In this document: in pieces, positions 1-64,000 of the stretch
How the letters are laid out: every line of letters begins with the position of its first letter
How positions within the stretch are numbered: position 1 is the stretch's first letter
Notes under the pieces: generated by a model
What the model was told of the DNA's origin: nothing
Seen by the model: the letters and a program-made list of their open reading frames with translations, nothing else
The model's database searches: none
From: Ornithinimicrobium sp. F0845
GTDB taxonomy: Bacteria; Actinomycetota; Actinomycetes; Actinomycetales; Dermatophilaceae
NCBI RefSeq assembly: GCF_023015765.1
Contig: NZ_JALKAL010000001.1
Location: 543,478 to 607,477 of the forward strand
Reading direction: 5' to 3'
Length of the DNA stretch: 64,000 nucleotides
Program-made: the position numbers and the translations under genes

Positions 1-83
1 CCAACGAGATCCGCCGGGACCTCAAGGCCCGCGACGGTGTCGAGGCCGCCAAGATCCGGCACGACGCCGGCTCGCTCCACTAG
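1..83 (+). CDS. 3' end of an unrecognised gene
   Basis: An open frame enters from the left edge and closes at a TAG at 81-83, giving a 26-residue tail that is rich in Arg, Lys, Asp and Glu and ends in AGSLH. The codons have the G/C-rich third positions of the neighbouring genes, so this is very probably the genuine end of a real gene. The tail is too short for me to assign a family. It is separated by about 270 bases from the next gene, which has its own signal peptide and ribosome site. Confidence 0.6.
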   Translation, partial: NEIRRDLKARDGVEAAKIRHDAGSLH

Positions 84-357
84 AGCCCAAGAAGCACTGG
101 GGTTTCGCGCTCTCCCTGAGACTGAGATCCGCCACCTATTGACCCCTGCACTCTCGTGGCGGGGTCCCCCGCTCCGTATCCCAGAACCGCCCTGATGCAC
201 ATCCGGCAGCTTGCTGAGATAGTCGTTGCGGAGGTGCTCGCGTGCGCGTGATAAACGAATGCCGCGTGGTTGTCCAGCCAGTCAGGGCACGTTTGACCTG
301 CTCGGCGGACCTTTCTATGTTCGAAGTCAAACCCCTCATGGAGATAAGGACTTCCCA

Positions 358-1200
358 ATGACAACTTTGACCCGTGCCGGCCGCCGCGCCGGCGCCCTCG
401 TCGCCCTCGTCGCGGGATCTCTCGCCCTCACCGCCTGCGGTGGCGATGACCAGAACGGTAGCGATGGCCAGAAGCTCCTCACCGAGGGTGAGCTCGTCGT
501 GGCGATGAGCGGTGAGTTCCAGCCCTTCAGCCACTTCGAGGGCGATCAGCTGACCGGCTTCGACTTCGACATCGCCGTCGCGATCGCCGAGGAGATGGAC
601 CTGGAGCTGCAGACCCAGACGGGAGCCTTCGACAGCCTCATCCAGGGCCTGAAGTCTGACCGTTATGACGTCCTGATCGCCTCGATGACTCCCACCGAGG
701 AGCGCGACGAGCAGGTGGACTTCACCGACCCCTACTACCTCTCCGGCGCCACCGTCTTCGTCACCAACGACAGCGACTGCACCGACCCGACACAGATGGA
801 CAGCCCGGCGATCGGCGTCGCCTCCGGCACGACCTACGAGACGTTCCTCAACGACCAGGACTGGGTCGGGGAGATCCGCACCTTCACCTCCGACATCACC
901 GCACTGGAGGACACGGAGGTCGGCCGGCTCGACGCCGCGATGACCGACCGCCTCGTCGGGCTCTTCCAGATCAACCAGGCCGACCGGGACCTGCGCGTCT
1001 GCGGTGAGCCGCTCTACACCGAGGAGCCGGCCTTCGCCGTGCGGGAGGGCAACACCGAGCTGGTGGACGAGCTGAACACCGCGCTGGCGAGCATCATCGA
1101 GGACGGCACCTACGCCGAGATCTCGGAGAAGTGGTTCGGTCAGAACATCCTGGAGTCCGACGTCGAGGCCCCGGCCGACGACGCCGAGCAGACCAGCTGA
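358..1200 (+). CDS. Amino-acid ABC transporter, substrate-binding lipoprotein
   Basis: This 280-residue protein is the extracellular receptor of a polar amino-acid importer. It has an N-terminal lipoprotein signal: basic start, hydrophobic stretch and lipobox LTAC with the cysteine near residue 23. A type-2 periplasmic-binding fold of the HisJ/GlnH kind follows (GFDFDIAVAIAEEM, the SLIQGLKSDRYDVLIASMT stretch, FTDPYY). The ATG at 358 is chosen over upstream in-frame starts because it follows GGAGATAAGGA and begins the signal peptide directly. The next two genes are the matching permease and ATPase, so the three form an operon. The substrate class is firm; the exact amino acid cannot be read. 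Confidence 0.93.
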   Translation: MTTLTRAGRRAGALVALVAGSLALTACGGDDQNGSDGQKLLTEGELVVAMSGEFQPFSHFEGDQLTGFDFDIAVAIAEEMDLELQTQTGAFDSLIQGLKSDRYDVLIASMTPTEERDEQVDFTDPYYLSGATVFVTNDSDCTDPTQMDSPAIGVASGTTYETFLNDQDWVGEIRTFTSDITALEDTEVGRLDAAMTDRLVGLFQINQADRDLRVCGEPLYTEEPAFAVREGNTELVDELNTALASIIEDGTYAEISEKWFGQNILESDVEAPADDAEQTS

Positions 1201-1213
1201 CTAAGTCATTGCC

Positions 1214-1950
1214 ATGACCTTCTTCGACAACTTCGTCGAGTACGCCCCCCTCTTCATCGAGGCCAGCTGGGTGACGTTGCGCCTGACAGCCGTGGCCCTG
1301 GTCATCGCGATGGTGCTGGGCGGGGTGATCGCCTGGATGGTGATGAGCAGGTTCGGTCCCCTGCGGTGGCTCGCCACGGCATACATCGGGGTCATCCGGG
1401 GCACGCCGTTGATCGCCCAGATCTTCGTGCTCTACTTCGGCATCTCCGAGATCGTGAAGATGCCGGCGTTCTGGGCCGGCGCCCTGGCGCTGGCCGCGCA
1501 CAACTCGGCCTACATCGCGGAGATCTTCCGCTCCGGCTTCCAGGCGGTGCCCAGGGGGCTGGTCGAGGCCTCCCGCTCGCTGGGCATGAGCAAGCGCAAG
1601 ACCCTGCGCCGGGTGCAGGCACCCCTGGCGCTGCGCACCACGCTGCCGGTGCTGGGCAACCAGTACATCATCGCGGTGAAGGACTCCTCGCTGGTCTCCT
1701 TCATCGGCATGACCGAGCTGTTCCAGACCTCGCGCAATCTGCAGGCACAGAACTATGAGCCGCTCCAGATGTATCTGATGGTCTCGGTCTACTACCTGGC
1801 CATCGTGCTGGCGCTGACCTTCGTGGTGAACCGGCTCGAGCACTCGCTCAGCAAGCACCGCAGGCCGGTCGAGGGTTCCTCCGGAGGCAGCGACGGGGGT
1901 GGCCTCCGGCTGCCCGTCTGGGGTAGGAATCGGAAGGCGGAGGGTCGAGC

Positions 1951-1954
<4 letters not shown>
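1214..1954 (+). CDS. Amino-acid ABC transporter permease (HisM/GlnP type)
   Basis: This 246-residue inner-membrane permease has several hydrophobic helices and the characteristic EAA loop ([21 protein letters not shown] region), which contacts the ATPase. The N-terminal stretch [21 protein letters not shown] and the [18 protein letters not shown] motif are typical of the polar amino-acid uptake family. It starts 13 bases after the binding-protein gene without a clear ribosome site, which suggests coupling to upstream translation. Its stop overlaps the ATPase start by 4 bases. The C-terminal 30 residues are basic and Gly/Ser-rich, an extension beyond the usual permease end. Confidence 0.93.
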
Positions 1955-2702
<748 letters not shown>

Positions 2703-2706
<4 letters not shown>

Positions 2707-3926
2707 GCCGAGTCGGCATCCCGGCCCGGAAGCTCCCGGTGGACGGGGCCCGGGCCGGCGGCCAGGTCCGGGTCGATCGGGTCCCGGACCCCGGCGACCT
2801 CGGTCATCTCCTCGACGATCAGCTCGGGTGCGGTCAGGGGACGCACCGACGCGCGCACGGGCTCGAGGCCGGGATGGGCCGACTCGGCGATGCCGACCTC
2901 CTGCAGACTCCGGCTGGTCACCATGACCCGCGACTCCAGGGTGCCGACCATGCTGTTGTAGCTCTCGACGGAGCGGCGCAGTGCCGCCCCCATCGTGGTG
3001 ACGTGCCGACCCAGGGTCCCGAGACGCTGGTGGAGCTCGGTGCCCAGGCGGACCAGGTCCCGTGCGTGCTCGGTGAGGGTGTCCTGCTGCCAGGCGAAGG
3101 CGAGCGCGCGCAGCAGCGCGAGGAGCGTGGCCGGTGAGGCGAGCACGACCTTCCGGGACTGGGCGTGGTCGTAGAGATCCGGTGCCGCCTGGAGCGCCGC
3201 GGCCAGGACCGCGTCGCTGGGGACGAAGCAGACCACGAGCTCCGGGGTGGTGCGGAACGCGCTCCAGTAGGCCTTGGCGGCCAGCGCGTCGACGTGACCG
3301 CGCAGCGCCCGGGCGTGCTGGCGGAGCAGGCCCGTGCGCTCGCCGGCGCTGATGCCATCGGCCTGGGCCTGCAGGAACGCCCCGAGCGGGGCCTTGCTGT
3401 CCAGGACCAGCACCTTGTCGCCGGGAAGTCGCACGACGACATCCGGTCGCACGGTCACGTCGTGCTGACTGACCGAGCTCACCTGCTCCTCGAAGTCGCA
3501 GCGGGCCAGCATCCCGGAGTGCTCCAGGATGCGCCGCAGCTGGGCCTCGCCCCAGGTGCCGCGCACCCCGGAGGAGTTGAGCGCGCCGGACAGGCTCGCC
3601 GTCTGGTCCCTCAGCTCGGCGGTCTGCCGCGCCACCTCGCCGAGCCGTTCGCCGACCGAGCCGAACTGCTCCACCCGGTCACGCTCGAGCTCGCGCACCT
3701 GGCTCTCGACCCGACCCAGCGCCAGGCGGAGCGGCGCCAGCTCGGCCGCGGTCTGCCGGTCGTCCTCGTCCAGCGCCTCCCGCGCCGCGAGACGCTCCGC
3801 GAGCAGATCGCGCTCGGCGCTGGTGCGCGCGAGCGCGGCCGTGTGGGACCCGCGGGCCAGGAGCCAACCGGTCACGGCCCCCAGCGCGAGGGCGACGAGG
3901 GTGAGCACGAGCGTGGTGGTGTCCAT
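2703..3926 (-). CDS. rmuC: DNA recombination protein RmuC
   Basis: This 407-residue protein has an N-terminal membrane anchor ([19 protein letters not shown]), a long charged coiled-coil region (about residues 30-110) and the conserved RmuC nuclease-like core: [13 protein letters not shown], the [23 protein letters not shown] stretch and the region around VCFVPSD. RmuC limits inversions and structural rearrangement at repeats in Escherichia coli; its enzymatic action is not settled. The gene stands alone, transcribed leftward and convergent with the amino-acid transporter operon. Length is in the family range. Confidence 0.93.
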
Positions 3927-4069
3927 GCCGACACCGTCTCAGAACCCACCGACAGAGGCCCCGGACCACCCGCGATCCTGGCGGAGGCACCCGAAGGCCC
4001 CTGACGGCATACTGCCGCGCAGGGGCCTGGGTGCTGCGGAGGTGACGGGCCAGCTGACCCGACCACCGG

Positions 4070-4879
4070 TCACTGCCAGGTGACCGGCTCCTCCAGGTAG
4101 GAGTTCTCGCCGAAGCCACCGTCGATCTCGCGGACGCCGGTCCACACGGCACCGGTGACCTCCTGTCCCTCGGGCGCCAGTGACACGTTGCAGGTGGTCG
4201 CGGTCGCGCCGGTGACGAAGTCGTCGAAGTACTCGTTGGGGCACTCGGCGATCCCGGTGCTGATGACGATCAGGCCCTGCGCCGGGGTGCCGTCGTCGAG
4301 GATGCCGTCGAAGCCGGGCTCCAGGTTGGTGACGCCCTCGTCCCCCTCGGCAAAGAGCACCTCGTGCTCGGACATGATGAAGTATGGCGTCAGGCCGGCG
4401 TAGTCGTCGGCGTCCTGGAACTGGTCGAAGAACGAGGCGTCACCCTTGACGATCTCGGTCACCCTGGACTCGACGTAGCCGAAGGCGTAGAACTCCTCGC
4501 CCTCCTCGCGCTGCTGCGTGTGCAGGACGGCCGGCTCGCCGAACGCGAGCTCGGTGCCGGGGGCGGCCGTCTCGAAGTCTCCCGCGGCACCAGCAGCGGC
4601 AGGGGTCTCGGTCTCGACGGCGGCGTCGGCCGGAGTCTCGGTCTCCTCCGCCTCGTCGACGACCGCGGGCTCCGTCTCGGTGGCCACGTCGTCTGCGGGA
4701 GCCCCGGTCTCGCTGCTGTCGTCCGCCGTCTCCTGGGTCTCCTCGACCGTCTCCTCGGCCGACGTCTCCTCCGCCGGCTCCTCCTCCCCGCCGCATGCCG
4801 TCAGGACCAGGGCGGCGGCCGCGGCCGCGCTCACCAGGCCGAGGCTCCTTCGGGTGGTGCGGTTGGTGGTGCGTGTCAT
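4070..4879 (-). CDS. Secreted lipoprotein with long acidic linker, function unknown
   Basis: This 269-residue protein has a lipoprotein signal with lipobox LTAC (cysteine near residue 29). A low-complexity segment of about 70 residues follows, dominated by Glu, Thr, Ala and Asp (repeated EET, ETE and ETP steps), which is probably a flexible stalk through the cell wall. The C-terminal domain, from about residue 105, is compact and begins with GTELAFGEPAVLH; its pattern resembles small extracellular beta-sandwich lipoproteins, but I do not recognise a named family. Two cysteines there (in AECPNE and TTCNV) could form a disulfide. It is monocistronic, between rmuC and ychF. Confidence 0.8.
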   Translation of the reverse strand: MTRTTNRTTRRSLGLVSAAAAAALVLTACGGEEEPAEETSAEETVEETQETADDSSETGAPADDVATETEPAVVDEAEETETPADAAVETETPAAAGAAGDFETAAPGTELAFGEPAVLHTQQREEGEEFYAFGYVESRVTEIVKGDASFFDQFQDADDYAGLTPYFIMSEHEVLFAEGDEGVTNLEPGFDGILDDGTPAQGLIVISTGIAECPNEYFDDFVTGATATTCNVSLAPEGQEVTGAVWTGVREIDGGFGENSYLEEPVTWQ

Positions 4880-5033
4880 TTCTGTGCTCCTCTGTGTCTC
4901 CCCCGGCGGCCAGGGGGCTCGTGAACCGCCATGGAACCGACGGCAACGTGAGGGGATCGGTTCCCTCCCGCCTGGAACTTGAGCAAATCTTGACCGGGAG
5001 GCCGGGGGCCGGGAGCGGTGGTGCGCGGCCGGT

Positions 5034-5039
5034 AGACTC
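5034..5039 (+). promoter_or_regulatory. Probable -10 element for ychF
   Basis: TAGACT lies nine bases upstream of the GTG of ychF, so transcription would begin at or a base or two before the start codon. No Shine-Dalgarno sequence is present, which fits a leaderless mRNA. No convincing -35 hexamer is seen at 16-18 bp spacing. Confidence 0.5.
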
Positions 5040-5047
5040 CTGATCCC

Positions 5048-6133
5048 GTGGCACTCACTATCGGAATCGTCGGCCTGCCCAACGTCGGCAAGTCAACCCT
5101 CTTCAACGCACTGACCAAGAACACGGTCCTCGCGGCGAACTATCCCTTCGCGACCATCGAGCCCAACGTCGGTGTCGTCCCGCTGGCGGATCAGCGCCTG
5201 ACGCGGCTCGCCGAGATCTTCGGCAGCGCCCGGATCCTCCCGGCGCCGGTCAGCTTCGTGGACATCGCCGGCATCGTCCGGGGAGCCTCGGAGGGGGAGG
5301 GGCTGGGCAACAAGTTCCTGGCCAACATCCGTGAGGCCGACGCGATCTGCCAGGTGGTGCGGGCCTTCGTGGACGACGACGTGGTGCACGTCGACGGCAA
5401 GGTCAGCCCCAAGGACGACATCGAGACCATCAACACCGAGCTGGTCCTGGCCGACCTGCAGACCCTCGAGTCCGCGATCCCGCGGATCGAGAAGGAGGTC
5501 AAGGGCAAGAAGACGGACAAGGCGGTGCTCGACACCGCCCTCGCGGCCCGGACGGTCCTCGAGCGCGGTGACACCCTCTTCGCCAAGGGCATCGAGGGCG
5601 GCGTCGACATGGACCTGGCCAAGAGCCTCGGTCTGCTGACGACCAAGCCGTTCCTGTATGTCTTCAACCTCGACGAGGACGGGCTCACCGACACCGGGCT
5701 CCACGACGAGCTCGCTTCCCTCGTCGCGCCCGCCGAGGCGATCTATCTCAACGCCAAGCTGGAGGCCGACCTGGCCGAGCTCGACGACGAGGAGGCCGCC
5801 GAGCTGCTCGAGTCGGTGGGGGTCACCGAGCCGGGCATGGTGCAGCTGGCCCGGGTGGGCTTCCAGAACCTCGGCCTGCAGACCTACCTGACCGCGGGCC
5901 CCAAGGAGGCCAGGGCCTGGACGATCCGCAAGGGATGGACCGCGCCCCAGGCCGCCGGTGTGATCCACACCGACTTCCAGCGCGGCTTCATCAAGGCCGA
6001 GATCGTCTCCTTCGACGACCTGGACGCTACCGGCTCGATGGCCGACGCCCGCGCCGCGGGCAAGGTGCGCATGGAGGGCAAGGACTACGTGATGGCTGAC
6101 GGCGATGTGGTGGAGTTCCGCTTCAACGTTTAA
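5048..6133 (+). CDS. ychF: Redox-regulated ATPase YchF (OLA1 family)
   Basis: This 361-residue Obg-like ATPase is associated with ribosomes and stress responses. The G1 loop is GLPNVGKSTLFNAL near the N-terminus, G3 is DIAGIVRGASEGEGLGNKFL, a coiled-coil insertion lies in the middle, and the C-terminal TGS domain ends in DGDVVEFRFNV. The nucleotide-base motif NLDED replaces NKxD, as usual for YchF, which prefers ATP. The GTG start follows a -10-like TAGACT closely. A degenerate second copy of the last 27 bases, including a stop, lies at 6620-6646, which suggests that something inserted at the gene's 3' end. Confidence 0.96.
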   Translation: MALTIGIVGLPNVGKSTLFNALTKNTVLAANYPFATIEPNVGVVPLADQRLTRLAEIFGSARILPAPVSFVDIAGIVRGASEGEGLGNKFLANIREADAICQVVRAFVDDDVVHVDGKVSPKDDIETINTELVLADLQTLESAIPRIEKEVKGKKTDKAVLDTALAARTVLERGDTLFAKGIEGGVDMDLAKSLGLLTTKPFLYVFNLDEDGLTDTGLHDELASLVAPAEAIYLNAKLEADLAELDDEEAAELLESVGVTEPGMVQLARVGFQNLGLQTYLTAGPKEARAWTIRKGWTAPQAAGVIHTDFQRGFIKAEIVSFDDLDATGSMADARAAGKVRMEGKDYVMADGDVVEFRFNV

Positions 6134-6182
6134 CTGCCGTTTAGCTGAGGCCTGACGCGGAGACGTCGCGGGCAGCCATGGC

Positions 6183-6554
6183 TCAGAAGGTGTAGTCGCC
6201 TGACCGCTCGACCTTCGGGCGGTGACCGAACATCGACTGATACGTCTCGATGAGATCGTTCACGGTGACGTTCTCGCCCGCCGCAAGTTGCGCCAGGCGC
6301 GGCACGAGCCACCGGGCCTCGCAGGCGTCGAACTCCTCGGCGAACGTCTCGTTGAGCTCGCCATCGAGGATCACCTGCGTGACAGGGATCTGCCCGCCGA
6401 CGTTGACGATGTGATGCCCCATCGAGAAGTTGAGCAGCGTCGTCCTGCCGCGAGGGTGGATGCTGATCGTCACCGGGTGCGGCCAGCCCGTGGCACCTTT
6501 GGGTGAGTGGCCGAGCACAAGGAAGTTCAGCTGCCCGCGGCTTGTGTCGGCCAT
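6183..6554 (-). CDS. Orphan hypothetical protein in a lower-GC patch
   Basis: The predicted product is 123 residues, begins MADTSRGQLNFLVLGHSPKG and ends SGDYTF, with no signal peptide or membrane segment. The N-terminal half looks beta-rich (VTISIHPRGRTTLLNFSMG) and the C-terminal half helical (WLVPRLAQLAAGENVTVNDLIETY). I do not recognise the family. The stretch is visibly less G/C-rich than its surroundings and uses more A/T third positions, consistent with acquired DNA. It lies between the intact ychF 3' end and the degenerate copy at 6620-6646, so it may be cargo of a decayed insertion. It runs convergent to ychF with 49 bases between stops. Confidence 0.55.
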   Translation of the reverse strand: MADTSRGQLNFLVLGHSPKGATGWPHPVTISIHPRGRTTLLNFSMGHHIVNVGGQIPVTQVILDGELNETFAEEFDACEARWLVPRLAQLAAGENVTVNDLIETYQSMFGHRPKVERSGDYTF

Positions 6555-6619
6555 GGAACCTCTTTCGTCGTGGTGCGTAGCTCGAAGGGCCGAGCGCTCA
6601 TGCCTATCTGTGACGCAAC

Positions 6620-6646
6620 GTGGTGGAGCTCCGCTTCATCGTGTGA
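6620..6646 (+). repeat. Degenerate second copy of the ychF 3' end
   Basis: These 27 bases match the last 27 bases of ychF (6107-6133) at 23 positions and would encode VVELRFIV-stop, against VVEFRFNV-stop in the intact gene. The in-frame codons upstream run into a stop within two codons, so this is only a tail remnant. The arrangement of intact gene end, orphan gene, then second gene end is what remains when an element integrates into a gene's 3' end and carries a replacement tail. No integrase is present, so the direction and age of the event are unknown. Confidence 0.55.
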
Positions 6647-6804
6647 TCGAGGCTACCCTCGGATGGGCCGCGACGATTGACTGGGGGGCCTCCTCCGGGG
6701 CTGATCTTCCGTGCCGCAAGGCCCTCCGCGTGGAGCAGTCGGGTCTCATCGCGTAGGCGGCGGGTGGGAGCGGGCGCCCTGCTGGAAAGCATGAGTTCAT
6801 CCGA

Positions 6805-6810
6805 TACACT
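6805..6810 (+). promoter_or_regulatory. Possible -10 element upstream of the DUF2798 gene
   Basis: TACACT lies about 95 bases before the first ATG of the downstream gene, within CCGATACACTAGACC. Transcription would start near 6817 and run through the hairpin at 6845-6880 before reaching the gene. The assignment rests on one hexamer only. Confidence 0.35.
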
Positions 6811-6844
6811 AGACCTCACACAAACGCGTACAACCGTCAGATCC

Positions 6845-6880
6845 AGCGTCCGTCCCGAATCCTCGGGAGGGGCGCTTTTT
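6845..6880 (+). terminator. Rho-independent terminator or attenuator in the DUF2798 leader
   Basis: An inner 6-bp stem TCCCGA/TCGGGA (6853-6858 with 6863-6868) closes a four-base loop. After one G-G mismatch it extends by about six or seven more pairs, with one G-U, to AGCG../..GCGCT. The hairpin runs directly into five T residues at 6876-6880. It sits between a plausible promoter and the ribosome site of the downstream gene, so it could attenuate that gene. It could also simply end a transcript coming from upstream. Confidence 0.65.
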
Positions 6881-6964
6881 CGTGTTCACAGAGAGACTTT
6901 ATGAGCGACCACCACAAGTTCGGGACCCATCTTCCCCCGTTCGGCACGAGAGTCCCTGGCCTTC

Positions 6965-7420
6965 GTGGTCGTCATCTCGCTGATCTCGGTGAACATCATC
7001 CCCGTGGTCATCTCGGGCCTGACCATCGGCTTCACGCTCGACATGTGGCGGGGGGTGCTCAAGGTGCTGCCGCTGCTGTGGGTCGTCGTCCTGGCGGTCG
7101 TGATGCTGACGCGCAAGCCCGCGATGTGGCTCACCGGCCTCGTCGTCCGCAAGGGCGACAGCTTCCGCGCCCACATCTTCGCGGACACCCTGTGCAGCGT
7201 CACGCTGATCTCCGTGATCCTGACCATCGTCGGGGCCTGGATCGGGACCTGGAGCCTGACCACAGAGCCTCTGCGGAACTTCTTCCACATCTGGCCGAGC
7301 AACTTCATGATCGCCCTCGTGGTCGAGGCCCTCCTCGCACAGCCCGTCGCCCGGTTGGTCATGCGTGGCCACCACCGCCGCGTCGACCTCCGGAGCGGCG
7401 CGGCAGCCCAAGCGGCGTAA
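6965..7420 (+). CDS. DUF2798-like membrane protein with a doubtful 5' end
   Basis: From the GTG at 6965 the product is 151 residues with four hydrophobic helices (roughly VVVISLISVNIIPVVISG, VLKVLPLLWVVVLAVVML, VTLISVILTIVGAWIG and FMIALVVEALLAQPVA), resembling small DUF2798 integral membrane proteins of unknown role. The frame stays open upstream to 6905 and reads PRSARESLAF just before the GTG, which looks like authentic protein. The only good start, ATG 6901 after AGAGAG, is one base out of this frame. Either a frameshift has occurred at the 5' end or the GTG is used. The gene lies downstream of an attenuator-like hairpin. Confidence 0.65.
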   Translation: MVVISLISVNIIPVVISGLTIGFTLDMWRGVLKVLPLLWVVVLAVVMLTRKPAMWLTGLVVRKGDSFRAHIFADTLCSVTLISVILTIVGAWIGTWSLTTEPLRNFFHIWPSNFMIALVVEALLAQPVARLVMRGHHRRVDLRSGAAAQAA

Positions 7421-7666
7421 ACGGGCGTGGTCACCGGCAGGTCAGTCTCGACTCTCGCGCCGATGTGACCGCGACCGTCTGGCCGGACCAGACCCTGGTG
7501 ACTCTGGCCGTTGGCCTCAACCCGCACGTGTCCATCCGATACTCCGATCTGTCTGCGGCACTCTGGTCAGCGTGGTCTGTGGGCCAGCGCCTGGGCGGGT
7601 CGCGGCTGGGGTCGCGCGATGCTCACCGCTGTCGGCGCCGGTTGTGGCGTGCGCCTCCGTCTTCTA
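7421..7666. other. Intergenic stretch without a convincing gene
   Basis: An open frame continues through this stretch out of phase with the DUF2798 gene, reading ADVTATVWPDQTLVTLAVG around 7460-7520. It has no start signal and its codon use decays toward the operator. It may be the remnant of a lost gene. I see no RNA gene here. Confidence 0.3.
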
Positions 7667-7699
7667 CTACACTCTGTAGCATTTACTACATCGTGTAGT
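7667..7699. promoter_or_regulatory. Two palindromic operators CTACA-N3-TGTAG upstream of the isomerase operon
   Basis: CTACACTCTGTAG at 7667-7679 and CTACATCGTGTAG at 7686-7698 are perfect 5-bp inverted repeats with three-base centres. The second extends to ACTACATCGTGTAGT. The centres are 19 bp apart, so two dimers could bind on nearly the same helical face. TACA..TGTA half-sites are characteristic of BlaI/MecI/CopY-type winged-helix repressors. No such regulator gene is in the window. The sites lie 33 bases before the start of the operon at 7732, an ideal place for repression. Confidence 0.65.
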
Positions 7700-7731
7700 G
7701 AAAAATTCCGGACAGATGGGAGGAACAGGAC

Positions 7732-8175
7732 GTGCGGGTGGTCATCGGCGCACCGAGCAACGGTGTGATCCTCAAGGACGCGATCAAGGGGTTCCTGGAG
7801 CAGAACGAGCGTGTGACCGAGGTCGTCGACCTCTCGACGCCGGACATCACCTACCCAGACGTCTCGTTCCAGGCGGCGCAGCGGGTCGTGGCCGGCGACG
7901 CCGACCGGGCGGTGCTCGTCTGCGGCACCGGGGTGGGGACCGCCATCGCCGCGAGCAAGGTCAGGGGAGCTCGGGCCGCGACAGCCCACGACCTGATCAC
8001 CGTGCGCGGAGCCGTGGAGAACTACGACGCACAGATCCTGTGCCTGGGGCAGAACGTCATCGCCCCCGCCTATGCGCAGGCGCTCGTGGACCTGTGGCTG
8101 GACCTGCGCCACGACCCGGGCGGCTCCTACGGTCCGAAGGTGCGTGAGATCGATGAGTTCGAGGGGCGCGGCTGA
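7732..8175 (+). CDS. RpiB/LacA/LacB family sugar-phosphate isomerase
   Basis: This 147-residue cytosolic enzyme belongs to the family that interconverts aldose and ketose phosphates, for example ribose-5-phosphate and ribulose-5-phosphate. The conserved catalytic-cysteine loop VLVCGTGVGTAIAASKVRGARAA is near residues 60-85, followed by HD and the NYDAQILCLG strand. The GTG start is preceded by GGGAGGA at good spacing. It is the first gene of a four-gene unit with a formate/nitrite channel and a molybdopterin oxidoreductase, odd company for a pentose isomerase. It may therefore be a paralogue with another substrate rather than the housekeeping enzyme. Confidence 0.85.
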   Translation: MRVVIGAPSNGVILKDAIKGFLEQNERVTEVVDLSTPDITYPDVSFQAAQRVVAGDADRAVLVCGTGVGTAIAASKVRGARAATAHDLITVRGAVENYDAQILCLGQNVIAPAYAQALVDLWLDLRHDPGGSYGPKVREIDEFEGRG

Positions 8176-8210
8176 CGGCATCGCGCTGACCGGTGACGCG
8201 GGGGAGAACG

Positions 8211-9122
8211 ATGAGTGAGGCGGGCACGATCCTCACGCCATCACAGATGGCCAGGGCCGCCGAGGACGCCGCCTTCGGCAAGGCCACCAGCAACCAGCTC
8301 AAGTCGTTCCTGCTGGCCCTCACCGCGGGCGGGTACATCGCCCTCGGCTTCGTCTTCTTCACCACCAGCCAGGTGGGGGCCGCAGCCCTGCCGTTCGGTG
8401 TCGCCAGGGTCCTGGGCGGTATGGTCTTCGCCACCGGACTGGCGCTCGTCGTGCTCACCGGGGCGGAGCTGTTCACCTCCTCCACGCTGACCCTCACGGC
8501 CCGCGCCAGCGGACGCATCACCACCTGGCAGCTGCTGCGCAACTGGGTCGTGGTCTTCATCGGCAACTTCATCGGTGCCCTGACCATCGTGGCCCTGATC
8601 TACCTCGGCAAGGTCTGGGAGCAGGCGGACGGCGGCTGGGGCCAGGTGGTCCTGGACGTCTCGCTCAAGAAGGTCCACCACGACTTCCTCACCGCCTTCG
8701 TCCTGGGCATCCTGTGCAACCTCATGGTGTGCCTGGCCATCTGGGCCGCCTACAGCGGCAGGACCACCGTGGACAAGGTGGTCGCCGTGACGATGCCGAT
8801 CGCGCTCTTTGTGGCCAGCGGCTTCGAGCACTCGGTCGCCAACATGTTCATGGTGCCGCTGGGCATCCTCCTGCACTCCAACGCCGGGCAGGAGTTCTGG
8901 ACCACCTCGGGTCTGGACCACACGGCATACGGCGATCTGACCTGGAGCAACTTCCTGGTGGACAACCTGCTCCCGGTGACCCTGGGCAATATCGTCGGCG
9001 GCGGCGTGATGATCGGCGTCCTCTACTGGACCATCTTCCACTTCCTCGACCGACCTGGGAAGGTCATGCCCATGGCCACCGTGGGCACCGACCTCGTGAC
9101 CACGGAAGGCGACTCGAAGTGA
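8211..9122 (+). CDS. Formate/nitrite transporter family channel (FocA/NirC)
   Basis: This 303-residue integral membrane protein has six predicted helices and family motifs including VLTGAELFTSST, FIGNFIGAL, GILCNLMVCLAIW and the FEHSVANMFMVPLG segment, which carries the pore histidine region. These proteins form pentamers that conduct small monovalent anions such as formate, nitrite or hydrosulfide. ATG 8211 is chosen because GGGGGAGAACG precedes it; a GTG six codons upstream lacks such a site. It lies 35 bases after the isomerase and 60 bases before the oxidoreductase, within one operon. The anion could be the substrate or product of that oxidoreductase, which is inference. Confidence 0.92.
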   Translation: MSEAGTILTPSQMARAAEDAAFGKATSNQLKSFLLALTAGGYIALGFVFFTTSQVGAAALPFGVARVLGGMVFATGLALVVLTGAELFTSSTLTLTARASGRITTWQLLRNWVVVFIGNFIGALTIVALIYLGKVWEQADGGWGQVVLDVSLKKVHHDFLTAFVLGILCNLMVCLAIWAAYSGRTTVDKVVAVTMPIALFVASGFEHSVANMFMVPLGILLHSNAGQEFWTTSGLDHTAYGDLTWSNFLVDNLLPVTLGNIVGGGVMIGVLYWTIFHFLDRPGKVMPMATVGTDLVTTEGDSK

Positions 9123-9182
9123 TGCTGAAAGAAACTCTCCCACTCGCGCGGCACCGCGTGTTCCTCACAAAGGAGTAAGGCA

Positions 9183-10706
9183 ATGGACGGCGACTTTCCG
9201 TTGTGGTTACGTGCACAGCACCTCCTCAACTTCGTCCTGATCGGCATGCTCATCCGGTCGGGGATCGAGATCCTCTCGTCCCTGCCCCGCCTGTGGTGGC
9301 GCAAGGACTGCGCGCCGGGCACCGAGTGGTTGAAGTTCACCAGGCGTGAGCTCCCCAAGGAGGAGGGCGTTTACACCTCCCTCATGGACGAGAAGTCCGT
9401 CCACCCGGTCCTCTCCCTCCCCGGGCGGGAGAACATCGGGCTGGGTCGACACTGGCACGGTCTGTCGGTGATGTTCTGGGTGCTCAACGGCATCATCTAC
9501 ATCATCCTGCTGTTCGCCACCGGTCTGTGGCGGCGCATCGTGCCGACCTCCTGGGACGTGGTCCCCGAGGCCTGGGACTCGCTCCTGATGTACCTGAGCC
9601 TGGAGGTCCCGGACATCAGCCACTTCGAGCCGTACGACGCGCTCCAGATGCTGGGCTACACCTTCGTGATCTTCATCCTGGCGCCCCTCCAGATGCTGAC
9701 GGGCGTCGCGATGTCGCCGGCGATCCGGTCCCGCTTCCCGTGGTACGTCAAGATGTGGGGCGGCCACCAGGGTGCCCGCTCGCTGCACTTCATCGGCCTG
9801 GTCATCTTCACCGGCTTCATCGTGATGCACGTGTCGCTGGTGTTCCTGGTCCACCGGGACCGCAACATCGTCAATATGGTGTTCGGGGGTGGCGAGGTCA
9901 CCACCGCCCGCGCCGCCCAGGCCATGGTGATCATGGTGGCGGTCATCGTCGCTGTCATCGTGTTCTGGATCGCCCTGTCCTACTGGTCGCTGGCCGACCG
10001 GGTCCGGGCACAGGGGTTCACCGCCGGCTTCACCGAGATCGGCCGCAAGATCTTCCTGAACCACCTGCGCCCGCTCGGCGCCAGGAAGAAGGCCTACACC
10101 GACAAGGACATCTCCGAGTTCCACTGGACCAACGGACTCCCGCCCACGGAGGAGGAGTCGAAGCTCTGGGTCGAGGCCAGGGACAACGACTGGGAGGGGC
10201 TGACCATCACGGTCCGCGACGACATCAACGACGTCGAGAAGACGCTGACCGTCGAGGATCTGAAGAACCTGCCGCGGCACTCCTACATCGCGACCCACAC
10301 CTGCATGCAGGGCTGGTCGGCCACGTCCCGCTGGACCGGGGTGCGACTCACCGACCTGATGGACGTGCTCGGGCCGCGACCCGAGGGTGCGCGTTACCTG
10401 CTGGCGGAGTCCTACGGGTTGGCGCAGAAGATGTACGACAACCGCCCGCGCGAGCCCTTCTACGCCGCCATCGACCTGGACACCATGGCCGAGGAGGAGT
10501 CGATCCTGGCCTACGAGCGCAACGACCACCCCGTCGATGACCACCTCGGTGCCCCCGCGCGCCTGCGTGTGGAGTCCAACCACGGCTACAAACACGTGAA
10601 GTGGGTCTCGCGGGTGATGTGGATCCGCGACTACGCCGACTACGGTGATGGTCGAGGCGGGACACGGGAGGACTCGGCCCTGCAGGCGTTCAACGGAAGG
10701 ATCTGA
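9183..10706 (+). CDS. Fusion of cytochrome b membrane domain and sulfite-oxidase-fold molybdopterin oxidoreductase
   Basis: The 507 residues comprise two domains. The first 270 residues hold five hydrophobic helices with histidines placed as in b-type cytochromes (RAQHLLNF, ARSLHFIG, FIVMHVSL). From about residue 300 the protein has the molybdopterin-binding fold of sulfite oxidase and MsrP, with Cys374 in HTCMQGWSATSRW as the likely molybdenum ligand and SNHGYKHVKW near the end. Normally these two partners are separate polypeptides (as in YedY/YedZ). No Tat signal is present; with five helices and a cytoplasmic N-terminus the catalytic domain would face outward. Electrons would pass between the quinone pool and an unknown substrate. 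Confidence 0.88.
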   Translation: MDGDFPLWLRAQHLLNFVLIGMLIRSGIEILSSLPRLWWRKDCAPGTEWLKFTRRELPKEEGVYTSLMDEKSVHPVLSLPGRENIGLGRHWHGLSVMFWVLNGIIYIILLFATGLWRRIVPTSWDVVPEAWDSLLMYLSLEVPDISHFEPYDALQMLGYTFVIFILAPLQMLTGVAMSPAIRSRFPWYVKMWGGHQGARSLHFIGLVIFTGFIVMHVSLVFLVHRDRNIVNMVFGGGEVTTARAAQAMVIMVAVIVAVIVFWIALSYWSLADRVRAQGFTAGFTEIGRKIFLNHLRPLGARKKAYTDKDISEFHWTNGLPPTEEESKLWVEARDNDWEGLTITVRDDINDVEKTLTVEDLKNLPRHSYIATHTCMQGWSATSRWTGVRLTDLMDVLGPRPEGARYLLAESYGLAQKMYDNRPREPFYAAIDLDTMAEEESILAYERNDHPVDDHLGAPARLRVESNHGYKHVKWVSRVMWIRDYADYGDGRGGTREDSALQAFNGRI

Positions 10707-10957
10707 TGCCGGTGGCGAGGATCGTGTCGACCTGCTTCCTCGTCGAGGGCATCGCTGACGACCGGGACGTGAAGGCGGCGATGCAGCCACTCTTCGACAT
10801 CTTCGCCAGCAACGGTCTGGGCCAGGCGACCTTCGAGATCGTGCCCGGTGAGCCGACGCGCCTGTGGGTCAAGCACAAGGACAGTGTCGAGCCCAGCCGG
10901 GAGCTGATCGACCGGGCGCTGGCCAGGGCCGGTGACTACCGGGTGATCGACGAGTAG
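10706..10957 (+). CDS. Small protein coupled to the molybdopterin oxidoreductase, function unknown
   Basis: The product has 83 residues and no signal peptide or membrane helix. It begins MPVARIVSTCFLVEGIADD and looks like a compact alpha/beta fold (strand, helix DVKAAMQPLFDIFAS, strand ATFEIVPGEPTRLWVK, helix). Its ATG overlaps the oxidoreductase stop by one base (TGATG), so translation is coupled and the two products are probably made in fixed ratio. A chaperone or electron-transfer accessory for the molybdoenzyme is a reasonable guess, but I recognise no family. Its last 22 bases overlap the convergent YhhN gene. Confidence 0.72.
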   Translation: MPVARIVSTCFLVEGIADDRDVKAAMQPLFDIFASNGLGQATFEIVPGEPTRLWVKHKDSVEPSRELIDRALARAGDYRVIDE

Positions 10958-11634
10958 TCGCGGGACAGGTGCTCCTGGGCCTCGAGCGTGCGGAGCACCC
11001 CGCGCACGATCAGCGCCTGGGCGGCGATGTAGGTCAGCATGACCCAGAAGCCCTGCTGCGGCAGGGACCACCAGGGCGCGAAGGCGTTGAGCGCGATCAG
11101 CCCGTCGGAGACGAGGAAGAGCGCGCCCCCGATCCACACCGAGCGGTTGACCCCCGTCGCCAGCACGGCCATCGACCCGAGCAGCAGCCCATAGATGAGC
11201 ACCGGCACCAGCAGCACCCCCGCGTGTGGCGCGCAGGCCACGACGAGTGCGGCCACGGCCACGACATACGGCACCAGCAGCACGCGACGCCGAGCCAGCA
11301 GACTGTCGGGGCGCCACGGCCAGAAGGCCACGATGTAGACGACCTGGGCGATGAGGAAGAAGCCGACCATGAGCAGGAAGGCCGGGTCGCCGTCAGCCAG
11401 GCGCGGTGCGGTGTCGCCCAGCCAGGAGAAGCCGAGGGCCAGCAGCGTGAGCCGCACCAGCCTGCTGCGGGGTCGGTCCGTGGCGGTGAGCAGCGCGGCC
11501 GCGAGCAGGGGCATCAGGAGCACCTGCGTCACCGCGGCGAGCCCGTCCAGCCCCAGCAGCTGCGCCGTCAGATGCACGGCCGCGACGCACCCGAACAGGC
11601 CAGCGGTGATCTGCACAGGACGTCTGGGGGGCAT
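10936..11634 (-). CDS. Lysoplasmalogenase-like YhhN/TMEM86 family membrane protein
   Basis: This 232-residue protein has about eight hydrophobic helices and the family landmarks ALGFSWLGDTAPRL, FFLIAQVVYIVAFW and ALFLVSDGLIALN, which carry the conserved acidic residues in the membrane. Characterised relatives hydrolyse the vinyl-ether bond of lysoplasmalogens; most bacterial members are untested. It is monocistronic and transcribed leftward, overlapping the end of the molybdopterin operon by 22 bases. The start at 11634 gives a basic N-terminus before the first helix. Confidence 0.85.
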   Translation of the reverse strand: MPPRRPVQITAGLFGCVAAVHLTAQLLGLDGLAAVTQVLLMPLLAAALLTATDRPRSRLVRLTLLALGFSWLGDTAPRLADGDPAFLLMVGFFLIAQVVYIVAFWPWRPDSLLARRRVLLVPYVVAVAALVVACAPHAGVLLVPVLIYGLLLGSMAVLATGVNRSVWIGGALFLVSDGLIALNAFAPWWSLPQQGFWVMLTYIAAQALIVRGVLRTLEAQEHLSRDYSSITR

Positions 11635-11703
11635 GCGCGCATCCTAGGGGCTCGGGTGCCCCGTGCGGTTGCGGCCGCGCGGGCACTGCACTGCACTGGG
11701 ACG

Positions 11704-12681
11704 ATGCTCCGTATCGGTTTCCACGCCTCGCACGAGCAGATCTCGCCCCGACGGCTGCTCGCAGACGTGCGGCACGCGGAACAGGCCGGCTTCGCCATGG
11801 CCATGTGCTCGGACCACGTGGCGCCGTGGAGCGAGCGGCAGGGGCACTCCGGCAACACCTGGCCCTGGCTGGGGGCGGCGCTGGCCACGACGGGGTTCCG
11901 GATCGGCACCCTGGCGATCCCGGGTCCCCGCTACCACCCTGCCGTGCTGGCGCACCAGTACGCCACCCTGGCGCAGATGTTCCCCGGCCGGGTCTGGGCC
12001 GCCCTGGGCAGTGGCGAGGCGCTGAACGAGCACATCACAGGGGCTCCGTGGCCGCCCAAGGCGCAGCGCGTGGAGCACCTGGAGGCCTCGGCCGACGTCA
12101 TCCGCCGACTGCTGGCCGGGGAGGAGGTCAGCAGGGAGGGCCCCGTCACCGTGGACCGTGCCCAGCTGTGGGACCGGCCCGAGCAACCGCCGCCCCTCCT
12201 GGCCGCCGCGATCTCCTCCGAGTCGGCCCGTCGTGCCGCGGCCTGGGCCGACGGACTGGTCACCGTCGTCCAGCCCGTCGAGACCCTGCGCGAGGTCGTG
12301 TCCGCCTACCGGGACGCCGGCGGCCGCGGCCCCCTCGCCCTGCAGCTGCACCTCTCGTGGGCCCCGACCCTGCGTCAGGCGGAACAGCTGGCCATCGACC
12401 AGTGGCGCACCAACGTCTTCCCGGCCGACGTCGCGGCCGACACGGAGACCACGCAGGAGTTCGATGCGCTGGCCGAGACGACGGACCCCGCGGCGGTGCA
12501 CGAGAGCGTGCGGATCTCGGAGGACCTGGGGCGGCACCGCGAGTGGATCGCGGAGTATGCCGGGCTCGGGTTCGACGAGATCTACCTGCACCACGTGGGT
12601 CAGGACCAGAGGCCGTTCCTGGACGTCTTCGGCGACCAGGTGCTGCCGGCGCTCGTCGAGAGCACGGAGGAGACCCGATGA
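11704..12681 (+). CDS. LLM-class (F420-type) oxidoreductase
   Basis: This 325-residue TIM-barrel protein of the luciferase-like superfamily starts at MLRIGFHASHEQISP. It shows the deazaflavin-family features CSDHVAPW, NTWPWLGAALATTGFRIGT, the GRVWAALGSGEALNE phosphate region and FDEIYLHHVG near the end. Such enzymes transfer hydride with F420H2, an actinobacterial cofactor. It overlaps the next gene, a GH13 enzyme, by 4 bases, so the two are made together. Members next to glycoside hydrolases often resemble F420-dependent sugar-phosphate dehydrogenases, but the substrate is not evident here. Confidence 0.88.
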   Translation: MLRIGFHASHEQISPRRLLADVRHAEQAGFAMAMCSDHVAPWSERQGHSGNTWPWLGAALATTGFRIGTLAIPGPRYHPAVLAHQYATLAQMFPGRVWAALGSGEALNEHITGAPWPPKAQRVEHLEASADVIRRLLAGEEVSREGPVTVDRAQLWDRPEQPPPLLAAAISSESARRAAAWADGLVTVVQPVETLREVVSAYRDAGGRGPLALQLHLSWAPTLRQAEQLAIDQWRTNVFPADVAADTETTQEFDALAETTDPAAVHESVRISEDLGRHREWIAEYAGLGFDEIYLHHVGQDQRPFLDVFGDQVLPALVESTEETR

Positions 12682-14342
12682 GGATCACCCGGACCAGCGA
12701 CCTGTGGTGGAAGAGCGCCATCGTCTACTGTCTCGACGTCGAGACCTACTTCGACGCGGACGGGGACGGCATCGGCGACCTCGCCGGGCTGGCCCAGCGG
12801 ATCGACTACCTGGCCCGGCTCGGGGTGAACTGCCTGTGGCTGATGCCCTTCTTCCCCACGCCCGACCGGGACGACGGCTACGACGTCATGGACTTCTACG
12901 GCGTGGACACCCGGCTGGGCAACCACGGGCAGCTGGTCGAGGTGATCCGCACCGCGCACGACCGCGGCATCCGGGTCATCACCGACCTGGTCATCAACCA
13001 CACCTCCGACCGGCACCCGTGGTTCCGCGCCGCGCGGCGCAGCACCGACAACCCGTTCCGGGACTACTACGTCTGGCGGGACACCGAGCCGCCGGACACC
13101 TCCGACAAGGTGATCTTCCCCGACCAGGAGGACTCGATCTGGACGCGGGAGGAGAAGACCGGCGAGTGGTATCTGCACCACTTCTACCGCCACCAGCCGG
13201 ACCTCAACACCGCCAACCCGGCCGTCCGGGAGGAGATCCTGCGGGTGATCGGCTTCTGGCTGGAGCTCGGCGTCGACGGGTTCCGCGTCGACGCCGTGCC
13301 GTTCTTCATCCAGGACCTCGAGCGCGGCGCCGGCGACCTGCCCAGCGACCCCCACGACCTGCTGCGTGAGATCCGCGCCTTCCTCACCCGTCGCAAGGGG
13401 ACCGCCGTCCTGCTCGGCGAGGTCAACCTGCCCTACGAGCAGCAGCTCGACTACTTCGGTGGCGACCGCGGCGACCAGCTCCAGATGCAGTTCGACTTCG
13501 TCGGCATGCAGGCCACCTACCTCGCCCTCGCGCGCGGCGACGCCACGCCGCTGGCCGAGGCGTTGCAGCGGCGTCCGTCGCTGCACCAGACCTGTCAGTG
13601 GGCCAACTTCTTGCGCAACCACGACGAGCTCACCCTCGACAAGCTCACGGACGCGGAGCGCCAGGAGGTCTTCGCCGCCTTCGGTCCCGAGGAGTCCATG
13701 CAGCTCTACGGCCGCGGCCTCAAGCGCCGGCTCCCGCCGATGCTCGACGGTGACCCTCGGCGTCTCCGCCTGGCCTACAGCCTGATGTTCTCGCTACCGG
13801 GCACGCCGACGATCTACTACGGCGAGGAGATCGGCATGGGCGAGGACCTGGCCGCGGAGGGACGCATGGCGGTGCGCACCCCCATGCAGTGGAGCCCCGG
13901 CGACAACGGCGGCTTCTCCTCGGCGCCCCGGCGCCGCCTCATCCAGCGTCCGACGCCGGACGGCTACGCCCCTGAGCACGTCAACGTCACCGACCAGGTC
14001 CGTGACCCCGACTCGTTCTGGACCTTCATGCGCTCGCTCATCGCGGCCCGCCGGGAGTGTCCGGAACTCGGCTGGGGAGAGTTCACGCTCCTGGCCCAGC
14101 CGCACGGCCAGGTGCTGGCTCACTGCTGCCGCGGCGCGGAGACCGCGGTCGTCGCGGTGCACAACGTCGCGGCCGACCCAGTGTCGCTCGAGCTCGACCT
14201 GCGCGACATCGGGGAGCACGCGATCGACCTGCTGGCCCACGAGTCCGTGGACCTTGCCGACGGCCGCCTCACGCTCAGTCTCGAGGGGTTCGGTCACCGC
14301 TGGCTGCGGGTGGGCCCGCCCGAACTGGTCGCCGTCCCCTGA
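12678..14342 (+). CDS. GH13 alpha-amylase/trehalose-synthase-like glycosidase
   Basis: This 554-residue intracellular GH13 enzyme shows all four catalytic regions: DLVINH, the nucleophile in GFRVDAVPFF, the acid in VLLGEVNL and the stabiliser in LRNHDEL. TPTIYYGEEIGMGEDL and AVRTPMQWS are typical of the trehalose synthase/oligo-1,6-glucosidase branch. It has no signal peptide, and a C-terminal beta domain (about residues 470-554) closes it. It starts inside the preceding LLM oxidoreductase gene (ATGA). Trehalose synthase is the closest description, but specificity within GH13 cannot be decided from motifs alone. The chain is slightly shorter than typical TreS. Confidence 0.9.
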   Translation: MRITRTSDLWWKSAIVYCLDVETYFDADGDGIGDLAGLAQRIDYLARLGVNCLWLMPFFPTPDRDDGYDVMDFYGVDTRLGNHGQLVEVIRTAHDRGIRVITDLVINHTSDRHPWFRAARRSTDNPFRDYYVWRDTEPPDTSDKVIFPDQEDSIWTREEKTGEWYLHHFYRHQPDLNTANPAVREEILRVIGFWLELGVDGFRVDAVPFFIQDLERGAGDLPSDPHDLLREIRAFLTRRKGTAVLLGEVNLPYEQQLDYFGGDRGDQLQMQFDFVGMQATYLALARGDATPLAEALQRRPSLHQTCQWANFLRNHDELTLDKLTDAERQEVFAAFGPEESMQLYGRGLKRRLPPMLDGDPRRLRLAYSLMFSLPGTPTIYYGEEIGMGEDLAAEGRMAVRTPMQWSPGDNGGFSSAPRRRLIQRPTPDGYAPEHVNVTDQVRDPDSFWTFMRSLIAARRECPELGWGEFTLLAQPHGQVLAHCCRGAETAVVAVHNVAADPVSLELDLRDIGEHAIDLLAHESVDLADGRLTLSLEGFGHRWLRVGPPELVAVP

Positions 14343-14372
14343 TCACCGGGTGGGAGCCAGCGACAGGCCAGG

Positions 14373-14972
14373 TCAGAAGTCGATGCGGACCACGGCCCGG
14401 CGAAGGGTCGGCCTGGTCACCTCCCGGAAGCCCGCCTCCAGGTAGGTGCCGATGGTGCCGACGTGGAGCTCCTCGTCGATGGCCGCCTTCGTCGTCATCG
14501 GATAGGCCTCCAACGCCGCCGCGCCGCGCGCCCGGGCGAAGTCGACCGCCTCGCGGATGAGCTCGGTGGCCAGACCCTGCTTGCGGAAGTGCGCCCGGGC
14601 GAACACGCAGGTGATGGCCCAGACCGAGGTGTCCTCGCGGTCCTCCTCGCGCCCGGCCCACGGCACCTGGCTGTGCCGCAGCCCGGGGAACTCCGGCCGG
14701 GGTTGGACGGCGCACCAGCCGACCGGCTCGCCGTCGAGGTAGGCGACCAGCCCGCTGGTGGTGGGGGCATCCGGGTCGCCACACTCGGTCTGCTCACGGA
14801 GGCGGGATGCTCGCTCCTCGACCGGCTGCTCGGCGAAGTTCTCCCGCGGCAGCAACTTGTAGCGCTGGCACTGGCACCGGGCCGCCTGCCCGCGCGTCCC
14901 GAACACCGTCTGCAGGTCATTGCAGCTGGCCTCGTTGGCGGGTCGAACAGTCAGTGTCGACGCCTCGGTCAC
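14373..14972 (-). CDS. GNAT family N-acetyltransferase
   Basis: This 199-residue protein has the GNAT core: VWAITCVFARAHFRKQGLATELIREAVDFA carries the acetyl-CoA loop (RKQGLA), followed by the strand-helix ALEAYPM. Three cysteines in the N-terminal half (CNDL, CQCQRY) are typical of the subgroup with a small N-terminal addition. The GTG at 14972 is chosen because TAGAGT lies seven bases upstream, giving a leaderless start; an upstream GTG would add 29 unlikely residues. The acceptor substrate is unknown. Confidence 0.82.
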   Translation of the reverse strand: MTEASTLTVRPANEASCNDLQTVFGTRGQAARCQCQRYKLLPRENFAEQPVEERASRLREQTECGDPDAPTTSGLVAYLDGEPVGWCAVQPRPEFPGLRHSQVPWAGREEDREDTSVWAITCVFARAHFRKQGLATELIREAVDFARARGAAALEAYPMTTKAAIDEELHVGTIGTYLEAGFREVTRPTLRRAVVRIDF

Positions 14973-15111
14973 GCAGACGACTCTACTGTCCACGGGCGGC
15001 CTCGAGCCATGCATCGTGTCCACAGGGCGAGGCACGCGCCTGGGGCCAACGCCCTCCACCGAGCGTAGTCTCCTGTAGCCACGGAGGGTCTGGATCGGTC
15101 AGAATCGAAGT

Positions 15112-15363
15112 GTGTATGTGTCCGGTGAGGTGATCACGATCGCGATCAGTGCGGTCGGGCTGCTCTGTGCCCTGGCCGGAGGCTTCGCCTGGACGATTCA
15201 ACGCATGGATCGCGCCGTGAGGGAGGTCCGCGAGGAGCTGAAGGCATCTCATGCCGGGCTCGCGGCGGAGATCAGCGGTGTGCGCCAGGAGCTCGGTGAG
15301 GTCAAGGTTGGTGTGGCCCGGCTGGAGGGACGCCTCGAACGGCGTCTGATCCTCCCTGGCTAA
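15112..15363 (+). CDS. Small membrane protein with coiled coil
   Basis: The 83-residue product has one N-terminal transmembrane helix (VITIAISAVGLLCALAGGFAW). A charged heptad-like segment follows (DRAVREVREELKASHAGLAAEISGVRQELGEVKVGVARLEGRLE), probably a cytoplasmic coiled coil. Similar small proteins are common in actinobacteria but have no assigned role. CAGAAT lies six bases before the GTG, consistent with a leaderless mRNA. The following phosphodiesterase gene begins 19 bases later and may be co-transcribed. Confidence 0.7.
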   Translation: MYVSGEVITIAISAVGLLCALAGGFAWTIQRMDRAVREVREELKASHAGLAAEISGVRQELGEVKVGVARLEGRLERRLILPG

Positions 15364-15382
15364 CGGAGACAGCGGCCACACC

Positions 15383-15895
15383 GTGCTGGCGATCCCGGTG
15401 CCGCCGCTGGATCCCTTCGTGCGGGAGCGCACGGCGCACTATGACAGCGACTATCTGGCCGCGGACCCGGAGTTCGGGCAGGCCCACGTCACCGTGCTCG
15501 GTCCGTGGCTGCGCCACCCGACACCGGCGGACCTGGCCGGCATCGACGAGATCGCGGCCACCACGAGCGCCTTCGACTACAGCCTGGAGCAGGTCGGCGT
15601 CTTTCCCAACGGCATCATCCACCTGCTGCCCGAGCCCGCCGGTCCCTTCTCGGCCCTCACCCACCGGGTGTGGGCCCGGTTCCCGGACCACCCGCCATAC
15701 TCCGGGCAGTTCCCGGACGCGACCCCGCACCTGACCCTGGACGCGGTGGCGCCGGACGTCGACGAGGCCAGGGTCCGGGAGATGCTCGGCGAGCTGGTCC
15801 CGGCCCGCTGCCGTGCCGACCGCGTGCAGCTGCAGTGGTGGCAGGCTGGGCACTGCCACGTTCAGCACACCTGGCGCCTGCGTGAGGAGGGATGA
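15383..15895 (+). CDS. 2H phosphoesterase superfamily protein (LigT/2'-5' RNA ligase-like)
   Basis: This 170-residue protein carries the two histidine motifs that define the family, HVTVLGP (about residue 35) and HLTLDAV (about residue 117), placed symmetrically in a bilobal fold. Related enzymes cleave cyclic phosphodiesters or join 2'-5' RNA bonds; the physiological substrate of the actinobacterial branch is unknown. The GTG start lies 19 bases after the small membrane-protein gene. The stop is 4 bases before the cobU start, so the genes are probably co-transcribed. Confidence 0.82.
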   Translation: MLAIPVPPLDPFVRERTAHYDSDYLAADPEFGQAHVTVLGPWLRHPTPADLAGIDEIAATTSAFDYSLEQVGVFPNGIIHLLPEPAGPFSALTHRVWARFPDHPPYSGQFPDATPHLTLDAVAPDVDEARVREMLGELVPARCRADRVQLQWWQAGHCHVQHTWRLREEG

Positions 15896-15899
15896 GCAG

Positions 15900-16427
15900 A
15901 TGAGGGTCCTGGTCACCGGTGGGGTCCGCTCCGGCAAGTCCCACCACGCGGAGACGCTGCTCTCCGGGCAGCCGTCGGTCACCTACGTCGCGCCCGGGCC
16001 GACGGAGGCCGAGGAGCCGGATCCGGACTGGGCGCGCAGGCTGGAGGCCCACCGCCTGCGGCGTCCGGCCCACTGGGTCACGCTCGAGACGACCGACCTG
16101 GCCGAGGCACTGGTCGGGGCGCAGGACGCCGTGCTCATCGACTGCCTCGGCACCTGGCTGACCCGGACCATCGACCGGCGGCACCTGTGGGAGGCCCCCG
16201 CCGAGGAGGTCACCGCTGTGGTGCGGGAGCACACGACTGCGCTGGTCGGGGCCCTGGACCGGCCGGCGCCCGTGGTGCTGGTCACCAACGAGGTGGGGCT
16301 GGGGGTGGTGCCGGCCCACCGGTCGGGGCGGCTCTTCCGCGACCTGCTGGGCGAAGTGAACCGGTCCGTCGCGACCGCCTGCGACGAGGTGCATCTCGTG
16401 GTCGCCGGCCGCGTGCTGGTGCTCTGA
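15900..16427 (+). CDS. cobU: Adenosylcobinamide kinase/guanylyltransferase
   Basis: This 175-residue bifunctional enzyme of the cobalamin nucleotide-loop pathway phosphorylates adenosylcobinamide and converts it to GDP-cobinamide. The P-loop GGVRSGKS is at residues 7-14. The conserved RRLEAHRLRRPAHWVTLE block carries the guanylation histidine, followed by LIDCLGTWLT and VTNEVGLGVVP. ATG 15900 follows GAGGAGGGATG. It faces cobS and cobT on the opposite strand, 16 bases away, so all three loop-assembly genes cluster here. The full corrin pathway is not in the window. Confidence 0.93.
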   Translation: MRVLVTGGVRSGKSHHAETLLSGQPSVTYVAPGPTEAEEPDPDWARRLEAHRLRRPAHWVTLETTDLAEALVGAQDAVLIDCLGTWLTRTIDRRHLWEAPAEEVTAVVREHTTALVGALDRPAPVVLVTNEVGLGVVPAHRSGRLFRDLLGEVNRSVATACDEVHLVVAGRVLVL

Positions 16428-16443
16428 GTCGGGCCTCAGCGGG

Positions 16444-17217
16444 TCAGACGAGGCCGACCGAGCTGACGGCGAGCAGCAGGACCGTCAGCGACACCTCGAC
16501 GCAGGCGCCGAGGACGTCCCCGGTCACGCCGCCCAGCCGACGGACCGCCACCGCGAGGCAGCTGGCCAGGGCGAGCGCAGCCAGCACCGGCGCGAGCAGG
16601 CCGCCGAGGTCGAACCCCGGGAGCAGCGCTGCGGCCCACACCAGGCCTGCGGCGAGCAACCACACCACGACCGCCGGGACGCGAGGGACCGAGCCGGCCA
16701 CCGTGGCGCCGAGACCCTCGGGGCGGGCCGCGGGGACCCCCCGGGTGCAGGCCAGCGGCAGCGCGGCACGCGAGGCGATGACGACCGCCGCGGCGAGCCA
16801 CGGTCCGTGCTCCTGCCCCACCAGGGCGGCCAGCCCCACGGACTGGAGGCCGATCACCACGACGAGTGCCACCACCCCGGCAGGGCCGGCGGTGCCGGAG
16901 CGCATCACGGCCAGCGAGCGCTCCCGGTCGGTCGAGGCGGTGAGGCCGTCGACCGTGTCGGACAGGCCGTCCAGGTGCAGCATCCGGGAGACCCAGGCGA
17001 GCAGCGCCACGCCCAGCAGCCCCGCGACGAGCGGCGCGAGAGCCTTCTCCTGGCCCAACCAGACCAAAAGCGCGACCCCCGCGGCGGCCGGGACCGCCGT
17101 GAGTGGCGCGCTGAGCATGGCCGTCGCGGCGGTGCGGCGGTCGATCACCCCAGGCGGCCGCACCGGGACGCGGGTCAGTGTCCCCATGGCCAGCCGCCAC
17201 CCGTCGCGCAGGCTCAC
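16444..17217 (-). CDS. cobS: Adenosylcobinamide-GDP ribazoletransferase
   Basis: This 257-residue integral membrane enzyme joins GDP-cobinamide to alpha-ribazole in the last step of cobalamin assembly. It shows the family motif HLDGLSDTVDGL, with the acidic residues that bind magnesium, after an N-terminal LTRVPVRPP segment, and several Ala/Leu/Val-rich helices. The GTG start overlaps the cobT stop by 4 bases (GTGA), so the two are translationally coupled. Its end is 16 bases from the convergent cobU. Length fits the family. Confidence 0.92.
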   Translation of the reverse strand: MSLRDGWRLAMGTLTRVPVRPPGVIDRRTAATAMLSAPLTAVPAAAGVALLVWLGQEKALAPLVAGLLGVALLAWVSRMLHLDGLSDTVDGLTASTDRERSLAVMRSGTAGPAGVVALVVVIGLQSVGLAALVGQEHGPWLAAAVVIASRAALPLACTRGVPAARPEGLGATVAGSVPRVPAVVVWLLAAGLVWAAALLPGFDLGGLLAPVLAALALASCLAVAVRRLGGVTGDVLGACVEVSLTVLLLAVSSVGLV

Positions 17218-18251
17218 CCGAGGTCCTCCAGGAGCGCCACGTCGCGCAGCAGAGCCACGGCGCCGTGCATGAGCGGCACGGCCGCCACCGCGCCGGAGCC
17301 CTCGCCGAGGCGCATCCCGAGGTCCAGCAGCGGGGAGAGCCCGAGGGCCTCGAGCGCGAGCGCCTGACCCGGCTCGGGAGAACGGTGCCCCGCCGCGAAC
17401 CAGGCCGCCGCCCCCGGAGCCAGCCGCTCGGCATACAACCCGCAGGCCACTCCCATCAGTCCGTCCAGCAGGAGCGGGACCCCGGCGCGGGCCGCGGTCA
17501 CCTGGAACGCCGTCGTGGCCACGAGGTCGGCGCTGCCCAAGGCACGCAGCGTCTCGGCGGGGTCGGCGGCACGCGTCCCGAGGCGGGCCAGGGCCTCCTC
17601 GATGACTGCCGTCTTGCGCCGCAGCCCCGGGTCGTTGACGCCGGTGCCGCGCCCGACGACCAGCCCGGCCGGGAGGCCCAGTGCGGCGGCCACGAGCGCG
17701 GCGGCCGGGGTCGTGTTGCCGATCCCCATGTCGCCGGTGAGCAGCAGGTCGGCGCCGGCGGCGAGCTCTTCCTGGGCGACGGTCTCGCCGGCCCGCCACG
17801 CGTCGGCATACTCCCGCTCGGTCAGGGCGTCCGCCTCGTGGATCGGTGCGCTGCCCCGGTGGACCTTGTGGCGCTGCAGCTCCGCGCGCTCGTCCGCCGC
17901 GAGGTCGGTGAACTCGTCGGCACAGCCGAGGTCGAGGACCCGGACGTGCACGCCCTGGGTCCGGGCCAGGGCGTTGACCCCGGCCCGGCCGGCCAGAAAG
18001 GTGCGGACCATGGCGCCGGTGATCTCCTGCGGGAAGGCGGAGACGCCGTGCCCGGCGACGCCGTGGTCGCCCGCGAAGATGACTAGCCGCACGGTGGCCA
18101 GGGGCGCCGGCGGCACCACGTCCTGGACCGCACTGAGCCAGACCGCGGTCTCGCCGAGCCGACCCAGCGCCCCGGGGGGTGTCGCCAGCGCGGCGAGCCG
18201 CCGGGCGGCCTGCTCCCGGGCAGCGGCCGAGGGGACGGGGACGGCGTTGAT
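17214..18251 (-). CDS. cobT: Nicotinate-nucleotide--dimethylbenzimidazole phosphoribosyltransferase, apparent ATC start
   Basis: CobT makes alpha-ribazole phosphate, the lower ligand precursor of cobalamin. Motifs include FAGDHGVAGHGVSAFPQ, LLTGDMGIGNTTPAAAL, GRGTGVND and the catalytic glutamate region LGMRLGEGSGA. Conserved N-terminal sequence (ATPPGALGRLGE) lies upstream of the first ATG/GTG/TTG-type codon, which is at 18119. That frame is closed by a TGA four codons before an ATC at 18251. AGGAG (complement of 18257-18261) stands five bases before this ATC, so initiation at ATC is the simplest reading and gives 345 residues, normal for CobT. A sequencing error is the alternative. Confidence 0.88.
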   Translation of the reverse strand: MNAVPVPSAAAREQAARRLAALATPPGALGRLGETAVWLSAVQDVVPPAPLATVRLVIFAGDHGVAGHGVSAFPQEITGAMVRTFLAGRAGVNALARTQGVHVRVLDLGCADEFTDLAADERAELQRHKVHRGSAPIHEADALTEREYADAWRAGETVAQEELAAGADLLLTGDMGIGNTTPAAALVAAALGLPAGLVVGRGTGVNDPGLRRKTAVIEEALARLGTRAADPAETLRALGSADLVATTAFQVTAARAGVPLLLDGLMGVACGLYAERLAPGAAAWFAAGHRSPEPGQALALEALGLSPLLDLGMRLGEGSGAVAAVPLMHGAVALLRDVALLEDLG

Positions 18252-18350
18252 GACGGCTCCTCAGGACAGGGGGGCGGGGCCGTCCCAGAGTACGGCTCGG
18301 GGCGCCGCTTCGGCGGCCAGGCTCAGGACACCGGCCTCAGGCCGTCGGGC

Positions 18351-18941
18351 TCAGGACACCGGCCGCCATCCGGCGGGCGGGTCCTCGCCGACCCGGCCGT
18401 CAACCGCCTCCCGCAGCAGGTCCGCGTGACCGGTGTGACGTCCATACTCCTCGATGAGGTCACAGACCAGCCGGCGCAGGCTCGCGTGGTGGCCGCGGCC
18501 GTCGTCGATCACGGCTGGCTGGTCCAGCCCGCCGTCCTCGATCGCGTCCCGGAGCCGCTGCCTGGCGCGGACGACCTTGCTGTCGTAGAGGGCGTACAGA
18601 CTGGCCGGGGAGTCCTCGGCCGCCGTCGTGAACTCCCAGTCCGGGTCCAGCTCGAAGACCGCCGGGTCCCAGGGGCCGCCGGGCGACTCGCCGGCGAACT
18701 TGAGGAAGAAGGTGTGGTCCTCCACGAGCGCCAGGTGCTTGAGGAGGCCGCCCAGGGTCAGGGTGGAGGCGCCGACGCGGGCGGTGAGGCCGGCGTGGTC
18801 CAGGCCGTCGGCCTTCCAGCGGAAGGTGTGCCGCAGGCGCTCCAGCATGCCGAGCAGGTGCTCGATCTCGCTTCCTGCCAGCGGCGGCTCCCACGGTGTG
18901 GCCTCGGACTCTGACACCGGCTGGGTGGTCTGTTCGGTCAT
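18351..18941 (-). CDS. DinB/DUF664 family protein
   Basis: This 196-residue protein belongs to the DinB four-helix superfamily, which includes mycothiol-dependent and metal-binding enzymes. The landmarks are ERLRHTFRWKADGLD, LGGLLKHLALVEDHTFF with the first histidine ligand region, and LVCDLIEEYGRHTGHADLLREAVDG with the later pair of histidines. The substrate is unknown. It is divergent from a WYL regulator gene, with 90 bases between the starts, so the regulator may control it. The ATG at 18941 follows a purine-rich GAAGGAGGC. Confidence 0.85.
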   Translation of the reverse strand: MTEQTTQPVSESEATPWEPPLAGSEIEHLLGMLERLRHTFRWKADGLDHAGLTARVGASTLTLGGLLKHLALVEDHTFFLKFAGESPGGPWDPAVFELDPDWEFTTAAEDSPASLYALYDSKVVRARQRLRDAIEDGGLDQPAVIDDGRGHHASLRRLVCDLIEEYGRHTGHADLLREAVDGRVGEDPPAGWRPVS

Positions 18942-18989
18942 GGTGTGCCTCCTTCGGGTCGACCCGTGGCCCGGGTCATGCGTCGACCG

Positions 18990-18995
18990 TAGAAT
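18990..18995 (+). promoter_or_regulatory. Probable -10 element of the WYL regulator gene
   Basis: TAGAAT stands 36 bases before the ATG at 19032 in the divergent region between the DinB and WYL genes. A leader with the ribosome site GGGAGGGATAGGAG follows. The same short region must also hold the DinB promoter on the other strand. Confidence 0.45.
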
Positions 18996-19031
18996 CGATC
19001 CCGGACGAACCACGGGAGGGATAGGAGCCCC

Positions 19032-19988
19032 ATGCGATCCGAGGTCAGCCCCACCGCTCGTGCGCTGCTGGCCCTGGAGCTGATCCAGACCCGGCCCGGC
19101 ATCACCGCCGACCAGCTGGCCGAGCGGCTGGGCGTCACGTCCCGCGCCGCGCGCCGTTACGTCGAGATCCTGCGCGAGGCAGAGATCCCGATCGTCTCCA
19201 CGAGCGGTCCGTTCGGTGGGTACCGGCCGGGCCGGGGGATCCGCCTGCCCCCGCTGACCTTCAGCCAGGGCGAGGCGCTCGCGCTGGTGATGGCCGTCCT
19301 TGACGGTCACCACGACGCCGCCGACCCCGCGGACACGGCCGGGTCGGCGCTGGGCAAGATCCTGCGGGCCCTGCCCGAGGCGGTGGCGGCCCAGGCGGGC
19401 GCGGTGCGCCGCACGGCGGCGTCGGCACCAGACCGCAGCGCCGCGCGGCCCGACCCTGCCACCACGGCCGCGCTGGTGTCGGCGTGCGCCGAGCAGCGGG
19501 TGACCGAGATCGACTACCGCTCGGAGTCCGGCAACGAGTGGACCTCGCGGGTCGAGCCGTGGGCGGTCGTCGTGCGCCACGGCCGCTGGTACCTGCTCTG
19601 CCGCGCGGTCGACCGGGACGCCGTGCGGACCTACCGCGTGGACCGGATCGTCACGGCCACGCCGGGCAACGACACCTTCGACCCCCCGCCCGACCTCGAC
19701 CCGGTGGCCGAGCTCGAGGCGCACCTCGGCACCGGCTGGGAGTTCCCCACCGAGGTGCTCATCCAGGCCCCGCTCGACCAGTGCCGCCGGGCGCTGCCCG
19801 GGCCGGCCGGGCAGCTCACCGCGGTGGACGAGCAGACCACTCGCCTGGTCGGCAGCACCAGCAACCCCTACTCGTATGCCGAGTGGCTGGCCCGGCTGAC
19901 CGTGCCGTTCCACGTCGTGGAGGGGCCGGAGCTGCGGACGGTGGTGCGGGAGCTGGGTGAGCGCATGGTCGCGGCGACCGACGGCTGA
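19032..19988 (+). CDS. WYL-domain transcriptional regulator
   Basis: This 318-residue regulator has an N-terminal helix-turn-helix (TADQLAERLGVTSRAARRYVEIL) and the usual YRPGRGIRLPPLTFS linker. The central WYL domain reads ITEIDYRS-like in VTEIDYRSESGNEW and RHGRWYLLCRAVDRDAVRTYRVDRI. A C-terminal WCX extension ends in RELGERMVAATDG. WYL domains sense nucleic-acid or nucleotide ligands in many actinobacterial regulators. It is divergent from the DinB gene, the most likely target apart from itself. SD GGGAGG lies ahead of ATG 19032. Confidence 0.9.
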   Translation: MRSEVSPTARALLALELIQTRPGITADQLAERLGVTSRAARRYVEILREAEIPIVSTSGPFGGYRPGRGIRLPPLTFSQGEALALVMAVLDGHHDAADPADTAGSALGKILRALPEAVAAQAGAVRRTAASAPDRSAARPDPATTAALVSACAEQRVTEIDYRSESGNEWTSRVEPWAVVVRHGRWYLLCRAVDRDAVRTYRVDRIVTATPGNDTFDPPPDLDPVAELEAHLGTGWEFPTEVLIQAPLDQCRRALPGPAGQLTAVDEQTTRLVGSTSNPYSYAEWLARLTVPFHVVEGPELRTVVRELGERMVAATDG

Positions 19989-20042
19989 CCGGAGAAGAAT
20001 CTCGGTTGCTCCGCGTCCCCGGGGGCACCCGAGGATGGAGTG

Positions 20043-20459
20043 ATGACCTCCTTCATCTCGCACACGACGATCGACTGCACCGACGCCTATGCGCTTTCCA
20101 CGTGGTGGAAGGACGTGCTCGGCTACACCGACGTGCCGGACGACCCCAATGAGCCGGGCCACGAGGAGTGCATGATCCTGGACCCCGGAAGCGGCCACCG
20201 GCTGCTCTTCATCGAGGTGCCCGACCCCACCCCGGGCAAGAACAAGGTCCACTTCGACCTGCGCCCGAGCGACCTGACCCAGCAGGAGGAGGTGGACCGC
20301 CTGCTGGAGCACGGCGCCGTGGTGTCGACCGACCATCGCGGGATCTACGGCGAGGGCTCCGGCTGGGTGACGCTGGCCGACCCGGAGGGCAACCTGTTCT
20401 GCGTGCTGCGCTCGCCGGCTGAGTTGGCCGGCGCACCGCGCCCGCCGGCTGACGCCTAG
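20043..20459 (+). CDS. VOC/glyoxalase superfamily protein
   Basis: This 138-residue protein has the paired beta-alpha-beta-beta-beta modules of the vicinal oxygen chelate fold: TTIDCTDAYALSTWWKDVLGY at the start, LLFIEVPDPTPGKNKVHFDL in the middle and GSGWVTLADPEGNLFCVL at the end. This subgroup usually dimerises and binds small ligands; no reaction can be assigned. ATG 20043 follows GGATGGAG closely; an adjacent GTG at 20040 is possible. The end overlaps the convergent small gene by 4 bases. Confidence 0.87.
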   Translation: MTSFISHTTIDCTDAYALSTWWKDVLGYTDVPDDPNEPGHEECMILDPGSGHRLLFIEVPDPTPGKNKVHFDLRPSDLTQQEEVDRLLEHGAVVSTDHRGIYGEGSGWVTLADPEGNLFCVLRSPAELAGAPRPPADA

Positions 20460-20689
20460 CGGCTGCGGCGCCGGTTGCGTGGGTGGTCGCGGGCGACCCG
20501 CTCGTTGCCGCGGCGGTAGTTGCCGGTGACCCGAGCCATGAGCAGCTGCTCGTCGCCGGACGCGACGTCCTCGAGGAAGTCCGCGGCCCGCCGTCCGCGC
20601 AGCGTCGTCGCGTGCTGCCCGTGGTGCCGGATGCGGACCTCCCCACCGGGGCTCACGGCATACTCGAAACCCTCTGGCTGACGTCCCAT
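20456..20689 (-). CDS. Small basic hypothetical protein
   Basis: The 77-residue product has a strongly basic C-terminus (NRRRSR) and no membrane segment. It begins MGRQPEGFEYAVSPGGEVRIRHHG and contains the helix ADFLEDVASGDEQLLMARVTGNYRRGNERV. Small proteins of this kind recur in actinobacteria without known function; nucleic-acid binding is conceivable from the charge. Codon use matches the neighbours. The gene ends inside the VOC stop region and is divergent from the universal stress gene, with 94 bases between. Confidence 0.6.
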   Translation of the reverse strand: MGRQPEGFEYAVSPGGEVRIRHHGQHATTLRGRRAADFLEDVASGDEQLLMARVTGNYRRGNERVARDHPRNRRRSR

Positions 20690-20783
20690 GCACGCAGCGT
20701 GACGGATCCCGGGCCAGGTGTGCCACCCCTTTGCTGGTGCGCCATACTGGACCCAGCGGACCCGGCACAACGGAGGTGGCTCG

Positions 20784-21665
20784 ATGTCCAAGGGACGTGT
20801 CGTCGTGGGTGTGGACGTGCCGGAGACGAGCGGAGACGCCGTCCGGTGGGCCGCCCGGACCGCGCAGCTGCACGGGGTGCCGCTCAGCCTGGTGCACGCC
20901 GTCGAGGGGGTTGCCGGGCTGCCCGGTGGAGTGGTGGGGGTCGAGGACAGCACGACCCGTGAGCTCCTGCGGGCGACCACCGACGCGCCCTCGCCGCTGG
21001 ACCAGGTGGTCGAGGAGGTGCGCGCGGAGTTCCCCGACCTGGAGATCGAACCGGTCGAGATCGTGGGGGACAACGTCAAGTCGCTGCTGGCGCATCAGGA
21101 GGACGCGCTGCTCGTCGTGGGCACCGGACGCCGTGGCGGCCTCTCCGAGTTCGTCCTGGGGTCCACCTCGCTCGGGGTGGCCATGCACGCGACCAGTCCG
21201 GTGGCCGTGGTGCCCCCGGGCAGCGGGGGACAGGACGTCCGGGGCGTGATCACGGTCGCGGTCGATGGGAGCGCCGACAGTGCGGTGGCCGCCCGCATCG
21301 CGTGCTACGAGGCGCGTGCCCGCGGAGCCAAGGTCGTCGCGGTGAACACCTGGGGGCTGGAGGTGGTCGACGGCTTCGTGGTCACCGAGTCCGACCAGGA
21401 GCAGTTCGCCGCGATCCAGCAGCGCCAGACGGACCTGGTCGAACGGGCTGTGGCCGGCGCCCGCAGGGACTACCCCGAGGTCGAGCTGGACGTCGCGGTC
21501 GTGAACGGCCGCGTGGTCCACACCCTGGTGGACCGGGCGGCCCAGTCCGACCTGCTGGTGATGGGCAGCCGCGGCCTCGGCGGCTTCTCCGGCAAGCTGC
21601 TCGGCTCGGTGAGCCAGCGGGTGCTGCGCGGCTCGACCTGCCCCGTGGTCATCGCGAAGTCCTGA
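20784..21665 (+). CDS. Tandem universal stress protein (UspA family)
   Basis: This 293-residue protein has two Usp domains. Each ends in the ATP-binding loop: GTGRRGGLSEFVLGSTSLGV (about residues 114-133) and GSRGLGGFSGKLLGSVSQRVL (about residues 260-280). It therefore belongs to the nucleotide-binding class seen in dormancy and hypoxia responses of actinobacteria. ATG 20784 is preceded by GGAGGTGGC. The stop is followed within two bases by a cluster of the 30-bp repeat family described in the findings. Confidence 0.92.
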   Translation: MSKGRVVVGVDVPETSGDAVRWAARTAQLHGVPLSLVHAVEGVAGLPGGVVGVEDSTTRELLRATTDAPSPLDQVVEEVRAEFPDLEIEPVEIVGDNVKSLLAHQEDALLVVGTGRRGGLSEFVLGSTSLGVAMHATSPVAVVPPGSGGQDVRGVITVAVDGSADSAVAARIACYEARARGAKVVAVNTWGLEVVDGFVVTESDQEQFAAIQQRQTDLVERAVAGARRDYPEVELDVAVVNGRVVHTLVDRAAQSDLLVMGSRGLGGFSGKLLGSVSQRVLRGSTCPVVIAKS

Positions 21666-21667
21666 CA

Positions 21668-21758
21668 CCAGTTCTTGGGGAAGTTCTGTACGCCCCGCGC
21701 GCATTCTTGTCGTGGTTCTGTACGGCGCCGACGCATGTCGTAGTCGTTTCGGGCGTGC
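21668..21758 (+). repeat. Repeat cluster A (about three units), after the universal stress gene
   Basis: Three imperfect units of about 30 bp start two bases after the stop codon. They read, on the coding strand, CAGTTCTTGGGGAAGTTCTG, then GCATTCTTGTCGTGGTTCTG, then GCATGTCGTAGTCGTTTCGG, joined by G/C-rich linkers such as TACGCCCCGCGC. It is the most diverged cluster of the family. No open frame or strong hairpin explains it. Confidence 0.75.
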
Positions 21759-21808
21759 CAAGTCCCTCACTCTGCGCGACGCGTTGCGCTGACGTCTCGT
21801 GGTGGGGC

Positions 21809-21814
21809 TAGATT
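21809..21814 (+). promoter_or_regulatory. Probable -10 element of the glutamine amidotransferase gene
   Basis: TAGATT lies six bases before ATG 21821 with no ribosome site between, which predicts a leaderless transcript. This is the same geometry as upstream of several other genes here. Confidence 0.5.
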
Positions 21815-21820
21815 GCCGCC

Positions 21821-22552
21821 ATGAAGCCCACTGTGCTTGTGATCCAGCACGAGGACAAGTGTCCTCCAGGCTGGTTCGCCGACTGGCTCGCCGCAGCCGG
21901 GTTGGACCTGGACGTGCTCGAGGCGCACCGGGGACGGGCAATCCCCGCAGCCCTGACGGACCATGCCGGCCTGCTGGTGCTTGGCGGCGAGATGGGGGCG
22001 AACGACGACGCGACGACGCGGTGGCTGGCGCCGACCCGGGCCCTGATCGCCACGGTCGCGGCCGGGGGCGATCCGTTCCTGGGGATCTGTCTCGGGCACC
22101 AGCTGGCGACCGTCGCGCTGGGTGGCACCGTGGCGCGCAACCCGCACGGTCACGGCACCGGCCTGACCCCTTACGGTCCCACGTCCGAGGCGGCGGACGA
22201 CCCCCTGTTCGCGGCGTTGACGCCGGGAGTGCCGGCCGTGCAGTGGAACAACGACATCGCGATCGAACTGCCCCCACAGGCGACCGTGCTGGCTCGATCA
22301 CCCGACGGGACCGTGCAGGCCGCCCGGTTCGGGACCCGCGCATGGGGTGTGCAGTTCCACCCGGAAGCCTCTCCGGCGATCTTCCGAAGCTGGACCACGG
22401 ACAAGCCCTCAGCCCGTGAGGCCCGCGCCGACGGCATCGATGTGTTCGCCGCCGCGGACGCTGTCGAGGCCCACGCGGCCGGGCTGCGCCGTGCCTGGGA
22501 GCCCCTGGCGAGGCGGTGGGGCCGCATCGTCCGCGACGCCTGGAACGGTTAG
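21821..22552 (+). CDS. Class I glutamine amidotransferase-like protein
   Basis: This 243-residue protein has the catalytic triad region of class I amidotransferases: nucleophile cysteine in FLGICLGHQLA and the histidine-glutamate pair in WGVQFHPEAS. LLVLGGEMGANDD forms the oxyanion strand. It is a stand-alone domain resembling the GMP-synthase-like branch; such proteins hydrolyse gamma-glutamyl bonds, but the partner or substrate is not evident. The start has no Shine-Dalgarno site and TAGATT precedes it. Repeat clusters A and B flank the gene on both sides. Confidence 0.88.
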   Translation: MKPTVLVIQHEDKCPPGWFADWLAAAGLDLDVLEAHRGRAIPAALTDHAGLLVLGGEMGANDDATTRWLAPTRALIATVAAGGDPFLGICLGHQLATVALGGTVARNPHGHGTGLTPYGPTSEAADDPLFAALTPGVPAVQWNNDIAIELPPQATVLARSPDGTVQAARFGTRAWGVQFHPEASPAIFRSWTTDKPSAREARADGIDVFAAADAVEAHAAGLRRAWEPLARRWGRIVRDAWNG

Positions 22553-22576
22553 GCCAGGGCGGCGGCCTGGGGCGGC

Positions 22577-22695
22577 GTACAGAACGCCGACAAGAGTGCG
22601 TGGGGCCTACATAACCACTACAAAAATGCGTGGGGGGCCTACAAAACCACTACAAAAATGCGTGGGGGGCCTACAAAACCACTACAAGAATTGGG
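22577..22695 (-). repeat. Repeat cluster B (3.8 units), downstream of the oligopeptide ATPase gene
   Basis: Units begin at 22577, 22607, 22639 and 22671 (30, 32, 32 and a partial 25 bp). The two central units are almost identical: CTACAAAACCACTACAAAAA then TGCGTGGGGGGC on the plus strand. The partial unit ends immediately at the stop codon of the leftward oppF-type gene at 22696. On that gene's coding strand the array is T-rich (TTCTTGTAGTGGTTTTGTAG). This is the best-conserved cluster and defines the family. Confidence 0.9.
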
Positions 22696-23916
22696 TCACT
22701 CGGCCTCGGTGACGGAGGCGGGGCCGAACAGGCCGTCGTTGCGGTCCGACGCCGTATCCGTGGGGTCGGTCAGCTCGATCGAGACCTCGTGCGGCTGCAG
22801 CTCGCCGCTGGCGATCTGCTCCGCCCAGTGGCAGGCCACCCGTTGGGTCGGGGGGACACCGTCGATCTGCACGACGCGCAGCTCTGGTCGCTCCGTGTCA
22901 CAGCGGGTCGCCTGCCGCCACGGGCACCGGGTGTGGAACCGGCAGCCCGAGGGCGGGTTGGCCGGGCTGGGCAGGTCACCGGCCAGCAGGATCTGCTCGC
23001 GGGTGTCCTCGACCTGTGGGTCCGGCACGGGCACCGCCGACATGAGGGCACGGGTGTAGGGGTGCAGGGGGCGCGAGTAGAGGTCGTCCGCGGCCGCCTC
23101 CTCGACGAGCGCCCCGAGGTACATCACCCCGACCCGGTCGCTGATGTGCCGGACGACCGCCAGGTCGTGGGCGATCACCAGGTAGGTGAGGTCGAACTCC
23201 TCCTGCAGGTCCTCGAGCAGATTGATGACCTGCGCCTGGACCGAGACGTCCAGGGCGCTGACCGGCTCGTCGGCCACGATCAGCGTGGGGTTGACCGAGA
23301 GGGCCCGGGCGATGCCGACCCGCTGGCGCTGCCCGCCGGAGAACTCGTGGGGGTACTTGTTGAGCGCCGCACGGGGGAGACCGACCGCCTGCAGCAGCTC
23401 GGCCAGGCGCTCGGTCGCGCCGCCGTCCTTGACCAGGTTGTGGGCGCGCATTCCCTCCAGCAGCAGCTGCTCCACGGTCTGTCGGGGGTCGAGGCTGCCC
23501 AGCGGGTCCTGGAAGACCATCTGCATGTGCTGGCGCTGCTTGCGAAGCGCCTCGCCCTTGAGGGTGGCGAGGTCGACACCGTCGAAGTCGACCTCACCCT
23601 CGGTGAGCTCCTCGAGCTGCAGCAGGGCGCGTCCGAAGGTCGACTTGCCGCAGCCGGACTCGCCCACCAGGCCGTAGGTCTCGCCCCGGCGGATCTGCAG
23701 GTCCATGCCGTCGACGGCATAGACGTAGCCGACGGTCTTGTCGAAGATCACGCCGCGCTTGATCGGGAAGTGCACCTTGACTCCGCGAGCGTCAACGAGG
23801 ACCTCGCGCTCGGCCGTGGCGGTGGCTGTCGCGGCAGTGGCGGTCACGCCGGTGGACTCAGAGCCCGCCGTCGCGTCGGGCTCGCCCGGTGTCTCGGGGG
23901 TGGTGTTCTCGCTCAT
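22696..23916 (-). CDS. Dipeptide/oligopeptide ABC transporter ATPase (OppF/DppF type)
   Basis: This 406-residue ATPase has Walker A GESGCGKS, signature [15 protein letters not shown], Walker [15 protein letters not shown] and the C-terminal oligopeptide/dipeptide extension with [15 protein letters not shown] cysteines, which bind an iron-sulfur cluster in this subfamily. It follows the second ATPase gene with a 1-base overlap and ends the operon. A Thr/Ala-rich N-terminal segment of about 35 residues precedes the ATPase domain. Its stop abuts repeat cluster B. Confidence 0.94.
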
Positions 23917-24971
23917 CAGCTTGCCTCCGTCTCGGCCGGCCCGTCGGGGCGGACCAGGACCGACCCGTCCGCGGGCAGCGGGTTGTGGCAGCGCAGCAGT
24001 CGTTGGCCGCCGACCTCGGTGTCCGGCACCAGCTCCGGGGTCTGCTCACGACAGACGGCGATCTCGCTGGAACACCGTGGGGCGAACGCGCAGCCGCCCT
24101 CCCAGGGGATGTTGTCAGCGACCGAGCCACGCACGGGGGTGAGTCGTCGCCCACGGGGGTCGTCCAGGCGGGGGATCGAGGCGAGCAGCCCGCCGGTGTA
24201 GGGGTGCCGCGGTGTCTCGAACAGCGGATGGCGAGCCGACCGCTCGACGATGCGCCCGGCATACAGCACGTTGACCTCGTCACAGAGGCCGGCGACGACC
24301 CCGAGGTCGTGGGTGATCATGATGAGGGCGGTGCCGGACTCCTCGACCAGCTCTCGCAGCAGCGCCAGGATCTGGGCCTGGATCGTGACGTCGAGCGCCG
24401 TCGTCGGCTCGTCAGCGATCAGCAGCCGCGGCTCGCAGGCCAGGGCCATCGCGATCAGCGCCCGCTGGCGCATGCCGCCGGACAGCTGGTGGGGATAGTC
24501 GGTGAGCCGACGGGTGGGGTCGGGGATCCCGACCTTGTCGAGCAGCTCGGTGGCGCGGGCCTTGGCGGCCGCACCCTTCATGCCCTTGTGCCGCTGGAGC
24601 ACCTCCGTGACCTGGAGGCCGAGGGGGACGACCGGGTTCAGCGAGCTCAGCGGGTCCTGGAAGATCATCGCCAGCTCGGCGCCCCGGCGGTCCCGCATCT
24701 GCGCATCGGAGATGGTGAGCAGGTCCTCCCCGGCGAACCGGACCGAGCCCGTGACGGTGTTGCCACGGTGGGGGAGCAGCCGCATGATCGCCAGCGAGGT
24801 CACCGACTTGCCGCAGCCGGACTCGCCGACCAGACCGACGGTCTGACCGGGTGCCACGCCGAAGGAGACGCCGTCGACGGCGGTGAACTGCTTCTTGCCC
24901 TTCCCGCCGAACGTGACCCGGAGGTCGTCCACCTCCAGAAGCGGTGCAGTGCTGGATGTCGTCACCGTCAT
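23916..24971 (-). CDS. Dipeptide/oligopeptide ABC transporter ATPase (OppD/DppD type)
   Basis: This 351-residue ATPase has Walker A GESGCGKS, signature [15 protein letters not shown], Walker [15 protein letters not shown] and the C-terminal cysteine-containing segment ([16 protein letters not shown]). It works as a heterodimer with the ATPase encoded next. The ATG at 24971 overlaps the permease stop; a GTG immediately upstream at 24974 is also possible, since GGAGG lies right before it. The gene order (permeases, then D, then F) is the usual one for this importer. Confidence 0.94.
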
Positions 24972-25966
24972 CACCTCCGTGACTTGGGGTCGAGGGCCTC
25001 GCGCAACGACTCACCCATCAGGGTGAAGCCGAGGGCAACGACGATGATGCACAGGGCCGGGTAGACGGCGATGTGCGGGTAGGTGTTGAAGAACACCTGC
25101 GCCTTGCCCAGCATCTGGCCCCACTCCGGGATGGCGTCGTTGGGGTTGCCCAGGCCCAGGAAGGACAGGGCCGCGGCGTCGATGATGGAGACCGCCAGGA
25201 CCAGGGTCCCCTGCACGATGACCGGGCCGATGGAGTTGGGCAGCATGTGCCGGAAGACGATGGCGGGGCGACGCACGCCCAGGGCCCGGGCGGCCAGCAC
25301 GTGGTCGCTGTGCCGCTGGGCCATCATCGACCCGCGCAGCAGGCGGGCGAAGATCGGGACCTGGATGATCGCGATGGCCAGGATCACCGTCCACTGGCTC
25401 GGCGAGGCGAACAGTGCCGCGATGGAGAAGGCCATCAGCAGGCTGGGGATGGACAGCATCACGTCGACCACGCGCATGACCGCCGTGTCGGCGGCGCCAC
25501 CGATGCCGCCGGCGATGGTGCCCAGGATCATGCCGCCGAGCAGACCGCCCAGGGTGGCCAGCACACCGACGATCAGGGTCTGGCGGGAACCGGCGATCAG
25601 CCGCGAGAGCAGGTCACGCCCCGCGTTGTCGCCACCCAGGGGGAACCCCGGTTGGGGCTCGGGGATCGGGGTCGCTGGTGTCACCTGGTCGATCAGGAGT
25701 CGGGCGCTGGGGTCGTGCGGAGTGATCCACGGCGCGATGATCGCGATGATCACGAACACGGTGGTGATGCCCAGCCCCACGAGGAAGACCGGGTCCCGGC
25801 GCAGCCGGCGCCAGGCGCTGCGCCACAGGCTGACGCCCTCCTCCTCGGACAGGGCTCCGGCCTCGGCGAGGGAGTCGATGCGCGCCTTCTTGCGTGCCCC
25901 GAGGCCGTGCCTGGTGGAAGTCCTCTGGCCCGCACGCTCGGTGTCGGTGAGGTTGGGTTCGCTCAT
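24971..25966 (-). CDS. Dipeptide/oligopeptide ABC transporter permease (DppC/OppC type)
   Basis: This 331-residue permease has an N-terminal cytoplasmic extension of about 50 residues, the OppC_N helix (VFLVGLGITTVFVIIAIIAPWITPHDP) and the binding-protein-dependent transport core. The core includes the EAA-type loop around LAARALGVRRPAIVFRHMLPN. It begins 10 bases after the DppB-type permease gene and overlaps the first ATPase gene. The extension is longer than in enteric DppC. Confidence 0.93.
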   Translation of the reverse strand: MSEPNLTDTERAGQRTSTRHGLGARKKARIDSLAEAGALSEEEGVSLWRSAWRRLRRDPVFLVGLGITTVFVIIAIIAPWITPHDPSARLLIDQVTPATPIPEPQPGFPLGGDNAGRDLLSRLIAGSRQTLIVGVLATLGGLLGGMILGTIAGGIGGAADTAVMRVVDVMLSIPSLLMAFSIAALFASPSQWTVILAIAIIQVPIFARLLRGSMMAQRHSDHVLAARALGVRRPAIVFRHMLPNSIGPVIVQGTLVLAVSIIDAAALSFLGLGNPNDAIPEWGQMLGKAQVFFNTYPHIAVYPALCIIVVALGFTLMGESLREALDPKSRR

Positions 25967-25976
25967 GGCTGGCTCC

Positions 25977-26987
25977 TCACGTGGTCCGGACGCGCGGGTC
26001 GATCACCGCGTAGGCGATGTCCACGAGGAGGTTGACGATGATGTAGATCAGGGCGGCCATCATGATGAGCACCTGCAGCACCGGGTAGTCACGCAGCTCG
26101 AAGCCGATCGCCAGGGCCTGCCCGATGCCCTGGAAGACGAAGACCTTCTCGGTGAGCACGGCGCCGGCGAGCAGCGCACCGATCTGCAGGCCGACGATGG
26201 TCACGACCGGGATGAGGGCGTTGCGCATGACGTGTCGCACCCGGATGGTCCTGGAGTGCAGCCCCTTGGCGCGGGCGGTGCGCACGTAGTCCTCGTCCAT
26301 CACGTCGATCACCGCGGCACGGGTGATCCGGAAGATGATGGCGAAGGGGATGGAGGCCAGGGCGATCGTGGGCAGGATCAGGTGTTTGAAGGCGTCCCAG
26401 GCAGCGTCCCACTCACGCGTGATGAGGCCGTCCAGGACGTACATGTTGGTGATGTGGGTGGCGTTGATGCCTACGGTCTGCCGGCCGGAGGGCGGCAGCC
26501 AGCCCAGTTTCACCGCGAAGATGTACTTCAGGACGTAGGCCAGGAAGAAGACGGGGACCGCGACGCCGACCAGGGAGAAGATCACGCTGCCGGTGTCGAG
26601 GGGCCCCCCGCGGCGCCGCGCCGCGATGTAGCCCAGCGGTATCGCCAGCAGGAGCGCGAGCGCGATGGCGAAGATGCTGAGCTCCAGGGTCGCGGGGAAA
26701 CGCTGGATGAAGACGTCGAGCGCGGGCTCGCCGCGATAGACGCCGTTGGACACGCCGAAGTCGCCCTGGATCGCGCGCTGCAGGAACCGCCAGTACTGCA
26801 CGAAGATCGGGTCGTCGAGGCCGAGCTGGGCCCGGAGCTGGGCCGCGGTCTCCGGCGTGCCGCGCTCACCGAGCAGCGCGCTCACCACGCCTCCGGGCAG
26901 CGAGCGGAGCCACGCGAACAGGAGCACGCTGAGCACGAAGAGTGCCAGCACCGCCTGCAGCACGCGGCGGATGATGAACTTCAGCAC
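25977..26987 (-). CDS. Dipeptide/oligopeptide ABC transporter permease (DppB/OppB type)
   Basis: This 336-residue inner-membrane permease starts FIIRRVLQAVLALFVLSVLLF, the typical OppB first helix. The transport core has the EAA loop RTARAKGLHSRTIRVRHVMRN near residue 245, and it ends in the helix IYIIVNLLVDIAYAVIDPRVR. It is preceded by AGGAGG at 26992-26997 on its strand. It follows the binding-protein gene by 118 bases. Confidence 0.93.
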   Translation of the reverse strand: MLKFIIRRVLQAVLALFVLSVLLFAWLRSLPGGVVSALLGERGTPETAAQLRAQLGLDDPIFVQYWRFLQRAIQGDFGVSNGVYRGEPALDVFIQRFPATLELSIFAIALALLLAIPLGYIAARRRGGPLDTGSVIFSLVGVAVPVFFLAYVLKYIFAVKLGWLPPSGRQTVGINATHITNMYVLDGLITREWDAAWDAFKHLILPTIALASIPFAIIFRITRAAVIDVMDEDYVRTARAKGLHSRTIRVRHVMRNALIPVVTIVGLQIGALLAGAVLTEKVFVFQGIGQALAIGFELRDYPVLQVLIMMAALIYIIVNLLVDIAYAVIDPRVRTT

Positions 26988-27105
26988 CTAGACCTCCTGG
27001 GGGCTCGGCTGTCCGGACATGATGACGGGCTGGGCCAGTGTGCAGCCCAGCCCGTCATCTGTGCTGTCCCGCGTCAGGATAGACGTGGGATCGGGCGGTG
27101 TCGCC

Positions 27106-28833
27106 TTACTCGGTGATGGTGACCGTCGAGAAGTCCTCAGCGGTCAGCGGGCTCGCGACCATGCCCTGCACGTTCGCCGCGACGACGAGGGCCGGCGGGC
27201 TGTGCGAGAGCGGCAGCCCGGGCAGCCACTCGGGGCTCATGATGTTGGCGTTGAGCTCCTCGTAGAGCGCGGTGCGGGCCGCCTCGTCCGGCTCGGCGTC
27301 GGCCGCGGCGATCTGCTCCTGCAGGTCGGCGTGGAAGTCGTAGGCCGAGGTGCCGAACTGGTTGTCGTCACCACAGAAGAAGGCGCACAGGAAGTTGTCC
27401 GCCGAGTTCAGGTCACCGGTCCAGCCCAGGAAGAAGGCGGGGGCCCGGCTGGCCTGCGTGTCGTCGATGTAGCCACCGGCCCACGGCTTGGTGACGGTCT
27501 CGACGGTGATGCCGGCCGCCTCCCAGTCAGCCTTGACCGCGTCGTAGATGCGCTGCGGGTCCGGCATGTAGGGACGGGTGACCTCGCTCGGGTACCACAG
27601 CTCGATGGTCAGGTCGGACTTGCCGGCCTGCTCGAGCAGGTCCTTGGCCTTCTCCACGTCGTACTCGTACGCCGCGATGTCGGCGTTCCAGCCGCTGACG
27701 GTGTCCGGCATGAACTGCGTCGCCACGCTGGCGCCGGCCGGCAGCTGAGAGGTGACCAGCTGGTCGCGGTTGAGCGCGTGGTAGAGCGCCTGGCGGACCA
27801 GCGGGTCCTCCAGCTGCGGGTCGGCGACGGGGTTCAGCGCCAGGTAGAGGACGTTGAACGGGTCGCGGATGAGCACCTGGTTGCCGGCGTCCTCAAGGGC
27901 CTGCCAGTCGATCGGGTTCGGCAGGTCGTAGCCGTGGATGGTCCCCGCCTCGAGCTCCTGACGGCGGGCGTTCTCGTCGGCGATGATCTTGAAGACGAGC
28001 GTGCCCACGCCGGCCTGCTCGCCCCAGAAGTCGTCGTTGCGGACGAGGGTGACGGTGCCGGCGGCGTTGTCGTAGCCCTCGAACTTGAACGGACCGGTGC
28101 CGGTCGGGTGCTCCCGGCCATACTCCGGGAAGACGAAGGCCTCACCCTCGAGGGCGATGTCGTTGGCGTTGAACTCCTCCATCGCGGTCGGGGACTGGAT
28201 GGCGTAGGAGGACTGCGACAGGACCGACGGGAACTTGCCAGTCACCCGCGTGACGGTCACCTGGGCGGTGTAGTCCTCGGTGGCCTCGCAGCCGCCGTAG
28301 AGCGAGTCCTCGCCCCACCCGAAGTCGTTGCCGTAGTAGTAGGCGCCGGAGGGGCTCATGCCCGCCTCGTTCTGGTCGGCCCAGCGCTCGAAGTTGTCAC
28401 AGACCGCCTGGGCGTTCAGCTCGGTGCCGTCGTGGAACGTCACACCCTCCTGGATGGTGAAGTCCCAGACCAGGCCGTCCTCGCTGGTCCACTCGGTGGC
28501 CAGCTCGGGGACGAAGTCGGTGCCACCCGGCTCGACGCCGATCAGGTTCTGGTAGATCTGACGGGTGACGCGGAAGGTCTCGCCGTCGCTGGCGTAGAAC
28601 GGGTCGAACACCGTCGGCGCACCCGCGGCACCGAAGATGAACGTGGCGTCGGACGCGGCCTGGGCCCCGTCGTCGCCACCGTCGTCGGTGGAGTCGGCTC
28701 CGTCGCCGGCGTCCTCGCCTGCAGTGTCTTCGGCCCCGGTGTCGGGCTCGTCCCGGTCGGACTCGGCGCACGACGTCAGGACGAGCGCCAGAGCGGCGGT
28801 CCCGGCGATCGCCGCCATCTTGCGGATAGTCAT
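27106..28833 (-). CDS. Dipeptide/oligopeptide ABC transporter, substrate-binding lipoprotein
   Basis: This 575-residue family-5 extracellular solute-binding protein has a lipoprotein signal (lipobox LTSC, cysteine near residue 21), an acidic Asp/Gly/Ala linker of about 40 residues and the large peptide-binding fold. Landmarks are LATEWTSEDGLVWDFTIQEGVTFHDG near the start and AYEYDVEKAKDLLEQAG later. ATG 28833 is chosen because it begins the signal peptide and follows GAGGAGG. It heads the five-gene import operon running leftward to 22696. Confidence 0.93.
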   Translation of the reverse strand: MTIRKMAAIAGTAALALVLTSCAESDRDEPDTGAEDTAGEDAGDGADSTDDGGDDGAQAASDATFIFGAAGAPTVFDPFYASDGETFRVTRQIYQNLIGVEPGGTDFVPELATEWTSEDGLVWDFTIQEGVTFHDGTELNAQAVCDNFERWADQNEAGMSPSGAYYYGNDFGWGEDSLYGGCEATEDYTAQVTVTRVTGKFPSVLSQSSYAIQSPTAMEEFNANDIALEGEAFVFPEYGREHPTGTGPFKFEGYDNAAGTVTLVRNDDFWGEQAGVGTLVFKIIADENARRQELEAGTIHGYDLPNPIDWQALEDAGNQVLIRDPFNVLYLALNPVADPQLEDPLVRQALYHALNRDQLVTSQLPAGASVATQFMPDTVSGWNADIAAYEYDVEKAKDLLEQAGKSDLTIELWYPSEVTRPYMPDPQRIYDAVKADWEAAGITVETVTKPWAGGYIDDTQASRAPAFFLGWTGDLNSADNFLCAFFCGDDNQFGTSAYDFHADLQEQIAAADAEPDEAARTALYEELNANIMSPEWLPGLPLSHSPPALVVAANVQGMVASPLTAEDFSTVTITE

Positions 28834-29063
28834 TCTGCCTCCTCGTGAGGCCGCCGGAGGAACCCGGGGCCGGATCGCAATGGCCCAAAGGTAGGCGCAT
28901 GTGCGGCCCAGCGGAAGCAGGGGGCACGGATCGATGCCGAACCTTGACCTAATCGATGCCGGGCCTGCCCTGGGCAACGGTGATATGTCTGTGAGAGCGG
29001 TATATCCGCTGCGCCGGCCCGGGGCCGCGCCCGGGGAGGTGGGGGAGCCGTAGCGTGTCGGTC

Positions 29064-29486
29064 GTGACCGACCGACTCGTCGTGGCCGCAGCCCTGGTGG
29101 ACGACCTCACCCACCCCTCCCGCCTGCTGGCGGCCCGCCGCTCGGCGCCCGCGGCACTGGCCGGCCGGTGGGAGTTCCCCGGCGGCAAGGTCGAGCCCGG
29201 CGAGGACCCGCTCGCGGCGCTCCACCGGGAGCTGGAGGAGGAGCTGGGCATCGGCATACTGCCCGGCGAGCAGATCCCAGGTCCGCGGGACGGGCGCTGG
29301 CCGCTCACGGCCCCGGGTCTGACCCTCGCGCTCTGGTGGGCGCTGCCCCTGGCGGAGCCGCGGCCGCTGGAGGACCACGACAGGCTGCGGTGGCTCACCG
29401 CGCCCGAGCTGGACGACGTGCCGTGGCTGCCGAGCAATGCGCCGATGGTGGCCGCGATCAGGGCGTCCCTGACCGACGTGTCCTGA
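29064..29486 (+). CDS. NUDIX hydrolase (MutT/8-oxo-dGTPase-like)
   Basis: This 140-residue enzyme has a complete NUDIX box, [28 protein letters not shown] precedes it and a C-terminal [18 protein letters not shown] segment is typical of MutT-like proteins that remove oxidised nucleotides. TAGCGT at 29051-29056 stands seven bases before the GTG at 29064, favouring a leaderless start there over the GTG three codons upstream. It is 31 bases from typA. Confidence 0.88.
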
Positions 29487-29517
29487 GCACGGCCCGCGGG
29501 ATGAGAAAATCGTCCCC

Positions 29518-31417
<1,900 letters not shown>

Positions 31418-31425
<8 letters not shown>

Positions 31426-32350
31426 CCGGCCGAGCGGGACGGACGCCTCGCGTGCGGCGTCGGGTCGGCGTCCGACCCTGAGCGAGGCCGTGGCCGGTGA
31501 GGGCGCCCGCAGGCTCAGGGTCGTGGCCGTGCACGCCCACCCCGACGACGAGACCCTGGCCTCCGGGGTCGCGCTGGCCCACCACGCGGCCCGCGGCGAC
31601 GTGGTGCACGTGATCACCGCCACCCTCGGGGAGGAGGGTGAGGTGATCCCGGCGGACCTCGCGCACCTGGAGGGCGACCCGTCCCTCGGCCCGCACCGGG
31701 CGGGTGAGCTGGACCGGGCGATGGCCGAGCTCGGGGTCGAGCACGACTACCTCGCCGCGGGAGCCAGCCGGCTGACCCGGCCCCGCTGGCGGGACAGCGG
31801 CATGGCGGGGTCCGAGGCGGCCGCGCACCCCCGGGCCTTCGCAGGTGCCCCAGTCGCGGAGGCGGCGGAACTGCTGGCCGAGCGCCTCGGCATACTGCTG
31901 CCCGACCTGGTGATCACCTATGACCAGCACGGCGGCTACGGCCATCCGGACCACATCCAGACCCACCGGGTCACCGTCGCGGCGGTCGCCGCGCTGCCCG
32001 AGGCGGTCCGACCCCGGCTGTATGCCGTGCTGACCCCGCGGTCCTGGGCGCTGGAGGACCGCGCGTGGCTGGCCGAGCACGTGCCCGAGGGCAACGGCCT
32101 GACCGTGCCCGCAGCCGACGACCCGTGGCCGCCCTCGGTGGTGGACGACGCCGTGGTCACCCACGCGGTCGTCGACCCGGCGGTCGTCGCGGACCAGGTC
32201 CGCGCGCTGCGCGAGCACCCGACGCAGGTGACCGTCATGGACGACGCCGACGCGCCGTACTACGCGCTGTCCAACAACATCGCCGCGCGGCTCGCGGGGC
32301 GCGAGGGGTTCGCGGAGATCGACCCGGGGACCGGCGAACTGGTGCCGTGA
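31418..32350 (+). CDS. mshB: GlcNAc-inositol deacetylase of mycothiol synthesis
   Basis: This 310-residue zinc enzyme of the PIG-L/LmbE family has the metal-binding AHPDDE motif near residue 41 and HPDH in GGYGHPDHIQTHR. The extended middle (LGPHRAGELDRAMAELGVEHDYL) and the C-terminal EHPTQVTV region match MshB, which removes the acetyl group from GlcNAc-inositol in mycothiol synthesis. The GTG at 31418 lies inside the typA stop (8-base overlap), so translation is coupled. Mycothiol-conjugate amidase is the nearest alternative, but the typA neighbourhood and length favour MshB. Confidence 0.88.
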
Positions 32351-32385
32351 GGCACGATGGAGCGGACGCGGTGAGAGGAGCTGGA

Positions 32386-32901
32386 GTGGTGGAGGACGTG
32401 GGTGCCGAGCCGGTGCCCGTCGACCCCCAGGACTACCGGCGGGCCATCGGCCGCTTCGCCACCGGCGTGACGGTCGCGACGACCTTCGCGGGACAGCACG
32501 ACCACGCGATGACCGCCAACTCGATCACCAGCGTGTCCCTCGAGCCGGTGCTGATGATGATCTCCGTCGAGCAGTCCGCGCGGTGGCACGAGGCGGTGCT
32601 CGAGGCGGGGGTCTGGGGGATCAGCGTCCTGGCGCAGAGCGCCCGTCCAGCCGCCTCGTGGCTGAGCACCCCGGGCCGGCCGCTGCACGGGCAGCTCGAC
32701 CGGGTGCCGCACCACCGCGGCGCCGCCACCGGCGTGGCTCTCCTGGACGGCGCGCTCGCGGCGTTCGAGTGCCGCACCACCGGGGTGCACGCTGCGGGCG
32801 ACCACAGTCTGGTGGTCGGCGAGGTCGTCGGCCTGGAGATCCCGCCGCGGGTGGAGCCGGCGCTGATCCACTTCCGCGGCCGGTACGGGCGCCTCGACTA
32901 A
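32386..32901 (+). CDS. Flavin reductase domain protein
   Basis: This 171-residue FMN-binding split-barrel protein (DIM6/NTAB or HpaC-like) shows YRRAIGRFATGVTVATTF at the start, TANSITSVSLEPVLMMISVE forming the flavin pocket, and VGEVVGLEI with HFRGRYG at the end. Such proteins supply reduced flavin to monooxygenases or act on their own; no partner is adjacent. The GTG at 32386 follows AGGAG; an in-frame GTG at 32371 is less likely. The stop is followed at once by repeat cluster C. Confidence 0.87.
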   Translation: MVEDVGAEPVPVDPQDYRRAIGRFATGVTVATTFAGQHDHAMTANSITSVSLEPVLMMISVEQSARWHEAVLEAGVWGISVLAQSARPAASWLSTPGRPLHGQLDRVPHHRGAATGVALLDGALAAFECRTTGVHAAGDHSLVVGEVVGLEIPPRVEPALIHFRGRYGRLD

Positions 32902-32970
32902 ACAATTTTCGTAGTGGTTTTGTCGGTGCTCCACGCATTTTCGTAGTGGTTTTGTCGCCGCTCCGCGCAC
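32902..32970 (+). repeat. Repeat cluster C (about two units), after the flavin reductase gene
   Basis: Immediately after the TAA are two copies of TTTTCGTAGTGGTTTTGTCG, separated by GTGCTCCACGCA. The second is followed by CCGCTCCGCGCA. The T-rich strand is the coding strand of the upstream gene. Unit period is about 32 bp. Confidence 0.85.
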
Positions 32971-33048
32971 CCCGGGTCGCCCCGTCGTGCGCTCGGTCGT
33001 CTCGAATCGCGCCACGCCATGCGCTCGGTGGGGTGAGGCTTTCGGGAC

Positions 33049-33054
33049 TATGCT
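33049..33054 (+). promoter_or_regulatory. Possible -10 element for the xanthine dehydrogenase operon
   Basis: TATGCT in GGGACTATGCTCGAAGG lies about 118 bases before the ATG of the first gene, in the intergenic region after repeat cluster C. No convincing -35 was identified, so this is tentative. Confidence 0.3.
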
Positions 33055-33171
33055 CGAAGGTCACAGCGCGGCCGTCGTTCGCATGGATAACCGGTGGTCG
33101 CGGGAGTGCACCGAACCATGCACCGCGCGGTCGACGACGCCCGCGCGGCCGCGGCCGGAAGGAGCACGCCG

Positions 33172-34691
33172 ATGGGCTCGAGCGACATCACCGTCAACGG
33201 CACCGCGCGCCCGTGCGACGCGTCCCCCCACACCAGTCTGCTGGACTGGCTGCGCGACCAGGGGTGGACCGGCGCCAAGGAGGGGTGCGCCGAGGGGGAG
33301 TGCGGGGCCTGCGCGGTGCTGGTCGCCCGGCCGGACGGCCCGGAGCGGACCCGCTGGGTCGCGGTCAACGCCTGCCTGCCGCCGGCGCTGGCCTTCGACG
33401 GTCAGGAGGTCGTCACCTCCGAAGGGCTGGGCACCCCGCCCGCCCCGGGGCGGGAGGGTGATCTCCACCCGGTGCAGCGCGAGATGGCCGACCGGGGCGG
33501 GTCGCAGTGCGGCTACTGCACGCCCGGGTTCGTGTGCGCGATGGCCGCCGAGTTCTACCGCCCCGAGCGGACGCCGCAAAACAGTGCCGACGATCACGAG
33601 TGCGGTCCCAACGGTTTCGACCTGCACGCCCTGAGCGGGAACCTGTGCCGGTGCACGGGCTACCGTCCGATCCGGGACGCGGCGTACGCGCTGGGGGAGC
33701 CGGACCCCGGCGACCCTCTCGCCCGGCGGAGCGACACGCCAGCCCCGGCGGCACCACCCACGCGGGTGAGCCTGGCGGAGGCGGAGTTCGTCCGCCCCGC
33801 GGACCTGACCGAGCTCCTGTCGCTCCTCGCGGAGAGTCCGGACGCCGTCCTGCTCGCCGGGGCGACTGACGCCGGCGTCGAGCGCAACCTGCGCCACCAC
33901 CGACCGCCACTCGTGCTGGCCATCGACCGCGTCGACGAACTGCGCGACCTGCGCGTCGAGGCCGAGTCCGTGGAGATCGGGGCAGCCCTCACGCTCAGCG
34001 AGATCGAGCGGGGTCTTGCCGGGCGCGTGCCGCTCCTTGAGGAGCTGTTTCCGCAGTTCGCCTCCCGGCTCATCCGCAACACCGCGACCCTCGGCGGCAA
34101 TCTCGGGACCGGCTCGCCGATCGGCGACGCCGCCCCGGTGCTGCTCGCCATGGACGCCAGCCTCCTGCTTGCCTCCGCAGAGGGGGAGCGGGAGGTGCCG
34201 CTGGCGGACTACTTCACCGGTTACCGCCAGAGCGTGCGTCAGCCCGGCGAGCTGATCCGCTCCGTGCGCGTCCCCCTGCCGGCGGCACCCGACGCCGCGT
34301 TCTACAAGATCGCCAAGCGGCGCTTCGACGACATCTCCTCGGTCGCGGTCGCGATCGCGATGCGACTCGAGGACGGTGCGGTCGCCGCCGTGCGGATCGG
34401 CCTGGGCGGGGTCGCCGCCACCCCGATCCGGGCGACGGCGACGGAGGAGGCCCTCGTCGGACAGCCGTGGACCGCGGCCACCGTCGCCCGTGCCGCGGAG
34501 GTGCTGGCTGCCGAGGGGACGCCGCTCGACGACCACCGAGCCAGCGCCCGCTACCGCTCCGCCATGCTCGGGCAGGCGCTGCTGCGCTTCCACGCCGAGC
34601 AGGGTGAGGGTGCCGGGGCGGGACCAGCAAAACCCCTGCAAAAAGGCGGGTTCGACCGACAAAACCACTATGAAAATTGGGGGGAGGGGCG

Positions 34692-34695
<4 letters not shown>
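33172..34695 (+). CDS. xdhA: Xanthine dehydrogenase small subunit (2Fe-2S and FAD domains)
   Basis: The 507-residue subunit has two [2Fe-2S] domains (cysteines in GCAEGECGACAV and NACLPP; then QCGYCTPG and LCRCTGYRPI). A FAD-binding domain (LAGATDAGVERNLR, RLIRNTATLGGNLGTGSPIGDAAP) and the CO-dehydrogenase flavoprotein C-terminal domain follow. It passes electrons from purine oxidation to NAD. ATG 33172 follows GGAAGGAG. The last 20 or so codons are made from repeat cluster D (reading KPLQKGGFDRQNHYEN), so the native C-terminus has been replaced or extended by repeat DNA. It overlaps the large-subunit gene by 4 bases. Confidence 0.93.
34625..34682 (+). repeat. Repeat cluster D (about two units) inside the xdhA 3' end
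   Basis: AGCAAAACCCCTGCAAAAAG and CGACAAAACCACTATGAAAA form two units of the same 31-bp family, ending in TTGGGGGGAGGGG. Here the A-rich strand is the coding strand, opposite to the other clusters, and the repeat is translated as the end of the small subunit. The terminal G-rich part serves as the ribosome site for the next gene. Confidence 0.85.
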
Positions 34696-37076
<2,381 letters not shown>

Positions 37077-37925
37077 GTGGACTGGTTGCGGGCGCTGGAG
37101 CACCTCCGCGGCGCGGGGCGGTCCGGGGTGCTGGTCACCGTGACGGCCGCCCGGGGACACGCGCCGCGGGAGCCCGGCGCCAAGATGGTGGTTGCCGCCG
37201 AGGAGGTGTGGGACAGCATCGGCGGCGGCAACCTCGAGGCGACCGCGGTGGCCCGCGCCCGGGCCATGCTGGCCGCCGGGACCGCGCAGCCGGTGCAGCT
37301 GGACCTGTCCCTCAGCGAGCACGCGACCACGGAGTTCGGGCGGCAGTGCTGCGGTGGCGAGGTGAGTGTGCTGCTCGAGCCGGTGCCCGCGCGCCCGGTG
37401 GTGGCCGTCTTCGGGCTCGGCCACGTGGGTCAGGAGCTGGGCCGGATCCTGGCCCGGCTCCCCGTCGTCGTGCACCTGGTCGACAGCCGGGCCGGCCAGG
37501 TGGAGCAGACCCGTGGCCTGACCCCCGACGCCCTCGCCGACGTCCGCGTGACGCACGCCCCCGCGCCGGAGACCGTGCTGGACACCCTGCCGGGCCACGC
37601 CCACGTCCTCGTGATGACCCACGACCACGCCGAGGACCTGGTGCTGTGCGAGGCCGCGCTGCGACGCGGCGACCTGGGCTCGGTCGGTGTCATCGGGTCC
37701 ACGGCCAAGTGGCAGCGCTTCCGCAAGCGCCTGCTCGAGGCCGGTCACAGCGAGGCGGCGGTCGCCACGATCACCAGCCCGATCGGGCTGCCCGACCTGC
37801 CCGGCAAGCAGCCCGCGACCATCGCGATCAGCGTCGCCGCGGCCCTGGTGCGCACCCTTCACGCGGAAGCCGGGAGTGGGCTTGACCCGGCCGCTACGGT
37901 TGAGGGAACGGTCAGATCGACCTGA
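37077..37925 (+). CDS. xdhC: Xanthine dehydrogenase accessory protein XdhC
   Basis: This 282-residue maturation factor binds molybdenum cofactor, protects its sulfuration and inserts it into xanthine dehydrogenase. It has the XdhC N-terminal domain (LVTVTAARGHAPREPGAKMVV, SIGGGNLE) and a C-terminal Rossmann-like domain (VAVFGLGHVGQELGRIL, LVMTHDHAEDLVL, GSVGVIGSTAKWQRF). The GTG start follows the xdhB stop with no gap. It completes the xdhABC operon. Confidence 0.93.
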   Translation: MDWLRALEHLRGAGRSGVLVTVTAARGHAPREPGAKMVVAAEEVWDSIGGGNLEATAVARARAMLAAGTAQPVQLDLSLSEHATTEFGRQCCGGEVSVLLEPVPARPVVAVFGLGHVGQELGRILARLPVVVHLVDSRAGQVEQTRGLTPDALADVRVTHAPAPETVLDTLPGHAHVLVMTHDHAEDLVLCEAALRRGDLGSVGVIGSTAKWQRFRKRLLEAGHSEAAVATITSPIGLPDLPGKQPATIAISVAAALVRTLHAEAGSGLDPAATVEGTVRST

Positions 37926-37935
37926 GGAGGCTCCG

Positions 37936-38154
37936 ATGCTGCAGCGGTTGAGGAAACTGGTGAGCCGGCTCTCCCGGGCAGGGGACCGGGTCGTGCCGCA
38001 GCCTGAGCGCGCCGCCGACCACGAGTCGGGCACCCACGAGGGCACCACGGCGCAGGAGCGGCAGCTCCAGCGGGCCGAGGTCGAGCGCGACCGCGCCGTC
38101 CGGGAGTCGCGGATGCGGCAGGGACAGCAACCGGAGAGCGTCACCTACTGGTGA
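37936..38154 (+). CDS. Small charged hypothetical protein
   Basis: The 72-residue product begins MLQRLRKLVSRLSRAGDRV and continues with a Glu/Arg/Gln-rich segment (TAQERQLQRAEVERDRAVRESRMRQGQQ), likely one long amphipathic helix with a basic, membrane-seeking N-terminus. No family is recognised. A strong ribosome site (GAGGAGG) lies six bases ahead of the ATG. The gene follows xdhC by 10 bases and is probably co-transcribed, though a role in purine oxidation is not implied. Confidence 0.6.
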   Translation: MLQRLRKLVSRLSRAGDRVVPQPERAADHESGTHEGTTAQERQLQRAEVERDRAVRESRMRQGQQPESVTYW

Positions 38155-38219
38155 TCCGGGCCTGCCGCGCGCTGGGGACGGCGGCCGGCAGGGATGGCGC
38201 GGGGCGCGAGGGCACGTCG

Positions 38220-38261
38220 CGAGGCGTGAAGGAGACGTGACGAGGCGCGACGGAGACGTGG
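38220..38261. repeat. Two tandem 21-bp units upstream of the VanW gene
   Basis: CGAGGCGTGAAGGAGACGTG-A is followed directly by CGAGGCGCGACGGAGACGTG-G. The two differ at three positions and a third copy starts (CGAG). Downstream at about 38268-38293 is a short inverted repeat TGCCG...CGGCA enclosing AT-rich AGATAACTATT. They lie in the 261-base region before the VanW-type gene and may be regulatory or simple slippage products. Confidence 0.5.
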
Positions 38262-38415
38262 CGAGCCGATGCCGGGAGATAACTATTCGGCATCGATACG
38301 GGTCTCCTGGGCAACGCCACGCTGCGCGGGAGGTATCTAGGTCAGGGGCGCACGGCATACTGCCACAGACGCCTGAGCCGTCGCTGACTCAGATCCGAGC
38401 AAAGAGGGAAGCCGC

Positions 38416-40140
38416 GTGACCGAACGACAGAGCCTGCCGGAAGAGCCGCAGCGCAACGAGTGGATCGGCATCCTCGTGCGCACCCTGGTCGCCGTCCTGG
38501 TCCTGGGCGGTGGCTACTACGCGGCCGCGCAGTATCTCGGGGGGCGTATCCCGAACGGCACCCAGGTCGAGGGCATCGACATCGGCGGACTGAGCCCCGA
38601 GGCGGCCCGCGACAACCTGCAGGAGCGGCTCGAGGAGATGGCCACCGACGAGGTGGTCATCGAGGTCGAGGGCGACAGCTTCACGATCGACCCGGCCGAG
38701 GCCGGCCTCACGCTGGACCTGGACGGCACCCTCGAGGGGATCACCGGCGTGAGCTACGACCCCAGCGTGATGTGGGGCCGGATCACCGATGACGGCAACG
38801 ACCTGCCGCTGCTGGTGACGGTGGACCGCGCCGCACTCGAGCGGGCGGTGGACGAGCTGAGCGAGGACGTCAGCATCGAGCCGGTGAACGGGAGCGTCTG
38901 GTTCAGCCTGGGCGAGGTGCGGTCCACCGAGTCCGAGCCGGGCCGCGAGCTCGATGTCCAGGCCACCAGCGACGCGGTCGAGGCGGTGTGGCCGCAGACC
39001 ACGACCGTCACTGGGGTCCTGACCAGGCCCGGGCCCGACCTGACCCAGGCGGAGATCGACCGGTTCGTGGAGCAGGTCGCCGCCCCCGCCGTGGCCGGGC
39101 CGATCGCGGTCGACGTCGACGGGGACGAGTCCAGCATCAGTCCCAACCAACTGGCGCGCCTGCTGACCGTCGTCGAGTCCGAGGACCACGTGCTGAGCCT
39201 GGAGCTCGACACCGATGGCATCCGCGAGATCGTCAGCGGCCAGCTCGACGAGGCCACGGTCTCCCCCCGCGATGCGAGCCTGGTGCTCGACGACGGACGG
39301 GCCGTGATCACCAAGGCCCGTGCCGGTCAGGTCGTCGACGAGGACGAGCTGATCGCCGGCGTCGAGGCGGCACTGTCGAAGAAGGGCGACGAGCGCCGGG
39401 TCGAGGCCAGCACCATCGACGTCGAGCCGACCATCACCGACGCCCACGCCGCCGACTGGGACATCTCCCGGATGGCGACCTTCCGCAGCGCCTTCCCCGG
39501 CGGCGCGGCCAACGCCGCCCGCACCGAGAACATCCGGGTCGGGCTCCGTCACGTCAACGGCACTGTCGTGGCCCCGGGCGAGACGTTCAGCCTGGCCGAC
39601 ACGCTGTCCCCGATCTCCCCGGAGCGGGGGTATGTCGAGGCCGGGGTGATCAACAACGGGCGGCTGGTCCAGGGGATCGGGGGCGGGCTCTCGCAGGTCT
39701 CCACCACGGTGCTGAACACCGCGTGGGACGCCGGCCTGCAGCTCGATGAGTTCCACCCGCACTCCTACTACATCTCGCGGTACCCCGCGGGCAAGGAGGC
39801 CACGATCGCGGTGGGACTGCTCGACAACCGCTGGACCAACGACACCAACACCCCGGTGCTGATCCAGACCTACATCGAGGGCAGCGAGATCGTCATGACC
39901 TTCTGGGGCGACCGCAAGTATCAGGTGGAGACCATCTCCGGCCCCCGGGTCGACGTGGTGACCCCGGAGCGCCAGACCGACGACAGCCTGGAGTGCCTGC
40001 CGCAGAGCCCCCAGGAGGGGTTCCGGATCACCGTCACCCGGGTGCTGAGCTGGTCGACCGGCGAGGTTTCCCGCAACTCCTGGACCACGACCTACGCCCC
40101 GTCCCCGGAGGTCGTGTGCACCAACCCGAATGCCGGCTGA
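38416..40140 (+). CDS. VanW family protein with peptidoglycan-binding domains
   Basis: This 574-residue protein has one N-terminal membrane anchor (VRTLVAVLVLGGGYYAAAQYL) and a large exported part. After it come two YoaR-type putative peptidoglycan-binding domains (first around GTQVEGIDIGGLSPEAARDNL, second with PNQLARLLTVVES). The VanW domain (residues about 350-500) carries NAARTENIRVGLRHVNGTVVAPGETFSL and QGIGGGLSQVSTTVLNTAWDAGL. The role is probably in cell-wall maintenance; VanW itself has no proven reaction. GTG 38416 follows GAGGGAAG. Confidence 0.9.
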   Translation: MTERQSLPEEPQRNEWIGILVRTLVAVLVLGGGYYAAAQYLGGRIPNGTQVEGIDIGGLSPEAARDNLQERLEEMATDEVVIEVEGDSFTIDPAEAGLTLDLDGTLEGITGVSYDPSVMWGRITDDGNDLPLLVTVDRAALERAVDELSEDVSIEPVNGSVWFSLGEVRSTESEPGRELDVQATSDAVEAVWPQTTTVTGVLTRPGPDLTQAEIDRFVEQVAAPAVAGPIAVDVDGDESSISPNQLARLLTVVESEDHVLSLELDTDGIREIVSGQLDEATVSPRDASLVLDDGRAVITKARAGQVVDEDELIAGVEAALSKKGDERRVEASTIDVEPTITDAHAADWDISRMATFRSAFPGGAANAARTENIRVGLRHVNGTVVAPGETFSLADTLSPISPERGYVEAGVINNGRLVQGIGGGLSQVSTTVLNTAWDAGLQLDEFHPHSYYISRYPAGKEATIAVGLLDNRWTNDTNTPVLIQTYIEGSEIVMTFWGDRKYQVETISGPRVDVVTPERQTDDSLECLPQSPQEGFRITVTRVLSWSTGEVSRNSWTTTYAPSPEVVCTNPNAG

Positions 40141-40275
40141 CCGTCGTGATGCCTGCCACACAACCAGGGGCTGGCTACCTGGTCCACGGGACCCGACGGC
40201 ATACTAGGAAGTGGTCTGTCTCGTGCTTCGGCCCGCGTCGGGCCGCCACACCACCATCAAGAGCAGGAGCCGTTC

Positions 40276-40602
40276 ATGACCTACGTGATCGCACAGCCGT
40301 GCGTTGACCTCAAGGACAAGGCATGTATCGAGGAGTGCCCGGTCGACTGCATCTACGAGGGTGAACGTTCGCTCTACATCCACCCCGACGAGTGCGTCGA
40401 CTGCGGTGCTTGCGAGCCGGTGTGCCCGGTCGAGGCCATCTACTACGAGGACGACGTCCCGGAGGAGTGGGCTGACTACTACAAGGCCAACGTCGAGTTC
40501 TTCGACGACCTGGGCAGCCCGGGCGGGGCCGCCAAGCTCGGCCTGATCCCCAAGGACCACCCGATCATCGCCGTGCTGCCCCCGCAGGAGCACGACGAGT
40601 AA
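40276..40602 (+). CDS. fdxA: Seven-iron ferredoxin
   Basis: This 108-residue ferredoxin of the [3Fe-4S][4Fe-4S] type is known from actinobacteria. The N-terminal half has cysteines at [17 protein letters not shown] and the second set is [20 protein letters not shown]; a C-terminal extension follows ([16 protein letters not shown]). It serves as a low-potential electron carrier. ATG 40276 follows GAGCAGGAG. In many relatives dapC follows this gene; here citrate synthase does, after a strong hairpin. Confidence 0.94.
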
Positions 40603-40656
40603 GAACCCCCCGGATTCGGGCAGGTGCTGCAGTGGCTCTGCTCGGCCAACGACAAG

Positions 40657-40683
40657 CGGCGCGCCCGGCCCTAGGGCGCGCCG
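40657..40683 (+). terminator. Strong GC hairpin between fdxA and gltA
   Basis: CGGCGCGCCC and GGGCGCGCCG form a perfect 10-bp stem around the seven-base loop GGCCCTA. It lies 55 bases after fdxA and 20 bases before the gltA start. No T run follows, so it is either a U-less actinobacterial terminator or a transcript-stabilising or attenuating structure. Confidence 0.65.
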
Positions 40684-40702
40684 ACCCCGAGCAGGAGGAC
40701 CC

Positions 40703-41989
<1,287 letters not shown>

Positions 41990-42020
41990 GCGCAGTCCCT
42001 GCCGCTGAGTCCCTGCCGCA

Positions 42021-42052
42021 GGCCCCCGTTCCGGCTCGCCGGGGCGGGGGTC
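42021..42052 (+). terminator. Hairpin downstream of gltA
   Basis: GGCCCCCGTTCCGG pairs with CCGGGGCGGGGGTC over 14 positions, three of them G-U, around a CTCG loop. It starts about 31 bases after the gltA stop and lacks a T tract. It is a likely terminator between gltA and the convergent gene at 42121. Confidence 0.7.
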
Positions 42053-42120
42053 TGTGCGTGCGGCGGCGCACTGCGTGGTCGGCCTGTGGGAGCGCATCAC
42101 CGCGCCCGGTCGGTCTCGTC

Positions 42121-42993
42121 TCAGCCGGAGGCGACGGTGACGGTCACCGTGGTGCCGTCGGCGGGGGCGCCGGTGGTCTGCCAGGTCAGCGGGTCGTCGT
42201 GGCGGTTCCACACGCGGTCCGCCACCTCGACCCGGACGATGTGCTCGGCCTCCGCGTGCGCGACCGCCCAGCTGGCGATGGCCCAGGCGGTGGCGGCGTC
42301 GGAGGCCTGGAACGTCACGGTGTCGCCGTCCACCTGGCCGTCGCCGGAGAAGGTCCGCCGCGCCTTGTCCAGCACGTCCTGCGCCGAGCCCGCGGACTCG
42401 GCGGCGTCCAGGCGGCACGCGACGCCGGCGGGGCTCTGCCCGACGAGGGCCGAGGCCATCACCCGGGCCTCGCCCTCGTGATCTGCGTAGGCGTCGGGGA
42501 AGGCGCTGCGCTGCACCTCCTGGGCGATCGTGGTGACCTCCCAGTCCTCCCAGCCCGGGATCGCGACCAGGGCGTCGAAGAAGGCGTTCGAGGCGAAGAC
42601 CGGATCGTTGACCTCCTCCGGGCTGCCCCAGCCCTGGCTGGGGCGTTGCTGGAAGAGCCCGAGGGAGTCGCGGTCGCCGTAGGTCAGGTTGCGCAGCTTG
42701 GACTCCTGGATCGCCGTGGCCAGTGCGATCGTGGAGGCCTTGGGCGGCAGGTCGCGCCCGACCGCGACCATGCTGATCGTCGCGGCGTTGGCCGCCTGCT
42801 CCGGTGTCAGCCGCTCGGACGCGCTGCCGGCGGTGAACTCGCAGGTCGGGGTCCGGAACTCCTCCACGACCCACCGAGCCCCGACCACGCCGACGAGCAC
42901 GGCCACCGACGTGGCCGCCGCCAGGGTCATCCAGCCGCGCCGCCGTGGCTGACGCGCCTCGGCGGCCGGGTCATCCTGGCCGGCCGGGGTCAT
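42121..42993 (-). CDS. Membrane-anchored protein with lysozyme-like segment
   Basis: This 290-residue protein has a proline/arginine-rich cytoplasmic start, one transmembrane helix (LAAATSVAVLVGVVGARWVV) and an exported part. The first exported segment contains STIALATAIQESKLRNLTYGDRDSLGLFQQRPSQGWG. Its catalytic-like glutamate, with SLGLFQQRPS, recalls the transglycosylase or lysozyme fold. The C-terminal part (about 190-290) is a separate beta-rich region. It may cleave or sense peptidoglycan, but the family is not certain. It is convergent with gltA and divergent from dapE. Confidence 0.72.
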   Translation of the reverse strand: MTPAGQDDPAAEARQPRRRGWMTLAAATSVAVLVGVVGARWVVEEFRTPTCEFTAGSASERLTPEQAANAATISMVAVGRDLPPKASTIALATAIQESKLRNLTYGDRDSLGLFQQRPSQGWGSPEEVNDPVFASNAFFDALVAIPGWEDWEVTTIAQEVQRSAFPDAYADHEGEARVMASALVGQSPAGVACRLDAAESAGSAQDVLDKARRTFSGDGQVDGDTVTFQASDAATAWAIASWAVAHAEAEHIVRVEVADRVWNRHDDPLTWQTTGAPADGTTVTVTVASG

Positions 42994-43097
42994 GGTGGGG
43001 AGTCTACCTACGGCCGACCCCCAGAACCGTGTCGCGACGGCCGTGGTGCGACCGGCGACGCCGCTCCTGCCGACCCCGCCCGGATAGGGTCAGAAGT

Positions 43098-44174
43098 ATG
43101 TCGTCGGTGCCCCGGTTGGACCTGGGTCAGGATGTGGTTGCCCTGACCGAGAGCCTGTGCAACATCCCCTCCGTCAGCCTGGCGGAGGGGCCGCTCGCGG
43201 ACGCCCTCGAGGCCGCGCTGCGCGCCCTGCCACACCTGAGCGTGACGCGCGACGGCGACGCCGTCGTGGCGCGCACCGAGCTGGGGCGAGCCGAGCGGGT
43301 GGTGCTCGCCGGGCACCTCGACACGGTGCCGCTCACCGACCCTCCCAACCTCCCGGTGCGGCGCGAGGGCGGCTACCTGGTGGGCCGCGGCACGACCGAC
43401 ATGAAGGGCGGCGTGGCCGTGCAGCTGTGCCTCGCGGCCACGCTGCCGCAGCCGAACCGGGACATCACGTTCGTCTTCTACGACGCCGAGGAGATCAGCG
43501 ACGAGCACAACGGACTGGCGCGGCTGGCCCGACAGCACCCCGAGCTGCTCGCCGCGGACTTCGCGGTGCTGCTGGAGCCGACCGACGATGCCGTGGAGGG
43601 CGGCTGCAACGGCAACGTCACGGCGCTCGTGCACACCCGTGGGAGGGCCGCGCACTCGGCACGACCCTGGATGGGCCACAACGCGATCCATGACCTCGCC
43701 GATGTCCTGGCGCGCATCGAGCGCGGTCAGCTGCCCGACGCGGAGGTGGACGGGCTGGTCTACCGGCAGTCGCTGAACGCGGTCGGGATCAGTGGGGGCA
43801 TCGCGCACAACGTGATCCCCGACCACGCCGTCGTCACCGTCAACCTGCGGTTCGCGCCGCGGTGGGACGCCGACCGGGCGGTGTCCTACCTGGTCGACGA
43901 CGTGTTCGCCGGGCTGGAGGTGGAGATCATCGACCGCTCCGCCGGGGCCCGTCCGGGTCTGCAGCGACCGGCCGCCGCGGACTTCGTCCGTGCGCTGGGA
44001 CTCCCGGTCCGGGCCAAGCAGGGGTGGACGGACGTCGCGCGCTTCTCGGCGCTGGGGGTCCCAGCGGTCAACTTCGGCCCAGGGGAGAGCCAGTTCGCCC
44101 ACGCGGACGACGAACGCTGCCAGATCGCACAGATCGTCGCGGCGCAGGAGGCCCTGACCGGGTGGCTCGCATGA
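43098..44174 (+). CDS. dapE: Succinyl-diaminopimelate desuccinylase
   Basis: This 358-residue M20-family metalloenzyme frees LL-diaminopimelate in lysine and peptidoglycan synthesis. Metal ligands are recognisable in AGHLDTVP, GRGTTDMKGGVA and FYDAEEISDEHNGL. A dimerisation insert is present (HTRGRAAHSARPWMGHNAIHD), and the last ligand histidine is in SQFAHADDE. TAGGGT lies seven bases before ATG 43098, with no ribosome site, so the mRNA is probably leaderless. The LOG-family gene follows after 52 bases. Confidence 0.93.
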   Translation: MSSVPRLDLGQDVVALTESLCNIPSVSLAEGPLADALEAALRALPHLSVTRDGDAVVARTELGRAERVVLAGHLDTVPLTDPPNLPVRREGGYLVGRGTTDMKGGVAVQLCLAATLPQPNRDITFVFYDAEEISDEHNGLARLARQHPELLAADFAVLLEPTDDAVEGGCNGNVTALVHTRGRAAHSARPWMGHNAIHDLADVLARIERGQLPDAEVDGLVYRQSLNAVGISGGIAHNVIPDHAVVTVNLRFAPRWDADRAVSYLVDDVFAGLEVEIIDRSAGARPGLQRPAAADFVRALGLPVRAKQGWTDVARFSALGVPAVNFGPGESQFAHADDERCQIAQIVAAQEALTGWLA

Positions 44175-44226
44175 GCGGGTCGCGGCGGGTTCGCCCCGCG
44201 AGCGCCCCACGGTTTAGGTTCGGGGG

Positions 44227-44955
44227 GTGAGCCAGCCGATGGAATACCGCAAGGGCCCCGTGACCCTGCGGGGACGCAAGGTGCCGACCAGCACGACGGA
44301 CCAGCGACTGCTGGACTCCAGCGGGCCGGCCGACTGGGTGCACACCGACCCGTGGCGGGTGCTGCGCATCCAGTCGGAGTTCGTCGAGGGCTTCGGGACG
44401 CTCTCAGAGCTGGGTCCGGCGGTCAGCGTGTTCGGGTCCGCCCGGCTGCTGCCCGGGCACCCGGTCTACGAACTGTCCGTGGCGGTCGGCGCGGCCCTGG
44501 TGGAGGCCGGGTACGCCGTGATCACCGGCGGCGGGCCCGGCACCATGGAGGGTGCGAACCTCGGGGCCGTGCGGGAGGGCGGCACGTCCGTGGGTCTGGG
44601 GATCGAGCTCCCCTTCGAGACCGGGCTGAACGCCCACGTCAACCTGGGCATCAACTTCCGCTACTTCTTCGCCCGCAAGACGATGTTCGTCAAGTACGCC
44701 CAGGGGTTCATCGTGCTTCCGGGCGGTTACGGCACCCTGGACGAGCTCTTCGAGGCGGTGACCCTCGTGCAGACCGGCAAGGTCACCAACTTCCCGATCG
44801 TGCTGATGGGCACCGACTTCTGGACGCCGTTGCTGCAGTGGCTGCGCTCCACCCTCGTGGCCGAGGGGACCATCGCCGAGGCGGACCTCGACCTGCTGCA
44901 CCTGACCGACGACCCCGCGGAGGCGGTGCGGATCGTCCGCGAGGCGCGCACGTGA
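44227..44955 (+). CDS. LOG family protein (TIGR00730, putative lysine decarboxylase fold)
   Basis: This 242-residue Rossmann-like protein has the motifs VSVFGSARLLPGHP, VITGGGPGTMEGANLGA and PGGYGTLDELFE, the last with the GGxGTxxE signature of cytokinin-nucleoside-5'-monophosphate phosphoribohydrolases. TAGGTT stands six bases before the GTG, a likely leaderless start. The stop overlaps the next start by 4 bases. The dapE, LOG, DivIVA order recurs in actinobacteria, but the cellular role is unproven. Confidence 0.88.
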   Translation: MSQPMEYRKGPVTLRGRKVPTSTTDQRLLDSSGPADWVHTDPWRVLRIQSEFVEGFGTLSELGPAVSVFGSARLLPGHPVYELSVAVGAALVEAGYAVITGGGPGTMEGANLGAVREGGTSVGLGIELPFETGLNAHVNLGINFRYFFARKTMFVKYAQGFIVLPGGYGTLDELFEAVTLVQTGKVTNFPIVLMGTDFWTPLLQWLRSTLVAEGTIAEADLDLLHLTDDPAEAVRIVREART

Positions 44956-45344
44956 TCCTCATCCTGGTCATCGCAGGCGTCCTGGCGCTCGGCCTGGCGG
45001 CGGCCGCCATCGTGCTGCGCAGCGGCGTGCCCGGTGTTGCCGACCCCGTGACGACGGAGGCCTTCGAGCCACTCCCGCGGGGCATCGTGCGCCCGGCGCA
45101 GGTGACCGAGCTGCGCTTCGACCAGGCCATCAGGGGCTACCGGATGGCCCAGGTCGATGAGGTGCTGGACCAGCTCACCGAGGAGCTGCGCGACCGCGAC
45201 GCCGAGGTGGCCCGGCTGCGGGCCGAGCTCGCCGCGACGCCGGTGGACTTCACCGGCCGCGAGGGACAGAGCGACGACCCGCACGACGTGCACGAGGCGG
45301 GGGAGGCCCCCCAGGCAGGGGAGAGCGATCGTGGGGACCTTTGA
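44952..45344 (+). CDS. DivIVA-domain membrane protein
   Basis: The 130-residue protein has an N-terminal transmembrane helix (ILVIAGVLALGLAAAAIVL) and then the short DivIVA-like domain (VTELRFDQAIRGYRMAQVDEVLDQLTEEL). A coiled-coil stretch and an acidic tail follow. The RGYR..QVD motif is the mark of the family. Small forms like this accompany polar growth or septation proteins, but no role is proven. The GTG overlaps the previous stop (GTGA), and its own end overlaps the next gene by 14 bases. Confidence 0.87.
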   Translation: MILILVIAGVLALGLAAAAIVLRSGVPGVADPVTTEAFEPLPRGIVRPAQVTELRFDQAIRGYRMAQVDEVLDQLTEELRDRDAEVARLRAELAATPVDFTGREGQSDDPHDVHEAGEAPQAGESDRGDL

Positions 45345-45765
45345 GATCGTGCGCACCTGGGATGCCGACCCGGACCGCACCTTTGACGTCCTGGGTGACC
45401 TCCCGGCATACGGGCAGTTCCAACCGCTGACCCGGATCCGGGCGACCCCGGGACCGATCGCCCCGGGCTGGTCGTTCGTGGCCTACACCGGGCTCGGGCC
45501 GGCCTCGGTCGTCGACCGCATGGTGGTGACCGCGTGGGCGCCCGGGGAGCACTTCGAGATCGTCAAGATCGGTCCGGTGCTGGACGGCTGGGCAAGGGTG
45601 CACCTGACGCCCGAGGGCGAGGGCACGCGGATCGTCTGGCGCGAGGAGATCGTCCCCCGGCCGGGGTGGCTCGGGCGCCGGGTCGGGCCGGTCAGTGACC
45701 CGCTGATGCGGTGGTTCACCGGGCGGTCGCTGGACCGGATGGGCGAACGGGTCAGCGCCCGGTGA
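45331..45765 (+). CDS. SRPBCC family protein
   Basis: The 144-residue protein has the START/Bet v1-like fold: an N-terminal strand (FEIVRTWDADPDRTFDVLGDLPAYGQF), a central sheet (GPIAPGWSFVAYT) and a long C-terminal helix (RWFTGRSLDRMGERV). It probably binds a hydrophobic ligand in the cavity. GTG 45331 follows CAGGGGAGAG and begins before the DivIVA-domain gene ends. The stop overlaps the next gene by 4 bases, so five genes from 43098 to 46961 form a tightly packed unit. Confidence 0.83.
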   Translation: MGTFEIVRTWDADPDRTFDVLGDLPAYGQFQPLTRIRATPGPIAPGWSFVAYTGLGPASVVDRMVVTAWAPGEHFEIVKIGPVLDGWARVHLTPEGEGTRIVWREEIVPRPGWLGRRVGPVSDPLMRWFTGRSLDRMGERVSAR

Positions 45766-46961
45766 CCCGCTCGACCGGCCGGTTTCTGCTGATCCTGCTG
45801 GGGCTGTACACGCTGTTCCGCCTGTTCACCACCGGCGTGCTGCTGTGGATCGTGGCCCAGCACCAGGACCCGGTGATCTTCAGCGGCGAGGTGCCGCGCT
45901 ACTTCGACCTGGCCACGCTCTGGGACGGTGCGTGGTACGAGCGGATCGCGACCACCGGCTACCCCTCCGAGCTGCCGGTCGACGACCAGGGTCAGGTCCG
46001 GCAGAACGAGTGGGCGTTCTATCCGATCTTTCCGTTCCTGGCCAGGGGCCTGATGGCCGTGACCGGCCTGCCGTTCGCCGTGGCGGCACCGGTCGTCGCC
46101 ACGGCCCTGGGGTATGCCGCAGCCGTGGTGATGGGCCTGATGCTCCGCGAGCGCGTGGGGTCGGCCGCAGCCCTGGCCGGGGTGGCGCTGTTCGCCGCCT
46201 TCCCAGCCTCCCCGACGCTCCAGGTCGCCTACACGGAGTCCCTGGCCGCACTGTTGCTGTGCGTGGTGCTGTGGCTGCTCATGCGGCAGAAGTGGTTGGC
46301 CGCTGGTGCGGTGGCCCTGCTGACCGGCCTGGCGCGACCGATCGCGCTCCCACTGGGGCTGGTGGCGCTCGTCGCCGTCATCCTGCGCTGGCGTCGCCGG
46401 GAGGCCGAGCCGATCAGCGGCGGGGAGTATGCCGGGATGGCGGCGGCCCTCGCGGGGTGCGGGATCTCCGGTCTGATCTGGCCGGCGATCGTCTGGGCGC
46501 AGACGGGTGTGCCGAACGGGTACACCGTCACGATGTCGGCCTGGCGCGGTGGCGAGCAGGTGACCCCGTTCACGCCGACCCTGGAGATGGTGCAGTGGCT
46601 CTTCGGTGACCTGCGCGGCCTGCTCCTGCTGGCCGGCTTCTTCGTGCTGCTGGCCGTGATGATGCTGGGGCCGTGGGCGCGCGGGCTCGGCCCGGTGCTG
46701 CAGACCTGGACCCTGGGGTACCCCTTCTATCTCGCGGCGGCCCTAGACCCGTGGACGAGCATCTACCGCTACCTCATCCTGCTCTTCCCCGCGTTCGTCG
46801 TGATGGTCGGCGGCGGCTGGCCACCCGACGACCCGCGGTCCCGACCGACCTGGCTGCTGGTGCTGCGGACCGTCGTGATCGCCCTGCTGTTCCTGGGCTG
46901 GCAGGTGTGGTGGTCCTGGGAGCTGTTCCGCTTCGAACCACCCCGCGACAACCCGCCCTAA
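45762..46961 (+). CDS. Polytopic mannosyltransferase-like membrane protein (PIG-V type)
   Basis: This 399-residue protein has about ten hydrophobic helices. An extracytoplasmic loop after the first helix carries DLATLWDGAWYERIATTGYP, the WDGxWY motif of PIG-V-like polyprenyl-phosphate-dependent mannosyltransferases. FYPIFPFLAR and the later YTESLAALL and RPIALPLGL segments agree. The likely role is sugar transfer onto a cell-envelope acceptor. The GTG overlaps the SRPBCC stop, and repeat cluster E1 begins directly after its TAA. Confidence 0.82.
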   Translation: MTRSTGRFLLILLGLYTLFRLFTTGVLLWIVAQHQDPVIFSGEVPRYFDLATLWDGAWYERIATTGYPSELPVDDQGQVRQNEWAFYPIFPFLARGLMAVTGLPFAVAAPVVATALGYAAAVVMGLMLRERVGSAAALAGVALFAAFPASPTLQVAYTESLAALLLCVVLWLLMRQKWLAAGAVALLTGLARPIALPLGLVALVAVILRWRRREAEPISGGEYAGMAAALAGCGISGLIWPAIVWAQTGVPNGYTVTMSAWRGGEQVTPFTPTLEMVQWLFGDLRGLLLLAGFFVLLAVMMLGPWARGLGPVLQTWTLGYPFYLAAALDPWTSIYRYLILLFPAFVVMVGGGWPPDDPRSRPTWLLVLRTVVIALLFLGWQVWWSWELFRFEPPRDNPP

Positions 46962-47035
46962 ACCCAAAAAATATAGTGGATTTGTACGCCCTCCACGCAT
47001 TTTTGGGGAGGTTTTGCACGGTCTCCGACCTGCAC
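46962..47035 (+). repeat. Repeat cluster E1 (about two units), after the mannosyltransferase gene
   Basis: Directly after TAA the coding strand reads CCCAAAAAATATAGTGGATT-TGTACGCCCTCCACGCA, then TTTTTGGGGAGGTTTTGCAC. A degraded third unit continues to about 47047. The T-rich strand is the coding strand. The GGGGAGG variant of the core replaces GTAGTGG in one unit. Confidence 0.8.
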
Positions 47036-47165
47036 GCTGTTTTGGGGACGAACCAGGACGTCGTGGGGCCAGTGTCGGACCCGGTGCTCCTGTGGTACCC
47101 CCTGCGACTGGGGGCCACCCGCGGCCGTAGGCACTCGTCATACTGAGGACGAAACCACAGCCGGG
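47036..47165. other. Spacer between repeat clusters E1 and E2
   Basis: About 130 bases between two convergent genes, each followed by its own repeat cluster. I see no gene, tRNA or convincing terminator here. Confidence 0.4.
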
Positions 47166-47264
47166 CTTGTACAAAGCCACTACAAGAATGGCGTGGGAGC
47201 GTACAAAACCTCCCCAAAAAGGCGTGTGGGCCCTGCAAAACCACTACAAAAATGTGTGGGGACG
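47166..47264 (-). repeat. Repeat cluster E2 (about three units), after the enoyl-CoA hydratase gene
   Basis: Plus-strand units are TACAAAGCCACTACAAGAAT, TACAAAACCTCCCCAAAAAG and TGCAAAACCACTACAAAAAT, each followed by a GCGTG- or GTGTG-type linker. The array ends 3 bases before the stop of the leftward enoyl-CoA hydratase gene, so on that gene's coding strand it is T-rich and immediately downstream. It mirrors cluster E1 on the other side. Confidence 0.88.
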
Positions 47265-48068
47265 TTACTGGCCGGCGAAGGTGGGCTTCTCCTTGGCGAG
47301 GAAGGCGGCGACCGCGGTCGCGTGGTCGGCCGTGGCGCCGGTGCTGTTCATCAGCTCGGCCTCGTGGGCCAGCGACTCGCTCAGGGAGTGGCCGGCGGAG
47401 TAGGCCACCGCGCGGCGCACCGCGCCGTAGGCCTTGGTCGGGCCGGCCGCCAGGGCCTGCGCGACCTTACGGACGTGTGCCTCGAACTCCTCGTCGGCGA
47501 CGACCTCGCTGGCCAGGCCGAGCTCGAGCGACTCCGCCGAGCTCAGGGTGCGGGGGCGCAGGAGCAGCTCCTTGGCGCGGGCAGTGCCCACCAGCCGCGG
47601 CAGGTGGTAGGACGCACCGGAGTCGCAGGACAGCGCGATGCCGGTGAAGGCCATGTTGAAGCCCGCCGAGGCGGCCAGGATGCGCAGGTCGGCCGCGAAG
47701 GCGAACGACGCGCCGGCGCCGGCGGCGACACCGTTGACGGCCGCGACGACAGGCTTGTCCATCGTCGCCAGCAGCTCGACGATCGGGTTGTAGTGCTCCA
47801 CCACCGTGCTGGCGAGCGAGGCGCCCTCCTCCTGCATGAGCCGGATGTGCTCCTTGAGGTCCTGGCCCACGCAGAAGGCGCGCCCGGTCCCGGTCAGGAC
47901 GACGCAGCGCACGGACTCGTCGTCGGCGACCTCACGCAGCGTCGCCAGCAAGGCCTCCTTGGTCGCGATGTCCAGGGCGTTCATCGCCTCCGGACGGCTG
48001 AGTCGCACGACGGCCACCCCGCCGTCCCGCTCGAGGGTGACAGGGCTCGTGGTCGTGGGGTCGGTCAT
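47265..48068 (-). CDS. Enoyl-CoA hydratase/isomerase family protein
   Basis: This 267-residue crotonase-fold enzyme has the oxyanion-hole segments RAFCVGQDLKEH and AAVNGVAAGAGASFAFAADLRI, then FNMAFTGIALSCDSGASYHLPRLVG. The lack of a clear first catalytic glutamate in the usual place and the wording of the DSGASY loop resemble PaaG-type phenylacetate isomerases. The gene is coupled by a 4-base overlap to a PaaX-type regulator, supporting a role in aromatic or phenylacetyl-CoA metabolism. No other paa genes are in the window. Confidence 0.88.
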   Translation of the reverse strand: MTDPTTTSPVTLERDGGVAVVRLSRPEAMNALDIATKEALLATLREVADDESVRCVVLTGTGRAFCVGQDLKEHIRLMQEEGASLASTVVEHYNPIVELLATMDKPVVAAVNGVAAGAGASFAFAADLRILAASAGFNMAFTGIALSCDSGASYHLPRLVGTARAKELLLRPRTLSSAESLELGLASEVVADEEFEAHVRKVAQALAAGPTKAYGAVRRAVAYSAGHSLSESLAHEAELMNSTGATADHATAVAAFLAKEKPTFAGQ

Positions 48069-48892
48069 CGCTGGCTGTCCTCTGCGCTCGGGGTCTCGGG
48101 TGCGGGGGCCCCGGCCGCGACCAGGGCGTCGGTGACGAAGATACGGGCTGGGGGGAGCAGTTGGTCAGCCACCTCCAGGAACAGGTCGCGAGCGGACTGT
48201 CCCGGCCACCCCGGGGGCAGCACCTCGACCGGCAGCGCGGGGTCGACGAAGAGGAACTTGCGCCAGCGGTGCAGCAGAGCCGCCCGGACCGGGTAGGCGT
48301 CCTCCGGAGCGAGCGACCCGCGGACCCGGTCGCGCAGGGCTGCGGTGTCCTCGGCGAAGCCTCGGTAGCTTGCCGCCAGCTCGGCGAGATCCCACGTGCG
48401 GGCCACGACCTGGGGTGCGTCGTCGAGGTCGGTCGTGGTGAACGCCGAGTAGCCGATCCTGTGGCTCTCCAGTGAGGAGGCGAGCTCCGGGGCGGGCCGG
48501 GCGGCCAACCAGGTCTGCGGTGCGATACGGCCGTAGCCCAGGTAGCCCAGGGTGGCGGTGACCCGGTCACGCTGCCCCCGGTCCGCGGGCCGCGCGGTGA
48601 CCACGACCTGCCACCGCCCGTCCCACTCGGCCGTCGTGGGTCGGTAGATCCGGGCCCACGCCTCACCGAGACGTTCCCGCCCGGCCGGCGTGGCGGCATA
48701 CCCCCGGACCGCGTTGCGCGAGACCGGCTCCAGCCAACCCTGGGAGGTGATGCGCGAGACCGCGGTGCGGGTGGCCGGGGCGGCGATGCCGCACGCCTGG
48801 AGGAGGGTGATCACGCCCGAGATCGGGGCCCAGTAGCCACGCGGCGCAAGGTGGTCCCCGTAGAGGTCGAAGACGGCGGAGCGGGCACGCAT
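48065..48892 (-). CDS. PaaX family transcriptional regulator
   Basis: This 275-residue regulator begins MRARSAVFDLYGDHLAPRGYW, the usual PaaX start, with a winged-helix (TRTAVSRITSQGWLEPVSRNAVRGYAAT). A Cas2-like ferredoxin fold (WQVVVTARPADRGQRDRVTATLGYLGYGRI) and the C-terminal PaaX domain follow. PaaX represses phenylacetate catabolism and is released by phenylacetyl-CoA. An upstream GTG at 48910 is possible, but ATG 48892 fits the family. It overlaps the enoyl-CoA hydratase gene, its likely target. Confidence 0.9.
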   Translation of the reverse strand: MRARSAVFDLYGDHLAPRGYWAPISGVITLLQACGIAAPATRTAVSRITSQGWLEPVSRNAVRGYAATPAGRERLGEAWARIYRPTTAEWDGRWQVVVTARPADRGQRDRVTATLGYLGYGRIAPQTWLAARPAPELASSLESHRIGYSAFTTTDLDDAPQVVARTWDLAELAASYRGFAEDTAALRDRVRGSLAPEDAYPVRAALLHRWRKFLFVDPALPVEVLPPGWPGQSARDLFLEVADQLLPPARIFVTDALVAAGAPAPETPSAEDSQR

Positions 48893-48984
48893 CCTCCCAG
48901 TCTGCCGCACCCGCGCGCCGGGCCGGGCCGACGGTTACCGACCCACCGTCCAAACCCAGATTTCGGGGGAGGGTGCTGGCAGGG

Positions 48985-48990
48985 GATAAT
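48985..48990 (+). promoter_or_regulatory. Probable -10 element of the DUF3117 gene
   Basis: GATAAT in GGGGATAATAGGG is close to the consensus and lies 75 bases before the ATG, in the region divergent from the PaaX gene. The leader carries AGGAGGAGAT as ribosome site. Confidence 0.5.
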
Positions 48991-49065
48991 AGGGATCCAC
49001 GCACTGACCGTCGCGACGTCGCGGCAGGGAACCAGCGGCCCTGGCCGCACAGGAGGAGATCAGAC

Positions 49066-49233
49066 ATGGCAGCCATGAAGCCCCGCACCGGCGACGGCCC
49101 GCTCGAGGTCACCAAGGAGGGCCGGGGGATCGTCCTGCGGATGCCGCTGGAAGGTGGCGGCCGGCTGGTCGTGGAGATGAACGCCGACGAGGCCAACGCC
49201 CTGGGCGAGGCCATCAAGGGTTGCCTGGGCTGA
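49066..49233 (+). CDS. DUF3117 small protein
   Basis: This 55-residue protein is almost invariant across actinobacteria: MAAMKPRTGDGPLEVTKEGR, then IVLRMPLEGGGRLVVEMNADEA and a short C-terminal helix. It forms a small beta-sheet domain of unknown role. AGGAGGAGAT precedes the ATG. It stands alone between the PaaX-type gene and an O-methyltransferase gene on the opposite strand. Confidence 0.9.
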   Translation: MAAMKPRTGDGPLEVTKEGRGIVLRMPLEGGGRLVVEMNADEANALGEAIKGCLG

Positions 49234-49239
49234 GGTCGC

Positions 49240-49872
49240 TCAGCGCTTGACGGCGGCGAACAGCCCGTCACCCACGGGCAGGAGGACCGGCAGCAGCCGG
49301 TCGTCCTCCCGCAGGGTCTTGCCCAGGTCGCGCAGGACCGTCGTGTGCTCGTCCCGGACCGCAGGGTCGGCCACCCGGTCGTGCCACAGCATGTTGTCTA
49401 GGGCGAGCACCCCACCGCTGCGGAGCACGCGGATCCCGTGCTCGGCATACAGCGGATAGTTGCCCTTGTCGGCGTCGATGAACACCATGTCGTAGGTCGC
49501 GTCGTTCAGCCGGGGGAGCACCTGCGCGGCGTCGCCGGCGATCACCCGGGTGCGCTGCGGCTGGATGCCCGCCTCGGCGTAGGCCTTCTTGGCCAGCCGC
49601 TGGTGCTCGGCCTCGACGTCGATCGTGGTGAGAACGCCGTCCCGGGCCATGCCCTCGAGCAGCCACAGCCCGGAGGTGCCGGCACCCGTGCCGATCTCGA
49701 CCACGGTCCTGGCCGCCAGGGCCGCGGCCAGGAGGCGCAGGGCGCTCCCCACGGCCGGGTGGACGGGCACGGCGCCGAGGGTCTCGCCCTCGGCCCCCGC
49801 ACGCTCGATCAGCTCGCTCGGCGCGATGAAGCCCTCGGCGTAGGCCCAGGTCGCCAGTTTCTGGGTGCTCAT
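49240..49872 (-). CDS. Class I SAM-dependent O-methyltransferase
   Basis: This 210-residue enzyme of the catechol O-methyltransferase type has the SAM-binding strand [15 protein letters not shown] near residue 60 and the metal-site region [16 protein letters not shown] with conserved aspartate. [16 protein letters not shown] completes the metal site. Many actinobacteria have this gene next to sigE, as here (divergent, 118 bases apart). The methyl acceptor is unknown. Confidence 0.91.
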
Positions 49873-49989
49873 GGGCCCACCCTAGTGCGCCCCGGACGCT
49901 CAGGAATCTCCCAGCCGGCTCTGTCACTGTGGGGTGAGGTGACAGCGCTGCAGGGGCGCGGCCGCTCCCGCACAGCGACGGAGGAGACG

Positions 49990-50568
49990 ATGGACGCACC
50001 GGAGCAGGACTGGCAGGTCCCCTCGTGGGACGAGATCGTCCGCGAGCACTCCGCCCGCGTCTACCGGCTGGCCTACCGTCTCACCGGCAACCAGCACGAC
50101 GCGGAGGACCTTACCCACGACGTGTTCATCCGCGTCTTCCGATCCCTGCACACCTACCGCCCCGGCACGTTCGAGGGCTGGCTGCACCGGATCACCACCA
50201 ACCTCTTCCTGGACCGCGTGCGCCGCAAGCAGCGGATCCGGTTCGACGCCCTGAGCGAGGAGGCCGCCGCGCGCCTCCCCAGCCGGTTGCGCTCGCCCGA
50301 GGATGAGTATGACGCCACTCACCTCGACGACGACGTCCAGCGAGCGCTGGCCGCGCTCTCCCCGCAGTTCCGTGCCGCGGTCGTGCTCAGCGACATCGAG
50401 GGCTACTCCTACGAGGAGGTCGCCCAGACCCTGGGCATCAAGCTCGGGACGGTGCGCTCGCGGATCCACCGGGGTCGGGCGCAGCTGCGCGAGGCCCTAG
50501 CGCACCGTGCGCCTCAGCCGCGCCGCGTGCCCGTCACGCACAGCCAGCCGATGCCCATCCTGGGCTGA
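49990..50568 (+). CDS. sigE: ECF sigma factor SigE
   Basis: This 192-residue sigma factor has region 2 ([34 protein letters not shown], followed by [21 protein letters not shown]) and region 4 ([45 protein letters not shown]). Its position ahead of htrA and tatB matches the envelope-stress factor SigE. In mycobacteria an anti-sigma gene, rseA, lies between sigE and htrA; here only 50 bases separate them, so no anti-sigma factor is adjacent. ATG 49990 follows GGAGGAGACG. Confidence 0.93.
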
Positions 50569-50618
50569 GGGCACCCGCGTGTTCGGTGGCGGCCCGGTGA
50601 TCAGGCAGAATCGGGTGC

Positions 50619-52076
50619 ATGGCTGACGAGCGGGACCGGACGGGCGAGGACGCCGCAGCATCCGGCGTGTCGCCCGATGAGTCGACGCCGGCCCCCCAGG
50701 ACACGTGGACCTTCGGGCGCCCCGACGCGCAGCTGACCGGACGGGACCCCGAGGCGCAGCGGGGTCCGGAACTGCCACCGGAGGCCCGGATCGACCAGAC
50801 CTCGGGCATCCCGGTGGACTCCACGGCGGCCTTCCCGGTCCACAGCGCCTACGCGCCCCCCACGGGGGCCAGCCACAGCTCCTACCCGCCGCCGCTCGCG
50901 GAGGCCGGCCACCCGACATACTCCACGGTCCGGGCGGCAGGCCCGGCGGCCACCGGCGCCACCGCGCTCCCGCGCCCGGCCCGGCGGGGACGCCGGGGAT
51001 CGGCCGGTCTGCTCGCGGGGGCGCTCGCGCTGGGCCTCCTCGGTGGCGGGGCGGCCGGGTTCCTCGGGGCGCAGGTGGCGGCCGAGAACCAGGAGCCGCT
51101 GCCCACGATCCTCGAGGCGGTGCCCGTCGGGACGACCCCGCCCACCCAGGTGACCGCCATCGCGCAGCACGCGCTGCCCAGCGTCGTGTTCATCTCCGTC
51201 GGGTCCGCGTCGGCCGACGGGGTGGGGTCCGGCTTCGTGGTGCGCGAGAACGGCTACATCGTCACCAACAGCCATGTCATCGAGGCGGCGACAGACGGTG
51301 GCTCCATCTCCGTCCAGTTCTCCGACGGCCAGGAGTTCGAGGCCGAGGTCGTGGGGGCCGATCTGGAGTATGACGTGGCGGTGATCAAGGTGGACCGGAC
51401 CGGGCTGCAGCCACTGCAGTTCGGTGACTCCGACCAGCTGCAGGTCGGCGCCTCCGTGGTGGCCGTCGGCGCGCCGCTGGGCCTGGACAACACGGTGACC
51501 TCGGGCATCGTCTCGGCCCTGAACCGTCCGGTGATCGCCGGCGGTGGCGGTGGCGGGCAACCGTCCTACATCAACGCCATCCAGACCGACGCCGCGATCA
51601 ACCCGGGCAACTCCGGTGGGCCCCTGCTGGACCTCAACGGTGACGTCGTGGGCGTCAACTCCGCGATCGCCCAGATCCCCGGTGAGCTGGGCGGGCAGGC
51701 GGGCAGCATCGGCCTCGGCTTCGCGATCCCGGCCCGCCAGGCGGAGCACACCGCGACCCAGCTGATCGAGACCGGCACCAGCAACCACCCGATCATCGGT
51801 GTCCTGCTCGACATGAGGCACACCGGCGAAGGGGCCAAGGTGCTGGAGGAGGCGCCCGACGGCAGCGACCCGGTCGTCGACGGCGGCCCCGCGGACCAGG
51901 CCGGCGTGCAGCCGGGCGACCTGATCCTCGCGGTGGACGGTCAGCGGATCGACCACGGCAGCCACCTGATCATCGTGCTGCGCAGCCACGCGATCGGCGA
52001 CGAGGTCGAGCTGCTGCTGGAGGCACCGGACGGCAGCGAGCGCACGGTCACCATGACGCTGCAGGGCTCGGAGTAG
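50619..52076 (+). CDS. htrA: Membrane-anchored HtrA-type serine protease with PDZ domain
   Basis: The 485-residue protein has a disordered Pro/Ala/Ser-rich cytoplasmic region of about 120 residues and one transmembrane helix (AGLLAGALALGLLGGGAAGFLG). A trypsin-like domain follows, with catalytic histidine in TNSHVIEA, aspartate in EYDVAVIKV and serine in NPGNSGGPLL. A C-terminal PDZ domain (GGPADQAGVQPGDLILAVDG) completes it. It degrades or refolds envelope proteins under stress. CAGAAT lies seven bases before the ATG, so it may have its own leaderless promoter. Confidence 0.94.
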   Translation: MADERDRTGEDAAASGVSPDESTPAPQDTWTFGRPDAQLTGRDPEAQRGPELPPEARIDQTSGIPVDSTAAFPVHSAYAPPTGASHSSYPPPLAEAGHPTYSTVRAAGPAATGATALPRPARRGRRGSAGLLAGALALGLLGGGAAGFLGAQVAAENQEPLPTILEAVPVGTTPPTQVTAIAQHALPSVVFISVGSASADGVGSGFVVRENGYIVTNSHVIEAATDGGSISVQFSDGQEFEAEVVGADLEYDVAVIKVDRTGLQPLQFGDSDQLQVGASVVAVGAPLGLDNTVTSGIVSALNRPVIAGGGGGGQPSYINAIQTDAAINPGNSGGPLLDLNGDVVGVNSAIAQIPGELGGQAGSIGLGFAIPARQAEHTATQLIETGTSNHPIIGVLLDMRHTGEGAKVLEEAPDGSDPVVDGGPADQAGVQPGDLILAVDGQRIDHGSHLIIVLRSHAIGDEVELLLEAPDGSERTVTMTLQGSE

Positions 52077-52080
52077 GCCG

Positions 52081-52500
52081 GTGATCCCCAACGGCACGGA
52101 GTTTGTGCTCCTGATCGTGCTGGCGCTCATCATCCTGGGACCGGACAAACTGCCTGAGTATGCCGCCAAGCTGGCTCAGTTCGTGCGCTCGGCCCGGGAC
52201 ATGGCCGAGGGTGCCAAGAGCCAGATCAGGGAGGAGATGGGCCCCGGCTTCGAGGACGTGGACTGGAAGGCCCTGGACCCCCGGCAGTACGACCCCCGAC
52301 GGATCGTCCGGGAGGCGCTGGCCACGCCGGCGGGCGGGGTCGCCGCCGCTGGCGCGATGGCGGAGGCCACCCGCGAGACGGCGGCCGGTCGGGCCGCGAA
52401 CGAGGCGGCGATCGCCGGTGGCGGGCCGGGCGGGTCACCCCGGAGGGGCCAGGCGTTCGACCCGGCGCGACCGACCCCCTGGGACGTCGACGCGACCTGA
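52081..52500 (+). CDS. tatB: Sec-independent protein translocase subunit TatB
   Basis: This 139-residue protein has the short N-terminal membrane helix with the conserved glutamate and the hinge (EFVLLIVLALIILGPDKLPEYAAKLAQFV). An amphipathic helix (SARDMAEGAKSQIREEMG) and a long variable tail follow. TatB, with TatC, recognises twin-arginine signals. The GTG start is 4 bases after the htrA stop. tatA and tatC are not in the window. Confidence 0.92.
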   Translation: MIPNGTEFVLLIVLALIILGPDKLPEYAAKLAQFVRSARDMAEGAKSQIREEMGPGFEDVDWKALDPRQYDPRRIVREALATPAGGVAAAGAMAEATRETAAGRAANEAAIAGGGPGGSPRRGQAFDPARPTPWDVDAT

Positions 52501-52526
52501 TCAGGGACGTGCGCCGGTGCCTGAGG

Positions 52527-53669
52527 TCAGCGGCCGGTGGGCGTGATGCCGAGCTTGCGCCCCGCCAGGCCGCGGCCGCGGTGGGCCAGCTGGCGGGCGA
52601 TGCCGCGCAGGGCGGTCGCTGCGGGGGAGTCCGGGGTGCCCAGCACCGACGGCAGCCCGACGTCGCTGCCCTCGCGCAACGTGGTGTCGAGCGGGATCTG
52701 CCCCAGGAGGGGGACCTCGGCGCCGATCGAGCGAGACAGGCTGTCGGCCACGGCCTGGCCACCGCCCGATCCGAAGATCTCCTGACGGGAGCCGTCCGGC
52801 AGCTCGAGCCAGGACATGTTCTCGATGACCCCGACCAGCCGCTGATGGGTCTGCAGCGCGATCGACCCGGCGCGCTCGGCCACCTCGGCCGCGGCCTGCT
52901 GCGGCGTGGTCACCACGAGCAGCTCGGAGTTCGGGAGCAGCTGGGCGATGCTGATGGCGATGTCGCCGGTGCCCGGCGGGAGGTCCATGAGCAGGACGTC
53001 GATGTCGCCCCAGAACACGTCGGCGAGGAACTGCTGCACCGCCCGGTGCAGCATCGGGCCGCGCCACACCACCGGCTGGTTGCCGGGCACGAACATGCCG
53101 ATGGAGATGACCTTCACCTCGTGCGCGATGGGCGGCAGGATCATGTCGTCGACCTGCGTGGGCTGGTGCTCGACCCCCAGCATCCGCGGCACCGAGAAGC
53201 CGTAGATGTCCGCGTCGACCACGCCGACCCGCAGCCCCTCGGCGGCCATCGCGGCCGCCAGGTTGACGGTGACCGAGGACTTGCCGACGCCGCCCTTGCC
53301 GGAGGCCACGGCATACACCCGGGTCAGGGTGTCGGGGCGGGCGAAGGGGATCTCCTTCTCGGGTGCTCCGCCGCGCAGCTGGGACCGCAGGGCGCCGCGC
53401 TGCTCGTCGCTCATCACCCCGAGCTGGACCCGCACGTCGGTCACGCCCTCCACGGACTGGACGGCGCTGGTGACGTTCTTGGTGATGGTGTCCTTCATCG
53501 GGCACCCGGGCACGGTCAGCAGGATCGTCGTGCTGACGCGTCCGGTGTCGTCGATGTCGACTGCCTCGACCATCCCCAGCTCGGTGATCGGCTTGCGGAT
53601 CTCGGGATCATCGACCGTCGCGAGTGCGGCGTGGACGGAGTCGAGAGTGGGGGCAGACATGCTTCCCAT
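52527..53669 (-). CDS. mrp: Iron-sulfur cluster carrier Mrp/ApbC
   Basis: This 380-residue P-loop ATPase delivers iron-sulfur clusters. The N-terminal MIP18/DUF59 domain (VHAALATVDDPEIRKPITELGMV, then TVPGCPMKDTI) precedes the NTPase with the deviant Walker A ASGKGGVGKSS and downstream DADIYGFSVPRMLG and LMDLPPGTGDIAIS motifs. The usual CxxC pair of many Mrp proteins is not evident, as in other actinobacterial members. It is convergent with tatB. Confidence 0.93.
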   Translation of the reverse strand: MGSMSAPTLDSVHAALATVDDPEIRKPITELGMVEAVDIDDTGRVSTTILLTVPGCPMKDTITKNVTSAVQSVEGVTDVRVQLGVMSDEQRGALRSQLRGGAPEKEIPFARPDTLTRVYAVASGKGGVGKSSVTVNLAAAMAAEGLRVGVVDADIYGFSVPRMLGVEHQPTQVDDMILPPIAHEVKVISIGMFVPGNQPVVWRGPMLHRAVQQFLADVFWGDIDVLLMDLPPGTGDIAISIAQLLPNSELLVVTTPQQAAAEVAERAGSIALQTHQRLVGVIENMSWLELPDGSRQEIFGSGGGQAVADSLSRSIGAEVPLLGQIPLDTTLREGSDVGLPSVLGTPDSPAATALRGIARQLAHRGRGLAGRKLGITPTGR

Positions 53670-53752
53670 GGTAAGCCGGGTGCCGCGGGGGACCTCGCCG
53701 GGTGGCGCCGCGGGCGTCGGGGGCGCGGTCGGGGCGATCCCTGACCGGTGGA

Positions 53753-54391
53753 CTACCCCTCGGACGAGCCGGCCCGCCCGGGGTCGGTGCGGGGAGACTC
53801 CGCGGACTCGTCCCCGTCCTCGCGGCCGACCCCCTCCACGCGCAGTCCCCGCTCCTCCATCTCGTCCAGCAGGCTGCGCAGCTCGCTGCGGACGAAGTCG
53901 CGCGTCGCGGCGTCGCGCATCGCGATGCGCAGTGCCACGACCTCGCGGGTCAGGAACTCGGTGTCGGCCAGGTTGCGCTCGTCCCGCGTCCGGTCCTGCT
54001 CGATGACAACCTTGTCCCGGTCCGTCTGACGGTTCTGTGCCAGCAGGATCAGCGGTGCGGCGTAGGAGGCCTGGAGGCTGAGCATCAGCGTCAGGAAGAT
54101 GAAGGCGTACGGGTCGAAGCGCAGGTGGTCAGGGGCCAGGAAGTTCCACGCGATCCAGATGATGACGAACACGGTCATGTAGCCCAGGAACCGGGCGGTG
54201 CCCATGAACCGGGCGAACCCCTCGGCGAAGCGACCGAAGGCGTCGGGGTCCATCTGGGCCCGGGGGACGAGACGCCGACGGGCTGCCAGGGGTTGGTCGA
54301 GCCGGTCCAGTCGGCTCTCGACCTCACGGTCGACCGCGCGGCCGGCGAGCCGGTCACGCCGGGGCGGGGTGCTGGCGTTGGGCTCAGACAC
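53753..54391 (-). CDS. DUF1003 membrane protein
   Basis: This 212-residue protein has the DUF1003 core of two transmembrane helices (FLGYMTVFVIIWIAWNFL and AFIFLTLMLSLQASYAAPLILLAQ), the second followed by NRQTDRDKVV. A conserved DAEFLTREV-like cytoplasmic segment and an acidic tail follow. The function is unknown. Its start overlaps the MgtE-N/CBS gene by 8 bases, so the two products probably act together, perhaps in divalent-cation handling. Confidence 0.88.
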   Translation of the reverse strand: MSEPNASTPPRRDRLAGRAVDREVESRLDRLDQPLAARRRLVPRAQMDPDAFGRFAEGFARFMGTARFLGYMTVFVIIWIAWNFLAPDHLRFDPYAFIFLTLMLSLQASYAAPLILLAQNRQTDRDKVVIEQDRTRDERNLADTEFLTREVVALRIAMRDAATRDFVRSELRSLLDEMEERGLRVEGVGREDGDESAESPRTDPGRAGSSEG

Positions 54392-55742
54392 GAGCGGCTC
54401 CCTCGTCGTTGCTTCGCGTCCCGGTGGCCTCGACCCCGTCGCCGGACGGCGCGTCCTCGAGGTCGTCGCGCCGCTCCTCGCGCCAGTCCTCGGGCAGGAT
54501 GTGGTCCAGGACGTCGTCGACGGTGACCGCCCCGAGCAGACGCCCCTCGTCGTCGGTCACCGGGACCGCGACCATGTTGTAGTTCGCCATCAGCCGGGTC
54601 ACCGTCTCCAGGGACGCCGTGGCTGACACCGGCTCGAAGTCCCGGTCCAGGACGCTGCCGAGCGACTGGTGCGGCGGCTCCCGGAGCAGGCGCTGGATGT
54701 GGACGATGCCGATGAGCCTCCCGGTCGGGGTCTCCAGCGGCGGCCGGCAGACATAGACCAGGGACGCGACGGCGGGGGAGAGCTCCTGCCTGCGGACAGT
54801 GGCCAGCGCCTCGGCGATGCTGGCCTCGGGCCCGAGTATGACGGGCTCCGGGGTCATCATGCCGCCGGCGGTGTCCTCGTCGTAGGTCAGCAGCCGGCGG
54901 ATGGGGGCGGCCTCGTCCGGCTCCATCATCTCGAGGAGCTCCTCGATGGTGTCCGAGGGCAGCTCGGAGAGCAGGTCGGTGGCGTCGTCGGGCTCCATCA
55001 CCTCCAGGACGTCGGCGGCCCGTTCGGTCGGCAGGCTGGTCAGGATCTCCACCCGGTCGTCGTCCGGGAGCTCCTCGAGGACGTCCGCCAGCAGTTCGTC
55101 GTTCATCGCGCTGGTGACCTCGCCCCGCCGCTTGGGGGTCAGGTCGTGGATCGCGTCGGCGATGTCGGCGGGCTTGAGATCCTCGAGGCTGTCGAGCAGC
55201 GCGTGCGCCCCCTGCTCCGTCGCGGACACGAGCAGGCCCTCGACATCCTCGATCGGGACCAGGACCGTCTCGCCCTTGGGTCGGCGCAGCTGCAGCCCGG
55301 AGCGGGAGCGCCTGGGAGCGCCACGCCGGGCAAAGACCTTGGTCACGAACCAGTCCCGGCTGGGCTGCTGCTCCAGGGCGATGTCCTCCACGACCGCCGG
55401 CTCCGGACCGGACTCGCGGTCGACGCGGATCCGCACCGGCCGGTCGAACAGCTCGGCCACGACGCTGGTCTCGCCGGGCCGCTGCTCGAACCGGCGCATG
55501 TTGACCAGCCCCGTCGTGATCACCTGACCGGCGTCGATGGTGGTGACCCGCGTGGTCGGCAGGAAGACGCGTCGACGGCCGGGGACCTCGACGACGAGCC
55601 CGATGGCCCGCGGTCCGCGACCACGGGCGCGGGTCGACCTCGCGAGCACGACGTCCCGCACCCGGCCGACTTCATCACCCAGCGGGTCGAAGACGCTGAG
55701 CCCGACCAGCCGGGCCACGAAGACGCGGGGGTTGCTGCTCAC
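54384..55742 (-). CDS. PRC-barrel/MgtE N-terminal/CBS-domain protein without a channel domain
   Basis: This 452-residue soluble protein begins with PRC-barrel-like segments (FVARLVGLSVFDPLGDEVGRVRDVV). The MgtE intracellular superhelical domain (LEDLKPADIADAIHDLTPKRRGEV through EPDDATDLLSELPSDTIEELLEMM) and two CBS domains (MMTPEPVILGPEASIAEALAT and DRDFEPVSATASLETVTRLMA) follow. True MgtE magnesium channels continue with five transmembrane helices; these are absent. It may be a magnesium sensor that works with the DUF1003 membrane protein encoded just downstream (8-base overlap). Confidence 0.87.
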   Translation of the reverse strand: MSSNPRVFVARLVGLSVFDPLGDEVGRVRDVVLARSTRARGRGPRAIGLVVEVPGRRRVFLPTTRVTTIDAGQVITTGLVNMRRFEQRPGETSVVAELFDRPVRIRVDRESGPEPAVVEDIALEQQPSRDWFVTKVFARRGAPRRSRSGLQLRRPKGETVLVPIEDVEGLLVSATEQGAHALLDSLEDLKPADIADAIHDLTPKRRGEVTSAMNDELLADVLEELPDDDRVEILTSLPTERAADVLEVMEPDDATDLLSELPSDTIEELLEMMEPDEAAPIRRLLTYDEDTAGGMMTPEPVILGPEASIAEALATVRRQELSPAVASLVYVCRPPLETPTGRLIGIVHIQRLLREPPHQSLGSVLDRDFEPVSATASLETVTRLMANYNMVAVPVTDDEGRLLGAVTVDDVLDHILPEDWREERRDDLEDAPSGDGVEATGTRSNDEGAARV

Positions 55743-55820
55743 CCGGGAAGGATACCCGCGACGCCCGCCCGTGTGAGCGACCTCACCACCGCCCTGGGAA
55801 TCCTCTGGAAGGTGTCGTCG

Positions 55821-55849
55821 TTGTCATTAGTACATCATTCAACTATGCA
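55821..55849 (+). promoter_or_regulatory. Good sigma-70 type promoter before a small gene
   Basis: TTGTCA at 55821-55826 is followed after 17 bases by TATGCA at 55844-55849, in an AT-rich segment unlike its surroundings. Transcription would start near 55857, just before a possible ribosome site AGGAG (55857-55861). This is the clearest two-element promoter in the window. Confidence 0.6.
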
Positions 55850-55874
55850 TTTCTTCAGGAGTGAGCAACCCTTG

Positions 55875-55997
55875 ATGGGTTTCCAGACCGGCGTGACCTA
55901 CGACTACGCAACCCTGCGGGCCTTCCGGCCCGTCCGCCCCTCCGACGTCGCCCGCCGCGCGGTGAAGCCGCGCCGGCGCTTCTTCGGGGCTCGCTGA
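55875..55997 (+). CDS. Possible 40-residue basic peptide
   Basis: The frame reads MGFQTGVTYDYATLRAFRPV and then a basic tail ending RRRFFGAR. It lies downstream of a strong promoter and an AGGAG, although the 13-base distance from AGGAG to ATG is long; an ATG at 55845 in the same frame would lie inside the -10. No family is recognised. Codon use is G/C-rich at third positions, as in real genes here. The alternative is a short untranslated RNA. Confidence 0.4.
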   Translation: MGFQTGVTYDYATLRAFRPVRPSDVARRAVKPRRRFFGAR

Positions 55998-56076
55998 CCC
56001 GCTCCGTGTCCCACGAGTTCGCGGCACGGGGTCGGTCGCGCACCACTCCGGCCGCGAACAGTGTCAGGATGGACCA

Positions 56077-56619
56077 GTGACCAGCATTCCCAGCAGCGGC
56101 CGGGGCCGCATCAGCGGCCTGACACTGGAGTACCCGATGTCCCTGGGCGTCTTCGAGAAGTACGAGGACGCCCAGAAGGCCGTCGACTTCCTCTCCGACC
56201 GTGAGTTCCCGGTCGAGAACTGCATGATCGTCGGCACCGACCTCCGGCAGGTGGAGCGTGTCACCGGGCGACTGACCGTCGGTCGCGTCGCGCTCGCCGG
56301 CCTCGTCACCGGCATCTGGATGGGCCTGTTCGTCGGCCTCATCTTCGCGTTGTTCGCCCAGAGTGGTGACGCGTTCATGACCGTCCTCTGGGCGATGCTC
56401 TTCGGTGGGGTCTTCGGCCTGGTGTGGGCCCTGCTCGGCCACGCCCTGACCCGTGGCCAGCGCGACTTCACCTCGGTCTCCCAGGTGGTCGCCACCCGCT
56501 ACGAGGTGCTGACCGAGCACAAGTTCGCCCAACGGGCCCGCGACCTGCTCGTCGAGCTGCCGAACGGCCCGGGCGCCACCGCGTGGGGCAAGCAGCCACC
56601 GCCCCCCACCGAGCCGTAG
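56077..56619 (+). CDS. Membrane protein of the general-stress-protein type
   Basis: This 180-residue protein has an N-terminal ferredoxin-like segment (YPMSLGVFEKYEDAQKAVDFLSDREFPVENCMIVGTDL), as in YflT/general stress protein 17M homologues. Two transmembrane helices (VALAGLVTGIWMGLFVGLIFALFA and LFGGVFGLVWALLGHAL) and a cytoplasmic tail follow. The role is unknown. The GTG start has no ribosome site; CAGGAT lies six bases upstream, compatible with a leaderless mRNA. It is the last intact chromosomal gene before the foreign region. Confidence 0.82.
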   Translation: MTSIPSSGRGRISGLTLEYPMSLGVFEKYEDAQKAVDFLSDREFPVENCMIVGTDLRQVERVTGRLTVGRVALAGLVTGIWMGLFVGLIFALFAQSGDAFMTVLWAMLFGGVFGLVWALLGHALTRGQRDFTSVSQVVATRYEVLTEHKFAQRARDLLVELPNGPGATAWGKQPPPPTEP

Positions 56620-56633
56620 GCCCGACCAGCACC

Positions 56634-56885
56634 GTGAAGAAGATCGGTTTCCTGTCCTTCGGACACTGGACCGACTCACCGCACTCACAGGTGCGGTCCG
56701 CCTCGGATGCGCTGCTCCAGTCGATCGAGCTCGCGGTCGCGGCCGAGGAGCTCGGTGCCGACGGGGCATACTTCCGGGTCCACCACTTCGCCCAACAGCT
56801 GGCCTCGCCGTTCCCCCTCCTCGCCGCCATCGGTGCCCGCACGAGCCGCATCGAGATCGGCACCGGGGTGATCGACATGCGCTAG
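56634..56885 (+). pseudogene. LLM-class flavin monooxygenase, truncated to 83 codons
   Basis: The frame starts VKKIGFLSFGHWTDSPHSQV and continues AVAAEELGADGAYFRVHHF and FPLLAAIGARTSRIEIGTGVIDMR, then stops. Intact relatives have about 330-360 residues and continue beyond VIDMR with a tyrosine and the rest of the TIM barrel. The break falls exactly where the sequence changes character and heavy-metal genes begin, so the gene was probably cut by integration of the element to the right. The remaining 3' portion is not in the window. Confidence 0.8.
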
Positions 56886-56931
56886 CACATGTCTGGGTTG
56901 CAGCACTGGCTCTTCATCGTCGGGTGACGGG

Positions 56932-57582
56932 TCAGTCGTCCTCGTCTTCGAGGTCCTCTAGCACTTCGAACGGCGACTCGACGTCGCCGCGCCAGGCCTC
57001 CAGACCCTCGCGCACCGCGAGCACCGCCACGACCAGCGCCGCGACCGAGTCAGCCCACCACCAGCCGAACAGGCTGTTGAGGACGAGGCCGATGAACACT
57101 GCACCGGAGAGGTAGATGCACAGGATGAGCTGCTTGGCGTCGGCCATCACGCTCTTGGAGCCCAGCTCCCGCCCGGTGCGGACCTCGATCCACGCCAGCA
57201 GAGGCATGACGACCAGGCTCAGCGCGGTGATGCCGAGGCCCAGCGGGCTGTGGTCGGGGCCCTCCTGGCCGACCAGGGCCAGCACCGCGTCGATCGAGAC
57301 GTAGGCCGCCAGCGCGAAGAACGCGATGCCGATGGCCTTGACGGTGACCGTCTCCCACCGCTCAGGGTCCTTGCGGGTGAACTGCCAGGCGATGGCCGCG
57401 GCCGAGAGTACCTCGACGACCGAGTCGAGCCCGAAGCCGATGAGCGCCGCGGACGAGGCGAGGACGCCCGCCCAGACTGCGACGATCGCCTCGATCACGT
57501 TGTACGTGATCGTGAAGCCGACGATGAAGCGGACGCGCCGGTGCAGCGTCGCGCGGCGCGCGGTGGTCAGGGTCTCGCTCAT
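56932..57582 (-). CDS. Cation diffusion-type transporter
   Basis: This 216-residue membrane protein has about five to six helices. RFIVGFTITYNVIEAIVAVWAGVLA and FGLDSVVEVLSAAAIAWQF resemble the first helices and the metal-site aspartate of cation diffusion facilitators, and WWADSVAALVVAVLAVREGLEAW resembles the later metal helix. The large cytoplasmic C-terminal domain of classical members is missing, with an acidic tail (EDLEDEDD) instead. It overlaps the upstream cmtR by 4 bases, so it is probably a cadmium/lead/zinc exporter induced by those metals. Confidence 0.82.
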   Translation of the reverse strand: MSETLTTARRATLHRRVRFIVGFTITYNVIEAIVAVWAGVLASSAALIGFGLDSVVEVLSAAAIAWQFTRKDPERWETVTVKAIGIAFFALAAYVSIDAVLALVGQEGPDHSPLGLGITALSLVVMPLLAWIEVRTGRELGSKSVMADAKQLILCIYLSGAVFIGLVLNSLFGWWWADSVAALVVAVLAVREGLEAWRGDVESPFEVLEDLEDEDD

Positions 57583-57938
57583 CCTCCCACAGCCGTTCCA
57601 CAGCAGCCCGGCACCGAGCATGCCGGGTCGATGCACGGCGCGTCCTCGTCCACCGCGAGCGCGACGTCGATCAGGGACGTCAGCGCCGCGGCGAGGTGCG
57701 GGTCGGCGATCTCGTAGCGCGTCTGGCGGCCCTCGGGCTCGGTGACGACGATCCCGCAATCGCGCAGGCAGGTCAGGTGGTTGGACACGTTCGAGCGGGT
57801 CAACTCCAGCTCGCGCGAGAGCACGGCCGGGTAGCTCGGGCCGCCGAGGAGGGTCATCAGGATCCGGGAACGCGTCGGGTCGGCCATGGCACGGCCGAGC
57901 CGGTTCATGACGTCGAGGTGTGAAGCAATAGTCAGCAT
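57579..57938 (-). CDS. cmtR: Cd/Pb-sensing ArsR-family repressor CmtR
   Basis: This 119-residue winged-helix repressor has the recognition helix ELTRSNVSNHLTCLRDCGIV. Cysteines fall at residues 57, 61 and 102, exactly the three thiolate ligands described for mycobacterial CmtR, followed by extra cysteines in DPACSVPGCC. It should leave its operator when cadmium or lead binds. TATAGT lies six bases upstream of the ATG, so the mRNA is probably leaderless and repressor binding near the start would block it. The downstream transporter is coupled. Confidence 0.92.
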   Translation of the reverse strand: MLTIASHLDVMNRLGRAMADPTRSRILMTLLGGPSYPAVLSRELELTRSNVSNHLTCLRDCGIVVTEPEGRQTRYEIADPHLAAALTSLIDVALAVDEDAPCIDPACSVPGCCGTAVGG

Positions 57939-58079
57939 ACGATGACTATACAGTGCTAGCTGACTAATCGTCCACTTGTGCGGGCTGCCGCACGCGCTCC
58001 GCGCCCTTGCCCTCGGGAGGCGTGGTCACCGCTTAGCGCATATCGGGGTTGTAGCGTTGGAGTCATTGGCTACCGTCGT
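57939..58079. promoter_or_regulatory. cmtR promoter and upstream region
   Basis: On the minus strand the sequence before the cmtR ATG reads GTATAGTCATCGT, with TATAGT as -10 and TTAGTC at 17 bases as a possible -35. Short repeats of TAGTCA/TAGCTGAC type around it could be the CmtR operator. The rest of the region up to the merR stop shows no gene. Confidence 0.45.
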
Positions 58080-58469
58080 CTACAAGTACCTACACACTTG
58101 ATCGGTGCTGCACGTTTCAGGGTCCGGGTGCGCGGCGTCCTGTCTGAGGTCCGCGATAGTGTCGCGCAGCACGGAGAGCTGCGCGATCTGCTGCTCGATC
58201 TCAGCGAGGCGCACGTCAAGCAGGTCGCGCACGTGCTCGCAGGGCGCATGGCCGCCGTCGCGGATGTCGAGGATCTGGCGGATCTGGGCGAGGGTGAGGC
58301 CCGCGGCCTGGCCGCGGTGGACGAAGTCGATCCGGGCGACCGTCTCGGGTGCGTAGTCGCGATAGCCGGACTGCGTGCGCTCGGCCGGCGGAAGCAGCCC
58401 CTGCCCCTCGTAGAAGCGGAGCGTCTTCGCCGTGGTGCCCGCGCGTTCGGCGAGTTCTCCGATGCGCAT
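58080..58469 (-). CDS. merR: MerR-family mercury-responsive regulator
   Basis: This 129-residue regulator starts MRIGELAERAGTTAKTLRFYE, the standard MerR helix-turn-helix. The RDYAPETVARIDFVHRGQAAGLTLAQIRQIL wing and a long dimerisation helix follow. Cysteines at 77, 120 and 126 are positioned to bind a soft metal across the dimer, as in MerR (82, 117 and 126 in Tn501 MerR). It is divergent from merA, with the spaced palindrome promoter between them. Mercury is the most likely inducer. Confidence 0.9.
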   Translation of the reverse strand: MRIGELAERAGTTAKTLRFYEGQGLLPPAERTQSGYRDYAPETVARIDFVHRGQAAGLTLAQIRQILDIRDGGHAPCEHVRDLLDVRLAEIEQQIAQLSVLRDTIADLRQDAAHPDPETCSTDQVCRYL

Positions 58470-58500
58470 CGCGGCCTCCGATCGTTCGGCAGGAGCAGGC

Positions 58501-58532
58501 TTGACCTTCCCCTGCACTGGAAGGTCCAGTAT
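58501..58532 (+). promoter_or_regulatory. MerR-type promoter/operator of merA
   Basis: A -35 element TTGACC (58501-58506) and a -10 CAGTAT (58527-58532) are separated by 20 bp, the over-long spacing typical of MerR-activated promoters. Between them lies the inverted repeat ACCTTCC-N8-GGAAGGT (58504-58510 with 58519-58525). MerR would twist this DNA when mercury binds and so activate merA. The merR start is 32 bases away on the other strand. Confidence 0.88.
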
Positions 58533-58574
58533 GGCTGAGACAGAGCAGAAAGCCAAGGACTGACAGGAGCAGCG

Positions 58575-59996
58575 ATGCCTACCAAGTACGACCTCGCCAT
58601 CATCGGATCCGGAGGCGGAGCATTCGCCGCCGCCATCCGTGCGACCACGCTCGGCAAGTCGGTGGTGATGATCGAGCGCGGGACGCTCGGCGGCACCTGC
58701 GTGAACACCGGCTGCGTGCCGTCGAAGGCCCTCATCGCCGCTGCCGACACCCGTCACGTCGCCGCCGACGCTTCAGGCCGGTTCCCGGGGATCGCGGCGA
58801 CGGCTGAGACAGTGGACATGCCTGCGCTGATCGCCGGGAAGCAGGCGCTGGTCGAGTCGCTGCGCGGCGAGAAGTACGCCGACGTCGCCGACTCCTACGG
58901 CTGGCAGGTCCGCCGCGGCGATGCATCGTTCGCCGGCGGCCCAGACGCCCCGGTACTGGAGATCATCGCCGGCGACGGGACGGTCGAGACCATCGAGGCC
59001 GACCACTTCCTGGTCGCGACTGGTTCTCGCCCGTGGGCTCCGCCGATCGACGGCCTGGAGAAGACCGGGTACCTGACCTCGACCACGGCAATGGAACTCG
59101 CTGAGGTTCCTGAGTCGTTGCTGGTGCTCGGCGGGGGCTACGTCGCCCTGGAGCAGGCGCAGCTGTTCGCTCGCCTCGGCTCGCAGGTCACGCTGCTGGT
59201 GCGGTCCCGGCTCGCCTCGAAGGAGGAGCCGGAGGTGTCCAAGGCGCTTCAGGAGGCGTTCGCCGACGAAGGCATCCGCGTCGTCCGCCGCGTGGTGCCC
59301 ACCCGGGTCTCCCGCGGCACGGGAGGCGAGGCCGTCGTGACCGCCGACGTGTCCGGCGACTCGCAGGAGTTCCGCGCCGAGCAGGTGCTCGTCGCCCTCG
59401 GACGCCGTCCCGTCACCGATGGCCTGAACCTCGATGCGGTCGGGGTGAAGACCGGGGACTCCGGCGAGGTGGTCGTCTCCGACCGGCTGCGGTCCTCGAA
59501 CCCGCGGATCTGGGCCGCGGGCGACGTGACCGGGCACCCCGAGTTCGTCTACGTCGCCGCCCACCACGGCACCCTCGTCGCCGAGAACGCGTTCGCCGAC
59601 GCCGATCGTGCCGTCGACTATTCCCGCCTGCCGCGGGTGACGTTCACCGGGCCCGCGATCGGAGCGGTCGGGATGACCGAGAAGGAAGTGCTTGCTGCGG
59701 GGATCCGCTGCGATTGCCGCGTCCTGCCGCTGCACCACGTGCCCCGCGCGCTGGTCAACCGCGACACCCGCGGGTTCATCAAGATCGTCGTGAACGCCGA
59801 CACGAACGAGATCCTCGGCCTGACCGCCGTCGCCAAGGACGCCGGAGAGCTCGCCGCCGCCGGTGTCCACGTGCTCGGCAAGACCGTCGCCGAGATCGCC
59901 GACGCCTGGGCTCCCTACCTGACGATGGCCGAGGGCATCCGGATCGCCGCGAAGGCCTTCACCACCGACCCGTCGCTGCTGTCGTGCTGCGCATGA
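58575..59996 (+). CDS. merA: Mercuric reductase
   Basis: This 473-residue FAD-dependent enzyme reduces Hg(II) to volatile Hg(0) with NADPH. The FAD motif is IIGSGGGAFAAAI. The redox pair Cys42/Cys47 is in GGTCVNTGCVPSK, and the NAD(P) motif is LVLGGGYVALEQAQ. The C-terminal vicinal cysteines (LLSCCA, residues 471-472) hand mercury to the active site and separate it from other disulfide reductases. The N-terminal metal-binding domain found in many MerA proteins is absent, as in several actinobacterial forms. AGGAGCAGCG precedes the ATG. Confidence 0.96.
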   Translation: MPTKYDLAIIGSGGGAFAAAIRATTLGKSVVMIERGTLGGTCVNTGCVPSKALIAAADTRHVAADASGRFPGIAATAETVDMPALIAGKQALVESLRGEKYADVADSYGWQVRRGDASFAGGPDAPVLEIIAGDGTVETIEADHFLVATGSRPWAPPIDGLEKTGYLTSTTAMELAEVPESLLVLGGGYVALEQAQLFARLGSQVTLLVRSRLASKEEPEVSKALQEAFADEGIRVVRRVVPTRVSRGTGGEAVVTADVSGDSQEFRAEQVLVALGRRPVTDGLNLDAVGVKTGDSGEVVVSDRLRSSNPRIWAAGDVTGHPEFVYVAAHHGTLVAENAFADADRAVDYSRLPRVTFTGPAIGAVGMTEKEVLAAGIRCDCRVLPLHHVPRALVNRDTRGFIKIVVNADTNEILGLTAVAKDAGELAAAGVHVLGKTVAEIADAWAPYLTMAEGIRIAAKAFTTDPSLLSCCA

Positions 59997-60036
59997 CCGG
60001 CAGCGCAGGCAATCGGGGAGATCTCATCCTGAAGAG

Positions 60037-60348
60037 GTGCAGACGAAGAGCGCCGATCAGGACCGCGACGAACGGCGCGCCGGTCCCGTCGTCGCTGCAG
60101 GGACCGGACTGCTCTTGCTGGCATGCTGCGCGCTTCCGTTGCTGCTCTGTTGCGGCCTGCCGCTCATCGCGGCGGGCGGAGCACTCGCGGGCGTCGGTGG
60201 GCTCCTCGGTAACCCCTGGATCATCGGTGCCGGGATCGCCGTCGTGATGGCCGTCACGGCGGGGATGCTCGTCAGGTTAGGGCGGCGGCACCGAGGCCGC
60301 AGGACCGGCTGCTGCGAAAATCCTTCGACCGCTGATCGGAACCGGTAG
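60037..60348 (+). CDS. Small cysteine-pair membrane protein, probable mercury transporter
   Basis: The 103-residue protein has two to three hydrophobic helices. The first contains two vicinal cysteine pairs (residues 30-31 and 38-39, LLACCALPLLLCCGLPL), and a further CC lies in the basic tail (RTGCCENP). Vicinal cysteines in a membrane helix are the hallmark of MerT/MerF/MerC-like mercury importers. It follows merA by 40 bases and is surely in the same operon. It does not match MerT or MerC exactly, so I leave the symbol empty. Confidence 0.78.
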   Translation: MQTKSADQDRDERRAGPVVAAGTGLLLLACCALPLLLCCGLPLIAAGGALAGVGGLLGNPWIIGAGIAVVMAVTAGMLVRLGRRHRGRRTGCCENPSTADRNR

Positions 60349-60366
60349 CTCGAGCGGATCCAGCCA

Positions 60367-61239
60367 TCATCGCCACCTCGGCCACTTCGGCACCCCGCGA
60401 CCCTTCCACGTCTCCACGAGACCGGCGGCCGAGCGGACGGACGCGAAGAGCCCGTAGCCGGCCCCGGCGAGACCCACGGAGACCACGAGCCAGCGCCCGA
60501 TGCCGAGCCAGATGCGCCCGTCCACGTCGAGCGCCCACTGAGCGCCCGTGATGAGACCGGCGATGCCCATCCAGAGCCCGGCGACGACCACGACCACCGG
60601 CAGCAGGGCGAGGCACATCGCAGCGGCGGCCGACCAGAGCTGACGCGCTTCGAGCTTCGCCGTCGCCGCCATCATCCGCTCGGCGCGCTCGTTCGAGGCG
60701 TCGAGGTTCGCGGTCATCGTGGCCGAGGCCTCCCCGGCGACCTGCTCGACGGCCTTCTCGACCCGCTCCTCAGTACGCTTCTCGATCCGCTGCACCGCGC
60801 CGCCGACCTGGCTCACGAGCTTCTGGTTCGCCGCGGCCTGCACCTTGAGCCCGTCAATCGCCGAGGCCGTAGCCGCGCGATTCTTCTGCGCCTCCGCGAC
60901 CAAGCTCTGCGACGCGGCGCTCAAACGCTTCCCGTCGAGACTCTGCGCGAACTCGCCGAGCGTGCTCTCGATCTCGCTCAGCCTGCTCTCGACGCTCGCG
61001 ATCTGCGGCGACGTGCTGGCGGACGGCTGCGAGATCGACGCCCGGTCGATCCGCTTCGTCAGCTCCTCGTCCATGATCTTCTGATGCCCGGTGAGGTCCC
61101 TCACGGCCTTCGTCAGCGTCGTGAGCTGCTGCTCGACGGCGGCGTGCTTCGAGACCAACGTCTCCAGCATCTCCGTAGTCCGCTGCTGCTCGATCTTCTC
61201 CGTCGCCCTCGCCGTGGCCATCGCGGTGATGCTGTCCAT
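60367..61239 (-). CDS. Coiled-coil membrane protein of the mobilization operon
   Basis: This 290-residue protein has a long coiled coil (about residues 1-185, with EKIEQQRTTEMLETLVSKHA, VESRLSEIESTLGEFAQSLD and RTEERVEKAVEQVAGE). Two transmembrane segments follow (AAAMCLALLPVVVVVAGLWMG and LVVSVGLAGAGYGLFASV) and a short basic tail. Proteins of this design accompany relaxases on actinobacterial plasmids, perhaps linking the relaxosome to the membrane. GGAGGAGCAGGG precedes the ATG, which lies within the relaxase reading frame. It is convergent with the mercury genes, 18 bases apart. Confidence 0.75.
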   Translation of the reverse strand: MDSITAMATARATEKIEQQRTTEMLETLVSKHAAVEQQLTTLTKAVRDLTGHQKIMDEELTKRIDRASISQPSASTSPQIASVESRLSEIESTLGEFAQSLDGKRLSAASQSLVAEAQKNRAATASAIDGLKVQAAANQKLVSQVGGAVQRIEKRTEERVEKAVEQVAGEASATMTANLDASNERAERMMAATAKLEARQLWSAAAAMCLALLPVVVVVAGLWMGIAGLITGAQWALDVDGRIWLGIGRWLVVSVGLAGAGYGLFASVRSAAGLVETWKGRGVPKWPRWR

Positions 61240-62119
61240 GTCCCTGCTCCTCCTGCGCGCGGATGCGCTGCTCGATCTCGTTCGTGTACTCGTCCAGCAC
61301 CTGGCCGAACGCCTCTGGGTGCTGCTGCTCGAAGAACTGGCCGAAGTCCGACTGTTCGACCTGCTCGCGGACCGTGGCGAGGTGCTGCGCGGCCTCAGCG
61401 GCCCGTTCGCGGGCCTGGTCAACCTTCTTGGCGAACTCCTCGCTGCTCAGGTGCTCCTTCGAGCGCTTGGTGACCTTGAACTCGACGTCGTACCCGGCAT
61501 CGGCCAGCGCTTGGCGGTGCGCCTTGTGCTGGCGCTGGAGATCGCCGGGACCCTTGAAAAAGTCCTTCTGGCTCAGCCTCCCGTCCTCCGTCACCGGGGT
61601 GAACAGGAGCTGGAGTTGAGGATTCGTCTCATCCATATGCACGGAGTAGCCCGGAAGGTTCTGCTGCCCGAACTCCTGGGCGGCCCAGTCGAGCTGCGTG
61701 CCGATGTACTGCTCTGCTTCGGCGTTCAGACCGTCCTCGCGCCAGTCCGGGTTGTGCTCGGCGAACCACTTCGGATCGAGCTGCAAGACGAGGGGGCGCA
61801 TCGCCACCGCGTCGGCCTTGATCTTCTTCTCGACCGTCGCCAGGCGCGCGTCCAGATAGTCCGTCAGCTCTGCCGACGGCGGCCGGTCGTTGCCCTTCTC
61901 GTCCTGCGTCACGACCGGGGCACGCCAACCTCCGTTGCCGTCGTTGACCATCGTGATGTTCATCGACGTGCGCGCCGGATCGATGTTCGGGTTCCGCTGA
62001 GCGAAGGAGAACCCCGCGGCCTGATCCGCATCGCGGGCGATGTGGCGAACGAAGTTCGTCGCGTGAGCGCCTGACGCCTTGACCTTGTGGCTCGCGTCAG
62101 AAGTTGCCGTGTAGCTCAT
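60854..62119 (-). CDS. MobV/Pre-like relaxase with atypical metal site
   Basis: The 421-codon frame starts MSYTATSDASHKVKASGAHA. It has a plausible Mob/Pre domain to about residue 290: N-terminal NFVRHIARD, a NPNIDPARTSMN block like the family's NxxID motif, and YSVHMDETNPQLQLLFTPVTEDGRLS in place of the HxDExxPHxH motif. A helical segment follows. From about residue 295 the frame overlaps the coiled-coil gene by 386 bases and loses G/C third-position bias, so that part may not matter, or a frameshift joins the two. The ATG overlaps the preceding stop and follows GGGAGGTGCGCG. Confidence 0.72.
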   Translation of the reverse strand: MSYTATSDASHKVKASGAHATNFVRHIARDADQAAGFSFAQRNPNIDPARTSMNITMVNDGNGGWRAPVVTQDEKGNDRPPSAELTDYLDARLATVEKKIKADAVAMRPLVLQLDPKWFAEHNPDWREDGLNAEAEQYIGTQLDWAAQEFGQQNLPGYSVHMDETNPQLQLLFTPVTEDGRLSQKDFFKGPGDLQRQHKAHRQALADAGYDVEFKVTKRSKEHLSSEEFAKKVDQARERAAEAAQHLATVREQVEQSDFGQFFEQQHPEAFGQVLDEYTNEIEQRIRAQEEQGHGQHHRDGHGEGDGEDRAAADYGDAGDVGLEARRRRAAAHDADEGREGPHRASEDHGRGADEADRPGVDLAAVRQHVAADRERREQAERDREHARRVRAESRREAFERRVAELGRGGAEESRGYGLGD

Positions 62120-62421
62120 CGCGCACCTCCCGATGATCCGACGCCCGCCGCTGCGCGACGTGCCCCGGAGCCTCCGGCGGCACTCCCGTGGGGCCTTCCG
62201 TTCCGGAGGTCATCGCCCCTCCACATCTGGGACCCTGCGCCCTGATGTGGAGCCTCTGCGACAACCTCCGGAACGGAAGGTGTAGCCCCATACACCTTTC
62301 CGCTGCGCTCCAAGGTTCCCGGGGCCCTCCGGGGGCCGCAGCGCGGGCATGCAGCCCAATCCTCCAGCGCTCCACCGGAGCCCTGACGAATCGGCTGCGG
62401 CTGGCCGTCGAAGGTACTCAT
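62116..62421 (-). CDS. Small CxxC protein between rep and relaxase genes
   Basis: The 101-residue frame begins MSTFDGQPQPIRQGSGG and has CPRCGP near residue 25, then a Gly/Ala/Arg-rich remainder. It overlaps the rep stop (ATGA) at one end and the relaxase start (ATGA) at the other, and is preceded by GGGAGGTGCACG, nearly identical to the relaxase ribosome site. This double coupling argues that it is translated. Its second half contains the nested inverted repeats at 62194-62280, so this DNA may serve as an origin as well as coding sequence. No family is recognised. Confidence 0.5.
   Translation of the reverse strand: MSTFDGQPQPIRQGSGGALEDWAACPRCGPRRAPGTLERSGKVYGATPSVPEVVAEAPHQGAGSQMWRGDDLRNGRPHGSAAGGSGARRAAAGVGSSGGAR
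62194..62280. repeat. Nested inverted repeats, possible oriT or replication origin
   Basis: Outer arms of 17 bp match perfectly: CCTTCCGTTCCGGAGGT (62194-62210) and its complement at 62264-62280. Inside them is a second perfect 9-bp pair, CTCCACATC (62219-62227) and GATGTGGAG (62244-62252). The arrangement could form a large branched stem-loop next to the relaxase gene, a typical place for a nic site. It lies within the 101-codon frame. Confidence 0.7.
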
Positions 62422-64000
62422 CGTGCACCTCCCACGACCAGCAGGCCGCCGTTCGCGCGGAGCCGCGCGACCTTCCGCTCAAGCTCGGCCTGACGGTGGG
62501 CCTCCGCCGCCGCTTCGCGCTCGGCCTCGCGCTGGCGCATCTCCGCCATCGCCGCCTCGGCATCCGTGCGGATCGGGCAGGACTCGGTGTGGTCCAGGGC
62601 GTAGCCCTGCCACTCGTCGCAGATGCAGCGATCGCGGGGGCTCGGCTCACTCGGTGCAACTGCGACCTCGACGGAACTCTGCGGGATTGGCTGCCCGACC
62701 CCGGCGAACTCCGCGAACAGATCGTCCGCGTCAATCGCGTCCAGCTCAGGGCATGCGATCCGGTCGTGCTGCTCCACGATCGGCGCGACCGTGCGCGCCT
62801 CGATCGCACCGCGAACGCGCTCCCGCTCGGCGGTGTCCTTGATCGCCTTGCACTTGCGTGCCAGCAGCTCCAGGTCCTGGCGCATGTGCTCGTACCGCTC
62901 GTAGCTCTGGTACTCGCGGGTGCCGTTGAGCACGCCGGAGTTCACGAAGATCGAGAACTCACGCTCGGCCACCGGGATGATCACCGGGAAGCGGCGGAAC
63001 CCCTGCCCGAGGTTCTCCGCATGGTGCTTGACCCGAACTCCGCCCTGCATCGACTCGTACTCGCCCGCCAAGCCCCGGAGGAACTCCTCGTAACCCTCAG
63101 GCCCCGTCACAATGTTCACCCGGTTGAGCAGCTGCGTCTTGGACCCCTTGATGTTCACGACCGGCTTCTCGTCCGGCTCGCGCCACGGGCCGAGAATGCG
63201 GAAGAGCATTCCCCGGCTCTTCGCCGTGCGGATCATGTCGCCGACGCGCATGTCCTCCCAGATCACGACCGGCTCGCCGTCGTATCCCTCCCACGAGACG
63301 TTCTCGCCGCCGACCTTGAAGTACGGCTTGTCCGCGTCCGGGGCCAGGGCGCGAGCGAGCGCCTTCGCGAGCAGGTCCTTGCCCGTGCCGCCCTCGCCGA
63401 ACACGTAGAAGTTCATGACCGACTCCGGCGCGTCCTGGTGCGAGAGGAAGTCGCCGCGCAGCTTCTGAAAATGCGCCAGGTTGCCCTTCGCAAAGTAGAT
63501 CGCAGGCTCCTGATCACGGACCTGCTTTAGCGTCAGCGAACCCTTGCCCACGGCCTGGAAGAGCTTGCTCAGCTTCGCGCTGCCGCCGCCCTCCGCGGCG
63601 GTGCGGCGCATCGCCATGTGCGCGTCCAGCTCCCGGCCGAAATCGAAGTTCGCGACGATCCGCCCGCGCCCGTACTGGTACTTGCCGGGCTTGCCCTCCT
63701 GCGTCTTGTCCACGAGGTAGTGCCGATCCGACTGGTGGATGCCGGGGGTTGCGTCCCTCCCGCGCGATTCGTGCGGCAGGTACTCGGCGAGGTCGAAAAA
63801 CGCCTTCTCCGCAGCGCCTCGGCCCTTGTGCTCGGTGCCGTCCTGCTCCGCGGTCTCCTTCGGCGGCTTCACCCGCGCCGAAGGGATCGAGAAGGCATCG
63901 GAGACCGTGCGGATCGTGGGGCGCGGACCGTCCGCATCGGCGACCCACAGCACCATGTGCGCGTGCAGGCCCTTGATTCCGCAGCACACCGTCTCGCCGG
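62418..64000 (-). CDS. Plasmid replication protein with HUH motif and SF3-type helicase, 5' end outside the window
   Basis: At least 527 residues are visible; the frame is open to the right edge. Near the visible start is GIKGLHAHMVLWV, an HxH metal motif of HUH endonucleases. A linker follows, then a P-loop helicase: Walker A FGEGGTGKDLLAKAL, Walker B PVVIWEDM and a following NRVNIVTGPEGYEE block, as in superfamily-3 helicases of rolling-circle Rep proteins (pCRESS/viral type). The C-terminal part has CICDEWQGYALDHTESCP, a possible zinc site, and a charged helix. The protein would nick and unwind the plasmid origin. It heads the rep-orf-relaxase operon. Confidence 0.82.
   Translation of the reverse strand, partial: GETVCCGIKGLHAHMVLWVADADGPRPTIRTVSDAFSIPSARVKPPKETAEQDGTEHKGRGAAEKAFFDLAEYLPHESRGRDATPGIHQSDRHYLVDKTQEGKPGKYQYGRGRIVANFDFGRELDAHMAMRRTAAEGGGSAKLSKLFQAVGKGSLTLKQVRDQEPAIYFAKGNLAHFQKLRGDFLSHQDAPESVMNFYVFGEGGTGKDLLAKALARALAPDADKPYFKVGGENVSWEGYDGEPVVIWEDMRVGDMIRTAKSRGMLFRILGPWREPDEKPVVNIKGSKTQLLNRVNIVTGPEGYEEFLRGLAGEYESMQGGVRVKHHAENLGQGFRRFPVIIPVAEREFSIFVNSGVLNGTREYQSYERYEHMRQDLELLARKCKAIKDTAERERVRGAIEARTVAPIVEQHDRIACPELDAIDADDLFAEFAGVGQPIPQSSVEVAVAPSEPSPRDRCICDEWQGYALDHTESCPIRTDAEAAMAEMRQREAEREAAAEAHRQAELERKVARLRANGGLLVVGGAR

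What the first reader, a model, noticed from the sequence alone, without database searches (positions are those of the whole stretch)
21668..47264. A dispersed family of 30-32-bp tandem repeats built on GTAGTGGTTTTGTA
Six clusters (21668-21758, 22577-22695, 32902-32970, 34625-34682, 46962-47035, 47166-47264) share the unit TACAAAACCACTACAAAAAT plus a GCGTGGGG-type linker, with 2 to 4 units each. Variants swap GTAGTGG for GGGGAGG. They are AT-rich islands in a GC-rich genome. They are contiguous repeats with semi-conserved linkers, not CRISPR. I know of no named element like this. The conserved core with drifting linkers suggests a bound or structured signal rather than junk slippage.
Basis: seen in the sequence. 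Interest (0 to 1): 0.82.

Follow-up and report, generated by a model that had tools for sequence, protein, structure and literature searches.

The report
Paired 32-bp repeats at gene borders
One actinobacterium and a few close relatives carry dozens of small, precisely built repeat pairs set tightly against the ends of genes; they look like a mobile repeat family that may be tolerated in only one direction inside genes and operons, and the known repeat families I could test do not fit.

Summary
The six clusters belong to a family of about 70 arrays in this genome (111 units at E<=0.05) and about 80 in a complete congener. The period is 32 bp, not 30-31. Units are found in 8 of 31 genomes of the genus, own included (6 with 12 or more), and in no other of 53 genera searched in the family (8 of 186 genomes). 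Arrays are polar. The outer edge, typically C(n)AATTTT, lies within -11..+6 nt of a sense stop codon in 65 of 88 arrays with such a neighbour; the inner edge does so in 12 of 77. Sites compared with relatives show insertions of about 80 bp and more. Facing arrays are strongly over-represented. Two array-bracketed genes are inverted between species and bracket contents vary. Arrays inside genes (12 of 13) or in the tightest same-strand gaps (7 of 7) are antisense, a post hoc test. No Y1 transposase, Rfam, phage, plasmid or viral match was found. Best reading: a non-autonomous mobile repeat family with an inferred one-way effect on transcription and an unknown mobiliser. New variant of a known kind.

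The parts
21666..21758 (+). degenerate array (units at about 21672, 21704, 21735; only 21704 is scored by the profile) directly after the stop codon of a universal stress protein gene (20784-21665)
21821..22552 (+). glutamine amidotransferase gene between two facing arrays, on the strand opposite to that seen in the 23 other congener loci where it was detected
22569..22694 (-). array of 3 clear units and a marginal fourth (T1 at 22690, 22658, 22626, 22596), outer edge 3 nt from the stop of an ABC transporter gene (22696-23916, -)
32902..32970 (+). array of 2 units (T1 at 32906, 32938) after the TAA of a flavin reductase-like gene
   Evidence: arrays at the same place in G006 (2 units) and G010 (1 unit), none in G015
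34612..34682 (-). array of 2 units (T1 at 34676, 34644) inside the 3' end of the xdhA frame (33118-34695), antisense to it, just before the xdhB start codon
   Evidence: also in G006, G010, G015
46962..47035 (+). array of 2 units (T1 at 46968, 47000) after the TAA of gene 45762-46961
47161..47264 (-). array of 3 units (T1 at 47252, 47220, 47188) facing the previous one, outer edge 10 nt from the stop of an enoyl-CoA hydratase-like gene (47265-48068, -)
   Evidence: no array at this place in G013 and G025

Best explanation
A dispersed, non-autonomous mobile repeat family. The element is a polar array of usually two direct 32-bp units, TTTTNGTAGNGGTTTYG plus a 15-nt semi-conserved linker. Its outer edge, typically C(n)AATTTT, ends up flush against a stop codon or, less often, close to a start codon. 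Shown by comparison: dispersal, polarity, flush outer edge, sites without the array in relatives, different array subtypes at shared sites, excess of facing pairs, two bracketed genes inverted, bracket contents that vary. Inferred: an unidentified trans-acting enzyme or binding protein recognises the units and spreads or exchanges them. Inferred with weaker support: read in its own direction, an array stops or blocks transcription. It therefore survives after stop codons but is purged in that direction from genes and tight operons, and facing pairs insulate the DNA between them.
For: Genome-wide family, reversed-pattern control 0; 111 units; genus counts. Outer edge within -11..+6 nt of a sense stop in 65 of 88 arrays, inner edge of a stop in 12 of 77; outer edge 10-20 nt from a start in 10 of 36, inner 1 of 48. 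Sites: 12-nt gap in G006 against 94 nt with array in G000; 10-nt gap in G013, read by eye, against 303 nt with two arrays in G000. Facing partner (score >=5) within 2.4 kb 50 of 125, divergent 2 of 119, same strand 4 of 125 and 3 of 119; complete G006, adjacent arrays within 3 kb: facing 8, divergent 1, same strand 1. G000-G023 shared sites (n=16): core 20% and linker 33% different, aligned flanks 10-15%. Units of one array resemble each other more than units of other arrays in G000 (10.56 against 9.53 of 13, sd 0.13), G023, G006 and G015, not clearly in G010; TGGGGAGG has 12 units in G000 and is not among the 12 commonest listed elsewhere. GATase inverted; M20 peptidase gene inverted, L183/L187; gene content differs L153/L104; bracketed genes of L175 and L172 have no match listed at the syntenic place in array-free G013. 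Polarity: internal intragenic arrays 12 antisense, 1 sense; same-strand gaps with <=20 nt left 0 of 31 sense, 7 of 24 antisense, Fisher p=0.0017.
Against: No mobiliser was identified: 19 bracketed proteins were scanned, none is a transposase, but 5 have no Pfam match; of the recombinase families only PF01797, PF00665 and PF00589 were searched. No target-site duplication was seen by eye. Unpaired arrays show no decayed partner (n=69, Wilcoxon p=0.53), so the facing pair is not obligatory; part of the facing excess follows from the flush edge. Seven of ten compared brackets are colinear in at least one relative. In L183 the left array of the inverted bracket is one weak unit. Flanks are mostly coding and only aligned parts count, so faster array divergence may partly be the non-coding rate; cores diverge less than linkers, which could mean constraint on a bound site. 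The polarity test is post hoc: <=60 nt p=0.083, whole distribution p=0.054; sense arrays have fewer open frames (1.29 against 2.55 of 3), which explains part of the intragenic bias. Native outer-edge and linker-core folds are a little more stable than shuffled ones. No transcription data.
Confidence: 0.5

Rival explanations
1. Terminal repeats of an ordinary transposon or MITE: two or three transposase-binding repeats at each end, with host genes captured between facing ends.
For: Facing pairs down to about 115 bp (L161, L192), repeated sites at ends, varying bracket contents and inversions.
Against: No transposase recognised among 19 bracketed proteins scanned (5 have no Pfam match); no PF00665 match within 15 kb of a listed array in G000 or G006; no target duplication seen by eye; 75 of 125 arrays have no facing partner within 2.4 kb and unpaired ones show no decayed partner; inner flanks share no common interior.
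Confidence: 0.2
2. Binding sites of a nucleoid or regulatory protein, maintained by selection, phased every three helical turns.
For: Strict 32-bp period, core less divergent than linker at shared sites, coupled core positions 6 and 9.
Against: No match in 23 of 31 genomes of the genus, species-specific subtypes, insertions at otherwise short gaps.
Confidence: 0.12
3. RNA element or intrinsic terminator in the 3' UTR.
For: 88 of 156 arrays examined have a sense stop as outer neighbour; weak fold potential of linker plus core.
Against: No hairpin covariation and native folds equal swapped controls, fold z-scores -0.70 to 2.35 in six sequences, no terminator pattern in two regions scanned; 61 of 156 arrays lie next to a start of the opposite gene or antisense in a called gene.
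Confidence: 0.08
4. A REP/REPIN-type family driven by a RAYT transposase.
For: GTAG core, TAG supplied as stop codon, opposite-orientation pairs, gene-end location, intragenic copies, all described for REPs in PMC3733652 (passages seen).
Against: No covarying palindrome; Y1_Tnp PF01797 found in 0 of 31 genomes of the genus, with 5 of 14 control genomes positive.
Confidence: 0.05
5. Replication slippage or VNTR decay with no function or mobility.
For: Tandem layout.
Against: Same unit at about 70 unlinked sites, mostly two units, fixed polarity and edge.
Confidence: 0.02

Closest known systems
GTAG-tagged REP sequences / REPINs / BIMEs
   Same: High-copy short repeats near gene 3' ends, TAG of GTAG used as stop codon, opposite-orientation pairs favoured over tandem pairs, some copies inside genes (PMC3733652 and PMC8266576, passages seen).
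   Different: No covarying palindrome, each half is a direct dimer of 32-bp units, no Y1 transposase found in the genus.
Mycobacterial interspersed repetitive units (MIRU)
   Same: Actinobacterial tandem repeats set tightly between genes (recalled; one search gave a search listing only).
   Different: No sequence comparison was made; MIRU are longer units at operon junctions (recalled).
pdif / dif modules of Acinetobacter
   Same: Genes bracketed by short recombination sites that can shuffle (search listing and abstract starts only; inverse orientation recalled).
   Different: Those are Xer sites, mainly on plasmids; here the sites are 2 x 32 bp chromosomal arrays, mostly unpaired; Xer involvement was not tested.
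MITEs
   Same: Non-autonomous, mostly intergenic, inverted ends in the facing pairs.
   Different: No parent transposon found, no target duplication seen, no shared interior.

Membership tests
REP / RAYT system | GTAG (or similar) tetranucleotide tag | tested here: met
   the commonest core holds GTAG in G000, G006, G015 and G023, with other subtypes; in G010 the commonest is GATAGAGG
REP / RAYT system | conserved palindromic stem next to the tag | tested here: not met
   no pair exceeds independent expectation in a consistent stem and native fold equals swapped controls; a weak consensus-level complementarity CCAC/GTGG exists and folds slightly better than shuffles
REP / RAYT system | Y1 HuH transposase in the genome | tested here: not met
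   PF01797: 0 of 31 genomes of the genus, 2 of 58 relatives in all, 5 of 14 controls positive
CRISPR array | near-identical repeats separated by unrelated spacers, with cas genes | tested here: not met
   linkers are semi-conserved family sequence and G006 arrays have 1-3 listed units; cas genes were not searched for
MITE / transposon ends | terminal inverted repeats delimiting a mobile unit | tested here: inconclusive
   50 of 125 arrays have a facing partner within 2.4 kb; unpaired ones show no decayed partner
MITE / transposon ends | target-site duplication | tested here: inconclusive
   none seen at the few sites read by eye; the relatives are only about 80-90% identical
MITE / transposon ends | cognate transposase | tested here: inconclusive
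   none recognised in 19 bracketed proteins; only PF01797, PF00665 and PF00589 searched
Intrinsic terminator | GC hairpin followed by T run | tested here: not met
   0 found in the two window regions scanned, which hold four of the six clusters
Rho-dependent terminator | C-rich, G-poor transcript after the stop codon | tested here: inconclusive
   C/G ratio 0.94 over the arrays does not favour it, but this is a crude measure
pdif modules | XerC/XerD binding sites | not tested
   no comparison with dif was made

The most novel reading that the evidence does not exclude
A new kind of mobile boundary element: a two-unit, helically phased direct-repeat array that is spread to gene borders by an unknown enzyme, blocks transcription in one direction only, and in facing pairs insulates (and occasionally flips) the gene between them.
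Probability: 0.2. Interest if true: 0.8.

Novelty: new variant of a known kind. Interest (0 to 1): 0.55.

Why it matters
Small dispersed repeats shape bacterial gene ends, yet I know of no family with this build. It allows direct tests of whether a repeat can be spread to stop codons, whether it stops transcription in one direction, and which protein reads a 32-bp direct dimer. It also links repeats to single-gene inversions in otherwise colinear genomes.

Tried and rejected
Slippage/VNTR: rejected by genome-wide dispersal. CRISPR: linkers belong to the family. RNA structure: z-scores -0.70 to 2.35 in six sequences; the strongest coupling lies inside the core, positions 6 and 9; I first tested a wrong stem (core with downstream linker) and then the linker-core stem, both without covariation, although native 21-nt folds beat shuffles (-3.67 against -2.61) while equalling swapped controls (-3.61). 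RAYT: none in the genus. Rfam, plasmids, phages, viral contigs: nothing (one array queried in 64 and 65). Claim that bracketed genes are generally inverted: 2 of 10 brackets compared; 7 are colinear in at least one relative and 1 differs in content (one of the ten has no called gene inside). Claim that the facing pair is the unit: not supported for unpaired arrays. Cargo as accessory cassettes: most bracketed genes look like ordinary metabolism. 14 of the 50 stretches of the collection scan were other tandem repeats and were dropped.

Literature: searches on Ornithinimicrobium with repeat and intergenic (one unrelated paper), with genome and repetitive, dispersed repeats in actinobacteria (12 of 26 listed, none relevant by title), MITE with stop codon (none) and the core word itself (none) gave no description; nothing more backs 'not in print', and the library holds only open-licence papers.

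Limits: genes were called by my own codon-usage script. Orthologous duplicates were dropped by hand, by locus and strand, before the polarity counts. Loci of G006, G015, G010, G008 and G023 used were those fetched, mostly top-scoring, not full sets; the orientation count uses the 150 of 155 units listed for G006. Genus searches scored at most 150 candidates per genome (38), so high counts may be low.
Full report
OBSERVATION. The six clusters exist as described and exceed chance: 11 core matches in the window against 0.15 expected; TTTTTGTAGTGGTTTTGTA with up to 3 mismatches has 63 matches in the genome and the reversed control none. The period is 32 bp. A sequence-only profile built from 92 units finds 111 units at E<=0.05 in this genome.

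DISTRIBUTION. At E<=0.01 the profile matches 8 of 31 genomes of the genus, own included: G023 162, G006 117, G000 99, G015 96, G010 46, G008 12, G013 1, G024 1 (at most 150 candidates scored per genome). In the family, with stricter filters, only those 8 of 186 genomes match, 1 of 53 genera. A two-unit pattern scan of named genomes gave 50 stretches: 34 from one Actinomycetales MAG, 2 from Ornithinimicrobium cavernae, and 14 that are unrelated tandem repeats. The genus is therefore inferred, not shown, to be Ornithinimicrobium, and the MAG is probably G023. A one-locus tree of 28 of the 31 genomes (G023, G009 and G019 missing) places array-rich species in two places, G000+G006+G010 and G008+G015, so gain, transfer and loss cannot be told apart.

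ANATOMY. Unit: TTTT[C/T/G]GTAG[T/G/C]GGTTT[T/C]G plus a 15-nt linker that is itself semi-conserved (183 units). In G000 the second unit has a clear core in 91% and the third in 12% of 67 arrays. The outer edge typically reads C(1-7)AATTTT. Of 156 arrays examined, 26 lie inside called genes, 88 have a sense stop as outer neighbour, 36 the start of a gene pointing away, 6 none found. The outer edge is within -11..+6 nt of the sense stop in 65 of 88; in 13 of these the TAG of the unit's own core serves as the stop. Inner edges are within the same distance of a stop in 12 of 77. The outer edge is 10-20 nt from the start codon in 10 of 36, the inner edge in 1 of 48. Gaps between convergent genes are short in array-free species (many under 30 nt), which makes some closeness expected on both sides.

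INSERTION AND TURNOVER. At one convergent gene pair G006 has a 12-nt gap and G000 a 94-nt gap with an array. At the 46.97-47.25 kb site, read by eye, G013 has 10 nt and G025 adjacent stop codons, G015 one array, G010 one recognisable right-hand unit, G000 and G006 two facing arrays. Sites shared by G000 and G023 (n=16) have aligned flanks at about 85-90% identity while cores differ by 20% and linkers by 33%; some sites carry different subtypes in the two species (L154 and L092). The flanks are mostly coding, so part of this is the ordinary non-coding rate. Units of one array resemble each other more than units of other arrays (clear in G000, not clear in G010).

PAIRING AND REARRANGEMENT. A facing partner lies within 2.4 kb in 50 of 125 arrays, a divergent one in 2 of 119 (each pair counts twice and the loci were not a random set). 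In G006, adjacent arrays within 3 kb are facing 8, divergent 1, same strand 1. Part of this follows from the flush outer edge, since two arrays in one gap must then face. The GATase gene of the window lies between facing arrays on the strand opposite to the ABC gene; in 27 other loci it was detected in 23 (46-85% identity) and always on the same strand as the ABC gene, and no array was scored in any of the 27. No other inverted block is listed in the synteny tables of the window and the 107 kb before it, though a few blocks are out of order. A second gene (M20 peptidase), bracketed in G000 by one weak and three clear units, is inverted between G000 and G006, and the alignment boundary falls in the array; which state is older was not tested. 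A third bracket holds a sigma-factor-like gene and an unknown gene in G000 and about 130 bp in G023. Seven other brackets are colinear in at least one relative; for two of them, the MFS gene of L175 and the two unknown genes of L172, array-free G013 has no match listed at the syntenic place, and G015 lacks the MFS gene there.

POLARITY. After removing orthologous duplicates by hand, arrays well inside genes are 12 antisense and 1 sense; stop codons explain part (open frames 1.29 sense, 2.55 antisense of 3). Between co-oriented genes, residual gaps of <=20 nt occur in 0 of 31 sense and 7 of 24 antisense cases (p=0.0017), <=30 nt 1 of 31 and 7 of 24 (p=0.016), <=40 nt 1 of 31 and 9 of 24 (p=0.0015), <=60 nt 6 of 31 and 10 of 24 (p=0.083); whole distribution p=0.054. 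The cut-offs were chosen after seeing the data. This suggests, without proving, that an array is poorly tolerated when transcribed through in its own direction.

WHAT IT IS NOT. No covarying hairpin, no Y1 transposase in the genus, no PF00665 match near arrays in G000 or G006, one tyrosine recombinase 2 kb from an array in G006, which may be chance, no Rfam, viral, plasmid or phage match. REP sequences share many habits (PMC3733652, passages seen), so the family works like REPs in where it sits, but two defining REP features were tested and not met.

VERDICT. A real repeat family with an unusual build, found in one genus. Past mobility is supported by comparison, its agent is unknown, and a polar effect on transcription is a testable inference.

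Noticed in passing
window and L253-L258 (G000:C1:436000-607477): The octamer GTATGCCG, often AGTATGCCGT, occurs 75 times in 171.5 kb against 4.3 expected (order-3 Markov) and is similarly frequent in the stretches held of G006, G015, G013, G025 and G010, including array-poor or array-free species; 21 of 24 window sites are inside called genes. It resembles an uptake-sequence-like or Chi-like genome word.
   Followed up: partly
window 34612-34695: The array is read as the C-terminal tail of XdhA in frame and ends just before the xdhB start; the same arrangement is seen in G006, G010 and G015.
   Followed up: partly
L062, L073, L085, L088, L102: A second, different dispersed repeat of about 50-75 bp lies just inside several arrays of the MAG.
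   Followed up: no
L153:3224-4280: Sigma-70 region 4-like gene plus an unknown gene between facing arrays in G000, absent between the same arrays in L104.
   Followed up: partly
L254, about G000:C1:466130-466350: Gap between genes holding repeated CACGTGGAG words and a long imperfect palindrome, unrelated to the array (seen by eye).
   Followed up: no
core positions 6, 7 and 9 of the unit: Strong coupling of these positions (CAGG, TAGT, GGGA combinations), as if several alternative recognition subtypes exist.
   Followed up: no
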